A stretch of 64,000 bases of DNA, from positions 860,273 to 924,272 of the forward strand of contig NZ_KI912266.1 in the NCBI RefSeq assembly GCF_000235425.2, in the 5' to 3' direction. Shown one piece after another: positions 1 to 64,000 of this stretch (positions are counted from its first letter, which is position 1; every line of letters starts with the position of its first letter). The notes under the pieces are model-generated. The model had not been told where the DNA came from. It did not search any database and worked only from the letters and a program-made list of their open reading frames with translations. Origin of the DNA: Pseudofrankia saprophytica. Its GTDB lineage: Bacteria > Actinomycetota > Actinomycetes > Frankiales > Frankiaceae. The translations under genes and the position numbers were made by a program.

Positions 1-548
1 GCATAGGCGACGCCCGCCCGGACGTATCCGCCGCCCGAGAGCCGCCGGCCGTCGGACAGCTCATGGCGCCAGCCGAGCGCGTCGAAGGCGAGCCTCTCCG
101 CGCCATAGCCAAGCGCGACGAACAGGCCACCGGCCACCGCGACGACGACGAGGGTCACGGTGGCCGCCGTGGCGAGCCGGGCCCGGGTGACGCCGTTGCC
201 GACCAGCATCGGCGCGAAGGCCGACGTCATCGACAGGCCGGCGGCGAACGGTATGAACCGCTGCCAGCCCGAAAACCCGTGCTGCCAGAGGCTGTGGTCG
301 GACGAACCCACCGCGGCGACGACGCCCAGCACGATGCCGAAACCGGCGGCGACGACCAGCCACAGCAGGCCGATCCAGATCATGGTGCCGGCCGTGGTGA
401 TCGCGGCGACGTTCGCCAGCGGCGGCGGCCCTTCCCGGTTCGCGGTCCGGGCCGAGGTCACGACCGCGGCCGCCGCGGCCGCCGGGACGGCCGGGGGACG
501 GCCGGCGGCATCCGTCTCGGCTGCTTCCGCCTTGGCTGCTTCCGTCAT
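1..548 (-). CDS. ABC transporter permease (partial, runs off left edge)
   Basis: Reading the minus strand from an ATG at 548 gives an open frame that leaves the window at base 1. After an Ala-rich cytoplasmic N-terminus of about 55 residues come a hydrophobic segment (about residues 55-80, containing MIWIGLLWLVVAAGFGIV), a loop with an FSGWQRF motif, and further hydrophobic stretches (about 98-115 and 125-148). This is the pattern of an ABC-2 type multi-span permease. The ATG overlaps the stop of the ATP-binding gene (ATGA at 548-545), so the two are translationally coupled and probably form one exporter. The substrate cannot be inferred. The C-terminal half is outside the window. Confidence 0.7.
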   Translation of the reverse strand, partial: MTEAAKAEAAETDAAGRPPAVPAAAAAAVVTSARTANREGPPPLANVAAITTAGTMIWIGLLWLVVAAGFGIVLGVVAAVGSSDHSLWQHGFSGWQRFIPFAAGLSMTSAFAPMLVGNGVTRARLATAATVTLVVVAVAGGLFVALGYGAERLAFDALGWRHELSDGRRLSGGGYVRAGVAY

Positions 549-1621
549 GAGGTGCGCTCCCGGTGGTCGCCGGACCGGAGCCGGTCATCGGTAAGGCAGG
601 TGACGAGCCTGCGCAGCCCCACCGGGCTGACGCTGATCCCGGCGCGGTCCGCCGCGCTGAGCGCGTCGGGGGGCACCTGGCCGGCGAGCACGACCGAGCG
701 GAGCCGGCCCAGCCGGCGGTCGGCCACCACGGCCACGGCCTCACCGGTCAGGGCGTCCCTCATCAGGGCATCGCCGATCAGGGCATCGCCGGCCGTTGCC
801 TCGTCGGCCGTGGCCGTGGCCGTTGCCGTTGCCTCGTCGGCCGTGGCATCGCCGGTCAGGGTGTGGACGAGGGCGGCGACGGCATCGGCATCGCCGGTCA
901 GCTCTCGGCCGAGGCCGCGCAGGTCGGCGGCCCGCACCGCGGCCAGCACCCGCCCGCGGCCGAGGAGAACGACGTCGTCGAGCAGGCCTCCGTCATCATC
1001 CACGCCGCGGATGCCCTCGGCGCCCTGCTCCCCCACCGTGGCACCGGCGAGGATGACCGTCCGCGGATGGGCGGCCTGGTCGGCGCGCAGCTCCTCCTGG
1101 AAGGTCGACTGGTGCGCGGGCTCCAGCTCCAGATGCGCCTCGTCGACCATCGTCAGTGGCGCCCTGGTGGCCAGCCCCATCGTCACCGCCAGCGCCGCCC
1201 GTCGGCCCCGGGCCAGTTGACCGACCTTCGCGCCGGCGGCCACCTCGAACCGGTCGAGCAGCGTGTCCGCGAAGGCCTGGTCCCAGCGGGGACGCAGCAG
1301 GGCGACGATCTCCAGCACCTCGCGGACAGTCGTCGACTCGTCGACCCCGATCCCGCCCCGGCCGTCGACCAGGCTGATCCCGTTCATCAGCCGCGCGTTC
1401 TCGTAGGGGTCGTCACCGTCGACGCGCACCGTCCCGGCGGACGGGCGCCGGTAGGCGGCCAGGCAGGCGAGCAGCGTCGACTTCCCGGCCCCTTCCCGGC
1501 CGAAGAGGCCGCAGACGCGGCCCGGCTCCACGGAGAACGAGGCATCATCCAGCGCCGGTGGCGCCGAACCGCCACCCCGACAGCGGACCGTGAGCCGCTG
1601 AACGTCCACTCGATAGCTCAT
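545..1621 (-). CDS. ABC transporter ATP-binding protein
   Basis: 358-residue nucleotide-binding subunit that should power the permease encoded just downstream. It has a clear Walker A (GREGAGKST, about residue 40), a Walker B-like TMVDEA, and a weak signature region (LARGRR instead of LSGGQ). The C-terminal third is low complexity (DATADEATATATATADEATA followed by GDAL-type repeats), encoded by short in-frame DNA repeats. ATG at 1621 is chosen because the ABC fold starts right there (MSYRVDVQRLTV); an in-frame ATG at 1651 would add ten residues. ABC-2 type heterologous exporter ATPases are the nearest family. The weak signature motif makes normal activity less certain. Confidence 0.8.
   Translation of the reverse strand: MSYRVDVQRLTVRCRGGGSAPPALDDASFSVEPGRVCGLFGREGAGKSTLLACLAAYRRPSAGTVRVDGDDPYENARLMNGISLVDGRGGIGVDESTTVREVLEIVALLRPRWDQAFADTLLDRFEVAAGAKVGQLARGRRAALAVTMGLATRAPLTMVDEAHLELEPAHQSTFQEELRADQAAHPRTVILAGATVGEQGAEGIRGVDDDGGLLDDVVLLGRGRVLAAVRAADLRGLGRELTGDADAVAALVHTLTGDATADEATATATATADEATAGDALIGDALMRDALTGEAVAVVADRRLGRLRSVVLAGQVPPDALSAADRAGISVSPVGLRRLVTCLTDDRLRSGDHRERTS
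749..851. repeat. In-frame minisatellite in ABC ATPase gene
   Basis: Three 15-bp units start at 749, 764 and 779 (form cagggcatcgccgat). They are followed by degenerate gccgtg/gccgtt hexamers to about 851. All periods are multiples of three, so the reading frame of the ABC ATPase is kept and the repeat adds an Asp/Ala/Thr-rich linker. Confidence 0.75.
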
Positions 1622-1721
1622 GCCGCCAGGCTGTGCCAGCCACCCGGCCACCGCCTACGGCCATTGGGCTATGGCTCGACGACCTCAGTTGATTCCGCCT
1701 CCGTTGATCCCGTGGAAGCGG

Positions 1722-2513
1722 CTATCCGGCGTCGAGGTGGGCGTCATGGACGAGCAAAGCGATCTGTACGCGGTTGTCGAGACCGAGGCGTACAAACAGC
1801 TTCGAGACGTAGGACTTGACGGTCGCGACGCTCATATAGAGCTCGGCGGCGATCTGGGCGTTGGACAGCCCGCGCCCGACCGCGAGCGCCACTTCGCGTT
1901 CCCGCTCGCTGAGCTGGTCGAGCAGGGTGCGGGCGCGCCAGACCTCCGCCGACGCGCGCGGCGCGGCCGACGCGCCTGGCGTGAAGGCCGGCGGCGACGC
2001 GCCCGTGGAGTCGGTGGCCGCCGCGGGGGTGGCCGCCGAGGACGCGGCGGCGTGCGCCATGAGGCGGCGGAGCACCGCGGGCGACAGGATCGGGTCTCCG
2101 GCCGCGACCCGCCGGATGGCACGGATGATCTCGGCCGGCGGGGTGTCCTTGAGCAGGAATCCGCTCGCGCCGGCCCGCAGCGCCCGCAGCACATGCTCGT
2201 CCGTGTCGAACGTGGTCAGGACGAGGACCTCGGGCGGGTCCGCCCGGGCGCGCAACGCCTCCGTCGCGGCCAGGCCGTCGACCCTCGGCATCCGGATGTC
2301 CATGAGCACCACGTCCGGGCCGTGCGCCTCGACCGCGGCCAGCACCTCGTCGCCGTCGCCCGCCTCGCCGACGAGCGCGACTTCATCCCCACCGCCGAAC
2401 ACCATGGCCAGCGCCGCCCGTACCAGCGGGTCATCGTCGACGACCAGTACCCGCACGGGTGCGGCCGGCCCGCCGGTCGCGCCAGGCGGAGCAGTCTGCC
2501 GTGGATCGGTCAT
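1722..2513 (-). CDS. NarL/LuxR-family response regulator
   Basis: 263-residue two-component response regulator, partner of the histidine kinase encoded immediately upstream on the same strand. The receiver domain has the acidic pair DDD (in VLVVDDDPLVR), the phospho-acceptor Asp in VLMDIRMP, the Thr of VLVLTTF and the Lys of LLKDTP. A variable Ala/Pro/Ser linker leads to a LuxR-type helix-turn-helix (LSEREREVALAVGRGLSN, then IAAELYMSVATVKSYVSKL). ATG at 2513 overlaps the kinase stop (ATGA), which sets the start; a longer in-frame reading to 2624 would only add Arg-rich sequence. It should bind DNA as a phosphorylated dimer. Targets are unknown; the adjacent ABC transporter about 100 bp downstream is an obvious candidate. 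Confidence 0.93.
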   Translation of the reverse strand: MTDPRQTAPPGATGGPAAPVRVLVVDDDPLVRAALAMVFGGGDEVALVGEAGDGDEVLAAVEAHGPDVVLMDIRMPRVDGLAATEALRARADPPEVLVLTTFDTDEHVLRALRAGASGFLLKDTPPAEIIRAIRRVAAGDPILSPAVLRRLMAHAAASSAATPAAATDSTGASPPAFTPGASAAPRASAEVWRARTLLDQLSEREREVALAVGRGLSNAQIAAELYMSVATVKSYVSKLFVRLGLDNRVQIALLVHDAHLDAG

Positions 2514-4063
2514 CCGCCGCTCCCGCCCGGTTCGCGCGCCGACCGGGTTCCGGTGATCGTTCCTGCGGTGGTTCCGCTGATGGTTCCGGCGTTCTCGACC
2601 GGCGTCCATGACAGCCAGGCACACACGCGAAACTCACCGTCCGCGGTCACCTCGTGCCGAAGCGCCCCGCCGGCCAGGGCCGCCCGCTCAGCCAGCCCGA
2701 CCAGCCCCGCTCCGCCGGTTGGCTCGGACCGCCCGGCCGACTCGGGGGCCGCGGACGGGCCGGTCTGGTTGCGGACCTCGATGCGCAGTCCCTCGCCGAC
2801 CGAACCGTCGACCATCAGCGTGACCGGCCGCCCCGGCGCGTGCTTGCGGGCGTTGGTCAGCGCCTCCTGGACGATCCGGTAAGCGCCGCGGGCGGCTACC
2901 GGCCATACCGTGTGCGGCTCGACCACGCGGTAGTAGGCCCGGACGGCGGTACCGGCGCGACGGGACTCGCCGACGAGGGCCGCCAGGTCCGCAAGGCCAG
3001 GCGTCTCCGGGACCGGCGCGTACCCGTCGACCGGCCCGGCACCCTCGCCGCCGACCCTCTCGCCCGTCTCGACCCGCCCGACCCGCTCGACATGGACGAC
3101 CCGCTCGACCCGCTCGGCATGGACGACCTGGTCGGGCCCAGGCCCAGGCTCAGGCATGGGCTCAGGCACCGACTCAGACACGGGTTCGGACACGGGCTCG
3201 GACTCGGGCACGGGCTCGGGTCCGGGCTCGGGTCCGGGCTCGGGTCCGGGCTCGGGCATGGCATCGTCCTGCCGGAGAAGGCCGATCACCTGGCGCAGCT
3301 CGACGAGAGCCTGCCGGGCGCTGGTACGGACCGCGCCGGCGGCGTGGGCGAGCTGTTCGGGTGGCGCGTTCGGCCTGAACTCGAGCGCGCCCGCGTGCAT
3401 GGTCAGCAACGACAACCGGTGGCCGAGGACGTCGTGCATCTCCCGCGCGATGCGGAGCCGTTCCAGCCGGCGGGCGTCGGCCACCTGCCGATGGCGCTCG
3501 GCGTCGGCCAGCGCCGCCCGCTCCCGCCAGGAGATCACGAGCTGCCGGCGGGCATGGATGAACATCCCCCAGCCCGTCACCCCGGCCGTGAGTCCCAGGG
3601 TGAGCACCACCGAGCCCGCGTACGACAGCTCCGGATCCGGCCAGACCAGCGGGTAGAGGAAACCGGGCAACCAGAAGACACCGGCCACCGCGGCGGCCAC
3701 GGGCGGGCGCCGGTGCACGGCGACGCTGAACATCAGGATCAGCAGGCTGAAGGAGGCCGACGCGGAGAACACCCCCAGGGGGGTCAGCGCGAGGGTGAGC
3801 GTCACCGGCCAGCGTCGCCGCCACCACAGCGCCGCGCAGGTCACCAGCCCCGCCGCCAGGTCGGCGGCGCGCAGAGCCGGCGACACGTCGGGCGCCTGCT
3901 CGACGAGCGGCACCCACACCGCGAGCCCGCCCCAGACCGCGGCCACGAAAAGGACCACGTCCACGGCCCAGTCCCGTGCCGACCGGGGTGCCGGCCGGCC
4001 GGCGTCGCCGTCGGCCGGGATCTCCTGGGTGAGCAGGGCCGGCAACAGCCAGTGGTACTCCAT
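2510..4063 (-). CDS. NarL/DesK-type sensor histidine kinase
   Basis: 517-residue membrane histidine kinase. Several N-terminal hydrophobic segments (about residues 35-180) form the sensor. The HisKA_3 dimerisation helix carries the phospho-acceptor His in REMHDVLGHRLSLL, and the C-terminal HATPase_c domain has the N box in EALTNARKHAPG and a glycine-rich GGAGLVGLAER. Between the two lies an unusual insert of about 90 residues rich in Pro-Glu repeats (PEPGPEP, PESEP) followed by ERVERVV-type repeats, encoded by a 12-bp minisatellite. Start ATG 4063 has a GGAG about 7 nt upstream; the in-frame ATG at 4162 does not look coding before it. The stop overlaps the response-regulator start. Confidence 0.9.
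   Translation of the reverse strand: MEYHWLLPALLTQEIPADGDAGRPAPRSARDWAVDVVLFVAAVWGGLAVWVPLVEQAPDVSPALRAADLAAGLVTCAALWWRRRWPVTLTLALTPLGVFSASASFSLLILMFSVAVHRRPPVAAAVAGVFWLPGFLYPLVWPDPELSYAGSVVLTLGLTAGVTGWGMFIHARRQLVISWRERAALADAERHRQVADARRLERLRIAREMHDVLGHRLSLLTMHAGALEFRPNAPPEQLAHAAGAVRTSARQALVELRQVIGLLRQDDAMPEPGPEPGPEPGPEPVPESEPVSEPVSESVPEPMPEPGPGPDQVVHAERVERVVHVERVGRVETGERVGGEGAGPVDGYAPVPETPGLADLAALVGESRRAGTAVRAYYRVVEPHTVWPVAARGAYRIVQEALTNARKHAPGRPVTLMVDGSVGEGLRIEVRNQTGPSAAPESAGRSEPTGGAGLVGLAERAALAGGALRHEVTADGEFRVCAWLSWTPVENAGTISGTTAGTITGTRSAREPGGSGG
3141..3260. repeat. 12-bp minisatellite inside the histidine kinase gene
   Basis: Three perfect copies of ggctcgggtccg and one variant occupy 3213-3260, with degenerate copies extending back to about 3141. 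It encodes a Pro-Glu-rich linker between the dimerisation helix and the ATPase domain of the kinase. Confidence 0.85.
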
Positions 4064-4226
4064 CCGGCGCACTCCGACGCGCCCGCCGGTGCCGACCGCG
4101 CCCATGTGCGGCAGCGTACGGGGTCGACACGTCGTCCGAAACCGCCCGAAGGGCGCTACCAAAGTCGATGCCCGGCCGGCTCGGGCGGCCGCCGACGGGG
4201 CTGTGGGGCGTCGGCGGACCGGGCTT

Positions 4227-6800
4227 TCAGAGCTGGTCGACGGCGGTCACGGTGAGGGCGGCGGCGCCGAGCTCGTCGGAGGCAGCGAGGTCGACCTCGG
4301 CGCTGATGCCCCAGTCGTGGTCGCCGGCCGGGTCGTCGAAGATCTGGCGCAGCAGCCACTTCCCGCGCTCGGTGGCCGTGTCGACGATGAGCATCTTCGG
4401 GCCGCGGGCGTCGGCGCCGGTGCCGATCTCGCGGTGCTCCTCGAAGTACGGCGCCAGGGCGTCCTCCCAGGCCTCGGCGTTCCAGCCGGATTCGGCGTCC
4501 AGCTCGCCGAGGTCGTAGTAGCGGCGCAACGCCGCCAGCTCCACCCGGCGGAACAGCGCGTTGCGGACGAGGACGCGGAAGGCGCGGACGTTCTTCGTGA
4601 CGGCCGGAGGCTTGTCGGTGAGCCGCTCGCCGTGCTCGATCGCGGCGGCGGCGGCGAGGTCGCCCTTCGTCGGGTTACGGAGGCGTTCCCATTCGTCCAG
4701 CAGGCTGGAGTCGACCTGGCGGACCAGCTCGCCGAGCCATTCGATGAGGTCGGTGAGCTCCTCGGTGCGTGCCGCGTCCGGAACCGTCTGGCGCACCGCC
4801 TTGTAGGCGTCGGCGAGATAGCGCAGCAGCAGGCCCTCGGAGCGGGCCAGCCCGTAGAACTGGATGTACTCGGCGAACGTCATCGCCCGCTCGTACATGT
4901 CGCGCACGACCGTCTTCGGCGAGAGCTCGTAGTCGTCGACCCACGGATGGCCGCGCCGGTAGATCTCCAGCGCGGCGGTGAGCAGCTCGTCGAGCGGCTT
5001 CGGGTAGGTGACCTCCTGCAGGGCCTCCATCCGGTCGTCGTACTCCATGCCTTCGGCCTTCATCGCCGCGACAGCCTCGCCGCGCGCCTTGAACTGCTGC
5101 GCGGACAGCACCTGGCGCGGGTTGTCGAGCGTCGACTCGATGACGGACAGCGCGTCGAGCGGATAGTCGGGCGCCTCCTTGTCGAGCAGGTCGAGGGCGC
5201 CGAGCGCGAACGGCGAGAGCGGCTGGTTGAGCGCGAAGTCGAACTGCAGGTCGACAGTGAGCCGGATCGTGCGGCCCTCCGCGTCCGGCTCGTCGAGCTT
5301 CTCGACGACACCGGCGGCGAGCAGCGCCCGGTAGATCGCGATCGCGCGATGGATGTGCCGGCGCCGCGCGGCGGTGTCCTCATGGTTGTCGGTGAGCAGA
5401 TGGCGCATCGCGGTGAACGCGTCGCCGGGCCGGGAGATGACGTTCAGCAGCAGCGAGTGGGTGACCCGGAAATGCGACGTCAGCGGCTCCGGCTCGGCGG
5501 AGACGAGTCGCTCGTAGGTGGGCTGGCCCCAGCCGACCTGGCCCTCCGGCGGCTTCCTGCGAACGACCTTGCGGCGCTTCTTCGGGTCGTCGCCGGCCTT
5601 CGCCAGCGCCTTCTCGTTCTCGATGACGTGCTCGGGCGCCTGCACGACGACGTAGCCGGCGGTGTCGTAGCCGGCCCGGCCGGCGCGCCCGGCGATCTGG
5701 TGGAACTCGCGGGCGGTCAGGATCCGGTTCCTCGTCCCGTCGTACTTCGACAGCGACGTGAACATGACCGAGCGGATCGGGACGTTGATGCCGACGCCGA
5801 GGGTGTCCGTCCCGCAGATGACCTTCAGCAGGCCGGCCTGAGCGAGGATCTCCACCAGCCGCCGGTACTTCGGCAGCATCCCGGCGTGGTGCACGCCGAT
5901 CCCGTGGCGAACCAGCCGGGACAGCGTCTTGCCGAACCCGGAGGTGAACCGGAAACCGCCGATCGCCGCCGCGATCTGCTCCTTCTCGGCCTTCGTCGCG
6001 ACGTTGATGCTGGTCAGCGCCTGGGCTCGCTCCAGCGCCGCCGCCTGCGTGAAGTGGACGATGTAGACGGGAGCCTGGTGGGTGGAGAGGAGCTCCTCGA
6101 TCGTCTCCTGCAGCGGCGTCACGACGTACTTGAAGTACAACGGGACCGGCCGGTCCACGGAACGGACGACGGCCGTCGGGCGACCGGTGCGCCGGGTCAG
6201 GTCCTCCTCGAACCGCTTGACGTCGCCCAGCGTCGCCGACATGAGGATGAACTGGGCCCCCGACAGCTCGATCAACGGAACCTGCCAGGCCCAGCCGCGG
6301 TCCGGGTCGGCATAGAAGTGGAACTCATCCATCACGACCTGGCCGACGTCCGCGGCCGAGCCCTCGCGCAATGCCAGGTTCGCCAGGATCTCGGCCGTGC
6401 AGCAGATGATCGGAGCCTTCTCGTTGACGCCCGCGTCACCGGTGATCATGCCGACGTTCTCGGCGCCGAAGATCTCGATCAGCGCGAAGAACTTCTCCGA
6501 GACCAGCGCCTTGATGGGCGCGGTGTAGAAGGAGCGCCGCCCGGTCGCGAGCGCCGCGAAGTGCGCCCCGGCCGCCACCATGCTCTTCCCCGAACCGGTC
6601 GGGGTGGAGAGGATGACATGCGCGCCGGAGACGATCTCGATCAGCGCCTCCTGCTGGTGCGGGTAGAGGCTCAGCCCCTGCTCCCCGGCCCACTCCTCGA
6701 AGGTCGCGTAGATCGCGTCCTCGCCGAGCGGGTCCTCGCGGGCAGCGGCCAGCCCGCCCGGTGGCAGGGCGTCCATAAGATCGGTCGTCGCAAGCGTCAT
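4227..6800 (-). CDS. DEAD/DEAH-box Ski2-like helicase with DUF3516
   Basis: 857-residue SF2 RNA/DNA helicase of the actinobacterial Ski2-like type. Motifs in order: Q-region LSLYPHQQEA, Walker A STPTGSGKSM, motif Ia TAPIKALVSEK, DEAH-type box VVMDEFHFY, motif III MSATLG, motif V GTDTLGVGIN, motif VI QIAGRAGRAGYD. The C-terminal half (about residues 450-857) matches the DUF3516-type extension found only with these helicases. It is a housekeeping-type gene with no obvious partner. The 163 bp between its stop and the two-component operon holds no gene. ATG 6800 is preferred because GGAAG lies 5 nt upstream; ATG 6824 is also in frame. Confidence 0.9.
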   Translation of the reverse strand: MTLATTDLMDALPPGGLAAAREDPLGEDAIYATFEEWAGEQGLSLYPHQQEALIEIVSGAHVILSTPTGSGKSMVAAGAHFAALATGRRSFYTAPIKALVSEKFFALIEIFGAENVGMITGDAGVNEKAPIICCTAEILANLALREGSAADVGQVVMDEFHFYADPDRGWAWQVPLIELSGAQFILMSATLGDVKRFEEDLTRRTGRPTAVVRSVDRPVPLYFKYVVTPLQETIEELLSTHQAPVYIVHFTQAAALERAQALTSINVATKAEKEQIAAAIGGFRFTSGFGKTLSRLVRHGIGVHHAGMLPKYRRLVEILAQAGLLKVICGTDTLGVGINVPIRSVMFTSLSKYDGTRNRILTAREFHQIAGRAGRAGYDTAGYVVVQAPEHVIENEKALAKAGDDPKKRRKVVRRKPPEGQVGWGQPTYERLVSAEPEPLTSHFRVTHSLLLNVISRPGDAFTAMRHLLTDNHEDTAARRRHIHRAIAIYRALLAAGVVEKLDEPDAEGRTIRLTVDLQFDFALNQPLSPFALGALDLLDKEAPDYPLDALSVIESTLDNPRQVLSAQQFKARGEAVAAMKAEGMEYDDRMEALQEVTYPKPLDELLTAALEIYRRGHPWVDDYELSPKTVVRDMYERAMTFAEYIQFYGLARSEGLLLRYLADAYKAVRQTVPDAARTEELTDLIEWLGELVRQVDSSLLDEWERLRNPTKGDLAAAAAIEHGERLTDKPPAVTKNVRAFRVLVRNALFRRVELAALRRYYDLGELDAESGWNAEAWEDALAPYFEEHREIGTGADARGPKMLIVDTATERGKWLLRQIFDDPAGDHDWGISAEVDLAASDELGAAALTVTAVDQL

Positions 6801-7173
6801 GGTGCTTCCGATCGTGCCTGACATTCCGGCCCGCTGGTATTCCGGCCCGCTGGCCGGCTACCCCGACGATCCTCCGCCACCCGGGCCCCGGCCAGCCGGC
6901 GAGCCTCCGGAACCAGCCGGCGGGGCCTCCGTAGCCAGCCGGCGATCCTGAGCGCGGACCCCAACCGGGCGAGAATCGAGTCGTGCGAGCCCGTTCGAGC
7001 CCTCCTCGTCCGTCGTCACCGCCATCGACATCGCCATCGCCATCGCCTCGATCGTCGCCGGCGCCGGCGCCGGCGCTGTCGCTGTCGCTGTCGACGCGGC
7101 TGACGTCGCCGCCGCTGCGGCGACCGGCGTCGCGACCGACGTCACGGCTGGCGTCGCGAAGGCGGCCGTCGTC
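6801..7173. other. Divergent intergenic region
   Basis: About 370 bp between the divergent helicase and YdcF-like genes. It must hold both promoters, but I cannot place either with confidence. It contains degenerate gccatc and gtcgct runs at 7020-7100 and no convincing ORF. Confidence 0.4.
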
Positions 7174-8031
7174 ATGTGGGTGACGATGCTCGTGGTAGCG
7201 GTAGTGGGAGTCATCGCGCTCGCCGGCCTGGTGGTCGGTACCGCCGAGATCCCGCACTGGGCCGCCTCCCGCCGGCATCTCGATCCGCTCGCCCGGCGCC
7301 CACCGAGGACCGGCGTGACCAGGCCCGACCTGGGGACCGATTCAGCGTCCGCCGGCGAGGGAGACGGGGGAACCGCGACTGGGGTCGTCGGGGAGACCGT
7401 GCTCGTTCTCGGCTATCCATCGGCCCGTGACGGCCGGACACACCCGCTGCAGCGCTGGCGCACCGAGATCGCGGTCCGGTCAATGAGCCACGACGGAAGC
7501 CAGGCTGGCGACCAGGCGAGAGGCCAGGCACACGACGTCGGCGGCCGAGCCGGCATGGACGGCACGTCGCTGGTCTCGGACGGCGCTCTGCCGGTCTCGG
7601 ACGGCACACTGCTGGTCTTCAGCGGGGCCGCCACGCGGGGAGCGGTGATCGCCGAGGCCGAGGCGATGGCGCGCTATGCGCGGGAGGTACTCGGAGTGCC
7701 CCCGGAACAGATCGTCCTGGAGACTCAAGCGCACACCACCAAGCAAAATCTCGCGTTCGCGATGACCTACCTGGAATCGGCGGCGACCATCAAGATTGCC
7801 TCCGATCCGCTGCATGCGGCCCGAGCGCGTCGCTACCTCCGCCAGCTCCGTCCCGATCTGGCATGCCGCCTCGTTGCCGCGGACGACTACCGTCCGTTGG
7901 AAAAGCTCCCTCTGAAACTCGGCACCGTCGCCTACGAAGTAACCCGCCCCGCCCTCCGCCACGTCATGCCACCGCTACGCACCTGGCATCAGGAGCGGAT
8001 CCGACGCCGGGCCAACCGCGCAGCGGGGTAA
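7174..8031 (+). CDS. YdcF/DUF218 (SanA/ElyC-type) membrane-anchored protein
   Basis: 285 residues. An N-terminal transmembrane helix (VTMLVVAVVGVIALAGLVV) is followed by a DUF218 domain: VLVLGYPS, the LLVFSGAATRG loop, an EAEAMARYAREVLGVP helix, and the LETQAHTTKQNLAF motif, which corresponds to the family's E..S.nT.eNa signature. DUF218 proteins act at the cell envelope and affect peptidoglycan or envelope permeability; the exact reaction is not settled. A low-complexity insert (about residues 95-150) separates the first strand from the SGA motif. ATG 7174 is the first start codon after an in-frame stop at 6949. Confidence 0.8.
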   Translation: MWVTMLVVAVVGVIALAGLVVGTAEIPHWAASRRHLDPLARRPPRTGVTRPDLGTDSASAGEGDGGTATGVVGETVLVLGYPSARDGRTHPLQRWRTEIAVRSMSHDGSQAGDQARGQAHDVGGRAGMDGTSLVSDGALPVSDGTLLVFSGAATRGAVIAEAEAMARYAREVLGVPPEQIVLETQAHTTKQNLAFAMTYLESAATIKIASDPLHAARARRYLRQLRPDLACRLVAADDYRPLEKLPLKLGTVAYEVTRPALRHVMPPLRTWHQERIRRRANRAAG

Positions 8032-8050
8032 CGGAAAGCCACGGCGACCC

Positions 8051-8140
8051 GAGAAGGCGGAGCCAACCCGAGAAGGCGGAGCCAACCCGAGAAGGCGGAG
8101 CCAACCCGAGAAGGCGGAGCCAACCCGAGAAGGCGGAGCC
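8051..8140. repeat. 19-bp tandem repeat, 4.7 copies
   Basis: The unit gagaaggcggagccaaccc starts at 8051, 8070, 8089, 8108 and 8127 (last copy partial), all copies identical. It begins 19 bp after the DUF218 stop codon. The 19-bp period is not a multiple of three, so it is not coding. It has no CRISPR-like spacers. The rest of 8032-8382 holds no gene; 8383 has a G-run ribosome binding site. Confidence 0.95.
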
Positions 8141-8382
8141 GGCCTCACCGGGCAGTGACTCTCGCGCCGACGCAGGGACCGTAGGCTGCCGCCCCAGCGT
8201 CGCCGGAAGCAGGCATGGCCGCCGACTCCCGTAGTCGACCCAGGCCGAGAAAAAACGGGCGAGCAATCCCTGCGGTGCGGTCAACACCGGATGAACAGGA
8301 TTGCGCCATCGCGTGCGTTCCCCGTGTCTTTTTCATTGGCCTGCAACTAGCTTGGTCACCTCAAGTGACTCGGGGGGGCACT

Positions 8383-9072
8383 ATGCGAGATTTCTCATTG
8401 TCCAGACAGCGGTTCGACTCTGCGGTCATCTCTGCGGTCATCGCGACGAAGGATGGACGGCGAGCAGCGTCCGCTGGAGGTCGACGAATTCGCCTCACAT
8501 GCGCCGTGGCGGTGGCTGTACCAGCCGCCGTTTTGCTACTGGGACTGTCCGCCTGCGCGTCCGCGACAAAGGACAGCCTGGCTAACGCTGGCCGGATTCA
8601 GACTGCTGACGTCCTGTCGGACGGGATCACGACGACACCGGCCTCGGCGACCGTATCCGCATCGGCCTCGGTAGCGACGTCCTCAGCGCCACCCAGCCCG
8701 ACGCCAACCACGGCCAATCCGCCGATGCCCTTCGCCGCCGCCAACCAGCCCGGCGCGACGCGGCCGCCAGCGCGCCCCGCGGCCCCGGCCACAACCGCGG
8801 TTCCCGCCCCGGTCAGGACCACCACCGCCGCGCCCGCACCCGCGCCGGCTCCAGCACCGGCCCGGACAACGGCCGCCGCTCCCGCTCCGCCGGCCAGCTC
8901 GAACTGCGATCCGGCCTACCCGGACGTCTGCCTGGAAGATGGCAAGGGCGACTACGACTGCGCCGGCGGCTCTGGCAATGGCCCGAACTACGTGCGCGGA
9001 CCGGTCCGCGTCCTGGCACCGGATCCCTTTGGCCTGGACGCGGACGGCGACGGCGTCGGCTGCCAGAGCTAG
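8383..9072 (+). CDS. Lipoprotein with C-terminal Excalibur calcium-binding domain
   Basis: 229-residue exported lipoprotein. About 33 cytoplasmic residues precede a signal segment (VAVAVPAAVLLLGLSAC) ending in an LSAC lipobox; the Cys would be acylated. A long Ala/Pro/Thr-rich wall-spanning region follows. The last 55 residues form an Excalibur domain: CDPAYPDVCLEDG, YDCAGG, and the Ca-binding loop DADGDGVGC. The start is set by a run of G residues at 8372-8378 before ATG 8383; the reading upstream to 8215 looks non-coding. It is a tandem paralogue of the next gene, whose Excalibur domain is nearly identical. A cell-surface role is likely; the ligand is unknown beyond predicted Ca2+. Confidence 0.82.
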   Translation: MRDFSLSRQRFDSAVISAVIATKDGRRAASAGGRRIRLTCAVAVAVPAAVLLLGLSACASATKDSLANAGRIQTADVLSDGITTTPASATVSASASVATSSAPPSPTPTTANPPMPFAAANQPGATRPPARPAAPATTAVPAPVRTTTAAPAPAPAPAPARTTAAAPAPPASSNCDPAYPDVCLEDGKGDYDCAGGSGNGPNYVRGPVRVLAPDPFGLDADGDGVGCQS

Positions 9073-9323
9073 ACACCATCCCGCGGCGGGAGTCTCGGCA
9101 GCGAGATCCGCCACCCACGATCATTCAGTCGCATGCCGCCGTGCCATGCCGCCTCTTCACTGCACGCCTCGTGCCAAGAACGCATCCGGCATCGAACCAA
9201 AAGAGGGAATAGCGGCATCGGGTCGGTTCCGCGCGCTTCACCGTTTCCTGTTCGGAGCGCGCCTGACGCCTTGATGCCGGTTCGAGCGCTAACCTGATCG
9301 ATCTACGGCGATCGAGGAGTGCA

Positions 9324-10442
9324 ATGCTGATTGTTCCGGGAGCGACATCGCGCGAGCTTCCCCTTATCCGTGAGGCCGCGGTAGGGGTGGCCGACGCGCC
9401 TAGTGGAATGGCTCGCCGGCGGCACCGGCCAAAAGGCTCGAACGGGCAGTTCGGCATCGCGGTCACCGCCGTTCCGGCCGCATTTCTGCTGATTGCGCTC
9501 TCCGGCTGCCGCAGCGACCCAGACCAGGGGTTCATCCTCGCCAAGACCGGCCAACCCCAGCCGTCAAGCCCAAGCACCGAGCTCTTGGAGCAGACCGAGC
9601 CGCCGGCCGGAGTGATGGCCGTACCGGCGGCGACCCCACCCCCGCCAGCCGCCCGGACCGTCCCAACCACGCCCGCGACGCCGTCCGAACTGGCGCGACC
9701 GATCCCGTCCGGCGCCGCCGACCCGACCGATACAGGCACGCCAGCAAGCAAGATCGTGGCCGTCGCGGCCGGGCCATCGAGCCCGGTTTCCGCAACGGAT
9801 TCGGGGCCCGCCATCGGTTCGAGCGTGCCGCGGAACCAGCCAGCAGCGGATCTGGCGGCGCTAGCACTGACCGCGCCACCACCAGCGACGACTACGCCGC
9901 GAACTGACGTGACCTCTCAGCCGGGGATCATCACGCCGACCCCGCAGACCTCGCCGACCCCGCAGCCGTTGCCGACCTCGCCGACGTTGCCGCCGCCGGC
10001 GCCGCCGGCGGCGGCGGAGGAACCGGCGTCTACTCCCATGCCGGCCCCGCCGCCGCTTTTGGTGCTGGCGACTCCACCGGCGCCGGCGGCCGCGTCAGTT
10101 TCGGCAACGACCCTTGCAGTTCCTGGCCCGGAGACGACGGCTCCTCGCCCGGACACGACGACGGCTCCCGCTCCCGGGTCCGCACCCGCACCCGCGTCGG
10201 CACCCGAGCAGCCAGGGGTCGCGGAACCATCTCCCATGCCGACGACCGTTGCCGCACCGGCACCGGCACCGGGCTGTGATCCGTCGTATCCGGACCAGTG
10301 CCTCCAGGACGGCGTCGGCGACTACGACTGCGCGGGCGGCTCGGGCGATGGCCCGAACTACGTGCGCGGGCCGGGCCGGGTCCTGGAGCCAGACCCCTTC
10401 GAGCTGGATTTTGACGGGGACGGCGTGGGCTGCCAGAGCTAG
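9324..10442 (+). CDS. Lipoprotein with C-terminal Excalibur domain (paralogue)
   Basis: 372-residue paralogue of the preceding gene. The N-terminus has 45 residues, then a signal peptide (FGIAVTAVPAAFLLIALSGC) with lipobox LSGC, then about 260 residues of Pro/Thr/Ala-rich low complexity, then the Excalibur domain (CDPSYPDQCLQDGVGDYDC, then DFDGDGVGCQS). GAGGAG at 9314-9319 gives a good ribosome binding site for ATG 9324. The 250-bp gap to the first copy carries its own leader, so the two may be transcribed separately. The conserved ends and divergent middle suggest duplication followed by repeat-driven change of the linker. Confidence 0.82.
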   Translation: MLIVPGATSRELPLIREAAVGVADAPSGMARRRHRPKGSNGQFGIAVTAVPAAFLLIALSGCRSDPDQGFILAKTGQPQPSSPSTELLEQTEPPAGVMAVPAATPPPPAARTVPTTPATPSELARPIPSGAADPTDTGTPASKIVAVAAGPSSPVSATDSGPAIGSSVPRNQPAADLAALALTAPPPATTTPRTDVTSQPGIITPTPQTSPTPQPLPTSPTLPPPAPPAAAEEPASTPMPAPPPLLVLATPPAPAAASVSATTLAVPGPETTAPRPDTTTAPAPGSAPAPASAPEQPGVAEPSPMPTTVAAPAPAPGCDPSYPDQCLQDGVGDYDCAGGSGDGPNYVRGPGRVLEPDPFELDFDGDGVGCQS

Positions 10443-10570
10443 CCGCCGTTCCACGGCGCCCGGCTTGGCTCCAACGGCCAACGGCCGGCAGTCGGCCAGG
10501 CGGGGTCGACCATGCAGCGCCGTCCATGCGGCACTGACCATCCGGTGGCGACCCACGGATAACGTCAGGT

Positions 10571-11296
10571 ATGCGCCTGCGGCCGACGATGATCGTGTTG
10601 GTGGGGGTTGACGGGTCGGGGAAGTCGACCGCGGCGAAACGGCTCGCCGGGGAGCTCACGGCGGCTGGAACGCCAGCGCGGTACTTCGAGAACGGCGGCG
10701 GACGGCCGTTGATCGATCCGCTGGCCCGTCGGCTCGGACGCCGGGACGGGCGGCACCTACTCGGCCGGCGTGGCTATCTGGCAGTCGAGGCGTCCATCCG
10801 CTGGGTCGCGATCGCCCGAGCGACCACGATCTCGACCCTGACCCGCCGCGTTTCCGTCATGGACCGCTACTCCTACTGCCAGTTCGCCATCATGCGAGCC
10901 CGCGGCGACAGCACACCCAGCGGAGGCGGCGCACCCGACGGAGGCGGCGGAGGCGGCAGCGCACGCGGCGCATACGGCGGAGGCAGTGGAGGCGGCGCAC
11001 CCGGCGGAGGTGGCGGAGGCGGCGAGACTGGCGGCCACGCTGAGCGGCTGGTGCGCGTCGCCTACTCCGTTTTCCCTCGCCCCGACGTCACCTTCTACCT
11101 GACGATCCCGGCAGACGAGGCGGCCCGCCGCGTCGAAGCCCGCGGCCGCGACGTCGAGGACCCCTCCTACCTGACCGCCTTCGACGCCGCCTACCGCTCT
11201 CTCCCCGAGTTCCCCTCCTTCACCGAGATCGACGCCTCCCCCACCACGAACCAGGTCGCCACCGCACTCCGAGATCACCTGACAACCCTCAGATGA
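10571..11296 (+). CDS. Thymidylate-kinase-like P-loop kinase
   Basis: 241 residues. It has a Walker A typical of dTMP kinases (VGVDGSGKST, residues 11-20), the DRY motif in VMDRYSYCQFA (about 97-107), and a C-terminal FYLTIPADEAARRVEARG region like the end of Tmk proteins. An insert of about 45 residues, mostly Gly with Ala/Ser/Pro (about 115-157), is encoded by GGA/GGC repeats and sits where a LID or connecting helix is expected. It may phosphorylate a nucleoside monophosphate or a sugar; stand-alone actinobacterial members of this group are usually only called thymidylate kinase-like. ATG 10589 is an alternative start. The stop codon TGA is shared with the left end of a 73-bp palindromic repeat. 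Confidence 0.75.
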   Translation: MRLRPTMIVLVGVDGSGKSTAAKRLAGELTAAGTPARYFENGGGRPLIDPLARRLGRRDGRHLLGRRGYLAVEASIRWVAIARATTISTLTRRVSVMDRYSYCQFAIMRARGDSTPSGGGAPDGGGGGGSARGAYGGGSGGGAPGGGGGGGETGGHAERLVRVAYSVFPRPDVTFYLTIPADEAARRVEARGRDVEDPSYLTAFDAAYRSLPEFPSFTEIDASPTTNQVATALRDHLTTLR

Positions 11297-11367
11297 TCGC
11301 CAGATCTGTACTCAAATCCGAACCGCACACCGCTCCCAGTTCGGATTCGAGTACAGAACCGACGATC
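11295..11367. repeat. 73-bp palindromic repeat, copy 1
   Basis: Core arms of 19 bp (11305-11323 and 11339-11357) pair with one mismatch around a 15-nt loop, and both ends are gatc. By eye it matches copy 3 at 49697 at about 56 of 73 positions and also matches copy 2 at 12566. Its first bases form part of the TGA stop of the kinase gene. It could also serve as a hairpin terminator. Confidence 0.85.
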
Positions 11368-11610
11368 AACCTCGTGCGCCACGCGGTGATCGTGAGTTCT
11401 GCCCGGGGTTCGCGCGCCAGCCTCGGCTGAGGCTCTGATCCGGATGCCGGGGCTCTGGTCCAGATATAGAAGGGCGATCCTCGCCCGGGCCGGCGTCGCG
11501 TCACCGCCGAGGTAAGGCGCCGCGGCATCCGCATATCCACAGGTCTTGCCTTGTCCACAAGCGGCGCCTCTGCCTGACGCGGCGAGCTGGTCGGGCGGAT
11601 TCTGCCGCTC
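11368..11610. other. Intergenic region
   Basis: No gene seen. It should hold the promoter of the AbiEi/DUF559 gene, but no clear -10/-35 pair stands out. Confidence 0.4.
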
Positions 11611-12567
11611 GTGGCGACAGCCAGTCAGCGGAAGCGGGCCGAGTACCCGGGGCTGGCGGCGGCTCTGCGCGTCGCCCGCCGGCAGCAGGGCATGATCAGC
11701 GTGGCTCAGGCCCGCGACGCCGGGCTGACCCGTGGGCAGATCGAACAGCTAATACGGACCAACGCCTGGATACGACCTTTCAACGGCACTTACTTCGTAC
11801 CTGACGTACCTGGCGCGGATCCGCTACTCGGGCGCCTGCGCGCCGCACTGCATCGCCGTCCTGATGCCATCGTGTGCGGCCTGAGCGCCGCGCGGCTATA
11901 CGGGCTCGGCGCGCTCCCGCCGTGCACGCCGACCGAGCCTGTTCGTCTGCTGGTCGCGCCTACGAGTTCCCGTCCTCGGTCCGCCGGGCTGGTCCTGCAC
12001 GCCGGAACGGTTCCTGAGGATGAGGTGCGACCCATCCGAGGCCTGCCGGCGACAAGCCTCCCTCGAACACTCGCCGATCTGGTACTCGCCTGGGAACGAC
12101 CCGAAGCGGTCGCGCTGCTGGACGCCGCGCTGCATGGCCGCCGACTGCTCAATCTGGACGACATACGGACGGAACTCTTCGGCCGACGCGGCGCAGCCAG
12201 CCGATATCGGTGGCTCCTCCAGGTCGACGGGCGTGCCGAGTCGCCGCTGGAGTCGTGGGTGCGGCTGGTTCTCGCGGATGCCGGGATACCTCCGGAGGAG
12301 CTGCAGTATCCAATCTGTGATGGGTCCGGGACGTTCGTCGCTCGGGTCGACATGGCCTGGGTGTCGCGACGGGTCTGTCTGGAAGCGGACGGCGCCGCCT
12401 TTCATGGCACGCCGGTTCTCGACCCCAAGCCCCTCCATCACGACCGCGAACGACAGAACCGCCTGCAGGGACTGCGCTGGCGCTTGGTCCGCGTCACCTG
12501 GAAGGACGTGCTCACCCGCCCCACCTACATCGTCGAGACAGTCGTCAACGCCCTACGCCAGATATGA
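11611..12567 (+). CDS. AbiEi-like winged-helix protein with DUF559 nuclease-like domain
   Basis: 318 residues. The N-terminus (about 15-70: MISVAQARDAGLTRGQIEQL, then a Tyr-Phe-Val strand) is the winged helix seen in type IV antitoxins of the AbiEi family. The C-terminus (about 205-310) is a DUF559/Vsr-like PD-(D/E)xK fold: AESPLESWVR, a VDMAW strand with Asp, CLEADGAAFH, then HDRERQNRLQGLRW. Catalytic-type Glu, Asp and Glu are present, so nuclease activity is possible. No AbiEii nucleotidyltransferase toxin lies next to it, so it is not an obvious toxin-antitoxin pair. It starts at GTG 11611. Its stop overlaps copy 2 of the 73-bp repeat. The product may act on DNA, but the role is unknown. 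Confidence 0.75.
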   Translation: MATASQRKRAEYPGLAAALRVARRQQGMISVAQARDAGLTRGQIEQLIRTNAWIRPFNGTYFVPDVPGADPLLGRLRAALHRRPDAIVCGLSAARLYGLGALPPCTPTEPVRLLVAPTSSRPRSAGLVLHAGTVPEDEVRPIRGLPATSLPRTLADLVLAWERPEAVALLDAALHGRRLLNLDDIRTELFGRRGAASRYRWLLQVDGRAESPLESWVRLVLADAGIPPEELQYPICDGSGTFVARVDMAWVSRRVCLEADGAAFHGTPVLDPKPLHHDRERQNRLQGLRWRLVRVTWKDVLTRPTYIVETVVNALRQI

Positions 12568-12638
12568 TCATCAATTCTGTATCGGGATCCGGGCTAAGAG
12601 CGGTGCGCGGTTCGGACCTCGATACAGAACCAGCGATC
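12566..12638. repeat. 73-bp palindromic repeat, copy 2
   Basis: Same length and same gatc ends as copies 1 and 3, with inverted arms built on ttctgtatcgggatcc and its near complement ending in gatacagaa. It begins inside the TGA stop (12565-12567) of the AbiEi/DUF559 gene, the same relation copy 1 has to its upstream gene. Confidence 0.8.
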
Positions 12639-13133
12639 TCGCCCTTGGACGGAGGGGGTCAGAGCGCTCCGGAGCGCCGGCGCGCCGGCGCCAACCCGCG
12701 GGCAATCGGTCCGCGGTCGGGCACCTGCCTGGCCACTCGGGTAGCCGATCGCCTGGAGACCGCCCGCTAGCTCGCCAGACACGCTAGCTCGCCCAGGGCG
12801 GCCATCTGCCGGAGAACCCGGCGTTCGCCCGGCAATTTCTGGTTCGCCCGGAATGTCCGTTCCCCTCGGGCACATCCGCACTCTGAGCGAGCAGCCGGCG
12901 GCGATAGTCACTGTCCGGGTCAAATCCGCTTACCTAGGCGTACCTGTGGTGCAGCGCCCGTATCGGGGTATGCGACAGTCTGTCGGAACTTGACGGGGAG
13001 GCCGGCGCCACAATCCCACGAACCGGATCGTTGGTTCCTGTGGCTGTACCCCTTCTGGAAGGAAGCGGCTCGCACCGGCGGGGCGCCTCCGCGGGTGTGC
13101 GCCGGGCGGCGCGGATGACAGCGAGGGGGGCGC
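12639..13133. other. Intergenic region without gene
   Basis: About 495 bp with only short, Arg/Ser-rich spurious frames. It probably contains the promoter of the NERD-pseudokinase gene; a gaggggggc ribosome binding site ends just before 13134. Confidence 0.5.
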
Positions 13134-14870
13134 ATGGGAGCAACGATCATCCGCCACGGCGAGTGGGGCGGGCCGGGCGAGGAGGCCACCGCCCGCTACC
13201 TGCGCGACCACCTGGACGAGCAGTGGACGATCGTCTGCGGCCGGCAGTTGGTACACACCTCGGGAACGCGCGACACCGACTTCATTGCCATCGGGCCGAA
13301 CAGCGTCATCGTGATAGAGGAAAAATCCTGGCACGGCGACCTCAATGGCAACGATGTCTTCTGGTACGACCGGGCTACCCGCGAGGACCGCGGTAACCCG
13401 ATCAACCAGGCTGTGGGCGCCGCCCGCATCCTGGCCGGCGGCCTGACGCAGCACAACCGGCCATTGCGCAGCGCGCTCAAGCAGGCTGTTCCGCTCGGAG
13501 AGGCTCCGCTTCACCTCGTCTACGCGCTGGTCGTGTTGTCCTCGCCCGATGTCAGGCTGAACGTCGACGATCCGCGCGTCGAGCGCCACGTGGTCCGCCT
13601 GGCCGGCTGCGAGCAGGCCCTCCGCGAGATCGACGACTTCGTCGGCCGCCATTTCAACTTCGCCCCCTTCCGCAAGCGCGTCGAAGATCACGTCGCTGGA
13701 TTGTCCGGGCGCTCGGCGATTCCGAAGAAGCTCGGACCCTACGTGATCGTGACCGGACTCGACCCGACGCCGCGCGGACGCCGCTACGTCGGCCGGCATC
13801 ACGACGGCTCGATAAGGGTGCTGCTCACCCTCGAGCGCCAGGGCCTCACCGAGGATGAACTCCGGAAGAACGACAACCCGCTGCTACGCGAGTACAACGC
13901 GATGCGACGATTGGCACCACTGCGCAGAGTCTTCGCCGTCGACCCATACTTCGGCGTCGACTACGAGCGGATGTGGGTCATCCCGATGCACCCGCCGGAG
14001 CCAACCCTGCTCACGCTGGGGAACCTGATCCGCGCCGACGTGCGGCCCGCGATCGAGACCTTCGTGGCTGTGGCCGCCGACTCCTACGCCGGGCTCGCCG
14101 ACATCCACGCCGAGGGCATCACCCACCGCGCATTGCACCCGAGCCGGGTCTGGATGGACCCGGAAACGAACCGGGTGACGTTCTCCGACTTCCTCATCGC
14201 CAAGATCGCCGATGCCGACGTCGGCACCGTGCACGACGCCGACGACGTCGACCACGAGGGCCAAGCGTTCCGCGCACCCGAATGCCGCCGAACCGCACAC
14301 GCCGCCGGAAACCCATCCGACGTCTACTCCCTGGCGCTGTGCCTGCTCGCCTGGTGGGAGCTGGGCCAGCCCGACCCATCGACGGCACCGCGGGCACCCG
14401 ATTCGTTGCCGGGCAAGGTCCGCGACGTTCTGGACGCTGCCCTCGCCACGAACCCCGACGAGCGCGCCGGCGCCAGGCAGATCGCCGATCTACTCACCGC
14501 TCAACTCGCCGTGGAGACGCCGTCGACGGCCCGCGTGCCCGAGTTCACCCTCGAGTCGGAGTCCGGGTCGGAACCCGAGCCGCAGCGCACGACCATGCCC
14601 GGACCAAGGCCGGCCGCGAGCACACCCACAGACAGGCATGGCCTTCGACCCCACAGGTCCGAGACCGTACGCAGGCTCGGCGACAGCGCCGCCGCCACCA
14701 CCCGCCAAGCCGTCGACCGAGCCCTCGCCGGCTACCAAACTCTCAAGACCACCAAGGCCCCCGCCCTCCTCACCAGACTCCACCGCACCCCCGCCGAGCC
14801 TGACGCCACCCACGATCCCGCCGACCGCCTACGCACCTACCTCCACCGCAGGCCCCGACGCCAGCCCTGA
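13134..14870 (+). CDS. NERD-domain protein with pseudokinase domain
   Basis: 578 residues. The N-terminal NERD nuclease-like domain (about 1-110) shows GEEATARYL, DTDFIAIGPNSVIVIEEKSW with the Asp and Glu-x-Lys residues, and GNPINQAV. A kinase-like fold follows (about 200-460), but the key residues have changed: the beta3 Lys is missing in IRVLLTLER, HRD reads HRA (ITHRALHPSRV) and DFG reads DFL (FSDFLIAKI). It is therefore probably a pseudokinase. The C-terminus is Pro/Arg-rich. NERD-kinase proteins occur in phage defence loci (for example PglW), and this gene lies directly before the Z1 cluster. GAGGGGGG precedes ATG 13134. It may belong to the island or be a separate defence gene; much shorter than PglW. 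Confidence 0.78.
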   Translation: MGATIIRHGEWGGPGEEATARYLRDHLDEQWTIVCGRQLVHTSGTRDTDFIAIGPNSVIVIEEKSWHGDLNGNDVFWYDRATREDRGNPINQAVGAARILAGGLTQHNRPLRSALKQAVPLGEAPLHLVYALVVLSSPDVRLNVDDPRVERHVVRLAGCEQALREIDDFVGRHFNFAPFRKRVEDHVAGLSGRSAIPKKLGPYVIVTGLDPTPRGRRYVGRHHDGSIRVLLTLERQGLTEDELRKNDNPLLREYNAMRRLAPLRRVFAVDPYFGVDYERMWVIPMHPPEPTLLTLGNLIRADVRPAIETFVAVAADSYAGLADIHAEGITHRALHPSRVWMDPETNRVTFSDFLIAKIADADVGTVHDADDVDHEGQAFRAPECRRTAHAAGNPSDVYSLALCLLAWWELGQPDPSTAPRAPDSLPGKVRDVLDAALATNPDERAGARQIADLLTAQLAVETPSTARVPEFTLESESGSEPEPQRTTMPGPRPAASTPTDRHGLRPHRSETVRRLGDSAAATTRQAVDRALAGYQTLKTTKAPALLTRLHRTPAEPDATHDPADRLRTYLHRRPRRQP

Positions 14871-15243
14871 CTTCGATCAGGGACTCCGAGGCCGGATGTG
14901 GACCGACGGACTCGGCAGTGCCCAGACGAACCGATGGTTCGCGGAGATGAGGGGTCGGCAAGGTTGGTGACGTAGCTCTTGCTCCCGGTCAGGGATCGGG
15001 CTCGGCCTCCCGCGCGCCGCAACGCTTCTCGGTGCGACGTCCCATCCCGTCGCAAACGGCATGATTACCCGTATTGCTCCCACAGGACCGTAGTTCCGAA
15101 CGTTGCCACTGCAGGACAACCTGCACCTGCCGCGTGCCATCGCACTGGATCACGGCGGACACGTGTTGTCGCACCCGTGTGCCAACATGTGGCCTGCAGT
15201 CGATCGCTAACGGCGGAAGCAAGGACAACCGGGGGTAAGTACC
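14871..15243. other. Intergenic region before the Z1 gene
   Basis: About 370 bp with no convincing gene. The last bases (ccgggggtaagtacc) give the ribosome binding site of the Z1 gene. It marks a probable left boundary of the main cluster. Confidence 0.45.
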
Positions 15244-17889
15244 ATGGGTACCGAAGCGTCGAACATGCTGTCGTCGGGCGACGAGTTCGTGGATGAGACT
15301 GCGGACACGATCGCGATGATGGTGGCTGGTGGCAGCTCGGCCGACGGGGCCATCCGACGCCTCAGCAGGTACACCCCCAATGACGTCCTCGCGAACGCGC
15401 GCGAACTCTACGAGAAGCGGACGCAGCGGGTACGCAGCTTCGACGACGTTCACGTGCTCCTGAACCGAGAGAGGGAGACCGGGACGTGGTATGCCGGACC
15501 GCGCCCCGACCATCGTTTCTGGCCGGTGTTGGAGAAGCGACTTCGTTTCAGCGGCATCCCCGACGAATCCATGAACGCTCTCAATCGAACATCCGATCGA
15601 GTCGTGAGTCTCCTCAGGCCGCCCGGAACGGCCGAGATCAACGTCCGCGGCCTGGTCCTGGGCTACGTCCAGAGCGGCAAGACCACCAACTTCATGAGCG
15701 TGATTGCCAAGGCAGCTGACGTCGGTTACCGGCTCGTCATCGTCCTGTCCGGCCTCACAGAGAACCTCCGTGCACAGACCCAGGGCCGGCTGCAGAGCAT
15801 GCTCGTCGAGGATCTGGAAGCCCACTGGCACCTGCTGACGTATCCGGAGGCCGACTTCACGGTGCGTGGCAACGCGCGCCAACTGCTCTCGAACCCGGAC
15901 CACCGCCTGCTCGCCGTGGTCAAGAAGAACCCACACCGGCTGCGTCGTCTTGTGCGCTGGATGCGCCAGGCCGGTGACGAGGTTGTTGCGAACTGCCCGA
16001 TCCTCGTGATCGACGACGAGGCCGACCAGGCGAGCATCAACGTGAGCCTCAAGGACCGTTCCTCGATCAACGGGCTGATCGGCCAGATCCTCAGGCAGCC
16101 GAAGACCGCCTACATCGCCTACACCGCGACGCCGTTCGCCAACCTGCTCATCGACCCGGAGAAGGAGGATGACCTCTACCCTCGCGACTTCGTGGTCGAC
16201 CTGCCGCGTCCAGACGGATACTTCGGGCCCGAGAAGCTGTTCGGCCGGGACCCTCTGACGATCGACGAGGTCGAGGCCCTGGACCAAGGCCTCGACATCA
16301 TCCGCCAGATCCCTGAGGACGAGGCCGTTGCGATCAGGCCCCCGCGGGTCAAGGACGGCCTCGACCTCTGGGAACCCGATATCACCCTGTCGTTGATCGA
16401 CGCGTTGCAGTGGTTCCTGCTCGCGACGGCAGCGCGTCGTGCGCGTCCCGATGGCGGGCTCCACAACTCGATGCTGATCCACACCTCGATGAACGCCAGG
16501 GCACATTTCGCTACGAAGGCACCGGTGGAGAAGATTCTCCACCAGTTGCGCAAGGACGTGACGAACAGTAGGACGGCCGTGCTCGCCAGCCTGCGCAGTC
16601 AATGGGAGGAGGAGTCAGCCAAGCTGCCGTCCGCCTCCCAGGGCCTGAGCCCCGTTACCTGGGCGGAGATCGAGAAGTACCTTCCCGCCGTGTTGGCGGA
16701 CGTGCGAGTCATCGTCGACAACTACCTTTCGAAGGACCGGCTCAGTTACGGCGACCCGGCCGGGATCACCGCGGTGGTGATCGGCGGCAACACGCTCTCG
16801 CGTGGGCTCACGCTTGAGGGGCTGACCTGCAGTTACTTCGTGCGCGCCTCCTCGGCCTACGACACCCAGCTCCAGATGGGCCGCTGGTTCGGCTATCGCC
16901 GCGGCTACGGTGACCTGCCGCGGATCTGGATGACCGACGAGTTGAAGGAGTGGTTCTTCGCGCTGGCGACGGTCGAGGAGGAGATCCGACGGGACATCCG
17001 CCGGTACGAGGTCGAGGAACTGAGCCCGCTCGAGGTCCCGGTCAGGATCCGCACCCACCCCGCGATGGCCATCACCTCGGCCGCCAAGATGCGCGACGCG
17101 GTTGACGCGGAGATCAGCTTCAGCCGGCACCGCGAGCAGACGATCCTGTTCCACCACCGCGACCAAGACTGGTTGCTGCACAACCAGGACGCGACCCGCC
17201 GGCTGGTACAGCAGGTCGGGGCCACGCCGGTCTCGATGCCGAGCGAGCACCTCCTCTTCAGGAGCGTGCCCTCGGCACTGATCGAGGCGTTCCTCAGCGA
17301 CTACCGGTTCCACGAGGAGGCCTTCCGCATGAAGGGCGATCTCCTTCGCGAGTACATTGCCAGCCAGAACCGGCAGGGCTTCCTGCGGACCTGGAACGTC
17401 GTCGTCATGAACCGGACCGGCTCCGGCTCCGACGGCGCCATTGACCTCGGGCTCGGCCGGCCTGTGGGGCTCCTCAAGCGGAGCCGCCTGCCGATGCCAA
17501 GCAAGCCGTACGCAAACATCAAGGCGCTGATCTCCACGACCGACCGCGTAGCCGATCTCCAGCTCGGCAGCAAGGAACTCGGCGAGCTCCATGGCGGGAA
17601 GCCAGACGACAACAAGCTCCGCGTCTATCGCGAGGATGTCCTTGGCGACGTCGGCCTGCTGTGCGTCTACCCGATCGACAAGGTCTCGGAACCGAGGCGC
17701 TTGGAGGGCTCCTCCCCGCGCGTCGCGCTGGACGCGGTGGAGCACGTGATCGGACTCGGGATCTTCTTCCCGAAGGCGGGCGGAGTCAGGAGCGAGATCA
17801 CCTATAAGTCCGCCGACCTCTCGAACCGGCAGCTCGAGACCGAGATCATCGATCTCGACGCCATCGACGAACTGGACGCGCAGTCCTGA
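15244..17889 (+). CDS. Z1-domain P-loop ATPase
   Basis: 881-residue SF2-like ATPase of the Z1 family. Walker A is LGYVQSGKTTNF (about residue 138), Walker B ILVIDDEADQAS (about 252), and motif III AYTATPFANLL (about 292). The Z1 half follows: VIGGNTLSRGLTLEGLTCSY (about 513), then YDTQLQMGRWFGYRRGYGDL, which takes the place of helicase motif VI. Z1 genes are known from predicted restriction-type loci that pair them with MutL/MORC-like ATPases, C5 methyltransferases and Vsr-like nucleases (described by Iyer, Abhiman and Aravind). That same company is found here. Its likely role is ATP-driven DNA translocation or remodelling. It is the first gene of the main cluster, with a gap of about 140 bp before the next gene. 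Confidence 0.92.
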   Translation: MGTEASNMLSSGDEFVDETADTIAMMVAGGSSADGAIRRLSRYTPNDVLANARELYEKRTQRVRSFDDVHVLLNRERETGTWYAGPRPDHRFWPVLEKRLRFSGIPDESMNALNRTSDRVVSLLRPPGTAEINVRGLVLGYVQSGKTTNFMSVIAKAADVGYRLVIVLSGLTENLRAQTQGRLQSMLVEDLEAHWHLLTYPEADFTVRGNARQLLSNPDHRLLAVVKKNPHRLRRLVRWMRQAGDEVVANCPILVIDDEADQASINVSLKDRSSINGLIGQILRQPKTAYIAYTATPFANLLIDPEKEDDLYPRDFVVDLPRPDGYFGPEKLFGRDPLTIDEVEALDQGLDIIRQIPEDEAVAIRPPRVKDGLDLWEPDITLSLIDALQWFLLATAARRARPDGGLHNSMLIHTSMNARAHFATKAPVEKILHQLRKDVTNSRTAVLASLRSQWEEESAKLPSASQGLSPVTWAEIEKYLPAVLADVRVIVDNYLSKDRLSYGDPAGITAVVIGGNTLSRGLTLEGLTCSYFVRASSAYDTQLQMGRWFGYRRGYGDLPRIWMTDELKEWFFALATVEEEIRRDIRRYEVEELSPLEVPVRIRTHPAMAITSAAKMRDAVDAEISFSRHREQTILFHHRDQDWLLHNQDATRRLVQQVGATPVSMPSEHLLFRSVPSALIEAFLSDYRFHEEAFRMKGDLLREYIASQNRQGFLRTWNVVVMNRTGSGSDGAIDLGLGRPVGLLKRSRLPMPSKPYANIKALISTTDRVADLQLGSKELGELHGGKPDDNKLRVYREDVLGDVGLLCVYPIDKVSEPRRLEGSSPRVALDAVEHVIGLGIFFPKAGGVRSEITYKSADLSNRQLETEIIDLDAIDELDAQS

Positions 17890-18031
17890 CCGGTTGCATG
17901 CGATCGTCGCTTCCGGCTCGCCACGACAGCAAGCCGGAAGTGACGACGAGTCCGGGTAGTCCACTCCGGCGGCGGCGGATAACGTCCGGAGCCAGCCCCA
18001 TCAGCATAAAGCTCAGCGACCGGGAGCTACG

Positions 18032-19975
18032 ATCATCAAGATTTTTTCGGAGCCGTTCCACCCACGCGGCAACATCGATGCACGCGCAGCCCGGCGTGCA
18101 CTGGGACGTTCTGCCCTCGGGCCATGGACGGTCTTTCTCCGCGAGACTCTGCAGAACAGCTGGGACGCACGGATCGCGGGCGGCTCGATCTCGTACCACG
18201 TCGATGCCTGGCGGGTGAACGACGAGCAGCGCCGCACCCTCAGCACGGTGGTGTTCAAGGACCTGCCGGACCATGACGACCCCGCGATCGGCGATCGGCT
18301 CCGCACCGACGACCTGTCCGTCCTCGTCGTCACGGACTCGGGCACTCAGGGGCTTCGAGGACCCACCCGCGCGGACGTCGCTGTGGACGGCCCGACCGAT
18401 TTTGTGGACTTCGTACGAAACATCGGCCGCGACGAAACCAAGCACCTCGGCGCTGGCACCTACGGCTTCGGCAAGGGCGTCCTCTACGAGGCCAGCTCCT
18501 GCTCGACGATCGTCCTCTTCACAAGGTCGACGGACGCGGGCAAGCCGGTTAGTCGGTTCATGGCCGTGGCTCTTGGATCCGCATACGCCCGGCCCGAGGA
18601 TGGGCAGCGTTTCACAGGTCGCCACTGGTGGGGCGAACCCGACGCTACGACCGGCGCCGAGCCCGTGCTGGGCCAAGCTGCCGAGGATCTCGCGGCGAAC
18701 CTCGGGATGACCCGCATTCCCCGCGACGGAACGGGCACCGCGCTCATGGTGTTGGCTCCGAAGCGAGATCCTGGTCAGAACCTCCGCGACGTCGTTGCCC
18801 GCATCGCAGCAGCCGCCTCCTGGCACGCCTGGCCGCACGACATGGGCGCACTCACCGGCGGTCCCTCGATCGATTTCGGGTTCGACTGCGACGGCGATCC
18901 GGTCCCGCTCCCGGCCAGGGACAAAGGCGTGCTGCGGCACTACACGAGCGCCTACCGGCTGGCACAGGCGTTCTACAGGGGTGACATCGAGAAGGGCAAG
19001 CACGGCCCGCACACGGTGACAGAGATCCGTTCCGAGCGGCCACCGAGGAGGCTCGGTGTGCTGGTGAACCGCGGCTTCGAGCGGGCACCGAAGTCTCCTT
19101 CCAACTTGCTCGAGGCGCCCCCAGCCGACCTTGAAAACAGCATCGCGCTCATGAGAAACCCACGGTTCGTCGTCAGGTACCTGGAGATCGGGGTTCCGAA
19201 CAGCTCCGCAGGAGCCGCTGGTGTCTTCGTTGTGGACCCCGACCTGAACGACGACTTCGCCCGCTCCGAGCCAGTGACCCACGATGACTGGATCCCCGAC
19301 AACGCACAGGCGACGAAGCACAAGGCCAACCCCGTTCGCGTGGCCCTGCGCAAGCTGCGGGACGAGGCGAAGAAGACGTCGACACCACCGCCCCTTCCAG
19401 GTTCGGAGGGTCTACACGCCGGCGTCGTTGGCATCTCCGAGCTGCTCGGGCGCTTTCTAGGTGACGCCACCGCAGCCGATCCCGGCTTGTCAGCGGCCGT
19501 AGGGCGCGGCGCGCCCGGTGAAGCAGGTGGGAAGATCTCGAGCGGCTCCCAGCATGAGACCGGGGCTCCGGGCAACGGCGCGGCGGCCCGGAGCGGCGGC
19601 TCCTCTGCACGGGTGTCAGTGGTTCTCGACCGGCGCCACCGACTCGTGGCCGGGGATTCGTCGGGGACGGAGGTTGAGTTCGGCTTCCGATTGAGCAGCA
19701 GCAAGAGGTCACGGACGGTCTACGTCACCGCGGTTCCTCGAGTAATCCTCGACGGCAGCCAGGCCGAGCCCGCCGAGAACGCGCCGGCGGGCGCGATGGT
19801 TCCGTCGGTGCTGGGCTGGCGGCCGGCCGGTAACGATCACGCTTTCGTCGCAGGCAGCCGCCTCGTCGTCCGTCCCGATGATTCGGCCGCATGGACCGTA
19901 CGCATCCTCCAGCCGCGTGACACCGCGGTCACGGTCGTCCTAGACCTGGAGATCGCTGAGGATGGGGTCGGATGA
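18032..19975 (+). CDS. GHKL (MutL/Hsp90-like) ATPase with damaged or non-standard start
   Basis: About 647 residues. The ATP-binding N1 motif (RETLQNSWDA, Glu and Asn at 18143-18157), N2 (VVTDSGTQGLRG) and the glycine-rich N3 (LGAGTYGFGKGVLYEAS) identify a GHKL ATPase. N1 lies upstream of the first usable start (GTG 18215), and the frame back to the in-frame stop at 17957 contains no ATG, GTG or TTG. A gggag at 18022-18026 sits 5 nt before an ATC at 18032, so a rare ATC start is possible. Alternatively one base is missing near 18030: the neighbouring frame reads KLSDRELR just before, and this frame continues IIKIFSEPFHPRGN. The C-terminal part (from about residue 430) is Gly/Ser-rich, then a beta-rich tail. 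It is coupled to the next gene by ATGA. Confidence 0.75.
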   Translation: MIKIFSEPFHPRGNIDARAARRALGRSALGPWTVFLRETLQNSWDARIAGGSISYHVDAWRVNDEQRRTLSTVVFKDLPDHDDPAIGDRLRTDDLSVLVVTDSGTQGLRGPTRADVAVDGPTDFVDFVRNIGRDETKHLGAGTYGFGKGVLYEASSCSTIVLFTRSTDAGKPVSRFMAVALGSAYARPEDGQRFTGRHWWGEPDATTGAEPVLGQAAEDLAANLGMTRIPRDGTGTALMVLAPKRDPGQNLRDVVARIAAAASWHAWPHDMGALTGGPSIDFGFDCDGDPVPLPARDKGVLRHYTSAYRLAQAFYRGDIEKGKHGPHTVTEIRSERPPRRLGVLVNRGFERAPKSPSNLLEAPPADLENSIALMRNPRFVVRYLEIGVPNSSAGAAGVFVVDPDLNDDFARSEPVTHDDWIPDNAQATKHKANPVRVALRKLRDEAKKTSTPPPLPGSEGLHAGVVGISELLGRFLGDATAADPGLSAAVGRGAPGEAGGKISSGSQHETGAPGNGAAARSGGSSARVSVVLDRRHRLVAGDSSGTEVEFGFRLSSSKRSRTVYVTAVPRVILDGSQAEPAENAPAGAMVPSVLGWRPAGNDHAFVAGSRLVVRPDDSAAWTVRILQPRDTAVTVVLDLEIAEDGVG

Positions 19976-20871
19976 AGGCGCCGGTTAGCCTTGGTTTCCT
20001 GACGCCGAAGCCAGGCGACATCCGGGGGGCGGACTGGCATCTGACCGCGGTCGGTCATCCCGTGACCGATGATCCGACCCGACTGCCCGAATGGGATTAC
20101 TTCAAGGACGTCAAGGTCCATCGGACGCTGGAAGTGGACCTGCCCAAGGTGCTCGCCGACTGCCGGCTGCCGGCGGATGCACGTCTCGAGGCGACGATCA
20201 GCTGGCACTCGTCCTGGACCAACCTCCGTGGCGCCCTCCCGGGCATTCCGATCAGCAGTCGCGCCACCGAACTGGAGCTGAAGCTGCCCGGCGAGCAGTT
20301 GGGCGGCCGTCTCACTCTCGACACCCATGTACTGCTTCGCCGGCCCGGTGCTTCTCAGCACCCGCTCGCTCCGGCCCGGCCCGGCACGACGCTGTGGACG
20401 GAAAGCACCATCGTTGATCTCGGAAGTGACGCCCAGCGATTCCCGGTCGTCGCCGTCGACTTCGCTCATGCGGGCATCGCCGACGGCCGTGGTGGCGCCT
20501 GGGCGTTGTCCATCGAGGAGACGGACCTGGCTGCTTCCGCGACCGGTGCCGTTCGGCTCTACCTCAACAGCGCCCATCCGCGGATCCGTCAGATCCTCGA
20601 CGCCGTCGAGCCATCCGCTGACGTGGAGCTGAGAGAGATCATCTTCTACGACGCGGCGAGAACCCTGCTCACCTTCGCGGCCAGCCACGATGATCTCGAC
20701 GACGAGGCGGAGCACGACGCCGGGACCCTGGGTGACCTGCTCGTGGGCCTCGTCCGTGTGTGTTTCCAAGACAGAGGAGTCGCGGGGATGCGTGGGTTGC
20801 TCCGCGAGTCTCCGGGCGAGTTCGCGACGGAGCTCCAAGCGTCCCTTCGACTGCTGGAGCGCCCGGCGTGA
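19972..20871 (+). CDS. Unknown cluster protein A
   Basis: 299 residues; I do not recognise a family. It begins SLGFLTPKPGDIRGADWHLT and has many beta-type hydrophobic alternations (LEATISWHSSW, LELKLPGEQL, AVRLYLNSAHPRI), consistent with a mostly beta fold. An acidic stretch ASHDDLDDEAEHD comes near residue 242, and the C-terminus is helical. There is no signal peptide, membrane segment or obvious catalytic motif. It overlaps the GHKL ATPase gene (ATGA at 19972) and the next gene (GTGA at 20868), so all three are likely made together. An adaptor for the GHKL/Z1 ATPases is one possibility, by context only. Confidence 0.8.
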   Translation: MKAPVSLGFLTPKPGDIRGADWHLTAVGHPVTDDPTRLPEWDYFKDVKVHRTLEVDLPKVLADCRLPADARLEATISWHSSWTNLRGALPGIPISSRATELELKLPGEQLGGRLTLDTHVLLRRPGASQHPLAPARPGTTLWTESTIVDLGSDAQRFPVVAVDFAHAGIADGRGGAWALSIEETDLAASATGAVRLYLNSAHPRIRQILDAVEPSADVELREIIFYDAARTLLTFAASHDDLDDEAEHDAGTLGDLLVGLVRVCFQDRGVAGMRGLLRESPGEFATELQASLRLLERPA

Positions 20872-21611
20872 ACCATGTCTTCCCTAGGCTCGATCCCGGT
20901 GCTGCGCGCGTGCTGCTCGTCGAACGCACCGATGTGCCGCCGGACCAGTTGCGTTCCCTCGCCACCGCCGAACACCCGGGTATGGACTGGTACGCGACCG
21001 GGGGCTCGCGGATTTCACCGGACCGACTGATGGTCATCCGCGACAAGGTCTGCGCGCTGGCGGGCGAGTACGGCTGGCCAATGGCGCCGGCCGGCGGCTT
21101 CACCGACTTCGAGCACCGTCTCTACGAGCTCCTGCTCGGCACCTTGGAAATCATGCCGGCGGACGCGGCCGACGAGGGCGTGTGGTCCTTCCTCACGCTC
21201 GTCCTGCTTCCTGACATCGCGTTCTGGCGCTTCCCGAACACCCAGCGCAGCGCGAGCTACGAACGCCTGATCGGCAAGCCGCGCAATGTCTTCCGACGAC
21301 TGTGGTGGCGGGCCTATGTGCTCGGGGCCGATCTCGCCGGCCAGTTGTTGGAGGACGAGGCAGTGGCCATCATGGAGCGCCCGACGCTGGGTGGTTCCCC
21401 GGCGGTCGCCCGCGCCATCGCTCGAACTCACATTGGCCTGGTCAGGGAGAAGGGGTCGCTGCCGAGGACCGCGCTTATGCGAGAAGCAACCAAGCGGCTC
21501 CGCCGGCTCACCACGATCCTGACGCTGCACGCCATGGATGAGGGCGATCTCCACGAAGTGGTGCAGGAGGTCTTCCTCGAGACGGCCTTCGCGCTCGGGC
21601 AGGACGTCTAG
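20868..21611 (+). CDS. Unknown cluster protein B
   Basis: 247 residues, mostly helical: VNHVFPRLDPGAARVLLVER at the start, then FTDFEHRLYELLLGTLEIMP, WSFLTLVLLPDIAFWRFP, RNVFRRLWWRAYVLG, and a C-terminal HAMDEGDLHEVVQEVFLE. Trp and Arg are frequent. The size and layout recall DUF6339-type proteins, but I cannot confirm this without a profile search. GTG 20868 overlaps the stop of protein A, which fixes the start. The gene ends 23 bp from the stop of the convergent RelE/SF1 helicase gene. Function unknown; its conserved place beside a Z1 gene suggests a structural part of the system. Confidence 0.78.
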   Translation: MNHVFPRLDPGAARVLLVERTDVPPDQLRSLATAEHPGMDWYATGGSRISPDRLMVIRDKVCALAGEYGWPMAPAGGFTDFEHRLYELLLGTLEIMPADAADEGVWSFLTLVLLPDIAFWRFPNTQRSASYERLIGKPRNVFRRLWWRAYVLGADLAGQLLEDEAVAIMERPTLGGSPAVARAIARTHIGLVREKGSLPRTALMREATKRLRRLTTILTLHAMDEGDLHEVVQEVFLETAFALGQDV

Positions 21612-21634
21612 GGGTGCTGACCTCATTGGTGGCG

Positions 21635-23758
21635 TCAGTTGCCAGGCATCTGTAGAAAGGGACTCGGCGCACCTGACCAGGAGACCGAAAGAAACTCGCG
21701 GGCCCGGGTGCAGGCTACGTAGAGGAGGCACAACTCACGCAGGGTGTCTTGGGCGTGAGCGGCCGGGTCGTCGGCCTTCGGCGTGACCGCGTATGGAAGC
21801 GGAATCGAGCGAGCCGAGGCGTCGACGACGGCCATCGCACGGTACTCCAGGCCTTTCATGCGATGCATCGTGCCGATCTCGACGCCGCCACGCTGTTTGC
21901 GGTCGAGCGGGCTGCACGTGATCCCGGCCGCCTGCAGCGCCTCTGCTGCCGCGTCGGCCCCCTTACGAGTGCGGGCCGCGATGCCGATCGCGGCTTCGGC
22001 GACTCCCCCGTCGAGCCAGCCTCGGACCGTCACCACGAGTCCGTCCTGTTCGGCGGCCGACGTCGGGTAGCCACGAGTCGTTGGCGGCTGCGTGCCGCGG
22101 AACGCGGAACGATAGCCGTCCAGACTGTCCGTGCCGGCGTCGAGGTCGTCCACCGTCTGGCCGCCTAGCAGGGCAATCGCCCAGGTGAGAATCTCCTCGC
22201 TGGTGCGGTAGTTGAGACGCAGACGGTACGACCGCCCACGCACGTTGATCCCCATGGTCGTCAGGGCCACACGATGGTCATAGATCCGCTGGTGCGCATC
22301 GCCGACGATGAAGAGGTCGTCGGGCCCGTCGGACACCACAGCGCGTAGCAGTCGCCACTGTACGGGGTGCAGGTCCTGCGCCTCGTCAACGACGACATGT
22401 GGGAACAGATCGCCGACCGACATGGCACGGGCATATTTCGCCGCGTCGTCTGCGAGCTGGTAAAAGGTTCTCGCACCCGACTCGTGCATCAGACCTAGGA
22501 ACCGCTCGACCGCCGTCCAGAGCTGGACACGCTGGGGCCTGGTCAGTGGCTGTGCCCTTCCGGTCCTGGAGACGGACAGGTAGTCCGCCAATGTCCTGGC
22601 CCCCTTAGCGAGGATGACGTTCTCCCACTCCTGGCGGAGCACAGTCGGTTTGAATGGCACGCCGGTCGCGGCCGCCGCGGCGGACCACATCTTCGCCAAG
22701 AGCTCGTCGTCGACGATCACCTTTGGGGTGGCACCCTCGGCCTCGGAGACGATGCGATGCGCGAGCGCGTCGACCGTAGTCACCTCGATCGAGGAACTGG
22801 AATCGATGCCGGACACCGAGTCGAGCGACCTCAGGCTCGCCCGAAGGTCATCGGCGAGTGTGCGCACGAAAGTCGTGAGCAGAACCGGCCGCCTCGACTT
22901 GGGCGGGAGCCTCCGCGCGAGATGATGTGCGCGATGAAGCGCGACGACCGTCTTTCCGGTACCGGCACCGCCGGTGACCCGGACCGGGCCCGCATGCCTC
23001 TCGCGGTAGGCGATCCGACGCTGCGACGGGTGCAGAAAGATCCGCCAGAGCTCCAGTGGGTGGTCCAGTGCCTCCTGTAGTTCTCTGGCGCCCTTCGGAA
23101 CGAACACGGTCGGTGAGCCGAGGGCTCCGGTCGTTGATGCATCCGGAAGCGGCATGCCACTGGTGGCACCGGTCCGGATGCCGAGTTCAGTCCGAACCTC
23201 GCGCAGGGTGAAACCAGCGGCGAGCATCTCCATCGCCTGGTGCTGACTCGCCGGCATTGCCTGGGCAAGCAGGTCGAGGTCGGCGTCGGACCGGACCCGG
23301 CGCACGACCGGGAGGTAACTGGCCTCGATGCCAAGTTCCAGGAGAACGACGTTGTCGTACGCGTCGAACATGCCAGGCGACGGGTGCGCCTCCGCACCGG
23401 GAAGCGCTGCCGCTGCTGCCCGCATCGCGGAGACATCCACGATCTCCACGTCCTGCGTCGCGGAGTTGATCGCGAAGGTGTGGTTCTCCAGCCAGGCGTA
23501 CGCCTTGTCGTGCTCGAGTATGTCGAACAGGATGTAGTGGTCACCTTCCGTAGGTGCCATCACGACGCCCCGCCAGAACTTGGTGACCCGGATCGTCCGT
23601 CCGCGATCATCTGCGATCGCATGGGGTTTCTCGAGATGGAGCCCGGCGATCGTGCTCTCCTGGAACTTCCCGAGGAGCTCCGGAATCCGCTTTTGGACTT
23701 CCTTCGGAAGATCCGGAAGCCGCTTGAAGAAGCTCTGCGCGAAGCCTAGCGACGCCAT
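21635..23758 (-). CDS. SF1 (UvrD/Rep-type) helicase with RelE/ParE-like N-terminal domain
   Basis: 707 residues, encoded against the direction of its neighbours. The first 105 residues look like a RelE/ParE-type domain: FFKRLPDLPKEVQKRIPELL, IRVTKFWRGVV, the HDKAYAWLENH motif and a final NSATQDVEIVD strand. From about 260 it is an SF1A helicase: Walker A VTGGAGTGKTVVALH, Walker B VVVDEAQDLHPVQW, FIVGDAHQRIYDHR, LRLNYRTSEEIL, GTMHRMKGLEYRAMAVVD and LLYVACTRAREFL. All ATPase motifs look intact. ATG 23758 is chosen because the RelE-like fold begins there; the open frame further upstream to 24067 lacks coding character. It is convergent with protein B and divergent from the DrmA-like gene. The product may unwind or translocate on DNA, with a toxin-like module attached. 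Confidence 0.85.
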   Translation of the reverse strand: MASLGFAQSFFKRLPDLPKEVQKRIPELLGKFQESTIAGLHLEKPHAIADDRGRTIRVTKFWRGVVMAPTEGDHYILFDILEHDKAYAWLENHTFAINSATQDVEIVDVSAMRAAAAALPGAEAHPSPGMFDAYDNVVLLELGIEASYLPVVRRVRSDADLDLLAQAMPASQHQAMEMLAAGFTLREVRTELGIRTGATSGMPLPDASTTGALGSPTVFVPKGARELQEALDHPLELWRIFLHPSQRRIAYRERHAGPVRVTGGAGTGKTVVALHRAHHLARRLPPKSRRPVLLTTFVRTLADDLRASLRSLDSVSGIDSSSSIEVTTVDALAHRIVSEAEGATPKVIVDDELLAKMWSAAAAATGVPFKPTVLRQEWENVILAKGARTLADYLSVSRTGRAQPLTRPQRVQLWTAVERFLGLMHESGARTFYQLADDAAKYARAMSVGDLFPHVVVDEAQDLHPVQWRLLRAVVSDGPDDLFIVGDAHQRIYDHRVALTTMGINVRGRSYRLRLNYRTSEEILTWAIALLGGQTVDDLDAGTDSLDGYRSAFRGTQPPTTRGYPTSAAEQDGLVVTVRGWLDGGVAEAAIGIAARTRKGADAAAEALQAAGITCSPLDRKQRGGVEIGTMHRMKGLEYRAMAVVDASARSIPLPYAVTPKADDPAAHAQDTLRELCLLYVACTRAREFLSVSWSGAPSPFLQMPGN

Positions 23759-23888
23759 GGACACCCCGAGCGTTCGATCCGACACACCAGGTGGGTGCGG
23801 AACGCCTGGCTGACAGGCTGCCCGAACCCCGGGAACAGCCGTGTACGCGCCGATCCCGCGACGCAGCACATAGTAGTCTCGCGTCACA

Positions 23889-23934
23889 GGATGACGTCCC
23901 TTCGGCGGTTCCTGCGCGCAAGCTGACGTCATCC
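23889..23934. promoter_or_regulatory. Inverted repeat in divergent promoter region
   Basis: A perfect 10-bp inverted repeat (ggatgacgtc at 23889-23898 and gacgtcatcc at 23925-23934) lies in the 407-bp gap between the divergent RelE/SF1 helicase and DrmA-like genes. It could be a two-site operator controlling both arms of the cluster, or a hairpin. No other gene is present in 23759-24165. Confidence 0.45.
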
Positions 23935-24165
23935 TCCGCATCCCTGGGACAGCACAACGCACACCCGGCGGCTCACGATCGCCGTGCAGCTGCAGTCTGC
24001 GACGAAATCTATCCATACGAGTAGCAACAGCGAACGGAGGGACATGTTCGGCTCGACGGACCATCAACAGTCGCGACGGCGCCTCCGCGTCAGGCCAGCC
24101 TTGCTCTCCGTAACGTAGCCGCGCCCAAAGACGCGCGGCGTGGACGACCGATACAGATCATCCCG

Positions 24166-27100
24166 ATGGCGATCATCAGACATGAAACGGGGGCGTCGGT
24201 GACTTCCAGCGTGGACGACCGACGGAAGATCATCGAATACTTGGAGCGTCAGCTTGTAGGGCCCGTCAACGGCCGCGACGAGGTGCTCCAAGAGGCGCCT
24301 GACCGGCGGTACCTGACCGGTCTGCTGTACCCGCGGACCGAGGTGACCTCGTACCAGTCCACGCAAGCCACCGAAGCCGCGGAGCAGGATGGCGAGATCC
24401 TCGACGAGGTCCCCGGTCAGGTGGGCAACCAGGCTGACGAGGCCGACGAAGATCCCCTGACGCTGGCCGGCCAGAACAAGCCGAGCTCGGTCGGCCTTAG
24501 CTTTGTCACCAGCGAGTGCTCCCCGATCGTGGTCGAGGTCGAGGCCGCGTGGTACCTGTCCGCTGGCCATGGTCGGGACGTCCGGCAGGAATGGCGAAGG
24601 ACACCCATCTCACTCGTCGGCGACGACGCCGTGCGCATCGAGCCTCCCGACGACGCCGGGCGGCCGCGACTCACGGATCGCAGACTGATCCTCGATGGCC
24701 GCGCGAGCGTCGAGGTGGTGTGGCGGCGGCACGGACCTACCGGCGCCATCGTCACTGTCTCGTTGGTGAACCAGATCCGAGCCGAGACGCACGCCGAGAT
24801 CACGGCCGGCTGTCTACTCCAGGTCACCATGCGCGCTCGTCCTGCGCAAGGAACGATCGAGCGTTACCCCAGCACTCCGCATCTCTATGGCGATGACGAG
24901 ACTGAGGAACTCGAACTCCTCTACCGGAACGTACCGACCTACGCGATCGGACACGGCGCAGCTGCGGCCTGGACCGGCAATGGTCGGGAGACCCCGGCGT
25001 GGGTCCACACGGCATTCCTTCCCAGGCAGGTGGTGCCCGGGATCTCCTTCGAGGTTGCCGGTCATGAGAAGGTCCTCGACCTCGCCCGGCTCGCCGAGTT
25101 CGACACCACGGGCTGGCCGGAGCTGGTCCGCGGTCTGGACGAGTTCGTAGACAGCTACGAGACCTGGGGGGACGGCCTACAGGTCCGGGCCGACGGCGAC
25201 GTCCCGCCCAAGCTTCGGGCAGCCGCGGCCCGCGTCATAGCGGACGTCGACGCAGCGCGAACCCGGATGCGCGCCGGCGTCCGGCTACTCGAGGCAGATC
25301 CGGTGGTCCGCCGGGCGTTCGCGCTCACCAACCGGGCGATGCTCAGGCAGATGGTCCACAGCGGACCGAGTCTCGCCGGTCAACCCCATGACCCCACCAG
25401 CGCCCCCGAGGTGAACCCGGACTACCCGGCAGACACGTATCGCTGGCGGCCGTTCCAGCTGGGCTTCCTCCTCCTGACCCTGGAGGGCGCTACCACCGAA
25501 GACTCGAACGACCGGGACCTCGTCGACCTGATCTGGTTCCCGACCGGTGGTGGCAAGACCGAGGCCTACCTCGGACTGACCGCATTCATCATCCTGCTAC
25601 GCAGGCTGCGTGGTGGAGACACAGCGGCCGGCACGACAGTGATCACCCGCTATACCCTTCGGCTTCTCACCGCCCAGCAGTTCCAGCGGGCGGCAACGCT
25701 GATCTGCTCCTGTGAGCTTCTCCGTAGGGACAACGAAGCCGAGCTGGGTTCGGAGCCGATCTCGATCGGGCTCTGGGTCGGTGGCAACAACAGCCCGAAC
25801 ACGTACGTGGAGGCCAGGAAGCTGCTGCAACGGCTGCGTGAATCCGAACCGGCGACCGAGAGCTTCCAGATCGAGACCTGCCCGTGGTGCGGCACACGGA
25901 TCACGCCCGACGAGAAGTCCGAGACCCCGATATGGGCGATCAGGTCGACCAACAACACGTTCGAGGTCTACTGCCCGAACCACCGCTGCCCGTTCCATGA
26001 GCGTCTGCCGCTCTCGTCCGTCGACGAAGATCTTTACGAGCATCCGCCGACGTTCCTGGTCGGCACCGTGGACAAGTTCGCACGGACCGTGTGGGACCCG
26101 CGCTCGGGCGTCTTCTTCGGATCGGGTTCCCAACCGGGACCCTCGCTGATCATCCAGGACGAGTTCCACCTCATATCCGGCCCACTGGGCACGGTCGTCG
26201 GGATCTACGAGGCCGCCTTCGACGTGCTGCTCAAGCACAACAAGACCCGACCGAAGTTCGTCGCCTCGACGGCCACGATCCGGCGGGCGGAGGAACAGAC
26301 GAGAGGTGTGTTCGGCCGCGAGGTCGCACTGTTCCCACCCGCGGGCCTCGAAGCTGACGACTCCTACTTCGTCCGTACCGATCATGACGCTCCCGGACGG
26401 CTCTACACCGGCGTCATGCCACAGGGCCACACACCGCTAACGGCGCTGGTGCACCTAGCGGCGGCGCTGTTGCAGGCACCGGTCGACCTGGATCTCACGG
26501 CGGCCGGTCAGGACGCCTATCGGACACTCGTCGCCTACCACAACAGCCTCCGCGAGCTCGGCAAGACGATCACTCTCGCGCACGACGACATTCCGGCCCG
26601 CGTGAAGGTGATCGCCAGGGACGCCGAGAACCTCAGAAAGCTGACCGACGACGATGTCGTCGAGCTGACGAGCAACGTCGCCTCCCACAAGATCCCAGAG
26701 GTGTTGGAGCGGCTGGGCAGGGCTCACGACCAGGAGCGATCGGTATCCCTCGCGGCCAGTACCAACATGCTGTCTGTGGGTGTCGATGTCGGACGGCTCG
26801 CGCTGATGGTCGTGGTCGGCCAGCCCAAGACGACTGCCGAGTACATCCAAGCAAGCAGCCGAGTAGGCCGAAGTAAGAACCGCCCAGGCCTCGTCGTCAC
26901 CCTGTACTCACCGTCCAAGCCCCGAGACCGGTCACATTACGAGGCATTCACCTCTGACCACGCGAAGTTGTACCGATCGGTCGAGCCGACCTCCGTAACC
27001 CCGTTCTCGCTGCCGGCCCGCAATCGAGCACTGCATGCAGACCTGGTAATCCTGGCCCGCCACGCCTGCGGTTGGAGCGGGGAGAAGGACGCTGCCCAGT

Positions 27101-27429
27101 TCGACCAGGACGACCCGACGATGACGACGCTTCTGGACATGTTCATGGCGCGGGCGTCCGACACCGTCCCGAGGGGGGTGGAGCACAGGGAGACGCGGGA
27201 GCGCGAGGCACAGGAAATTGAAAAGGACCTGTGGCAACTCGCCGCCGAGTGGCGGGAGAAGGCCCTCCAAGCGGGCAGCGACGAGTTCGGGCTTACCTAT
27301 CGGGCGGTCAAGCACCGGCCTGGACTCCTCCGTCGGCATGACGAGGCGGGCGATGGCTGGGCGACGCTGGACTCCATGCGCAACGTGGACGTCACGGTAG
27401 CGATCAAGGTCAGAGGGGCGAACAAGTGA
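24166..27429 (+). CDS. DrmA-like helicase (DISARM family)
   Basis: 1087-residue SF2 helicase. The N-terminus (EYLERQLVGPVNGRDEVL, then YLTGLLYPRTEV) and the core match DrmA of DISARM systems. Walker A is WFPTGGGKTEAYLGL (about 456-470), the DEAH-type box is SLIIQDEFHLISGP (about 660), then ASTATIRRAE (about 700), and a motif V/VI block TNMLSVGVDVGRLALM with YIQASSRVGRS (about 865-905). A zinc-ribbon-like insert CPWCGTRIT and CPNHRCPFHE lies at about 570-610. In DISARM, DrmA works with DrmB against incoming phage DNA. It leads a tightly overlapped operon (GTGA with the next gene). No DrmC phospholipase-D gene is present. Confidence 0.9.
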   Translation: MAIIRHETGASVTSSVDDRRKIIEYLERQLVGPVNGRDEVLQEAPDRRYLTGLLYPRTEVTSYQSTQATEAAEQDGEILDEVPGQVGNQADEADEDPLTLAGQNKPSSVGLSFVTSECSPIVVEVEAAWYLSAGHGRDVRQEWRRTPISLVGDDAVRIEPPDDAGRPRLTDRRLILDGRASVEVVWRRHGPTGAIVTVSLVNQIRAETHAEITAGCLLQVTMRARPAQGTIERYPSTPHLYGDDETEELELLYRNVPTYAIGHGAAAAWTGNGRETPAWVHTAFLPRQVVPGISFEVAGHEKVLDLARLAEFDTTGWPELVRGLDEFVDSYETWGDGLQVRADGDVPPKLRAAAARVIADVDAARTRMRAGVRLLEADPVVRRAFALTNRAMLRQMVHSGPSLAGQPHDPTSAPEVNPDYPADTYRWRPFQLGFLLLTLEGATTEDSNDRDLVDLIWFPTGGGKTEAYLGLTAFIILLRRLRGGDTAAGTTVITRYTLRLLTAQQFQRAATLICSCELLRRDNEAELGSEPISIGLWVGGNNSPNTYVEARKLLQRLRESEPATESFQIETCPWCGTRITPDEKSETPIWAIRSTNNTFEVYCPNHRCPFHERLPLSSVDEDLYEHPPTFLVGTVDKFARTVWDPRSGVFFGSGSQPGPSLIIQDEFHLISGPLGTVVGIYEAAFDVLLKHNKTRPKFVASTATIRRAEEQTRGVFGREVALFPPAGLEADDSYFVRTDHDAPGRLYTGVMPQGHTPLTALVHLAAALLQAPVDLDLTAAGQDAYRTLVAYHNSLRELGKTITLAHDDIPARVKVIARDAENLRKLTDDDVVELTSNVASHKIPEVLERLGRAHDQERSVSLAASTNMLSVGVDVGRLALMVVVGQPKTTAEYIQASSRVGRSKNRPGLVVTLYSPSKPRDRSHYEAFTSDHAKLYRSVEPTSVTPFSLPARNRALHADLVILARHACGWSGEKDAAQFDQDDPTMTTLLDMFMARASDTVPRGVEHRETREREAQEIEKDLWQLAAEWREKALQAGSDEFGLTYRAVKHRPGLLRRHDEAGDGWATLDSMRNVDVTVAIKVRGANK

Positions 27430-29258
27430 CGATTCGGAAGGTCCGCCGATCGCAGACTGTCAGCCCGTTTGGACCCGGCGCCATCATCGACCTGGTTGGA
27501 GAGTCGTTCGTCGCCGAGGACGTCAGCCGATGGCCGCATGGCGCCGAGGCAATACATATGCCGAGGCTCGCGGCGTCCCTGCAGATCCATGAGATCAAGA
27601 CAGCGCCCGTGCGAGGACTGCCCTACTATCGCTTCCCACAGTGGCTCTTCTGCCCGAGCTGCCGCCGCATGGAGCGTTGGAGCACGGTCCGGGAGAAGAA
27701 GGATCCCGTGCCTCGCTGCCAGAGCTGCACCAGGAAGCCGATCCCACAGCTGGTGCCGATGCGGTTCGTCGCCGTCTGCGCGCGCGGCCACCTTGGCGAC
27801 GTCGACTGGCGACGCTGGGCGCACTCAGCCGCTCGGGCTGGTTCCTCCGGCCGGACGAGTGCCGGGACAAGCAGATGTGCAGACAGCCGGTTGACGTTCG
27901 AAACCAATGCCGGCGTTGGTGGTGGACTGCATTCGACCGAGGTCCGCTGCTCGGTCTGCGGCGCCTCGCGCTCTCTTGAGGACCTGCCGACGAAAGAGTC
28001 ACTCAGACGTGTCGGGCAGCGCTGCACAGGGCGGCAGCCATGGCAGGTCGATGCTGAGGCCGTCTCGTGTGACGAACCCCTGGCCGCGGTCCAGCGAGGA
28101 GCGTCCAGCGTCTACTTCCCGGAGGTCGTCTCCGCCATCGACATCCCGCCGGAGTCGAACTGGAGCGTGCTGAGCAGCCCCGCGGTCCTGCTGAAGGCAA
28201 ACAGCAACTTCAACCTGGTCCTAGACAACCCGGGCCACCCGGCGCGCAGCGTCCTCCTGGGAGTGGCCGCGACCGAGACCGGCCTGTCACTTTCTGAGGT
28301 TGAGTCCGTCCTCTCAGGTCTGGAGACCGATGCGGAGCCGTCGGCCCCGGCCAGCGACCGGGCTGACCTAATCCCAGACGAGTGGATGGCGCTCATCGAC
28401 CCACCGGCAGGCCCGGACGCCTACGACAGGCGCAACAAGTTCGTCGCCCGCAAGAAGGACCTGACGGCGACGACGGTCGACGGACGCCTCAGCGCAGCGG
28501 CAAGTGAGCTGACATACCTGGCCACCGAGGTCACCATGGTCGAGAAGCTCCGCGAGGTCCGTGTCCTGGAGGGGTTCAAACGCCACAAGGCTGAGCAGCT
28601 GATCTCGGCGAACCTCGGCCCTTACCGGACGCTCCTGCCCGGTGTGGAGGTCTACGGCGAGGGATTCTTTCTGCGTTTCAACGAGGATGCGCTGGCGACG
28701 TGGGAGGCGCGGCTCGAGGTGATCGGCCGCGCTCATACGCTGACCGACCGGAAGGAAGACCGCCCAGAGTTCGCGTGGCTGCCCACGCCGACCTCCCGTT
28801 TCCTGCTTCTGCACACGTTCGCGCACCTGCTGCTGCGTCAGACCGCATTCGAGGCCGGTTACTCGGCCTCCTCACTGCGCGAGCGGCTCTACGTCACCGA
28901 CCCGAAGTCCGGCCCCCGCATGGCGGGCGTACTGATCTACACCGCCGCCGGCGACACTGAGGGCACCCTCGGTGGCCTGGTTCGGCTGGGCGAACCCGAT
29001 CGGCTCACGACGCTGGTCGCCGGCGCACTCACCGCCGCACGCTGGTGCTCGTTCGACCCGGTGTGTGGCGAGTCGACGGGGCAGGGACCGTACGGCCTGT
29101 CCATGGCGGCGTGCCACGCATGCTCACTGGTTGCCGAGACCAGTTGCGTGGCCGCCAACCGGCTGCTTGACCGCCGTCTGGTCGTGGACGAGGAGTTCGG
29201 CTTCTTCCGGAACATGCTGGCCGCGATCGACGGCGACCTCGACACCGGCTCATCGTGA
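27426..29258 (+). CDS. DrmB-like DUF1998 protein
   Basis: 610 residues. The N-terminus [19 protein letters not shown] is the DrmB opening. Cys pairs suggest zinc sites: [11 protein letters not shown] with RCQSC (about 74-101), [12 protein letters not shown], and [11 protein letters not shown] (about 175). The C-terminal DUF1998 domain has [19 protein letters not shown] (about 460), [17 protein letters not shown] and CSFDPVCGE with [12 protein letters not shown]. DrmB is the obligate partner of DrmA; in known DISARM complexes it forms part of the DNA-loading unit. GTG 27426 overlaps the DrmA-like stop, and its own stop overlaps the sigma-fusion start, so stoichiometric synthesis is likely. Confidence 0.9.
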
Positions 29259-32182
29259 CAACTGCGCACGCCGAGGGGCCCAGAAGCGGAAAGACCGTTT
29301 CCCTGGACGCCCAACTGATCGTCGCATCTCCGGGTTCTGGGATGGCCCGCTCGGCAATGCAGCTCGCCGGACGGCTGACCTCGATGGGTCTGCGGGTCTC
29401 CGTCGTCGCCCAAGGCTCGCTCCTGATGGCCCAGCTCCGCCTGCGGCGCTTGGCTGACGACCGGGGCACGCGACTCGAGCGGTACCACTCGTTCTTTCCC
29501 GATCTCTGGCGGAAGTTGTTCCACAGCGATCCGCCGATGCTGGGACTGTGGGAGTACGACTTCGCGGCATGCCTCGACCGCGCGGTACGCGATGTCTCCC
29601 CACGCCGGGTCCGCCGACACGTCGTCGTCGTGGACGGTGGACAGCTTCCACGGGAATTCTATGTTCTGCTGCGCGTTCTGGGTGTCTCGTTGACGGTCTT
29701 CGTCGAGGCGGACGCAGGCGCGGGCGCCGGTGGTGCCTCCGCCCGAGAGATCGAGTCCGTTCTGGGCCAAGGCGCGGCGATATTCCTGCGCGAGAACAGC
29801 CGGAACACGACGTCGATCGCCCGGCTGGCCGCTCACCTCCGTGAGCAGGCCGGCGGTCGTCGACCGGCGCTGCCGGACCGGGGCGGCGCATCGCCAGTGC
29901 TCTGGCATGACCCGGACCTGACGGAGCTGACCAACCGGCTGCGCGACTATCGCGTCCAGCATCCGCGTGAGCGCATCGGAGTACTGGTCCAACAGATCAC
30001 GCAGGTGGACGCGCTGTACCGGGCTCTCAGCCGCGACACGACGGGCTCGGTCCAGTTCCAACACAACGCCAGCTTCAGGCTCCCGGATGGGCGAATCGAC
30101 TTGGATCGCTCGGGCCTGAAGGTCACGACCTGGGCCTCCGCACGGGGAGTCGAGTTCGACACAGTCGTACTTCCAGAACTGCAGGATGTCACGCTCGACC
30201 CGTCCATCCCGTCATTGGCGGGGGCACTGGAGTATCTGGTGACCCGGGCTCGCCGGATGGTCATCCTCGCCTACTCGGGCGACGGCGACCCTCGTATCAT
30301 TCGCGAGCTTCCTCTCGACCTCATTGACGACCAGCGAGGCAAACCGTTCGTATACCACGAGTTTGGACCTGGCGAGCCCGCTGTCGAATTTCCGGCGCCC
30401 GACGAGGTGGCGGAACCCGCGGATGACGATTCGCTCGACGACGCCGAGGAAGATCCGGACGATCGGTCTCTGGCCCAGCCGGACAGGAAAGATCTTGGGT
30501 TGGTGGTCGGGGATCTCGATCCGGTAGCCCTCCCACCGGATGCTGTAGCCGCGGCGCGCCAGCTGCTCGAGGACGACCACCAGCGCCGCCGCCCCGACAA
30601 GCACATCCTGAACGCTGCGGAGGAGGTCGGCCTGGCGATGCTCATGCGACCCGATCGTCCGCTGCACGAGGACCTCGGGAGGGAATTCCGCAAACCACTC
30701 GCACCGAACGACGAGCGAGCCAGGTCGTACGACGCTCTGGTACTGCACAACCGGAGGCTCGTTTTCTCGATCGCACAGAAGTACCAAGAACAGGGCCTTG
30801 AAATCGACGACCTCATACAGCACGGCATGATCGGCCTGATGCGCGGCGTCCAGAAGTTCGACGCGACGAAGGGTTACAAGTTTTCGACCTACGCCACCTG
30901 GTGGATCCGTCAAGCGATCGCCCGCGCGGTCGCGGACGAAGCCCGGCTCATCCGACTGCCCGTGCACCTCGTCGAGAAGATCAACAAGGTCCGGCGAGTC
31001 CTCGGCGAGTTACACATGTCAGTCGATCGCGCGTCGATCTCCGCCGTCGCCGGCCAGGCTCGGCTGTCCGAACGCGAGGTCGAGCAGTGCCTCGTCCTCC
31101 TCCGCCGAGACGTCGTCGGCCTCGACCAGCCGGTCGGTGACGGCGGAGGCACGGTCCTCGGCGATCTGGTCGGTATCGCCGCCACCGATGCCGATCCGGA
31201 CACGATCCTCGATGGAGAGTGGCTGCGTCTGATCGTGGCCAAGGAGCTCGCAGAGCTGAGCCCGAAAAGCACGGAGATCATCAGGCTTCGGTTCGGCTTC
31301 GAAGACGGCGAGCGGCAGACGCTGGAACAGGTCGGGCAGGTCTTCGGCGTGACCCGGGAACGAATCCGCCAGATCGAGAAGAAAGCGCTAGGGCAGTTGA
31401 AGGACAGGCTCCGGAAGGCATACCTGGAGGACATCGCCGGTCCGGGGCCCAAACCCGTGTCGCAGCCAGTACGTGGGCAGGTGATCCCGCTTCATGGCCG
31501 AAGGCCGCTGGCGCCAGGGCCATCCAGGGTCGTCGACGGCGCGGCGTCCACGCACGGCGCCGTTCAGCCAGCCAAACGCCACCCGACGGCCGCGCCAGGG
31601 GCGGTCGATGTCCAGGTCACGTCGCAGACCTCGGCGCCTGTTCCCACAGTCGAACCCACAATGGCGCCGACGCCCACCAAGAGTGGGTCGGCCGGCCCCG
31701 ATGCCGGCGGGGTTCCGGTGGCTTCGCGGGATCCGTTCCTGCTCACGCACCCGGCCACCCAGGACTTCGGGACAGAGCGTGTGCCCGGCGACGGCCTGTC
31801 GGCGCTCGTGACGCCGTATGTGCTGCCCTACCCGGAGACACTCAACGAGGAGGATCTTCGGGAGGCCGGCGAGCCAGCCTCGTGGCGGGAGTCGCAGGGC
31901 CTCTATGTCGTGTCCGATGGCCGTTTCTGGTCCCTGGGTGGGTGGCTGGGCCTTCCCGATCTTGATCTCAGTGCGGACTTTTCTCTGGCCCGACTCGAGA
32001 TCGAGATCGAGCCGATCCAGCTCGATGCCTGGCGCGGCCCCGCCCCCGACCTGCCGCTGGTCGTGCCGACTCCGCTACAGCCGCGTCTCACAGTGCTTGC
32101 GAAGATGACGAGACGACTTTCAGCCGATGTGTTCCGGCGCCACCAGGAACCACCCGCGACACCCCAGGACGGACGGCAATGA
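29255..32182 (+). CDS. Inactivated SF1 helicase fused to sigma-70 and a MORC-like C-terminal module
   Basis: 975 residues in one frame. Residues 1-370 have an SF1 helicase plan with lost catalytic residues: Walker A is [14 protein letters not shown] (no GKT), Walker B is [13 protein letters not shown] (DGGQ for DEAQ), while later motifs persist ([51 protein letters not shown]). After an acidic linker, residues 490-720 are a group 1/2-type sigma-70: region 2 with [18 protein letters not shown] and [19 protein letters not shown], region 3, and region 4 with [21 protein letters not shown] Pro/Ala linker leads to a C-terminal module (about 860-960: [29 protein letters not shown]) that resembles part of the MORC ATPase at 38945. 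GTG 29255 overlaps the DrmB-like stop. It may recruit RNA polymerase to sites held by the system, or act as its dedicated sigma factor; both are inference. Confidence 0.88.
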
Positions 32183-33951
32183 GTACAGAGATCACCGACT
32201 TCGTCGCCGAACTCCACCAGTGGGTGTACGAACGGGCATCGTCCGAGGAGATCATGCTGCGTGACGCGTTCGTGCAGGTCGCTGCGGAGGCTCTGACCGA
32301 GGACGGAACACTCGACAACCCGGAGTCCTGTTTCATCCGGATGCAGTGGAAGAACCGGCATATTGAGGTGGCTGGCTTCGACATCAGCACTGACGGATCG
32401 ATCCTCCGGCTGCTGGCCGCGCACCACGGCGAGGCGATGGTCAAGAAGAGCCAGATCGACCAGCTGGTTCGGTACACCATCAACTTCGGCGAGGCCTGTC
32501 TGGCCGATCTGCCCGACAAGCTTGAGCGGTCCAGTCGGCGGGATATGGCCGAACGGATCCGGGACTCCTGGGCCGACTTCGAGCAGGTCCAAATCATCGT
32601 CCTGACAGACGGAGCCGCCAGCACGACCGGCGCCTGGGCCGACGACCTCACCGTCGGAAACCTGCCGGTGACCATCCAGCTCTGGGACCTGACCCGACTA
32701 CACCGCCTCATGACCTCGGGACGCCGCCAGGAGGAGATCGTCATCGACCTCGTCGAGATGGGGTACGAGATTCCCTGCCTCGAGGCACCGAAGCAGGCCG
32801 ATGAATACCAGTGCGTCCTGGCGGTGCTGCCTGCGCGACTGATCGCCGAACTGTACGATCGTCACCACAGCCGTCTGCTGCAGCGCAACGTGCGCGCCTT
32901 CCTGCAGGCCCGCACTAAGGTCAACAAGGGCATCGCGGAGACGATCAAGGACAATCCCGGTCGGTTCCTGGCGTACAACAACGGCATTTCGGCAACCGCG
33001 ACGGCCATGGAGTTCGAGATCGCCGCCGACGGCCGCCGGATCATCCGCACTCTCCGGGACCTTCAGATCGTCAACGGCGGCCAGACGACCGCGTCGTTGC
33101 ATGTCGCGCTTCGCGGCGGTGTCGAGGGACTCGCCGACGTCCATGTGGCCACCAAGTTCACGGTTGTCGGCGACCGGCTCTTGGACGAACTCGTCCCGAA
33201 GATCTCGATGTACGCTAACTCGCAGAACGCGGTCACCACGGCCGATTTCGAGGGCAATAGCGCCTACCACGTCGAGATGGAGAAGCACTCACGTGCTATC
33301 TGGACGCCAGCCGCCGGTGTCGTGGCGCGACAGACGCACTGGTACTACGAGCGGGTCCGCGGCCAGTACGACGTCGACCGGGCACGCTTCATGACACAGT
33401 CGAAGCGGAAGCAGTTCGACCTCGACAACCCCAAGAGCCAGAAGATCACGAAGACGGACGCCGCCAAGTACGAGTACGCCTATCGGCGCCAGCCACACGT
33501 CGTGAGCCTCGGTGGCCAGAAGTGCTTCCAGGAATGGTCGACGAAAGGCGAGCCGAGCATGAACGACGCACCGACCGACGCCGAGTTCCGCGACCTGGTC
33601 GCGAAGGCAATCCTGTACGCCCGGGTGCGCAAGCTCGTCCAGCAGCAGGGCTACGGTGGCTATCTCGCCAACATCGCCGCGGCCACGCTCTCCCTTGTCG
33701 TCGACCGCTTCGGCGGTGCGATCGACCTGAATCGGATCTGGCGAATGCAGGCGGTCCCGGAGGCACTCGAACGGATCGTGCCCGACCTGGCCACGCGGGT
33801 CCGCGACGTCATCACCAACCCGCCGGGGAACGGGAACGTGACCGAGTGGTGCAAGAAGGAGGCCAGCTGGCACGAGGTACAGCTGATCAAGTGGACACCC
33901 CCGGCCGAACTGGTTGCCGAGCTGGCCGTCCAGGCTTCCGATGCCGCCTGA
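32179..33951 (+). CDS. AIPR-family abortive-infection protein
   Basis: 590 residues. The AIPR signature is clear: [20 protein letters not shown] (about 237-256), [31 protein letters not shown] (about 296) and [17 protein letters not shown]. The N-terminus (about 1-200) has alpha/beta character ([28 protein letters not shown]) consistent with a PD-(D/E)xK-like or sensor portion, which I cannot assign firmly. AIPR proteins were first linked to abortive phage resistance and recur in restriction-type islands. ATG 32179 overlaps the sigma-fusion stop, and the methyltransferase start overlaps its end. It is a candidate effector or DNA-binding subunit. Confidence 0.9.
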
Positions 33952-35947
33952 GGCGCCGGACCGACGCCCGGCCCGCGACGACGGCGGCCGGCACGGCGGG
34001 TATGGGGTCAGGCTGGTTCGGGGACCGTTCGTACGACTGGAGCCCCACGCAGAGAGTTGCGCGGACACCAAGGAGCTAGCCGCGCTCGTCGGGCGCCTAC
34101 GGGCTGAGGATCCGGACCAGTTGCTCGTCGCCGACCTGTTCTCGGGGGCCGGAGGGCTGAGCCTCGGGCTGGACCAGGCCGGGCTGCGGGTGGTGCTCGG
34201 CGTCGACCATGACTCCGAGGCGACGGAGACACATCGCCATCATTTCAGCGGTCTGACGCTCGACGAGGACCTGTCCGACCCGGCGAAGGTCGATGAGATC
34301 GCCGAGCTGATCCGGTCGTTGCGGCTGGACGTCGTGGTCGGCGGGCCGCCTTGTCAGCCGTTCTCTCGGGCGGGCCGGTCAAAGATCCGGCACAGGGCGC
34401 GACTGGGGCTGGCCGAGGCGCACGACCGACGCCGGGACTTGTGGGAGTCGTTCCTGGCGATCGTGCGCCATGCGAAGCCAGGCTGCGTACTGATGGAAAA
34501 CGTGCCGGACATGGCGCTGGACCGGGAGATGTTCATCTTTCGAACCATCGTCCACACGCTCGAGGGGCTTGGCTACTCGGTCCAGGCCCGGCTCGTCGAC
34601 ACCTCCGAGTATGGCGTTCCCCAGTTTCGGCAGCGTCTGATCATCGCTGCTATGCATGGCGGAGCTACCTTCAGTTGGCCGAAGGAGGCAACCGAGCGAG
34701 TCCACCTGTGGAACGCGATCGGAGACCTCCCCGAGGTTGAAGGTGGATGGCGGCCGCCGGGAGGGCCGGCCGGTTGGTCGATGTATGACCCGACCGAGCC
34801 GCAGAACAGCTTCCAGCGCGCCATGCGCGCGAAGGTTCCTCGCGGCGAGCGGGACCGCGTCTACGACCACATCACCCGACCGGTGCGGCCCGACGACCGC
34901 GCGGCGTTCGAGCTCATGGACGAGACGACGCTCTACTCGGACCTGCCGGCCGAGATGAAGCGCTACCGCGACGACATCTTCGACGACAAGTACAAAAGGC
35001 TGAGCGAAAACACCTTCTCGCGGACGATCACTGCCCACATCGCCAAGGATGGCTACTGGTACATCCACCCACGCCAGAGTCGGACCCTGACCATCCGCGA
35101 GGCGGCGCGTCTGCAGACGTTCCCCGACCACGTCCGCTTCGCTGGTCCGCCCTCGGCCGCGTTCAGGCAGATCGGAAATGCGGTGCCGCCACGCCTCGGC
35201 GAACATCTCGGCCGGGCACTGGTTCAGAGCCTCGACGCACCCACAGTGCCACAGCCAAGCACCGCCGAACTCGCCAACCGGCTCACCGCCTGGTTCGCCG
35301 AGCAGCGCGAGACCACCCTGCATGTCCCCTGGCTGACGGCCAGAACTCGATGGCAGGTCGTTGTCGCCGAGATGTTGTTCGACCGAGTGACTGTCGAGCA
35401 GGTCCGGCTGTTGTGGCCGCTGCTCGCTGGCTGGAGTAGCCCCGCCACCACGGTCGAGGCCGCGGAGGGATTCCTCGAGTCGGCCAGTTGGATCAGGCGT
35501 CGGCATCGTGCGGAGCAGCTTCTGGAGGCGGCCCGCTGGCTCCTAGAGCGTCCAGAGGCGCTGGACGCGCCCGATCCGGTCGGGAAAATCCCGCATGTAG
35601 CCCAGTCTGTCATCGATCTGGCTGTCCTCGTCGTCCGGACGGCGGACGTCGACGAGAGTCCGGAGCCCGTGCTCGTCGGCAAGGGGGTGCTGCGCCTAGC
35701 GGCCCGGCATGATGACAGCTCGGTCGACTTCCAGAACCGGATGTCCGACGGCCGGCTCGCGGTGGCCAGGCTCATCGGTGGTCCCGGCACCGCCCGCGAG
35801 GCGCATCTGGCGTTGGTGGCGCTGGCGAACTCGGTCTGCCGGCCGCATGCCCCGGTCTGCGCGAGCTGCCCTCTCGCCGCCACCTGCCGCCATGCGAACC
35901 AGCCTGACAGGACCGGGTCGACGAAGGCGCGACAGAAGAAGACCTAG
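33941..35947 (+). CDS. DNA cytosine-C5 methyltransferase fused to EndoIII/MutY-like domain
   Basis: 668 residues. The C5-methyltransferase motifs are complete: I DLFSGAGGLSLGLDQAG (about 65), IV GGPPCQPFSRAG with catalytic Cys (about 138), VI MENVPDM, VIII QFRQRLIIAA, IX LTIREAARLQTFPD, X RQIGNAVPP. From about 450 a HhH-GPD-like region follows (PWLTARTRWQVVVAEMLF, WIRRRHRAEQLLEAARWLL) and ends in a perfect EndoIII Fe-S loop, C-x6-C-x2-C-x5-C (Cys 633, 640, 643, 649). The usual catalytic Lys and Asp are lost: the expected GRKTA reads AQSVI and VDTH reads VGKG. ATG 33941 overlaps the AIPR stop by 11 nt; ATG 33914 is possible. It should modify the host's target sites; the fused domain may bind damaged or mismatched 5mC sites. 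Confidence 0.9.
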   Translation: MPPEAPDRRPARDDGGRHGGYGVRLVRGPFVRLEPHAESCADTKELAALVGRLRAEDPDQLLVADLFSGAGGLSLGLDQAGLRVVLGVDHDSEATETHRHHFSGLTLDEDLSDPAKVDEIAELIRSLRLDVVVGGPPCQPFSRAGRSKIRHRARLGLAEAHDRRRDLWESFLAIVRHAKPGCVLMENVPDMALDREMFIFRTIVHTLEGLGYSVQARLVDTSEYGVPQFRQRLIIAAMHGGATFSWPKEATERVHLWNAIGDLPEVEGGWRPPGGPAGWSMYDPTEPQNSFQRAMRAKVPRGERDRVYDHITRPVRPDDRAAFELMDETTLYSDLPAEMKRYRDDIFDDKYKRLSENTFSRTITAHIAKDGYWYIHPRQSRTLTIREAARLQTFPDHVRFAGPPSAAFRQIGNAVPPRLGEHLGRALVQSLDAPTVPQPSTAELANRLTAWFAEQRETTLHVPWLTARTRWQVVVAEMLFDRVTVEQVRLLWPLLAGWSSPATTVEAAEGFLESASWIRRRHRAEQLLEAARWLLERPEALDAPDPVGKIPHVAQSVIDLAVLVVRTADVDESPEPVLVGKGVLRLAARHDDSSVDFQNRMSDGRLAVARLIGGPGTAREAHLALVALANSVCRPHAPVCASCPLAATCRHANQPDRTGSTKARQKKT

Positions 35948-36104
35948 GCCAAGCAGTCGGCAGCATCCCCGGCCGCCGCGTCCTTCTGTCGCCTTGCCCA
36001 AACGCCAAGGGGGTTGGCGGAGCGTCCATATTGCTTGTGGCCGGATGGCGGGCATGCCCAGCCGCTGTGGGGCGAGCGTGGCCCGGGCTGGAAGAATCCG
36101 GTAC

Positions 36105-36638
36105 GTGACCAAGGACGGCCCAGGCGCCGCGGACGACATGGGCCCCAAGGCGACGCGGCCTACCTGGGTCGCGACCGACGCTGGCAACCACCTGCGGGGC
36201 CGCAAGGCACAGAACACCAAGCCTGAGGTCGCGCTCCGGAAGGCCGTGCACGGTCTTGGCCTGCGCTTCCGGATCCACCAGACGGTGGCTCCGCGATGCA
36301 CCCCCGATTTTGTGCTCCCTCGCTGGCGACTCGCGGTCTTCGTCGATGGTTGCTTCTGGCATGGCTGCCCCGAGCACGGGATGAAGCAGTATCGCGGCCC
36401 AAACGCCGAACTGTGGCGCCAGAAGATGGAGGCAAACCGCAACCGGGACCGACGCAACGACGCCGCGCTCGCTGAGGCCAGGTGGGCGGTGTTGCGCGTA
36501 TGGGAGTGCCAGGTACGGCGAAGTGCGGGCGAGGCTGCCCTGCTCGTGCAACGCGCCGCTCAGGACGCGAAGAGGCCGTCTGCAGACAATGCCTCGTCGA
36601 GCCTGGACGCCGCCCGCGCCGCCGACCTACGGGCGTAG
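36105..36638 (+). CDS. vsr: Vsr-family (very short patch repair) endonuclease
   Basis: 177 residues. Conserved Vsr blocks: GRKAQNTKPEVALRKAVH, LRFRIHQTVAPRCTPDFVLP with the catalytic Asp, VFVDGCFWHGCPEHG with the zinc/active-site Cys and His, LWRQKMEANRNRDRRND, and WAVLRVWECQV. Vsr nicks next to T:G mismatches formed when 5-methylcytosine deaminates, so it fits beside two C5 methyltransferases; related proteins also act as restriction nucleases. GTG 36105 is chosen with a GGAAG upstream; ATG 36138 is an alternative. Its 3' end overlaps the convergent second methyltransferase gene by 79 bp. It follows the first methyltransferase by about 157 bp. Confidence 0.9.
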   Translation: MTKDGPGAADDMGPKATRPTWVATDAGNHLRGRKAQNTKPEVALRKAVHGLGLRFRIHQTVAPRCTPDFVLPRWRLAVFVDGCFWHGCPEHGMKQYRGPNAELWRQKMEANRNRDRRNDAALAEARWAVLRVWECQVRRSAGEAALLVQRAAQDAKRPSADNASSSLDAARAADLRA

Positions 36639-38542
36639 GCGCAGCCCGCTGACGCGAGCGGGCAGGCGGCACAGTCCGGCGTGGTCGACTCGCACACTGT
36701 CATAGCAAGATGGCGGATCGCTGCCATCCGCATGGGCGCCTCCTCGCCCCTCTTCGCCACCCGGCCCGGCTCGTCGGTCCCGGATGTTTGGTCAAATTTC
36801 TGCTCACCCGTGCCGACCAGCCTTGACAGGTCGATGCGTCCATTCGTCAGCAAATTTTGCTCGTCGGAGGTGGTGTCAAGGAATCGGGCTGCAACCCGGA
36901 CCGCGCTGGCGCCGGCCACGAGGACGTCATACCCACGGAGCAACTTGAAGACCTTCGCCTCGGCGGGCCGCAGTTTGAGGAGCTTGATAACGTCGCCAGC
37001 GTCCTCTGACAGCTCGACATCAACAATCTTTCGGAGCCGCTCAAGCCTGCGGCGGGTGTTGCTCGGCGCGACGCGCAAACAGGCCTGCAGCGTGGCGTCG
37101 TCAAGGCGATCGCACCCGCTCAGCACGGACAACGCGGGCATGTCCTCTGCGGGGATCGGCTGGGCTCTGGACAGCAGCGCGCAGGCCGCCGCGAGCAGCG
37201 GCGTCATCGCCTCGCCTGGAACGGCCGTCCATGCCTCGCTGCGCGACAACTTGGCCGCCCACTCCACCAACAGCCGATGGACCTCGGGCCAGTTGGCCGC
37301 CGGCGCCGACGAGGCTCCTGATTCGTCGGCGGACATCGGTCGCAATGCCTGCGCCGCCGCAGTGCCCGCAAGAGGCGGCACGGCATTACCTATCTGCTTG
37401 AAGGCGTCGCTTCGATAGCCTGCGAATCGAAACCAATCCGGGAAGGTCTGGATGCGCGCCGCCTCCCGGACCGTCAGCGTCCGTAGTTCGGACGGGTGAA
37501 TGTACCAGTAGCCGTCCTTCGCGATGTGCGCGGTGATCGTCCGGCTGAGCTCCTTCCAGCCGAGCCGGTTGTACTTGTCGTCAAAGGAATCCGACCGGTA
37601 CCTCTTCATCTCGGCCGGAAGGTCCGAGTAGAGCGTTGTCTCGTCCATGAGCTCGAACGCCTTGCGGTCGTCGTCGCGGACTGGGCGGGTGAAGTGATCG
37701 TAGACGAAGGTCGCGTCAGCTCCCTGCCGCATCTCGCGGGCAAACTCACTCAGCTCTGCGTTTTCGACGTAGGGCAACCGGCGTGCCCCAGTGGACAGGA
37801 GCAACCGAGGAAGGTCACCGATCGCGTCACAGACAGTCGTCTGCCGCTTCTCGTCTTCTTTCGGCCAAGTGAAGGCGCCCCCATCCCGCCGCGCAAGCAG
37901 TATGAGGCGACGGCGATGCTGGGGTACCCGATGCTTCCACGTGTCGATGATTCGGACCTGGGTTACATATCCGGACACTTCCAAATCGCCGACTATACGG
38001 CGTATTGTCTGGAAGTCATCACCCAAACCCATGTCGGGGACATTCTCCATCAGCACCGCGCGTGGCTTCAGCTCCAGCACGATCGACAGGAACGCCATCC
38101 ACAGCTGGCGGCGGGGGTCGATGCGTGAGCGGGTGCCCTGTTCGACCAGACTACGAATCTTGCTCGACCCAGCCCGGCTGTATGGCTGGCATGGAGGCCC
38201 ACCGGCTACGAGATCAATCTCAACACCGTTGAGCGAGGCGACCAAGTCGGCTCGGACATTGGGCTCACTCAGATCGAGTTGCAGCGCGCGGCCACGGAAG
38301 TTGGCACGGTGGGTCTCGATTGCACGCTGGTCATGATCGACGGCCGCGACCACCGTCCATCCGGCCTGCTCTAGCCCCAGGCTGAGACCCCCTGCTCCTG
38401 CGAACAGATCCAGAGCCAAGCGACGACCGGCCGCCACCTCCTCCGCGCACCAGGCAGCGAACTCGTCATCGGGCGGACTTCCAGCGCAGGGTGGAAGCCG
38501 TAGTAGATCACTGCGCTCTAGGCGCACGCCGTACGTAGCCAC
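36560..38542 (-). CDS. Second DNA cytosine-C5 methyltransferase with EndoIII-like C-terminus
   Basis: 660 residues, paralogous to the first methyltransferase but convergent with it. Motifs: DLFAGAGGLSLGLEQAGW, GGPPCQPYSRAG (catalytic Cys), MENVPDMGL, QHRRRLILLA, LTVREAARIQTFPDW, QIGNAVPPL. The block before motif IX (AFELMDETTLYSDLPAEMKR, then ITAHIAKDGYWYIHP) is nearly the same in both proteins, whereas the variable region before it differs, so target sequences may differ. The C-terminal domain ends in Cys 617, 624, 627 and 634 (C-x6-C-x2-C-x6-C, one residue longer than EndoIII), and the catalytic Asp position reads VAGAS. GTG 38542 is chosen because GGGGAGG lies 6 nt upstream; TTG 38557 is the longer alternative. 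Confidence 0.88.
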   Translation of the reverse strand: MATYGVRLERSDLLRLPPCAGSPPDDEFAAWCAEEVAAGRRLALDLFAGAGGLSLGLEQAGWTVVAAVDHDQRAIETHRANFRGRALQLDLSEPNVRADLVASLNGVEIDLVAGGPPCQPYSRAGSSKIRSLVEQGTRSRIDPRRQLWMAFLSIVLELKPRAVLMENVPDMGLGDDFQTIRRIVGDLEVSGYVTQVRIIDTWKHRVPQHRRRLILLARRDGGAFTWPKEDEKRQTTVCDAIGDLPRLLLSTGARRLPYVENAELSEFAREMRQGADATFVYDHFTRPVRDDDRKAFELMDETTLYSDLPAEMKRYRSDSFDDKYNRLGWKELSRTITAHIAKDGYWYIHPSELRTLTVREAARIQTFPDWFRFAGYRSDAFKQIGNAVPPLAGTAAAQALRPMSADESGASSAPAANWPEVHRLLVEWAAKLSRSEAWTAVPGEAMTPLLAAACALLSRAQPIPAEDMPALSVLSGCDRLDDATLQACLRVAPSNTRRRLERLRKIVDVELSEDAGDVIKLLKLRPAEAKVFKLLRGYDVLVAGASAVRVAARFLDTTSDEQNLLTNGRIDLSRLVGTGEQKFDQTSGTDEPGRVAKRGEEAPMRMAAIRHLAMTVCESTTPDCAACPLASAGCAYARRSAARAASRLDEALSADGLFAS

Positions 38543-38944
38543 CGCCCGCCTCCCCAAAGCCGTCAGCCCGGACTAGTCGCATCCGGAGCAGCCACCGACG
38601 CGCGGTAGTAGTTAACAACAGCTACGCCAGATGACCCTCAGGGGACCTGTCGGCCCCTTCCCGAAGCACACGGAGACCACCACCAGGTCCTTCGCACAGA
38701 CGTTCTACCACCGGGATGCGACAAACTCTGGAGCTCCAGACACGGTCTCGAGCCGCCACAGCGGCGCCGTCGGCGTCGGCGTCGGTCGCACCACGCACGG
38801 GCGGACCGTCGTGGAGCCATCCAACGCCCACCTGCGCCAACTACACGGCAGAAACCGAGACAACACCTGTGGCGCGCTGTCCACAGCGCCGAGGTGTGTG
38901 GGAGCCTGGAGAAGGTCCGCGAAGGAACGAACGAGGGGGAACAG
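38543..38944. other. Divergent intergenic region
   Basis: About 400 bp between the second methyltransferase and the MORC ATPase gene, transcribed away from each other. It must hold two promoters. A relatively AT-rich patch (gtagttaacaacagc) lies near 38607. No gene seen. Confidence 0.4.
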
Positions 38945-40243
38945 GTGACGGCACGCAGGACGTACGAGGTGACCCCGTCGGCGGCCCGCCTCACCCGGTC
39001 GCTCCGCGACGTCGGCTACGACTTTCCCGCCGCCGTCGCCGATCTCGTCGACAACAGCGTCTCCGCCGGCGCCACCCACGTTCAGGTGATCATCGAGTTC
39101 GACGGTGTCAACTCCCGCGTGTTCATCGCCGATGACGGCATCGGGATGAGCGAGAACGCCTTGGTAGAGGCACTGCGCTTCGGGTCGCGGCGCACCTACG
39201 AAGCCACCGACCTCGGCCGTTATGGCCTTGGCCTGAAGACCGCGTCCCTCTCGCAGGGGAGGTCAGTCACCGTCGTCACACGGCGGTCCGCCTCCGTCGA
39301 CCGCATCTTCGTCCGCGAGCTCAACCTCGATCTCATTGAGGAACTCGACGAATGGCTCGTGGTGGCGCCGAAGCGCTCCGCCGACACCGACCGAGCGCGC
39401 GAGCTGCTTGGCGATGGCGCTGGCACCGTCGTCCTCTGGCGTCTGCTCGACCGCGTCCTGCCCGAGAAACACCCGGAGGGCGGCTGGGCCCGACGTCGGA
39501 TCGATACATACGCCCACCGCACCGCCGAGCATCTCGCCATCGTCTTTCACCGCTTCCTTGAAGGACTACCAGACGGCCGCAAGGTGACGATCTCGGTCAA
39601 TGGTGAGAAGGTTCGCCCTTGGGACCCATTCGCGCCGGGCGAGGAGCACTGCCACAAGCTGCCGGAGCAACAATTCGAGATCACCGTCGGCGACGCATCG
39701 GGCACAGCCCACCTATGCCGCTTTGTTCTGCCCGCCCGTACCCAGTTCTCCTCGCAGGACGAGTTCGAGCGCCTGTCGGGCCCGCTGAACTGGAATCGCC
39801 AACAGGGCCTATACGTCTACCGCGCCGACCGGCTGGTCCAGTGGGGTGGATGGGCTGGTATCCGTGGCATCGACGAGCACACCAAGCTGGCTCGTGCCTC
39901 GCTCGACTTCGACACGTCGCTCGACCCAGTTTTTAATATCAATGTGTCGAAAATGCGCGTCTCGATACCGCCGCAGCTCCGCCAGATGATCGCGACATCG
40001 GTTAACGAGCTGTGCCTCGCCGCCAACGCTGCCTACCGCCGCTCATCGCCCCGCGGCAACATGCCGCTGCACCTCGGCGCCGGTCAGCCGGCACCCACTC
40101 CAAGCGCGGACTTGGCGCTTGCAGGCCTCGCGCTCCGCTCGGCGGCTATGCAGTCCGGTCACTACGACGCGCTGGAAAGTATCTTCGCCATCGTCCGCCG
40201 CGACGCCCCCCAGATCGCGACCGCGCTCGGCCTGACCAGCTGA
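38945..40243 (+). CDS. MORC/MutL-like GHKL ATPase
   Basis: 432 residues. GHKL motifs: N1 ADLVDNSVSAGATHVQV (about 32), N2 IADDGIGMSENALVEAL (about 62), N3 LGRYGLGLKTASLSQG (about 92). The usual catalytic Glu of N1 (E-x-x-x-N) is Asp here, although the Asn is kept. A beta-rich C-terminal domain follows with QQGLYVYRADRLVQWGGW and LARASLDFDTSLDPVFNINV, a block also recognisable at the end of the sigma fusion. MORC-like ATPases of this kind belong to predicted restriction systems with Z1, C5 methyltransferase and Vsr genes. They probably clamp or loop DNA. GTG 38945 follows an AGGGGG ribosome binding site; the frame upstream to 38894 is less likely. It is the last gene of the cluster. Confidence 0.9.
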   Translation: MTARRTYEVTPSAARLTRSLRDVGYDFPAAVADLVDNSVSAGATHVQVIIEFDGVNSRVFIADDGIGMSENALVEALRFGSRRTYEATDLGRYGLGLKTASLSQGRSVTVVTRRSASVDRIFVRELNLDLIEELDEWLVVAPKRSADTDRARELLGDGAGTVVLWRLLDRVLPEKHPEGGWARRRIDTYAHRTAEHLAIVFHRFLEGLPDGRKVTISVNGEKVRPWDPFAPGEEHCHKLPEQQFEITVGDASGTAHLCRFVLPARTQFSSQDEFERLSGPLNWNRQQGLYVYRADRLVQWGGWAGIRGIDEHTKLARASLDFDTSLDPVFNINVSKMRVSIPPQLRQMIATSVNELCLAANAAYRRSSPRGNMPLHLGAGQPAPTPSADLALAGLALRSAAMQSGHYDALESIFAIVRRDAPQIATALGLTS

Positions 40244-40496
40244 CGACGCTGACCTGCGGAACGCAATCGCCCGAGTGATCCACTGCTTCACTCCGACCTC
40301 GTCCGAAGGTCCGGTACGCGACACCAGTCGAGTAGGCCATGAGCGACGATCAATTCGATGACGTTGCTGTTTCTAGAAACTGAGGCACCCGTCCTGCTGC
40401 GGGCCGGGACCTGGCCGGTGCATCCCTTCGCCCATCCGGGAGGATCCAGCTCCAACGGGCGGGCGGCTCTGTCACTGGACGAGCCTGCGCGTGACG

Positions 40497-40862
40497 TCAG
40501 CGCTGGAGGAATAGGACCAAGTCCGGGCCAAGCCTGTCGGGCTCATGGAGAAGCTTGTCGAGCGCGCCGACCACGGCGCCGACGAAGCGGCTGTCCTGGG
40601 GGAAGGCCTTCGTCGACACGAAGACGATGCCGGCATGGGAACGACCGTCGGCGCGGTACTGGGTATCAAGCCGCGCGAAGTCCTTGATGTTCAGGGTGAC
40701 GAGCGCGCGCCCGTGACGCGTCGCCTCCGCGAGTAGCTGGTCGTCCGGCAGAGCGAGCAGGGTGGACTCGGTGACGACACAACGGACGTCGTGCCCCCGC
40801 TCGCCCAGCTGACCGGCGATCCGCTGACTCAGCATCTCGTCGAGCAGGAGCGGCCGGCTCAT
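40497..40862 (-). CDS. DUF5615 PIN-like toxin
   Basis: 121 residues. PIN-like fold with acidic residues in the expected places: LLLDEMLSQRIAGQL near the N-terminus, RCVVTESTLLALPDDQLLAEA, and ALVTLNIKDFARLD. DUF5615 proteins are PIN-type ribonuclease-like toxins that pair with a small DNA-binding antitoxin. Here the start ATG 40862 overlaps the stop of the upstream gene (ATGA), the usual antitoxin-first order. The target RNA is unknown. The 250 bp before it on the right side of the island holds no gene. Confidence 0.8.
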   Translation of the reverse strand: MSRPLLLDEMLSQRIAGQLGERGHDVRCVVTESTLLALPDDQLLAEATRHGRALVTLNIKDFARLDTQYRADGRSHAGIVFVSTKAFPQDSRFVGAVVGALDKLLHEPDRLGPDLVLFLQR

Positions 40863-41305
40863 CGCGCGAGAAGTTCCTGCTCGCGTTGCCAGGCCCGTTC
40901 GGCCGCGAGCTCTGCTTCGTCCGCCGCCTTGATCTCGGCGTCCACCTCGTCCGGGAAGGCGGCCCAGTAATGCACCGCCGTGCGTGCCAGCCGAACGGGC
41001 AGGGCGGTGTTGTCGCAGACCAAGGCCACCAGCGCTTCCTCGGCGAGGTCCGGCTCAGCGGCGCGGGCGGACCTGAGAGCCCTGATGACCTCCCAGACAT
41101 CAGGCCCACCGACCAGGCCCGCACGCCGCCCCGTCGGGCCGCTCCGGAACGTTATGCCGGGATGCTCATGCATCCGCAGACCCTCGTCGATCAGCAGGTT
41201 CGCGGCCGAGGACAGCGACAGCCCTGGATGGGCGGCGGTAAACGCCGCCAAGCGGACGGCAACGGCCTCGTCGAATCGGACTGGAGTCGGAGCTCGCTTC
41301 GCCAC
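40859..41305 (-). CDS. Antitoxin with ribbon-helix-helix-like N-terminus (DUF433-type)
   Basis: 148 residues. The N-terminus (APTPVRFDEAVAVRLAAF, then SLSSAANLLIDEGL) looks like a ribbon-helix-helix DNA-binding domain. The middle HPGITFRSGPTGRRAGLVGG and DVWEVIRALR resembles DUF433-type antitoxins, and the C-terminus is Glu/Ala-rich. It precedes and overlaps the DUF5615 toxin gene. GTG 41305 is chosen because the folded domain starts there and a palindrome with a TACACT -10-like element lies directly upstream; the frame open to 41509 looks non-coding. It probably represses its own operon and neutralises the toxin. Confidence 0.78.
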   Translation of the reverse strand: MAKRAPTPVRFDEAVAVRLAAFTAAHPGLSLSSAANLLIDEGLRMHEHPGITFRSGPTGRRAGLVGGPDVWEVIRALRSARAAEPDLAEEALVALVCDNTALPVRLARTAVHYWAAFPDEVDAEIKAADEAELAAERAWQREQELLAR

Positions 41306-41306
41306 G

Positions 41307-41319
41307 ACTACAGTGTAGT
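41307..41319 (-). promoter_or_regulatory. Palindromic operator / promoter of toxin-antitoxin operon
   Basis: A perfect palindrome actaca-g-tgtagt ends one base before the GTG start of the antitoxin gene. On the minus strand it contains TACACT, a plausible -10 box about 7 nt before the start, which would give a leaderless mRNA. Binding of the antitoxin here would block transcription. Confidence 0.5.
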
Positions 41320-41389
41320 TACATGAAGTCGCAGGATCCACTAGGATCCAACCTGCACCAGCCGCATCGCCGGAAGGCATCCGAGCGAC

Positions 41390-41584
41390 TTGCCGGTCAA
41401 GCCTGACAGCGAGCCCGCAACGCGATTCCCGGCCGGCCGGGGCGTCCAGGTCATCGGACGGCCGACGGCCACTGAGCATCGGCACGTTCATCTCCATCTG
41501 TCCGCTCAAGCGGTGCGAAGCATCCGCCCCGGCCAGACGATCGTCCGGCCGGACGGCATTACTGTCTACTCAGACAGTGTCTGA
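41390..41584 (+). CDS. Possible small protein (64 aa)
   Basis: Short open frame from a TTG. The C-terminal half (HVHLHLSAQAVRSIRPGQT, then IVRPDGITVYSDS) reads more like protein than the usual shadow frames. No clear ribosome binding site is seen and no family recognised. Its stop codon lies inside the inverted repeat at 41560-41594. It could be a remnant of a larger gene. Confidence 0.22.
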   Translation: MPVKPDSEPATRFPAGRGVQVIGRPTATEHRHVHLHLSAQAVRSIRPGQTIVRPDGITVYSDSV

Positions 41585-41594
41585 GTAGACAGTA
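41560..41594. promoter_or_regulatory. Perfect 15-bp inverted repeat
   Basis: Arms tactgtctactcaga (41560-41574) and tctgagtagacagta (41580-41594) pair perfectly around 5 nt. It includes ctgtct-n4-agacag, also found at 42441-42456. It is followed by no T-run, so an operator or recombination site is as likely as a terminator. The rest of 41320-41914 shows no further gene. Confidence 0.55.
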
Positions 41595-41914
41595 CCGGAG
41601 TTGGACAAAGAGAACAACTACACCGGTTACTGACGGCCACGAAGGACGATGTCTGGCCGGATCGGATCGCTACCCCCGGGCATCGCCTGGCCAACGAGCC
41701 ACGCCGTCGCCCGAGCCCGCCGCCTCGGCTGGTGAGAAATGCCGGCAGTTGCTCCCGGCTGGCAGCCCTGATCGACAGCCACCAGCAGCGACGGGGGCTC
41801 AGCGCCCAGATGCGCCCCCGACTGACGCCGCGCGAAGGCATCCAGAAACAGCCCCTCGCTGGGCACCCTGCGGCTGGTGAAGACGACGTCAAGGCTGGGA
41901 AGCATCTTGATCAG

Positions 41915-42421
41915 TCAGCCGGAGCCTGAAGTCGGGCTCGGGGTGGGACCTGCACTCGGGGTCGGGAGACAGAGGTATTCCCCGTCGACGATCTCGTGAA
42001 AGCGGCGCTTTCGGCGGGTGCTCGCCGACTTGGCTCTGATGTCACGGCTGCCCTCCCAGAATCGACGGCCGTCGGATCCAGCGAGCACGATGTGGGCGGC
42101 CTCACGCAGTGCCACCTCGGTGAGGGCGTTCAGCTCGAACATGAGCTCCCAATGGGAAAAGATCATGTTCACGTACAGCTGAGCCCGCTGCTGCTCCGGG
42201 TCGGCGGAATCGAAGAAGTCACCCCAGCAGCGCCGGTAGACCTCGTCGTCCATCGCCATCCGCAACAGATCCACGTGCAACGACCGCAACGCCTGGTCTC
42301 GCCGGGCCCTCACTACCCCAGGCTGCAGACCCACCGACCAGACCGCCGCGGCGAGCACGGCCGCCGGCAGCAGCGCCCGGGCCGCTCCATGCCTTTCGCC
42401 CGCCATCGCCCTCCCCCTCAT
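41915..42421 (-). CDS. DUF6082-family protein
   Basis: 168 residues. An N-terminal hydrophobic stretch (ALLPAAVLAAAVWSVGL) is followed by a helical domain typical of DUF6082: MAMDDEVYRRCWGDFF, QRAQLYVNMIFSHWELMFEL, RFWEGSRDIRAKSAS and a final FHEIVDGEYL. The C-terminus is Ser/Pro/Gly-rich. Such proteins are common in actinomycetes; their function is not known. ATG 42421 is preferred, with ATG 42406 also in frame. A ctgtct-n4-agacag palindrome lies 20 bp upstream and may control it. Confidence 0.7.
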   Translation of the reverse strand: MRGRAMAGERHGAARALLPAAVLAAAVWSVGLQPGVVRARRDQALRSLHVDLLRMAMDDEVYRRCWGDFFDSADPEQQRAQLYVNMIFSHWELMFELNALTEVALREAAHIVLAGSDGRRFWEGSRDIRAKSASTRRKRRFHEIVDGEYLCLPTPSAGPTPSPTSGSG

Positions 42422-42440
42422 CGCACTGACGTAGCCATCA

Positions 42441-42456
42441 CTGTCTCACCAGACAG
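42441..42456. promoter_or_regulatory. Operator-like palindrome upstream of DUF6082 gene
   Basis: ctgtct-cacc-agacag, a 6-4-6 palindrome of the same form as the half-site at 41562-41577. It lies just upstream of the DUF6082 start. 42457-42714 contains no recognisable gene. Confidence 0.4.
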
Positions 42457-42714
42457 GGCACAAGTCATCACCATGGCGACGAGAAGGAGCAGTCGTTGCC
42501 GAGGAACCTTCAAATGGCAACGAATGTGATCAGGATGGTGGAGGGCTGGCTCACAGCGAGGGTCTAACGCCCCCTGGGCATCGGCGCTGGTGGCAGCGGC
42601 CCCAGCTTGCTCGCGGCGGTCAGCTCCAGAGGAGCGGGATCAGGCTGCGGCCGAAACCACTGGGCGCGCCGATGGCGATCGCCTAGCGAGATGCCGCCGA
42701 CTTCAGCGAGACAC

Positions 42715-42978
42715 TCAAGCATCCGGGATGTCCGGCTTCGCGGCGATGAGCATTTCCCGAGGGATCACAACCAGCCGTTCGTCTGAGCCGACCTGCACCC
42801 CATCCGGCAGGCGGTGCTCGTAGGTGACGGTCAGATCGCGACCAACGATCGCGATGTCCCCGTTGTCGAGTTCCCAGATGTCAGGGCATTTTGGAGTGGC
42901 ATCAGTAACGCCAAGCTCAGCCGCCGAGAGTCCAAGCCGACGCCTGAATCCAGTCTTCGGATCCGCGTTCCAGACCAT
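42715..42978 (-). CDS. Small conserved actinobacterial protein
   Basis: 87 residues: an N-terminal RRRLGLSAAELGV helix, then IWELDNGDIAIVGRDLT and ERLVVIPREMLIAAKPDIP. The sequence resembles small hypothetical proteins I associate with actinomycetes, often near regulators, but no function is known to me. The compact beta-rich middle suggests a soluble cytoplasmic protein. ATG 42978 is the only sensible start. Confidence 0.6.
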   Translation of the reverse strand: MVWNADPKTGFRRRLGLSAAELGVTDATPKCPDIWELDNGDIAIVGRDLTVTYEHRLPDGVQVGSDERLVVIPREMLIAAKPDIPDA

Positions 42979-43268
42979 GCGCCACCCCTAGTAGTCATGG
43001 CAACTATCCGCCCAGGCATCATGCGTGCGCCACTGCCTGGTGCCGGTTACGCCAATCCTAGTGCGAAGGTGAGGGACGCTCATGCATTTGCGCAAACCCT
43101 CGGGACGCGGCGGTCCGCTGGGCGCGCACGATGACGGTGACGCCGGCGGGACGGACGGGGCGTGAAACGCGGAGGCGGAGCCTGAGGGGCTTCGCCCCGC
43201 CTGTTCGGCTCCGAACACTCCGATCTGCCCGACCCGAAACCAGCCGCGACTATCAAAGCCAACCCGTT

Positions 43269-43351
43269 GGCATGATCACTGTTTGCGCCCGCTGGTGGTC
43301 GCGGAAGGACCGCGGATGCAACCAGCGGAGGGCAGAAATCGCGATCATGCC
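43269..43351. repeat. 83-bp imperfect palindromic element
   Basis: Ends ggcatgatc and gatcatgcc pair. The arms continue with interrupted pairing (gcccgctggt against accagcggagggc, then cgcgg against ccgcg) around aagga. It looks like a folded mobile palindrome or a strong hairpin. It lies in 42979-43506, where no gene is supported; the sequence just before it (43140-43260) is also repeat-like. Confidence 0.6.
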
Positions 43352-43506
43352 GGGTGGCGGAACGGAGCCAACCGTGCCGGGTCGGGCGCCAAGCCTCGGC
43401 GCGAGTCGGGAAGCGGGGGGCGGGGGCGGAAGCGGGGGGCCCGCCCCGGCGGGGGGAGTCGCCGGGGCGGGTTCCTGACTGCTTCCTTTGCGGGGTATCG
43501 CCAGAA

Positions 43507-44166
43507 CTATGCCGCGGCCGAGGCTGCGGCCGCGGCCGCAGCGACGCGGGCCTGCTGCTGAGCCCCGTAGGCGTCTCGTTCGTTGAGGCGGGGGAACGGC
43601 TCGGCCGGGACCGGGACGCCGAGGAAGGCACACAGCGGTTCCCAGCCCTCGGCGACGTCGAAGACCAGCAGACGATCCGCCGGGATCTCCCGTTTCACCT
43701 CGGCGATGTGGTCCTCATAGACCCGCAGGGCATGGTCCTTGTCGCCGAAGCGCCCGTCGAAGACGCCGTTCCAGATCAGCAGGTTGAGCAGCCTGATAAG
43801 CGGCTCGACCTCCGCCGGCAGTCGCTCCGGGACGTTCAGGATCGCCTGGTAGAGCGTCTTGTGGACGCTCTCGTACCACTTCTCCGGGTCGCGTACCGAA
43901 AGAACCACCTTCGACGCCGGGTCGTGAGCGGCGAGCTCTCGCCAGAAGCGCGCGCCTGGCCAGTCGACGGTCGACTTGTACCCGGCGTACATGGAATCCC
44001 AGTCGACGGGTTTTCCTTCGACCGCGTCCAGCCAGTCGAAGACGGTGTCGCGCCGCTTCATCAGTTCAAAACCATGATGGCAGGGGCCGAACCCCAGCTG
44101 TTCGAGAGCTGCCTTGAGCGAGAGAGTTCCGGTGCGCCCGAAGCCCGCGCCAACGATGTCGACCAT
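43507..44166 (-). CDS. Sulfotransferase-family protein
   Basis: 219 residues. The 5'-phosphosulfate loop is VGAGFGRTGTLSLKAALEQL at the N-terminus, followed by CHHGFELM; the 3'-phosphate site is VVLSVRDPEKWYESV (about residue 90). The C-terminal helices end in an Ala-rich tail. Proteins of this type transfer sulfate from PAPS to hydroxyl acceptors, often lipids or carbohydrates; the substrate is unknown. GAGGAGGGAA directly before ATG 44166 settles the start; ATG 44196 is less likely. It is a single-gene unit with an operator-like palindrome about 200 bp upstream. Confidence 0.82.
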   Translation of the reverse strand: MVDIVGAGFGRTGTLSLKAALEQLGFGPCHHGFELMKRRDTVFDWLDAVEGKPVDWDSMYAGYKSTVDWPGARFWRELAAHDPASKVVLSVRDPEKWYESVHKTLYQAILNVPERLPAEVEPLIRLLNLLIWNGVFDGRFGDKDHALRVYEDHIAEVKREIPADRLLVFDVAEGWEPLCAFLGVPVPAEPFPRLNERDAYGAQQQARVAAAAAAASAAA

Positions 44167-44367
44167 TTCCCTCCTCGGTAGATTGCTTCGGGGCAACGCT
44201 ATCGAAGGGGACTTTCAGGCTGACACGGAACCCCCCGCCGAGGACGAAGAGCGCTTTGCTGTGCATCAATGTCCGCCGGGGATTGATGACGTGGTAGCCT
44301 TCTCAGCCGCACCACAAAACCGCGTTCCCTACCGGAATTGCGGGAAAACGCAGGCGTCGTGTTTATC

Positions 44368-44389
44368 TGCGTACAGTACGCAATATTGC
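44368..44389. promoter_or_regulatory. Palindromes upstream of sulfotransferase gene
   Basis: A perfect 15-bp palindrome tgcgtac-a-gtacgca (44368-44382) merges with a second palindrome gcaatattgc (44380-44389) in an AT-rich patch. This is typical of a repressor operator. The rest of 44167-44952 shows no gene; 44460-44800 is low complexity. Confidence 0.45.
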
Positions 44390-44952
44390 GGCACCCCGCC
44401 CCCCGCTGTCGGAACTGACAGTCACGCGGCGGGAAGGCGATACGCTCGACTCAGCTTTTCACGCGGGCGCGCCACGGCGCCACCAACACTGGATGGACAG
44501 CCGCCTGGATGGCCGCGGCGGACGCGACCCGACCGCGGCGATCCGTGCTTGGACGAGTCACATCCACCGCGAGTCCATGGATACGGCGAGGGTCAACCGC
44601 CGGCCCGCCCGCCGCGCCACCGTGCCGCTGGACCCCTCGGCCCCTCGGCCCCTCGGTCGCTCCGTCGCTGGCGACCGCTACCTGCGGCCACGCACGCCAG
44701 CCGGCCGACCGTCCCGGTGCGGGTGCGGTGCAGGTGCGGGTGGGGGTGCGGCGATCAACGGCTTGACGCGTCACACCACCTGCACGGAGGGCTGATGTCG
44801 CACCCATCTCCCGGCGGAGGACATCTGGGACCGCCTGGCTCAACACCGATGGTGCGCGACGGAGCGGCTACCTTCCGTTATGAAGCGAGCCTATGTGAGC
44901 GGCTGCTGTACAGGTCTGGTTGCTAGGCTGCGGCGCCGGGAGGTAGGTGCTG

Positions 44953-46368
44953 ATGCCGGACGAGAAGGACCCAGCCGGGCCGGATGCACGGTCTGACGAG
45001 TCGAGCGCGCCGGCATCGCCGGCGGCCAAGGAGACCACGGACGACGAGGGCCGAGGCCAGGACAGTAAAAGACGGGGCGGTAAGAGACAGGGCGCCATCA
45101 CGACACCGCCCATCATCCTGTCCGCCTCCGGGATTCCGATGGTTCAGGGTGTGGACGCGGGTGCCGGGCCGGGTGGGGCCGCGGGCGGATGGGCCATATT
45201 GCCGCCACCCCGGGACCCCGCTTCCGGGCCGTGGGGGCTCACCGCCCCTACTCTTACGGATCGTGACCAGTCCGGCTCGTCTAGTGATGACTCTGAAGTC
45301 GACGACATCGATCTCGACGTCGATGGCACTGACGACACCGACGACCTCGACGACGCGGTCGAGGACGGCTCGGCGGCCCGCGGCGGCGAGGAGGCCGGCG
45401 TGAAGGTCACCGGCCGCTCCTCGGGCACCGACCACGGCGACGACGATCTCGACGAGGACGACGACGGGCTCGACCCGGCCGACCTCGACGAGTCTGATTT
45501 CGACGAGCCCGACTTCGACGAAGATGACGAGGACGAGGACGAGGCCAGCGATGGCGGCGAGGGCAGCTCGCCGAGCTGGCAGAAGAACATCTCCGGCGAG
45601 CGGCCGCGACGGCGCGAGATCGCTCCGGAGGTGAAGGTCGCCGCCTTCGGCATCCTCGCGGCCCTGCTGCTGACGGTCGGTGCCATCGCGCTCTCGAAGT
45701 CACTGGGAGGCTCGTCGTCCGACGACACCGCGAGTGTCACCCCCGAAGCGACCGCGAGCGTCAAGCCGCCGGCGACGTCAAAGGTCGGTGACTGCGTCTA
45801 CACCGAGGACGAGCAGACGCCCGCCCGTGACGTCACGCTTCCACCCGCGGGATCCAGCGTCGACACGAATCCCGCCAAGATGGTGATCACCACCAACCTC
45901 GGCACGATGACAGCGACCCTCGACGCGGCCAAGGCGCCGTGCACCGTGCACGCGCTCAGCTACCTCGCTGGGAAGAAGTACTTCGACGGAACGACCTGCC
46001 ATCGGGAGACCTCCGGCCCTGACGCCGGGATCTACGTCCTCCAGTGCGGTGACCCGACCGGCACGGGCGGCGGCTCGCCCGGATTCCAGTACAAGAACGA
46101 GAACACCACCGGCGTGAACTACAACCGCGGCGTGATCGCCATGGCCAATGCCGGTCCGGACACGAACGGCAGCCAGTTCTTCATCAACTATGCCGATCCA
46201 TCCGAGGAAGGTGCCCAGGCACTCGCCGGCAACTACACGGTCGTCGGTCAGATCACCGAGGGACTCGACGTCCTCGACAAGATCACCGGCCCCGGCGCCG
46301 CAGGTGAGACGGGTGACGGTGAGCCGGTCACCAAGCCGCAGATCCTTTCGTTCACGATCACCCAGTGA
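44953..46368 (+). CDS. Membrane-anchored cyclophilin-type peptidyl-prolyl isomerase
   Basis: 471 residues. A long acidic disordered N-terminus (many Asp/Glu, about 100-205) precedes one transmembrane helix (AAFGILAALLLTVGAIALSK, about 230-250). A C-terminal cyclophilin domain follows (about 300-471): VITTNLGTMTATLDAAKAP, YFDGTTCHR, NRGVIAMANAGPDTNGSQFF and LAGNYTVVGQITEGLDVLD. It should catalyse cis-trans proline isomerisation outside the membrane during protein folding. The core QFFI and active-site-type residues are present, although FHR is changed to CHR. ATG 44953 has GGGAGG 9 nt upstream; GTG 44947 is closer than optimal. Confidence 0.88.
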   Translation: MPDEKDPAGPDARSDESSAPASPAAKETTDDEGRGQDSKRRGGKRQGAITTPPIILSASGIPMVQGVDAGAGPGGAAGGWAILPPPRDPASGPWGLTAPTLTDRDQSGSSSDDSEVDDIDLDVDGTDDTDDLDDAVEDGSAARGGEEAGVKVTGRSSGTDHGDDDLDEDDDGLDPADLDESDFDEPDFDEDDEDEDEASDGGEGSSPSWQKNISGERPRRREIAPEVKVAAFGILAALLLTVGAIALSKSLGGSSSDDTASVTPEATASVKPPATSKVGDCVYTEDEQTPARDVTLPPAGSSVDTNPAKMVITTNLGTMTATLDAAKAPCTVHALSYLAGKKYFDGTTCHRETSGPDAGIYVLQCGDPTGTGGGSPGFQYKNENTTGVNYNRGVIAMANAGPDTNGSQFFINYADPSEEGAQALAGNYTVVGQITEGLDVLDKITGPGAAGETGDGEPVTKPQILSFTITQ

Positions 46369-46475
46369 AGCCCGGCGAACGGCGACCTGACCGCGGTCAT
46401 CCGGTGACAAATCCGCGGTAGCGCATCGCGCGCTCGCCATCGCGGTCACCCCGGCATCTCTGCGACGATGTTGGG

Positions 46476-47366
46476 GTGACCGCCCTGCCCGGCCAGCGAG
46501 AACTCCGCCGGTCCAGCGCGTCCGGCCATTCCAGCACCCCCACCGCGCCACCGGCGACCTCCGTCGCGCTTGCCCGCAGATCCACCCTCACACGCAGATC
46601 CGACCTTGCGCACAGATCCGCCTTCGTGCGTGGATCCGTCCTCGCGCTCGCGCACAGATCCGCCCCCACACCAGCGCTCGTCGTCGCGGCCGTACTAGCG
46701 GTCGCGTTGACAGTCGCGGGTTGCGGCGGCGGCGCTGGCTCCTCCGCGGCCACCGGATCTCAGCCGGTCCCACATCAGTCCTCCCTGCCGGGAAGTTCCT
46801 CAGGCACCGACGACGCGGGCTCGGCGTCGGGATCTGGCGGGGCCGGCGGCTCGAGTGTCGGTCCCGGCTTCGGGGGCAGCGCCCCGGTCGACGGCGGCAA
46901 CGGCGCCGACGGCAGCCGGACAGTGGACTGCGGCGACGTGATCGACGAGATCCCGGCACCACCCGGCGAGTTCTCCACCGTCGCGAAGGATGTCGCTCTT
47001 CCCACCCGCGTTCAGATCCAGGCCGCCCGCGACACCAACATCCCCACCTCCGACCCGCAGGCGTATTTCGCGAAGTACGGCCTGCTCGTCCGCGTCGGCG
47101 TCGCGGTCGACCTGGCGCTGGCGCCGACCTTCGCCAATGAGGCCGCGATCGGCTGGGGCAGGGGCGAGCCGGGCCTGGTCGTTCACGTTCCGGCCTGCTC
47201 GACGCGCCAGGACGGCGCCGTCTGGCTGGTCTTTGCCGGCGGCTACTACGTCAACACCCCGCGCTGCCTGGCTGTCGAGGTCCGTACTCCGTCCGGCACG
47301 GGGTCGGCCGACATCGGCGCCGGCGCTCCCTGCCCGGGCCAGTCCACCGTGCCACCCGGCAGCTAG
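46476..47366 (+). CDS. Secreted lipoprotein of unknown function
   Basis: 296 residues. An N-terminal extension of about 65 residues with RSxLxx-type repeats (18-bp DNA repeats) precedes a signal helix (ALVVAAVLAVALTVAGC) with lipobox VAGC. A Gly/Ser-rich linker follows, then a domain (about 145-296) with paired Cys (VDCGDVIDEIP, VHVPACSTR, NTPRCLAVEV, GAPCPGQ) that may form disulfides. I do not recognise the family. GTG 46476 is the first reasonable start; a GTG/ATG nearer the signal helix could be the real one, which would remove the unusual extension. Confidence 0.65.
   Translation: MTALPGQRELRRSSASGHSSTPTAPPATSVALARRSTLTRRSDLAHRSAFVRGSVLALAHRSAPTPALVVAAVLAVALTVAGCGGGAGSSAATGSQPVPHQSSLPGSSSGTDDAGSASGSGGAGGSSVGPGFGGSAPVDGGNGADGSRTVDCGDVIDEIPAPPGEFSTVAKDVALPTRVQIQAARDTNIPTSDPQAYFAKYGLLVRVGVAVDLALAPTFANEAAIGWGRGEPGLVVHVPACSTRQDGAVWLVFAGGYYVNTPRCLAVEVRTPSGTGSADIGAGAPCPGQSTVPPGS
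46575..46670. repeat. 18-bp minisatellite in lipoprotein gene
   Basis: Five imperfect units of the form cgcagatccgaccttgcg start at 46575, 46593, 46611, 46629 and 46653, the last after a 6-bp insertion. They encode RSTLTR/RSDLAH-type hexapeptides ahead of the signal peptide. Confidence 0.8.
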
Positions 47367-47429
47367 TACGCCCCAGCGCCCGTTCACCCGCCTCACCCCA
47401 TCGCGAGCCCCATCGCGAGCGCCATCGGA

Positions 47430-47487
47430 TCAAGATCAGTCAGACGCCACGCGCCGGCGGTGACGCCCAGCGTCTGACTGATCTTGA
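47430..47487. terminator. Perfect 17-bp inverted repeat, possible terminator
   Basis: Arms tcaagatcagtcagacg (47430-47446) and its exact complement (47471-47487) enclose a 24-nt loop that itself has short pairing (ggcggtgacgcc). It lies 63 bp after the lipoprotein stop, with no T-run. It could be a terminator or another dispersed palindromic repeat. Confidence 0.5.
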
Positions 47488-47515
47488 GAAGGTCATTCCG
47501 AAACGACATCCCCCG

Positions 47516-47606
47516 GTGCCGCTGACCCCGCGGTGCCGCTGACCACAATGCCGCTGACCACGGTGCCGCTGACCACGGTGCCGGTGACTCCACAGTGCCG
47601 CTGAGC
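47516..47606. repeat. 15-17-bp tandem repeat
   Basis: Six copies of gtgccgctgacc start at 47516, 47533, 47548, 47563, 47578 and 47595, spaced 15 or 17 bp. Three spacings are 15 bp and two are 17 bp, so it is probably outside coding sequence. Confidence 0.85.
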
Positions 47607-47738
47607 AGGACCTCAAGTTGCCCGCCACAAGTCCGCAAGTTCGCCGCAGGCCCGATGACGCATGGTTCCGGAAGCCGCCTCGCCGAGGCGCGTTCCCGAT
47701 CACGGCCGGCACTCCCGGCCCGTCCGCCCGGAGCCGGC

Positions 47739-48896
47739 ATGATCATCACGAACCAGACGGCCGGCCCGGCCAGGGTCCTCCGAGTCAGCAGCACCGTCGA
47801 CACCGACGAATTCTGGGCAGGCGGCGCCGGTACGACCCACGGGGCCCGCCACGCGGAGACCGGCCTTGGGAGCCCCGCACACCATGAGACCGCCACGCAC
47901 CCTGGGACCCCGGCCCAACCTGAGACCGCCGCAGGCCCGGGGACCGCCGCGGGCCCCGGGACCGCCGCAGGCCCTGGGATCCCGGCACACCCTGAGACCC
48001 CAGCATTCCCTGAGACCGCCGCGCGGCGGCTCGCGTTGCCGGTGCTGTGCGCCGTCCAGCTGATGGTGCTGCTCGACGGGACGATCGTGAACATCGCGCT
48101 GCCGACGATCAGCGGCGCGCTGCGGCTGGGGCCGGACGACGCCAGCTGGGTCATCACCTCGTACTACCTGGCGTTCGGAGGGCTGCTGCCGCTCGGCGGG
48201 CGGGTCGGCGACCTGCTCGGCCGCCGCCGGGTCCTGATCGCAGGGACGGCGCTGTTCACCGTCGCGTCCCTGCTCGGCGGCCTCGCGGGTAGCGGCACGA
48301 TGCTGCTGGTGACGCGGGTGCTGCAGGGGGTGGGCGCGGCGGCGGCCGCGCCGAACGTGCTGGCCCTGCTGACGACGACGTTCACCGACCCGCGCGCTCG
48401 GGCACGGGCGATCGCCGTCTATGCGGCCATGTCCGGCGTCGGGATCGCGAGCGGCCTGATCGCCGGTGGCCTGCTCACCGGGTGGGTGTCCTGGCGATGG
48501 ATCTTCCTGGTCAACGTCCCGCTGGGGCTCGCCGTGCTGGCGCTGGCGCCCCGGGTGCTGGCTGAGACCGCCCGTCGGAGAGACGCTTCGGCCTTCCCAG
48601 CCGGCCCAGGCTCCGCTGACGAGATGGACGTCGCCGGCTGGATCGACCAGACAGGCCGAGTGCGCGGTACGCGCCGGCCGGGCGGCGGCTTCGACCTCGC
48701 CGGCGCCGTCCTGGTCACCGCCGGGATCACCACGGTCGTCTACGCGCTGGCTCGCGTACAGTCCGCCGGCTGGTCGGACCCGTGGACGCGCGGCTCGTTT
48801 GGGCTCGCCGCGCTCTGCCTGCTCCTGTCCGCCCGGGTCGAGGCGCGCGGCGACACAAGGTGGCGTTCCCTGCCACCGCCGTACTCGTCGCCATGA
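47739..48896 (+). pseudogene. Truncated DHA2/EmrB-type MFS transporter
   Basis: 385 residues from ATG 47739. A repeat-rich leader of about 95 residues (PGTAAGPGTAAGPG) precedes the MFS start (LPVLCAVQLMVLLDGTIVNI, ALPTISGALRLG), the motif LGGRVGDLLGRRRVLI, and antiporter motif C (GVGIASGLIAGGLLTG). Only about eight membrane segments are present; the DHA2 family normally has 14 segments in about 500 residues. After SARVEARGDTRW the frame changes character and stops at 48896. Another frame nearby reads VAFPATAVLVAMITHSS, as if a deletion joined two parts. It is probably a non-functional drug-exporter remnant. An upstream start at 47595 is also open. Confidence 0.6.
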
Positions 48897-49004
48897 TCAC
48901 GCACTCGTCGACTCGGGATCAGCAGATGTCGCCGTCCACCGGACGTATGCCCGCCTCAGCCAGTCCGGCGGACCTGGGGCTGCGCGTGGCGAGAGACTTG
49001 TGGC

Positions 49005-49349
49005 ATGGGCGTGGACGTGCCGTTGGAGCGGTTCGAAGAATTGGTGGTCGAGGCGTTGGACAGCCTGCCGCCGGAGCTGGGCCGGCAGATGCGCAACGTC
49101 GCGGTCCTGGTGGCGAACGACTCGGCGGAGGGTCTGCTCGGGCTGTATGAGGGCGTCCCACTCACCGAGCGGGGCGACTGGTACAGCGCGGTCCTTCCGG
49201 ACCGGATCACGATCTACCGAGATCCGATCTGCGAGATCTGCGCGAACGAGGCTGAGGTCGTCCACGAGGTTCGGGTCACCGTCATCCACGAGGTCGCCCA
49301 CCATTTCGGCATCGACGACGCCCGTCTCCACGAGCTTGGTTGGGCCTAG
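49005..49349 (+). CDS. Small zinc metallopeptidase-family protein (zincin)
   Basis: 114 residues. HExxH zinc motif in VTVIHEVAHHFGIDDARLHELGW near the C-terminus, preceded by the family features LPPELGRQMRNVAVLV, LGLYEGVP and ITIYRDPICEIC. This small zincin family is widespread in actinobacteria; the substrate is not known. It probably acts in the cytoplasm because no signal peptide is seen. ATG 49005 follows gacttgtggc without a strong Shine-Dalgarno. It is flanked by the truncated transporter and a long gene-free stretch. Confidence 0.85.
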   Translation: MGVDVPLERFEELVVEALDSLPPELGRQMRNVAVLVANDSAEGLLGLYEGVPLTERGDWYSAVLPDRITIYRDPICEICANEAEVVHEVRVTVIHEVAHHFGIDDARLHELGWA

Positions 49350-49973
49350 ATCCCACAGCCGGCCCGCGCCGGCCCGCGCCGGCCGGGGACCGCCTCGTCG
49401 AGGCAGGTCACAGTGGGGTTCGGACGGCGATCCCGACCCCAATTTCGACTGCCTCGACAGCGATGTCAGTCAAGACTCGGGCGTCGCCCGTCCAGGTCCA
49501 CCTCCTTTGAGGAACGCCGCACTGAGCCGTCGCTGTGATCCCCACGCCCGCTCTCACCGCCGAGCTTCACCGTCGATCACCGGCAGCACGCGTGGCCGGC
49601 GATCTCCAGCTCCTCGCCGCCCACACTCATCCCATGGTTTTCCACTGGTGCCGCGTCGGCCAAGGTTGGCCGCCGGTACCACCGCGCCATGGGCTTGATC
49701 GTCAGATCTGTACTCGGATCCGAACCAGAGCCGGCTCGGAGTTCGGATTTGGATACAGTCCTGGCGATCTTCGAGATGTCGACCGGGCGAACGCCGCCGC
49801 GGACGGCATCGGGCGTGGATAAAAGGGGCAAAAGGGGCACGGAACGTCGGCCTGCGCAGGGAAGTTCGACACGTTGAGACAGACTGATTACCGAATGCGA
49901 CAAAGGGTGGGTGCTAGGGCGAAGCCGGGGGTAGGGGTTGGGCACATCTGCCAACCGAGCGGCGGAGGTAGCG
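49350..49973. other. Intergenic region containing a 73-bp repeat
   Basis: About 620 bp with no supported gene. It contains copy 3 of the 73-bp palindrome and, at 49964-49968, the GGAGG ribosome binding site of the next gene. Confidence 0.5.
49697..49769. repeat. 73-bp palindromic repeat, copy 3
   Basis: gatc ends, inverted arms 49707-49725 and 49741-49759 around a 15-nt loop, same length as copies 1 and 2. As in the other two, the base before the left end is T, giving tgatc. Here the T does not close a supported gene. Confidence 0.85.
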
Positions 49974-50879
49974 GTGGCACCCACGGAGCCATGCCTGGGA
50001 CGGTCCGGCATCGATGCCGACGTCGACGTCGACGTCAGCCTCAGTCTCGGCCTCGATCATCGACAGCCGAGCACCTCGCGGGTCTACGACTACTTCCTCG
50101 GCGGGTCGAACCACTTCGCCGTCGACCGGGAGCTGGCCGCTCGCCTGTCGGCCACGCTTCCCGACATCGGCGCGATCATGCGAGAGAACCGGGCTTTCAT
50201 GCGCAGGGCCGTCCGTTTTCTCCTGGACGCCGGCGTCGACCAGTTCCTCGACCTTGGTTCCGGCATTCCGACCGACGATGGCCCGGACGGCAACGTGCAT
50301 GAGCTGGCGCGGCGGCGCCGCCGACGTGCCCGGGTCGTCTATGTCGATCTCGACCCGACGGCCGTCGCCCGCAGCCGCGTCGTCCTGGCCGGCAACAGGG
50401 ACGCGACGATCATCGAGGCCGACCTGCGCGACCCGGACGCGGTGTTCGGCCATCCGGACACCCGCCGGCTGCTCGACCTGACGAAGCCCGTCGCGGTGCT
50501 GATCCTGGGCGTCCTGCACGACATCCCGGACTCGGACGACCCGCAGGGGATCATCGCCCGGATCCGGAAGCGCCTCGTCCCGGGCAGCTTTCTCGCGCTC
50601 TCCCAGGGCACAGCCAACACCCGCGCCGATCCCGACGGATCGGCGACGAATGCCTACGACGACGGATACGCGCGCGGCGCGCCTCGGCTCACGCTGCGCG
50701 ACCGCGCCCAGGCCCTCGCCTTCTTCGCGGGCTTCGAGCTGGTCGCCCCCGGGCTCGTCTTCCTCGAGCACTGGCGCCCGTATCTGGACGACGACGCCGA
50801 CCGCCTCACCTCCCCCACCCGCGTGGCCGGCGCCACCCCAGGTTTCCGGGCCGCCCTCGCCGGCATCGGCATGCGATGA
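49974..50879 (+). CDS. DUF574-type SAM-dependent methyltransferase
   Basis: 301 residues. Features of the Streptomyces/Frankia DUF574 family: STSRVYDYFLGGSNHFAVDR near the N-terminus, FLDLGSGIPTDDGPDGNVHE as the SAM loop, VVYVDLDPTAVARSR (acidic residue binding ribose), and VAVLILGVLHDIPDSDDP. The substrate is unknown; such genes are highly multiplied in actinomycetes. GTG 49974 is chosen because GGAGG at 49964-49968 gives ideal spacing; a TTG at 49938 would add 12 residues. It is a single-gene unit, convergent with the PAS-EAL gene. Confidence 0.88.
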   Translation: MAPTEPCLGRSGIDADVDVDVSLSLGLDHRQPSTSRVYDYFLGGSNHFAVDRELAARLSATLPDIGAIMRENRAFMRRAVRFLLDAGVDQFLDLGSGIPTDDGPDGNVHELARRRRRRARVVYVDLDPTAVARSRVVLAGNRDATIIEADLRDPDAVFGHPDTRRLLDLTKPVAVLILGVLHDIPDSDDPQGIIARIRKRLVPGSFLALSQGTANTRADPDGSATNAYDDGYARGAPRLTLRDRAQALAFFAGFELVAPGLVFLEHWRPYLDDDADRLTSPTRVAGATPGFRAALAGIGMR

Positions 50880-50972
50880 GCTCCCCTACCGATCCGCGGC
50901 CACGGGTCCGGTTGAGGACTGGGAGGACTGGGAGGACTGGACAGCCAGACCTGGACCTGTTCGGGTGCGCGG

Positions 50973-53255
<2,283 letters not shown>

Positions 53256-53950
53256 GGCGCCTTCCCTGCGTTCCGGGAGCTCATTGTGTTCCGCCCATGG
53301 TCGCAGAGGCCGTTCCGAGGCCGCACACTGGCACCCGAGTTCGTCGCGACCTGCGCCCTATGCGCGCCGCGGTCCCCGTGACCGCGAGATGAGCCGAGCC
53401 CAAGGCCCCACCGGCGCCTGGCGGACCGCGTGGCCATCAGCACAAGCGGAGCGCGAGCTTCCGAATTGTCGGGTCGGCGGGCTGTCGGGCCGGCGGGCCG
53501 CGGGTTGGCGCGCCGACGTGAAAGTCCGGTGAACCGGCCCGGCCGCGCGGCGTGGTACATCGAACCAGCCATGGCGACCTGGTAAACGAGCGGACACGGA
53601 GCGACGCCGATCACCGAGCGCTCTCGGTTCGTTAACAATGCCGAATCAAATGGCGCACTGGTCATGATGGGGCGCGCGCCGGAAATGCACGGCAGAATGC
53701 ACGCGTGATACGCACGGTCAACCTGCACGTGCATCTCGGAATTATTTGGGTCGTCACCGCGCCGCGGGCGATTTTGCGCGCGGACGGCGGCTGCGCCGAG
53801 GATCCTTCGGACCCGGCCGGCCGCGCCGCCGGCCAGCGTGCCAGCGGGGCCCGCGCCGGCCCGGGGCGCGCGCACCGCGCGACGGCGGCTCACGGCACGC
53901 GGACATGCCAGAACCGCCGCCAGGGATCACGGCGGCTGGTTACACGGCTG
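53256..53950. other. Long intergenic region
   Basis: About 695 bp with no supported gene. It contains the PAS-EAL promoter (minus strand) and, at 53724-53733, a perfect tgcacgtgca palindrome that recurs at 56153. Confidence 0.45.
53724..53733. promoter_or_regulatory. tgcacgtgca palindrome, site 1
   Basis: Perfect 10-bp palindrome. Additional tgcacg half-sites occur at about 53685 and 53699. The same core is found at 56152-56163, on the other side of the XRE regulator gene, so it may be that regulator's operator. Confidence 0.35.
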
Positions 53951-54817
53951 TCACAGGCTGGCGGCGATCTTCTTCAGGACGTCGGCGGTGCGAGCAGGGG
54001 TGGTGCTGTCGACGCAGAGCCGGTCCATGGCCTCCATGTACCGGTCGACATCCTCGCGTTTGTCCAGGTAGTTGGCCCCACCGAGAACCTCGATGTAGAC
54101 GACGTCCGGAATGTCCGCTTCGGGGAAGCGCAGGATGCTGAATGCGCCGCCCTCGGCCGCGTGGCCGCCGAAGTCGAACGGCATGACCTGCAGCGTCAGC
54201 GAGGGCTGGTTCATCAGCTCCAGCAGGTGCTCGATCTGCGCCTTCATGGTCTTGGTGCCGCCGATCGGCCGGCGCAGCGCCGCCTCGTCGATGACGACCC
54301 ACAGTCGAGGCGCGTTGTCCCTGGTCAGGAGCTTCTGCCGGTTCATCCGCACGTTGACGCGGGTATCGATGACATCCCTGGCCACGCCGCGGTTGCCCTG
54401 CGTGATCACCGCCCGCGCATACTCCTCCGTCTGCAGGAGGCCGGGGATGAACTGGAGCTCGTAGGTGCGGATCAGCGAGGCCGATTCCTCTAGGCCGATG
54501 TATGGCTGGAACCAGTTGGGCAGGACCTCGGAGAAGCTCTGCCACCAACCCTGCTGGTTTGCCTCACGGACCATCGCCAGGAACGGCGTCCGCTCTGCCT
54601 CGTCGGTCACGCCGTAAAGAGTAAGCAGATCCTCGACGTCGCGTTCCTTAAAGCTGACACGACCTAGTTCGAGCCTGCTGATCTTCGACTCGGAACCACG
54701 AATGTGATAGCCGGCTTCCTCCCGGGTTATCCCTTTTGCGTCCCGCAGCCGGCGTAGCTGGGAGCCGAGCAGGATGCGACGAACGGTCGGGCCACTGCCC
54801 GCCGACGGTGTCGTCAC
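53951..54817 (-). CDS. XRE-family regulator with DUF5753
   Basis: 288 residues. N-terminal helix-turn-helix (LGSQLRRLRDAKGITREEAG, YHIRGSESKISRLELGR) followed by DUF5753 (about 90-280): FIPGLLQTEEYARAVI, LWVVIDEAALRRPIGG, SLTLQVMPFDFGGHA and YIEVLGGANYLD. Such regulators typically sit beside small DUF397 proteins in actinomycetes and control development or secondary metabolism; a DUF397 gene lies 1.8 kb away. GTG 54817 is the start. Operator sites may be the tgcacgtgca palindromes on either side. Confidence 0.92.
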   Translation of the reverse strand: MTTPSAGSGPTVRRILLGSQLRRLRDAKGITREEAGYHIRGSESKISRLELGRVSFKERDVEDLLTLYGVTDEAERTPFLAMVREANQQGWWQSFSEVLPNWFQPYIGLEESASLIRTYELQFIPGLLQTEEYARAVITQGNRGVARDVIDTRVNVRMNRQKLLTRDNAPRLWVVIDEAALRRPIGGTKTMKAQIEHLLELMNQPSLTLQVMPFDFGGHAAEGGAFSILRFPEADIPDVVYIEVLGGANYLDKREDVDRYMEAMDRLCVDSTTPARTADVLKKIAASL

Positions 54818-56621
54818 GTCCCGCTCCCTCTGATCCAGTCCTTACGACGGTTAGCAAGCTTGTCCGCGTTCGTGGCCGCCGTCCAGTGCCGATCAGGATA
54901 AAGCTGTCCCGACCGCACGGTTCGGTTGTTCCGGACGCGCCACCGGCCACGGCCCACCGGTGCCGCTGAGCACACCGAGTCAGGCAGTCGCGGAGCAAAT
55001 CCGACATTCACCTCACGACGGACAATCGTTACAACCTCGCCGGACGCCACGACCCACGCGGATCCACCGAACGGAGCCATTCTGCCAGCCCGCCCAACTG
55101 TCCCGATAGTTGGGCGGTCGACCAGTGCGCCAGCTACGCCCAGCCGAGAGACCCTCGCCACGGCGATGTCCACGCGGCCAGGGTAGGGGACTCCGGCCAT
55201 GACAGGCCTCACGGCCTTCCCAGACGCCATGCGCGGATGGGAGGTTGTCCTCGCCGACTCGACACCGGCGAAGGTCGACCCGACACCAGCAGAGTGGGCG
55301 ACGCCGGACGGAACGGGCCGGTCGTAACCGGACGGCGACGGCGCAACGTCGGCGACAGGCGCGCCGGAGGGCACGACGACCACCCCGGGGCGCGACGCGC
55401 CCTCGTCCGCCACCTGACCCCTCCGTCGCGGTCACGACGCGGGATCCCACATCCCACGCTCGGACCCACCAGACCCAACCGGCCACGGTGCGTCGCTTGG
55501 AGATTCCTACACCATCGGCGGCTCGTTGGCATCATCGACCGGATCTGTCACGTTGCGCACAGATGACAGTGACGTAAAGAAATCGAGTCGTGACGGTTGG
55601 CGGGCCGGCGCGCCGAGCGACATCGCCTCGGAGCCACCTTTCCGCCGCGGTCACGAGCGATGCACTTTTCCACAGGCACCGTGGCCACAGGCACCGTGAC
55701 CGCAGGGGACGCGACTACAGAGGACGCGGCCGCAGGGGATGTAGCAAAGAGGAGTCGCAGCCGCTCCCGCCGCGGCCGAGCTGGCCACCTCTTCTGCCAG
55801 CTCTTCCAGGAACTGGGCTCTTCTACTGGGGCGGGCTCTTCCAGCAGATAGGCCACGCGCGCGAGGCCGAAGCTCCAACTCCCGGCCCCGCCCGCCCGCC
55901 GCGGTCCCGCCGCGGTCCGAATCGCCCGAGCGGCCGAGGGCCAGGCGGGCACGCCGCCGGGCGCGACCGCCACGGGCACGCCGCGGCGCGACCGGAGCCC
56001 CCCGCGACGGGCGGCTCGCAAGGAAGGTCGGCACTAAAACCCGCAGGTCATCGGCACGAAGCTCCGCACGCTACGTCCGTTGGGCGCATCTGAGCTTGCG
56101 GACGCACCTTCCTTTCGCGCCCAACGTTTGCACACGTCCTCTCCCGGGCAGATGCACGTGCATGCGACCGTGCCATACTGTGACTGCAAGCAAGAAGCAC
56201 GGTGTATCCGTGGCTTCCGAGGCACGGAGGAGGTGGGCTGGTGCCTGCGACTCGACTTCCGAGTGAGCGACTCCAAGGAGTTGTCGCCTCCTCGGCGCGC
56301 GTCGCCGCCAGCCTGGGGTTCCTGCCGGATCGGCGACGGGGTTCCCGTCGGATCGGTGAAGCCGATCTGGGAGGTCGTGATCGGACAGGTGTGCTGACAG
56401 GTCGGCGATCTGGGAAGTACGGGGCGCAACGCCCCAACGGCGTTCCTGGTCTTACTGGCCGGGAGCCCTTCCCGAGACGGAGGCCCGGCATGAACGACTG
56501 GCACCGCTCGCCGAGGTCGAGTCGCTCGCCACAAGCAGACGGCTCGACTGAAACGTTGGACATGGATTCGGGGTGTGCCGCATACGGCGGCAACCCTCCC
56601 CGGCATCCCCAGGAGACCGCC
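54818..56621. other. Region without supported gene, contains tgcacgtgca palindrome
   Basis: About 1.8 kb in which every open frame has poor coding character. A minus-strand frame at 54814-55413 abuts the XRE start and cannot be excluded, but shows no domain. Short gacgcggcc-type repeats occur at 55678-55745. A perfect 12-bp palindrome atgcacgtgcat lies at 56152-56163, followed by a tactgt -10-like element near 56176. Confidence 0.4.
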
Positions 56622-56858
56622 TTGACCATGATCTACAACGGCATGTCCGCTGCTGCGCTGAAGAGCGTCACCTGGCAGAAGAGCCAGCGCAGCAACTCCC
56701 AAGGGAACTGCGTCGAGATGGCGCGGCTCTCGGACGATGCCGTCGCGGTCCGCAACTCCCGGGATCCGCGAGGCCCGGCGCTCATCTACACACTCGCCGA
56801 GATCGAGGCCCTGATCCTGGGTGCCAAGGACGGCGACTTCGACAACCTCCTCTGCTGA
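56622..56858 (+). CDS. DUF397 protein
   Basis: 78 residues of the DUF397 family: VTWQKSQRSNSQGNCVEMAR, VAVRNSRDPRGPALIYTLAE and LGAKDGDFDNLL. DUF397 proteins are small partners of XRE-DUF5753 regulators and may act as their antagonists or effectors. AGGAG at 56611-56615 favours TTG 56622; ATG 56628 and ATG 56643 are alternatives. The stop overlaps an ATG in the next frame (TGATG), so the downstream gene may be translated from the same mRNA. Confidence 0.85.
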   Translation: MTMIYNGMSAAALKSVTWQKSQRSNSQGNCVEMARLSDDAVAVRNSRDPRGPALIYTLAEIEALILGAKDGDFDNLLC

Positions 56859-56920
56859 TGCTGGCCTCCGTTGCCATCGACGCCACGTCTGACAGCACTC
56901 CGCCCCCGTACGGAGACCGC

Positions 56921-57703
56921 ATGGACACCATGACATCGGAGCAGACGCTGACTGGAGAGCGCATCTTCACGTCCAGCGACCTCCCCAGTCTGTCGCTACC
57001 GGATGCCGACGGCCTCGTCACCTGTCGGTGGTTCCAGGATTCGGTGCCGGGCCGACCGGCCTGGCACGCGCCAGCTCAGTCACTCCGGCCCGGATGGACG
57101 ATCGAGGCCGCGGTTGACGACGACGAGAGCCAGGGGCAACGGGGTCCCGGTCAGGTCTCTTTCGTCGTGGTCGACCGTTCCTGGCTGGTCCGGGAGGGCA
57201 TGGATCGGGTACGCACCCGCGCCGTCGATGCCGTGGTGTTGCACTCCAAGTGCGGCCCGCCCGGACGAACCGCCCTGGCCTTGGCCTTCAGCGCTCATCT
57301 GCGCACTCGCCAGCATCGAATGGGGCTTGGCGCCGACGTCGTCACCGCGGCCGTCCGCCCCGAGCTGGCCGGTGCCCCCGGGCTCTTCCGGGTCCCGCAC
57401 TTCGTCACGATCTCCGACGGGACGGGCACGGTCGCCGACACCACCATCTGGCAGGTGATGAGCGGCCCGCGGTATGACGCGTGGCTCGGCGGCGCCCCCC
57501 GGCCCGACCACACCGCGATCGAGGCGGCGCTGCCCGGTCTGCTGCGGCTGCGGCACCTGTGGCGCACCGGTCGCCTCGACCGTTCCCGCGCCGACACCCT
57601 CGGCGCCGTGCTCGACGGCGGTGAGCTCACCGCCCAGAAGATCTTCCGCTACCCGCGCGTCATCCTCCCGGTCGCCACCCGGGCGCTGCGCGGGTCACTG
57701 TGA
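56921..57703 (+). CDS. Hypothetical protein linked to DUF397 gene
   Basis: 260 residues, family not recognised. It reads as a globular alpha/beta protein: VSFVVVDRSWLVREGMDRVR, VDAVVLHSKCGPPGRTALAL, GLFRVPHFVTISDGTGTVAD, and a C-terminal helical region rich in Leu/Arg (LPGLLRLRHLWRTGRLDRS). No signal peptide or membrane segment. ATG 56921 has GGAG upstream; ATG 56858, which overlaps the DUF397 stop, gives a longer coupled product. Possibly a third element of the XRE/DUF397 regulatory set, by position only. Confidence 0.6.
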   Translation: MDTMTSEQTLTGERIFTSSDLPSLSLPDADGLVTCRWFQDSVPGRPAWHAPAQSLRPGWTIEAAVDDDESQGQRGPGQVSFVVVDRSWLVREGMDRVRTRAVDAVVLHSKCGPPGRTALALAFSAHLRTRQHRMGLGADVVTAAVRPELAGAPGLFRVPHFVTISDGTGTVADTTIWQVMSGPRYDAWLGGAPRPDHTAIEAALPGLLRLRHLWRTGRLDRSRADTLGAVLDGGELTAQKIFRYPRVILPVATRALRGSL

Positions 57704-57869
57704 CCGGTACGTCCTCTGTGAGACGTACGGCCTAGAGCGTCTCCCGCTCAGCAGGGCCGCTGGCCAGGCCGACGCCGCCAGCCATCCCCGCCAGAGTCCA
57801 GCCCCGGCACAACGGCGTGTCCGGGGCTCTGGCATGTCCAGGTGCTTCTCGGGTTCAGGTGCTTCTGGG

Positions 57870-57897
57870 TGTCCAGGGACATCGCGGTGCCTGGACA
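57870..57897. terminator. Hairpin between convergent genes
   Basis: tgtccagg (57870-57877) and cctggaca (57890-57897) form an 8-bp stem between the convergent hypothetical and zinc-finger genes. It lies in a short region of caggtgcttct direct repeats. No T-run. Confidence 0.35.
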
Positions 57898-57904
57898 GGC
57901 GCAA

Positions 57905-58165
57905 TCAGACGAAGGCGTCGTCGACGAAGCAGTAGACCCAGTCCTCGCCCGGCTCGAAGGACCGCACGATCGGGTGCCCGTCGTGCGCCGCGTGCGCGCG
58001 TGCGTGCCGGCGCGGCGACGAGTCACAACATCCGACATGCCCACAGGTCAGGCACAGTCGCAGATGCACCCACCTGGATCCCTCGCGCAGACAGTCCTCG
58101 CACCCATCCTGGGTGCTCGGCTCGACAGCCCGGATCATCTCGGCGTGCGGGTCCACCGTCGTCAT
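57905..58165 (-). CDS. UBP-type zinc-finger protein
   Basis: 86 residues. Cys/His pattern of the ubiquitin-hydrolase zinc finger: DGCEDCLREGSRWVHLRLC, TCGHVGCCDSSPRRHARAH, HDGHPIVRSFEPGEDWVYC. Single-domain versions are common in actinomycetes; they do not act on ubiquitin there and their role is unknown. ATG 58165 is preceded by a GGGTGAAGG stretch; a TTG at 58177 is a possible earlier start. Confidence 0.88.
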   Translation of the reverse strand: MTTVDPHAEMIRAVEPSTQDGCEDCLREGSRWVHLRLCLTCGHVGCCDSSPRRHARAHAAHDGHPIVRSFEPGEDWVYCFVDDAFV

Positions 58166-58332
58166 ACCTTCACCCAACGACGTTGAGAGCCCAAGGACAA
58201 CCCCACCGGGCCGAGTCGCGCGTGCGCCGCGCCAGCCAACGTTCCGACCCTCACCAACAGCGGTACCGTCGGGACTGATGGTTACCGCACGGGGACGGCT
58301 GTGGTCGCGACCAGGCAGGCGGGGTGGCAGCG

Positions 58333-59816
<1,484 letters not shown>

Positions 59817-59820
<4 letters not shown>

Positions 59821-61208
59821 CCGCCGTCGGCCCCCGCCGTGCCTCCGGCGGCGCCGTGAATGGGAACGCGGAGGACGGCCGGCCGGAGGACGGCCAGGCG
59901 AACGGGAGCGGCGGGCGCGACTGGGGCGGTTTCGAGACGCTCGCGGTACACGCCGGCCAGGAGCCGGACTCCGCGACCGGGGCCGTGGTCGTCCCGATCC
60001 ACCCGGCGTCGACGTTCGCGCAGGACGGGATCGGCGGGCTGCGGGCCGGTTTCGAGTACGCCCGCTCCGGCAACCCGACGCGGGCGGCGCTGGAGACGTC
60101 GCTCGCGGCGCTGGAGGGCGGCCGGGTAGGGCTCGCGTTCGCCTCGGGACTCGCCGCCGAGGACGCCCTGGTGCGCGCCGTCTGCCGCCCGGGCGACCAC
60201 GTCCTCATTCCCCTCGACGCGTACGGAGGCACCTTCCGGCTGTTCCACCGCGTCTACGCGGAATGGGGCCTGGAGTACACCCCGGTCGACCTGTCGGACC
60301 TGGATGCCGTCAAGGCGGCGCTGCGTCTCGGCCCCGGCGACGGACCGGCGGGATCGGGCCTCACCGGCGAGGCCGGCGGTGTGGGTGGTGTGGGTGGTGC
60401 CGGCGCGGGGGGCGGGCCCGCCTGGGCCACCGGGTCCGGCGGAACCGGTCGCACGCGGCTCATCTGGTGCGAGACGCCGACCAATCCGCTGCTGTCGATC
60501 GCGGACGTCGCGGCGCTCGCCGAGCTCGCCCACGGCGCCGGCGCCCTGCTCGCCGTCGACAACACCTTCGCCTCGCCGTATCTACAGCGCCCGCTGGCGC
60601 TGGGCGCGGACGCCGTCGTCCACTCGACCACCAAATACCTCGGCGGTCACAGTGACGTCGTGGGCGGAGCGGTCGTGGTCGACGACCCCGAGCTCGGCGA
60701 GCGGGTTCGGTTTTTCCAGAACGCGACGGGCGCCGTGCCCGGCCCGTTCGACTCCTGGCTCGTATTGCGGGGCATCAAGACGTTGGCGGTCCGGATGGAC
60801 CGGCACTGCGCGAACGCCGCCGCCGTCGTCGACCTGCTCGTCGGTCATCCTGGAGTCGCGGAGGTCCGCTACCCGGGCCTGCCAACGCATCCGGGGCACG
60901 AGGTCGCCGCCGGGCAGATGCGCGGTTTCGGCGGCATGGTGTCGTTCCGGGCCCGCGGCGGCGCCAGTGCCGCCGCGGAGATCTGCCGGCGTACCAGGCT
61001 GTTCACGCTCGCCGAGTCGTTGGGCGGCGTGGAGTCGCTGATCGAGCACCCGGGCCGGATGACGCACGCCTCGGTAGCGGGATCGCCGCTCGCGGTGCCC
61101 GACGACCTGGTCCGGCTGTCGGTGGGCATCGAGCTCGCGGACGACCTCGTCGCCGACCTCCGCCAGGCCCTCGACGCCGCCGCCACCGACGCCGCCGCCG
61201 GGGCCTGA
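59817..61208 (+). CDS. metB: Cystathionine gamma-synthase / gamma-lyase family PLP enzyme
   Basis: 463 residues. PLP Lys in VVHSTTKYLGGHSDVVGG; other family motifs are YARSGNPTRAALETSLAALE, FASGLAAEDAL, ETPTNPLLSIADV, AVDNTFASPYLQRP, and ESLGGVESLIEHPGRMTHAS. Next to cystathionine beta-synthase it most likely splits cystathionine to cysteine or makes it from homoserine esters; sequence alone does not separate the two. A Gly/Ala-rich insert (about residues 180-215, GGVGGVGGAGAGGG) interrupts the fold before the ETPTNP motif. GTG 59817 overlaps the upstream stop, though the real domain begins about residue 38. Confidence 0.92.
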
Positions 61209-61714
61209 AAGACGCTCCGCCGATCGCGGCGACGGGCGTTCCCGATTCCACATGCCCAGCCGGCATTTTCCGTCGCCGGCTACACTCCGCCACGATCAAG
61301 GGCGGGAGGCGGTCGGCGTCGCGCGCCGGGGCACCCGCCACCGACTCCCAGAATGTTTACTGAAGGTAAGCAAAAAGAGTTTGCTATCGCGTTCGCGCAG
61401 CCACGCTGCGTGCTTCGAGCGAGGCCAGGCCGAACCGGCCAGGTAGCCCTCACCGAGGTGCCTTCCGCTCAAAACCGCGCAAAAGATCACCATCCGTAGC
61501 CAGCAGCACACATACCCGCTGGTAATGGACATGCCGACGATGACGGAAACCGCCGACGCACTACTGTCCAGGCTGGGTGTCTTCACGGTGGCGCATGCCA
61601 GGCGGTGAGGGCCGTCGGTGACGCAGAGCCATGCAAACCGCGCGGGCCACGCGGCCAGCGCCACGAGGCGCCCACTGCTAACCGACCACGCAGCGCTATC
61701 GGGAGGGGTGGGGC
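61209..61714. other. Intergenic region
   Basis: About 500 bp with no supported gene. A relatively AT-rich patch at 61351-61395 (tttactgaaggtaagcaaaa) may hold a promoter. A GGGAGGGG ribosome binding site precedes 61715. Confidence 0.4.
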
Positions 61715-62797
61715 GTGGGAACTGGAAACCCAACAGTCACCGGAGCCTGGCCGGCGGCACCGTCGCCGGATCCGCGCTCGGGCGGTGACGAGGGCGGGGG
61801 CGCAAGGCCGCCGTCCACCGGCACCACCCAGCAGAACAGCCCGGCCGGCGGGCAGGCGGGGATAGCCGGCGACGAGGCGCTGTCAACCGGCGAACGCGCC
61901 GGGAGACTGCTGCGCGAGTTGCTGACCGGCACCGCCGAGTACCGCCGCATGTGGGAGTCCCGGGTACGCCGGGCGAGCGCACAGGAGCCCAGCTTCGCCG
62001 CGGTCGCCCGGGTGATCGCCGAATACCTGTGGAATGCCGGCGTCGTTTCCGAGGAGGACCAGGAGCTCGACCGGGCGCTCAAGGACCGGGTAAGCCGAGC
62101 GCTCGGCGGCGGCCGCATCTCGGCGCAGACGATGGAGTGGTTCATCGAGGCGTTCGGGATGCGCCGGCACGAGGCCGGGCTGTGGGCGGCGTTCGCCGGC
62201 CTCACCGACCCGGGCGTCGACACGAGCTCCGGCACGCTGCGCGGCGGACCAGCGATGATCATGCCGCAGCGACATCGCACCGTCGCGGTGTTCGAGCGCT
62301 ACCGGTTCGACGCGACCGGCTCGCTCGTCGAGCAGCACACCTTTCAGGTGATCTCCGCCCAGGAAGACGGTGTCGGGATCTATCCGTGGGTGCTGCGCAC
62401 CGACGCGACCGCCGGCGAGGTTCTCATCGGCGGTACGCCCGGAGCCCGGCACGCGTACAGCTCCCGGCTGACCCTCGTCGAGGTCGAGCTCGACCGGACG
62501 CTCGGCCGGGGCGAGCGGCACGCGCTGGAGCTCCTCGCCCGCTACCCGGCGGGGCTGCCGACGCAGGAGGTACGCCGCGCCGCGCGGGCCAAGACGGAGA
62601 ACGTCGACATCCTGATCCAGTTCGACCCCGACCACCCGCCGCGGGACCTCCGCTGGACGGTGTGGAGCACGCACGAGGGTGGCCTGATCGTCGACGAGGA
62701 GCCGGCGGCACTCTCCGCCGACGGCACGGTCCACCGGTTCCTGCCGGCCGTCCACCACGCGGTGGTCGGTTTCCGCTGGAGCTGGGACGAGCACTGA
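61715..62797 (+). CDS. Conserved hypothetical, helical N-terminal region
   Basis: 360 residues. After a disordered Gly/Pro-rich N-terminus (about 1-50) comes a helical region (STGERAGRLLRELLTGTAEY, then WFIEAFGMRRHEAGLWAAFA) that resembles a variant helix-turn-helix, though I cannot confirm DNA binding. The C-terminal half is beta-rich (HRTVAVFERYRFDATGSLVE, HTFQVISAQEDGVGIYPWVL, RDLRWTVWSTHEGGL). Proteins of this layout are known to me only as actinobacterial hypotheticals. GTG 61715 with GGGAGGGG upstream. It ends at a strong bidirectional terminator. Confidence 0.7.
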   Translation: MGTGNPTVTGAWPAAPSPDPRSGGDEGGGARPPSTGTTQQNSPAGGQAGIAGDEALSTGERAGRLLRELLTGTAEYRRMWESRVRRASAQEPSFAAVARVIAEYLWNAGVVSEEDQELDRALKDRVSRALGGGRISAQTMEWFIEAFGMRRHEAGLWAAFAGLTDPGVDTSSGTLRGGPAMIMPQRHRTVAVFERYRFDATGSLVEQHTFQVISAQEDGVGIYPWVLRTDATAGEVLIGGTPGARHAYSSRLTLVEVELDRTLGRGERHALELLARYPAGLPTQEVRRAARAKTENVDILIQFDPDHPPRDLRWTVWSTHEGGLIVDEEPAALSADGTVHRFLPAVHHAVVGFRWSWDEH

Positions 62798-62802
62798 GAC
62801 CG

Positions 62803-62835
62803 CGCTTCGCGCCAGCCTCAGGCTGGCGCGAAGCG
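62803..62835. terminator. Bidirectional hairpin terminator
   Basis: cgcttcgcgccagcct (62803-62818) pairs perfectly with 62820-62835, leaving almost no loop. It lies 5 bp after the hypothetical gene and 49 bp from the stop of the convergent aidB-like gene. There is no T-run, as is common in actinobacteria. Confidence 0.75.
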
Positions 62836-62883
62836 TCAGGCCGCGGCCCAGCCGCGGAATCAGCCGCTCAGCCGCTCAACCGC

Positions 62884-64000
62884 TCAACCGCGGGTGGCAG
62901 GCGGGACCCGGGCGATGAGGGCCTCGACGTCGGTGCCTCGGGGCAGGGTGCCGAAAACGCGGCCACCGGCCTCGCCGAGCCGGGTGGCGCAGAAGGCGTC
63001 CGCGACGGCGGCCGGCGCGTGCCTGACCAACAGCGAGGCCTGCAGAACCAACGCGAGCCGCTCCACCAGCGAACGGGCGCCGAACTCAAGGTCGTCCGGA
63101 CCGAGCCCTCTGAGCTCATCCAGATCGGCGCGCACGGCGGACCACGCGGCGTCGAGCCGTTTGTCTCCGTCGGCCGCGAGCTCCACCTCGGCGCGGTAGG
63201 CGGCGAACGCCTCCGGCTCCCGACCGAGCGCGCGCAGCACGTCGAGGGCGTTGACGTTGCCCGCGCCCTCCCAGATGCCGTTCAGCGGCGCCTCGCGGTA
63301 GAGCCGCGGCATGGGCGACTCCTCGGCATAGCCGTTACCGCCCAGGCATTCCAGCGCCTCAGCTACGAACGCCGGCTGGCGCTTGCAGATCCAGAACTTC
63401 GCCAGCGCCGTCGCCAGGCGCAGGAAGGCGCGCTCGCCCGCGTCGCCGCGCGTGCTCCGGTCGATCCCGCCGGCCAGGCGCAGCACCAGCGTGGTCGCCG
63501 CCTCCGACTCGAGCGCCAGGTCCGCCAGGACGTTGCGCATCAGCGGCTTGTCGATCAGCAGCCCGCCGAAGGCGGACCGGTGCCGGGTGTGGTGCAGCGC
63601 CTGGATGAGGGCGGCGCGCATGCCGCTGGCCGAACCGAGCGCCGAGTCGAACCGGGTCATCGCGACCATCTCGATGATGGTGCGGACGCCGCGCCCCTCG
63701 GGACCGACCAGCCAGCCGACGGTGTCGTCGAACTCCGGCTCGCTGCTGGCGTTGGAACGGTTGCCGAGCTTGTCCTTCAGCCGCTGGATCCGGAAGGTGT
63801 TGTGGCTGCCGTCCGGCAGCACCCGGGGGACGAGGAAGCAGGACAGCCCGCCGGGCGCCTGCGCGAGAACCAGGAACAGGTCGCTCATCGGCGCGCTCGT
63901 GAACCACTTGTGGCCGCGCAGCCGGTAGCCGCCGTCCGGGTGCGGCGTGGCGACCGTCGTGTTGGCGCGCACGTCCGAGCCGCCCTGCTTCTCCGTCATC
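62884..64000 (-). CDS. aidB: AidB-like acyl-CoA dehydrogenase (partial, runs off right edge)
   Basis: C-terminal 371 residues. TEKQGGSDVRANTT and GYRLRGHKWFTSAPMSDLFL are the AidB-type flavin/substrate region; LKDKLGNRSNASSEPEFDDT, AALIQALHHTRHRSAFGG, ALECLGGNGYAEESPMPRLY and REAPLNGIWEGAGNVNALDV complete the acyl-CoA dehydrogenase fold. AidB binds FAD and DNA and is part of the adaptive response to alkylation in E. coli; actinobacterial members may act mainly as isovaleryl-CoA-type dehydrogenases. The N-terminus is beyond the window. The stop is followed by short cagccgctc repeats. Confidence 0.88.
   Translation of the reverse strand, partial: MTEKQGGSDVRANTTVATPHPDGGYRLRGHKWFTSAPMSDLFLVLAQAPGGLSCFLVPRVLPDGSHNTFRIQRLKDKLGNRSNASSEPEFDDTVGWLVGPEGRGVRTIIEMVAMTRFDSALGSASGMRAALIQALHHTRHRSAFGGLLIDKPLMRNVLADLALESEAATTLVLRLAGGIDRSTRGDAGERAFLRLATALAKFWICKRQPAFVAEALECLGGNGYAEESPMPRLYREAPLNGIWEGAGNVNALDVLRALGREPEAFAAYRAEVELAADGDKRLDAAWSAVRADLDELRGLGPDDLEFGARSLVERLALVLQASLLVRHAPAAVADAFCATRLGEAGGRVFGTLPRGTDVEALIARVPPATRG

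What the first reader, a model, noticed from the sequence alone, without database searches (positions are those of the whole stretch)
15244..40243. Composite Z1 / MORC / DrmAB / sigma / AIPR / dual-methyltransferase defence cluster
Thirteen genes combine parts usually seen in separate systems: Z1 plus GHKL ATPases plus C5 methyltransferase plus Vsr (the MutL/MORC restriction-type loci) with DrmA and DrmB homologues of DISARM, an AIPR protein, a RelE-SF1 helicase, and a sigma-70 fusion. Stop-start overlaps link most same-strand genes. Known DISARM has DrmC and no Z1 or MORC genes, so this is either a new system or a fusion of two.
Basis: partly seen in the sequence, partly recalled or inferred. 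Interest (0 to 1): 0.92.

Follow-up and report, generated by a model that had tools for sequence, protein, structure and literature searches.

The report
DISARM-like core with dedicated sigma factor
A relative of the plant symbiont Frankia carries two phage-defence-like gene modules side by side, and one of them belongs to an apparently undescribed DISARM-related family whose DNA-sensing core travels with its own RNA polymerase sigma factor.

Summary

New here: the sigma part is not MzaA. Of 78 DrmB loci other than the five Frankiaceae copies, 10 have a compact SF1 helicase, directly after DrmB. Nine of these 10 also have an RpoD-like sigma gene nearby, against 0 of the other 68; none of the 10 has a DrmC hit. 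Their DrmA proteins form one group. Thirteen linked sigmas form one clade apart from 20 other sigmas and from one MzaA. Frankiaceae fuse helicase (both nucleotide-binding motifs lost), sigma and a GHKL C-terminal part.

The parts
15244..17889 (+). [not shown]
17960..19975 (+). MORC-like GHKL protein; open frame from 17960, first ATG/GTG/TTG at 18215, true start uncertain; left module
   Evidence: N-box and glycine motifs; homologues
19972..20871 (+). Unknown protein, predicted beta-sandwich plus C-terminal helices; left module
20868..21611 (+). DUF6339 protein; left module
21635..24067 (-). UvrD/GajB-like SF1 helicase with an unassigned N-terminal part (RelE-like by published analogy only); 5' end uncertain; right module
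24166..27429 (+). DrmA (YprA-family helicase)
27426..29258 (+). DrmB (DUF1998 family)
29255..32182 (+). 975 aa fusion: degenerate compact SF1 helicase, RpoD-like sigma-70, GHKL-type C-terminal part
32179..33951 (+). AIPR protein (MzaE-like, under its cut-off)
33914..35947 (+). C5 cytosine methyltransferase 1 (start uncertain)
36150..36638 (+). Vsr-type endonuclease (start approximate)
36560..38557 (-). C5 cytosine methyltransferase 2, 42% identical to 1
38894..40243 (+). GHKL ATPase (MzaB/paraMORC-like)

Best explanation
[not shown]
Against: No functional data. The SF1-sigma linkage is one clade, so the locus counts are not independent events. G112, Deinococcus gobiensis and Photobacterium have DrmAB-SF1 with no sigma seen nearby, so sigma is not essential to the wider family. 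Sigma is a separate gene outside Frankiaceae, divergent from drmA in 6 of 9 loci, as a plain regulator could be. A glutamate of all 20 ordinary sigmas is histidine in 12 of 14 linked ones, which may mean weaker polymerase binding. DrmA-sigma correlation is much lower than DrmA-SF1 (0.55 over 8 deep loci), and G017, G610 and G706a are placed differently in the two trees. In G057 the linked sigma lacks region 4 and in G666 the SF1 hit falls in two ORFs, so some copies look broken. No promoter-like pattern was found before drmA. Left-right adjacency in G005 is not proven.
Confidence: 0.6

Rival explanations
1. The sigma factor is only a regulator: it switches on the DrmAB genes, and its fusion to SF1 in Frankiaceae just couples two neighbouring genes.
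For: Sigma is divergent from drmA in 6 of 9 sister loci; promoter-binding motifs are intact; SF1 co-varies with DrmA far better than sigma does.
Against: Fusion places sigma inside the operon's protein in equal amount, with a degenerate SF1 and a GHKL part; no shared promoter-like pattern before drmA in 14 loci, though a simple pattern can miss one.
Confidence: 0.3
2. Two unrelated systems simply lie next to each other in a defence island, with no shared parts.
For: Each half occurs alone; the SF1 gene faces the left module tail to tail.
Against: The window's left module has no methyltransferase or Vsr of its own, whereas 5 of 5 and 4 of 5 relatives outside Frankiaceae have them in the cluster; methyltransferase 1 and GHKL of the right half are 52% and 53% identical to those of the left-type locus G169.
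Confidence: 0.3
3. It is an MZA system that has taken up DrmA and DrmB.
Confidence: 0.08
4. All 13 genes are one new integrated system.
For: Same order in the window and, on two contigs, in G005.
Against: Halves found apart.
Confidence: 0.05

Closest known systems
DISARM (Ofir 2018 recalled; Bravo 2022 PMC9142583, passages seen)
   Same: DrmA, DrmB and C5 methyltransferases with DrmMII-model hits
   Different: No DrmC; DrmA outside the DrmC-bearing half of the tree; compact SF1 and sigma added; GHKL, AIPR and Vsr present
[not shown]
   Different: No RE-fold gene recognised; the modification genes lie 12-17 kb away, in the right module
MZA (Gao 2020, not held; seen through PADLOC, NCBIfam and a Thalassospira plasmid locus)
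[not shown]
   Different: No PD-(D/E)XK gene recognised here; DrmAB not named in that section
ARMADA and other YprA-family systems (Bell 2025, PMC12458937: abstract, sections 5 and 8, legends read)
   Same: YprA-family helicase and a GajB-like SF1 helicase
   Different: No BrxHII-like helicase or PglX-like methyltransferase recognised; DrmA and DrmB in separate genes, as in DISARM

Membership tests
DISARM | DrmA helicase | tested here: met
   PADLOC 5e-211; NCBIfam 908 bits, a little under the 950 equivalog cut-off
DISARM | DrmB | tested here: met
   416 bits, cut-off 240
DISARM | DrmC PLD nuclease beside DrmB (published as non-essential) | tested here: not met
   home-made DrmC HMM: 38 of 83 DrmB loci, none of the 15 SF1 loci; no PLD hit among 20 window proteins. 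A very divergent PLD could be missed
DISARM | DNA methyltransferase | tested here: met
   two C5 methyltransferases
DISARM | DrmA groups with DrmC-linked DrmA | tested here: not met
   window is in the 40-row half that holds none of the 38 DrmC loci
MZA | MzaA sigma factor | tested here: not met
   278 bits against 800; architecture and clade differ from one MzaA
MZA | MzaB, MzaC, MzaE | tested here: not met
   homologous, but 218/850, 377/1500 and 345/1050 bits against cut-offs
MZA | MzaD PD-(D/E)XK protein | tested here: not met
   no DUF4420 hit in 20 window proteins; the model does hit the Thalassospira protein
[not shown]
   the MORC label rests on motifs, Pfam had no hit
[not shown]
   19972-20871 models as a beta-sandwich without a clear PDB relative
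[not shown]
   in the cluster, but in the right module
[quoted passage not shown]
   not recognised among the 20 proteins scanned from 13 to 46 kb
ARMADA | RelE-GajB-like SF1 helicase (type II) | tested here: inconclusive
   UvrD/GajB part found; RelE part not found by Pfam
anti-phage defence | protects cells from phage | not testable with these tools
   needs an assay

The most novel reading that the evidence does not exclude
A DISARM-derived immune family uses an RNA polymerase sigma factor, free-standing or fused to a dead helicase, to aim the DrmAB core at promoters or initiating polymerase on unmethylated foreign DNA: transcription-coupled restriction.
Probability: 0.25. Interest if true: 0.92.

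Novelty: new variant of a known kind. Interest (0 to 1): 0.66.

Why it matters
Sigma factors start transcription; no paper that my searches returned places one in a DISARM-type restriction complex. A recurring DrmAB-SF1-sigma unit, with a four-gene example on a named Streptomyces plasmid, makes a link between transcription and DNA restriction directly testable in a small system. It also gives a new class of DrmAB loci without DrmC, and an independent parallel to the unexplained sigma protein of MZA.

Tried and rejected
Rejected: a single 13-gene system; MZA membership (scores, no MzaD hit, other sigma clade); canonical DISARM (no DrmC hit); a PD-(D/E)XK nuclease for 19972-20871 (no conserved motif in 7 sequences; beta-sandwich model, - one search tested mainly residues 11-155, so the C-terminal helices are barely tested and no family is excluded).

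Led nowhere: a promoter-like pattern before drmA in 14 loci (0 hits); viral-contig scan with one compact SF1 (11 pattern matches, 0 relatives); plasmid search with the whole fusion (no match at 1e-60). The genome-contig scan rested on two short peptide patterns and found four Frankiaceae loci; it cannot rule out distant fusions.

Limits: the iterated HMMs let UvrD helicases into the SF1 families; the counts use the HMMs. The compact-SF1 HMM was built from the Frankiaceae proteins plus four sister loci (G205, G195, G112, G057), so those are hits by construction; the DrmC HMM grew from one seed. The DrmA tree is a quick one with the simpler model. Four loci without a DrmC hit (G162, G073, G297, G010) lie in the DrmC half of the tree. 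G583 (weak DrmB, no DrmA found) and the split copy G657b are among the 83 loci; G583 is not in the tree. DrmB matches below the cut-off, G583 excepted, were not fetched. The sigma tree holds 20 of 23 other RpoD-like matches reported for its six genomes; the three weakest were left out, and so was the short G057 linked sigma.

Literature: the searches returned no paper that, from its listing, links DISARM or DrmAB with a sigma factor; only the papers named in Closest known systems were opened. In PMC12458937 the main text has no MORC, AIPR, MZA or GHKL, and sigma only as a supplier name. Supplements and most subscription papers could not be read.

Full report
What is there. The 13 genes are present. 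G+C is 0.64-0.69 from about 12 to 47 kb and 0.69-0.75 to its left, but the right flank also falls to 0.68 at 53-58 kb, so composition hints at acquired DNA and no more.

Shared modification genes. All five left-type loci outside Frankiaceae have a C5 methyltransferase in the cluster, four of five a Vsr. The window's left module has neither, except those of the right half, 12-17 kb away. Methyltransferase 1 and GHKL of the right half are 52% and 53% identical to those of the complete left-type locus G169, and 47% and 53% to those of G281. The simplest reading (inference) is that the left module was added in Pseudofrankia and uses modification genes already there.

The sigma fusion. The 975 aa protein has an RpoD-like sigma part. 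AlphaFold gives three folded blocks, about 20-360, 428-727 and 820-965, with disordered linkers (mean pLDDT 73.8, pTM 0.45). Foldseek finds SigA-type chains, which supports the sigma block only. The first block is an SF1 helicase fold in which Walker A has lost its lysine and DEGQ/DEAQ has become DGGQ or DGTR. Eight of eight free-standing relatives aligned keep both motifs. The last block resembles the C-terminal half of MzaB-type GHKL proteins.

Descent. In the DrmA tree (82 rows) the 15 loci are one side of a branch with support 84; with G706b, 16 rows, support 100. They lie in a 40-row half without DrmC (96); the 38 DrmC loci are in the other, with four loci without a DrmC hit. In the sigma tree (34 rows) the 13 linked sigmas separate from 20 other RpoD-like sigmas of six genomes and one MzaA with 100/99; four of the six genomes (G000, G205, G532, G610) also supply a linked sigma to the tree. 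Some sub-groups recur in both trees (G623 with G205; G666 with G659; G532 with G195; the five Frankiaceae); G017, G610 and G706a are placed differently. Distances: DrmA-SF1 r 0.97, DrmA-sigma 0.64 over 11 loci and 0.55 over 8 deep ones. As the family is one clade, this is co-inheritance after one origin, not repeated linkage, and species descent alone could add to the correlation.

Sigma details. Linked sigmas keep the -10 melting motif ([16 protein letters not shown]) and the -35 helix (VTRERIRQ in 13 of 14; LTRERIRQ in G205). A glutamate present in 20 of 20 other sigmas and in MzaA is histidine in 12 of 14. From recalled E. coli numbering it lies on the surface that touches the polymerase clamp; its meaning is open.

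Mechanism. Published DrmAB binds single-stranded DNA or 5' overhangs, its ATPase is stimulated more by unmethylated than by methylated DNA, and DrmC appears non-essential (PMC9142583, passages). A sigma-carrying partner could bring DrmAB to DNA melted by polymerase. That is inference; the regulator reading remains a serious rival.

Verdict.

Noticed in passing
13134-14870: NERD nuclease-domain protein with a kinase-like part just left of the cluster; no relative in the loci, but a NERD-kinase protein also lies beside the sigma gene of G706a (L098:1-4056).
   Followed up: no
40497-40862 (-): DUF5615 protein right of the cluster, perhaps a toxin with the next gene as partner (inference).
   Followed up: no
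L039:34-3627 (-), and G623: In G205 the DrmAB-linked sigma is a 1,198 aa protein: sigma-70, then an HTH, then a part with GHKL-like motifs; G623 has a similar 1,197 aa protein.
   Followed up: partly
L043:4183-5514 (+): The DrmAB-linked sigma of G057 lacks region 4, while the related loci G659 and G666 have it; in G666 the SF1 hit falls in two ORFs.
   Followed up: partly
L134:3154-6975: The Streptomyces fungicidicus sigma protein is 1,273 aa, with two similar blocks and a long charged tail after the sigma part.
   Followed up: no
[not shown]
   Followed up: partly
[not shown]
   Followed up: partly
L100:15788-18912, also G057 and G666: An AAA_5 gene, a McrBC-component gene and an SF1 helicase lie beside three sigma-DrmAB loci.
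   Followed up: no
[not shown]
   Followed up: no
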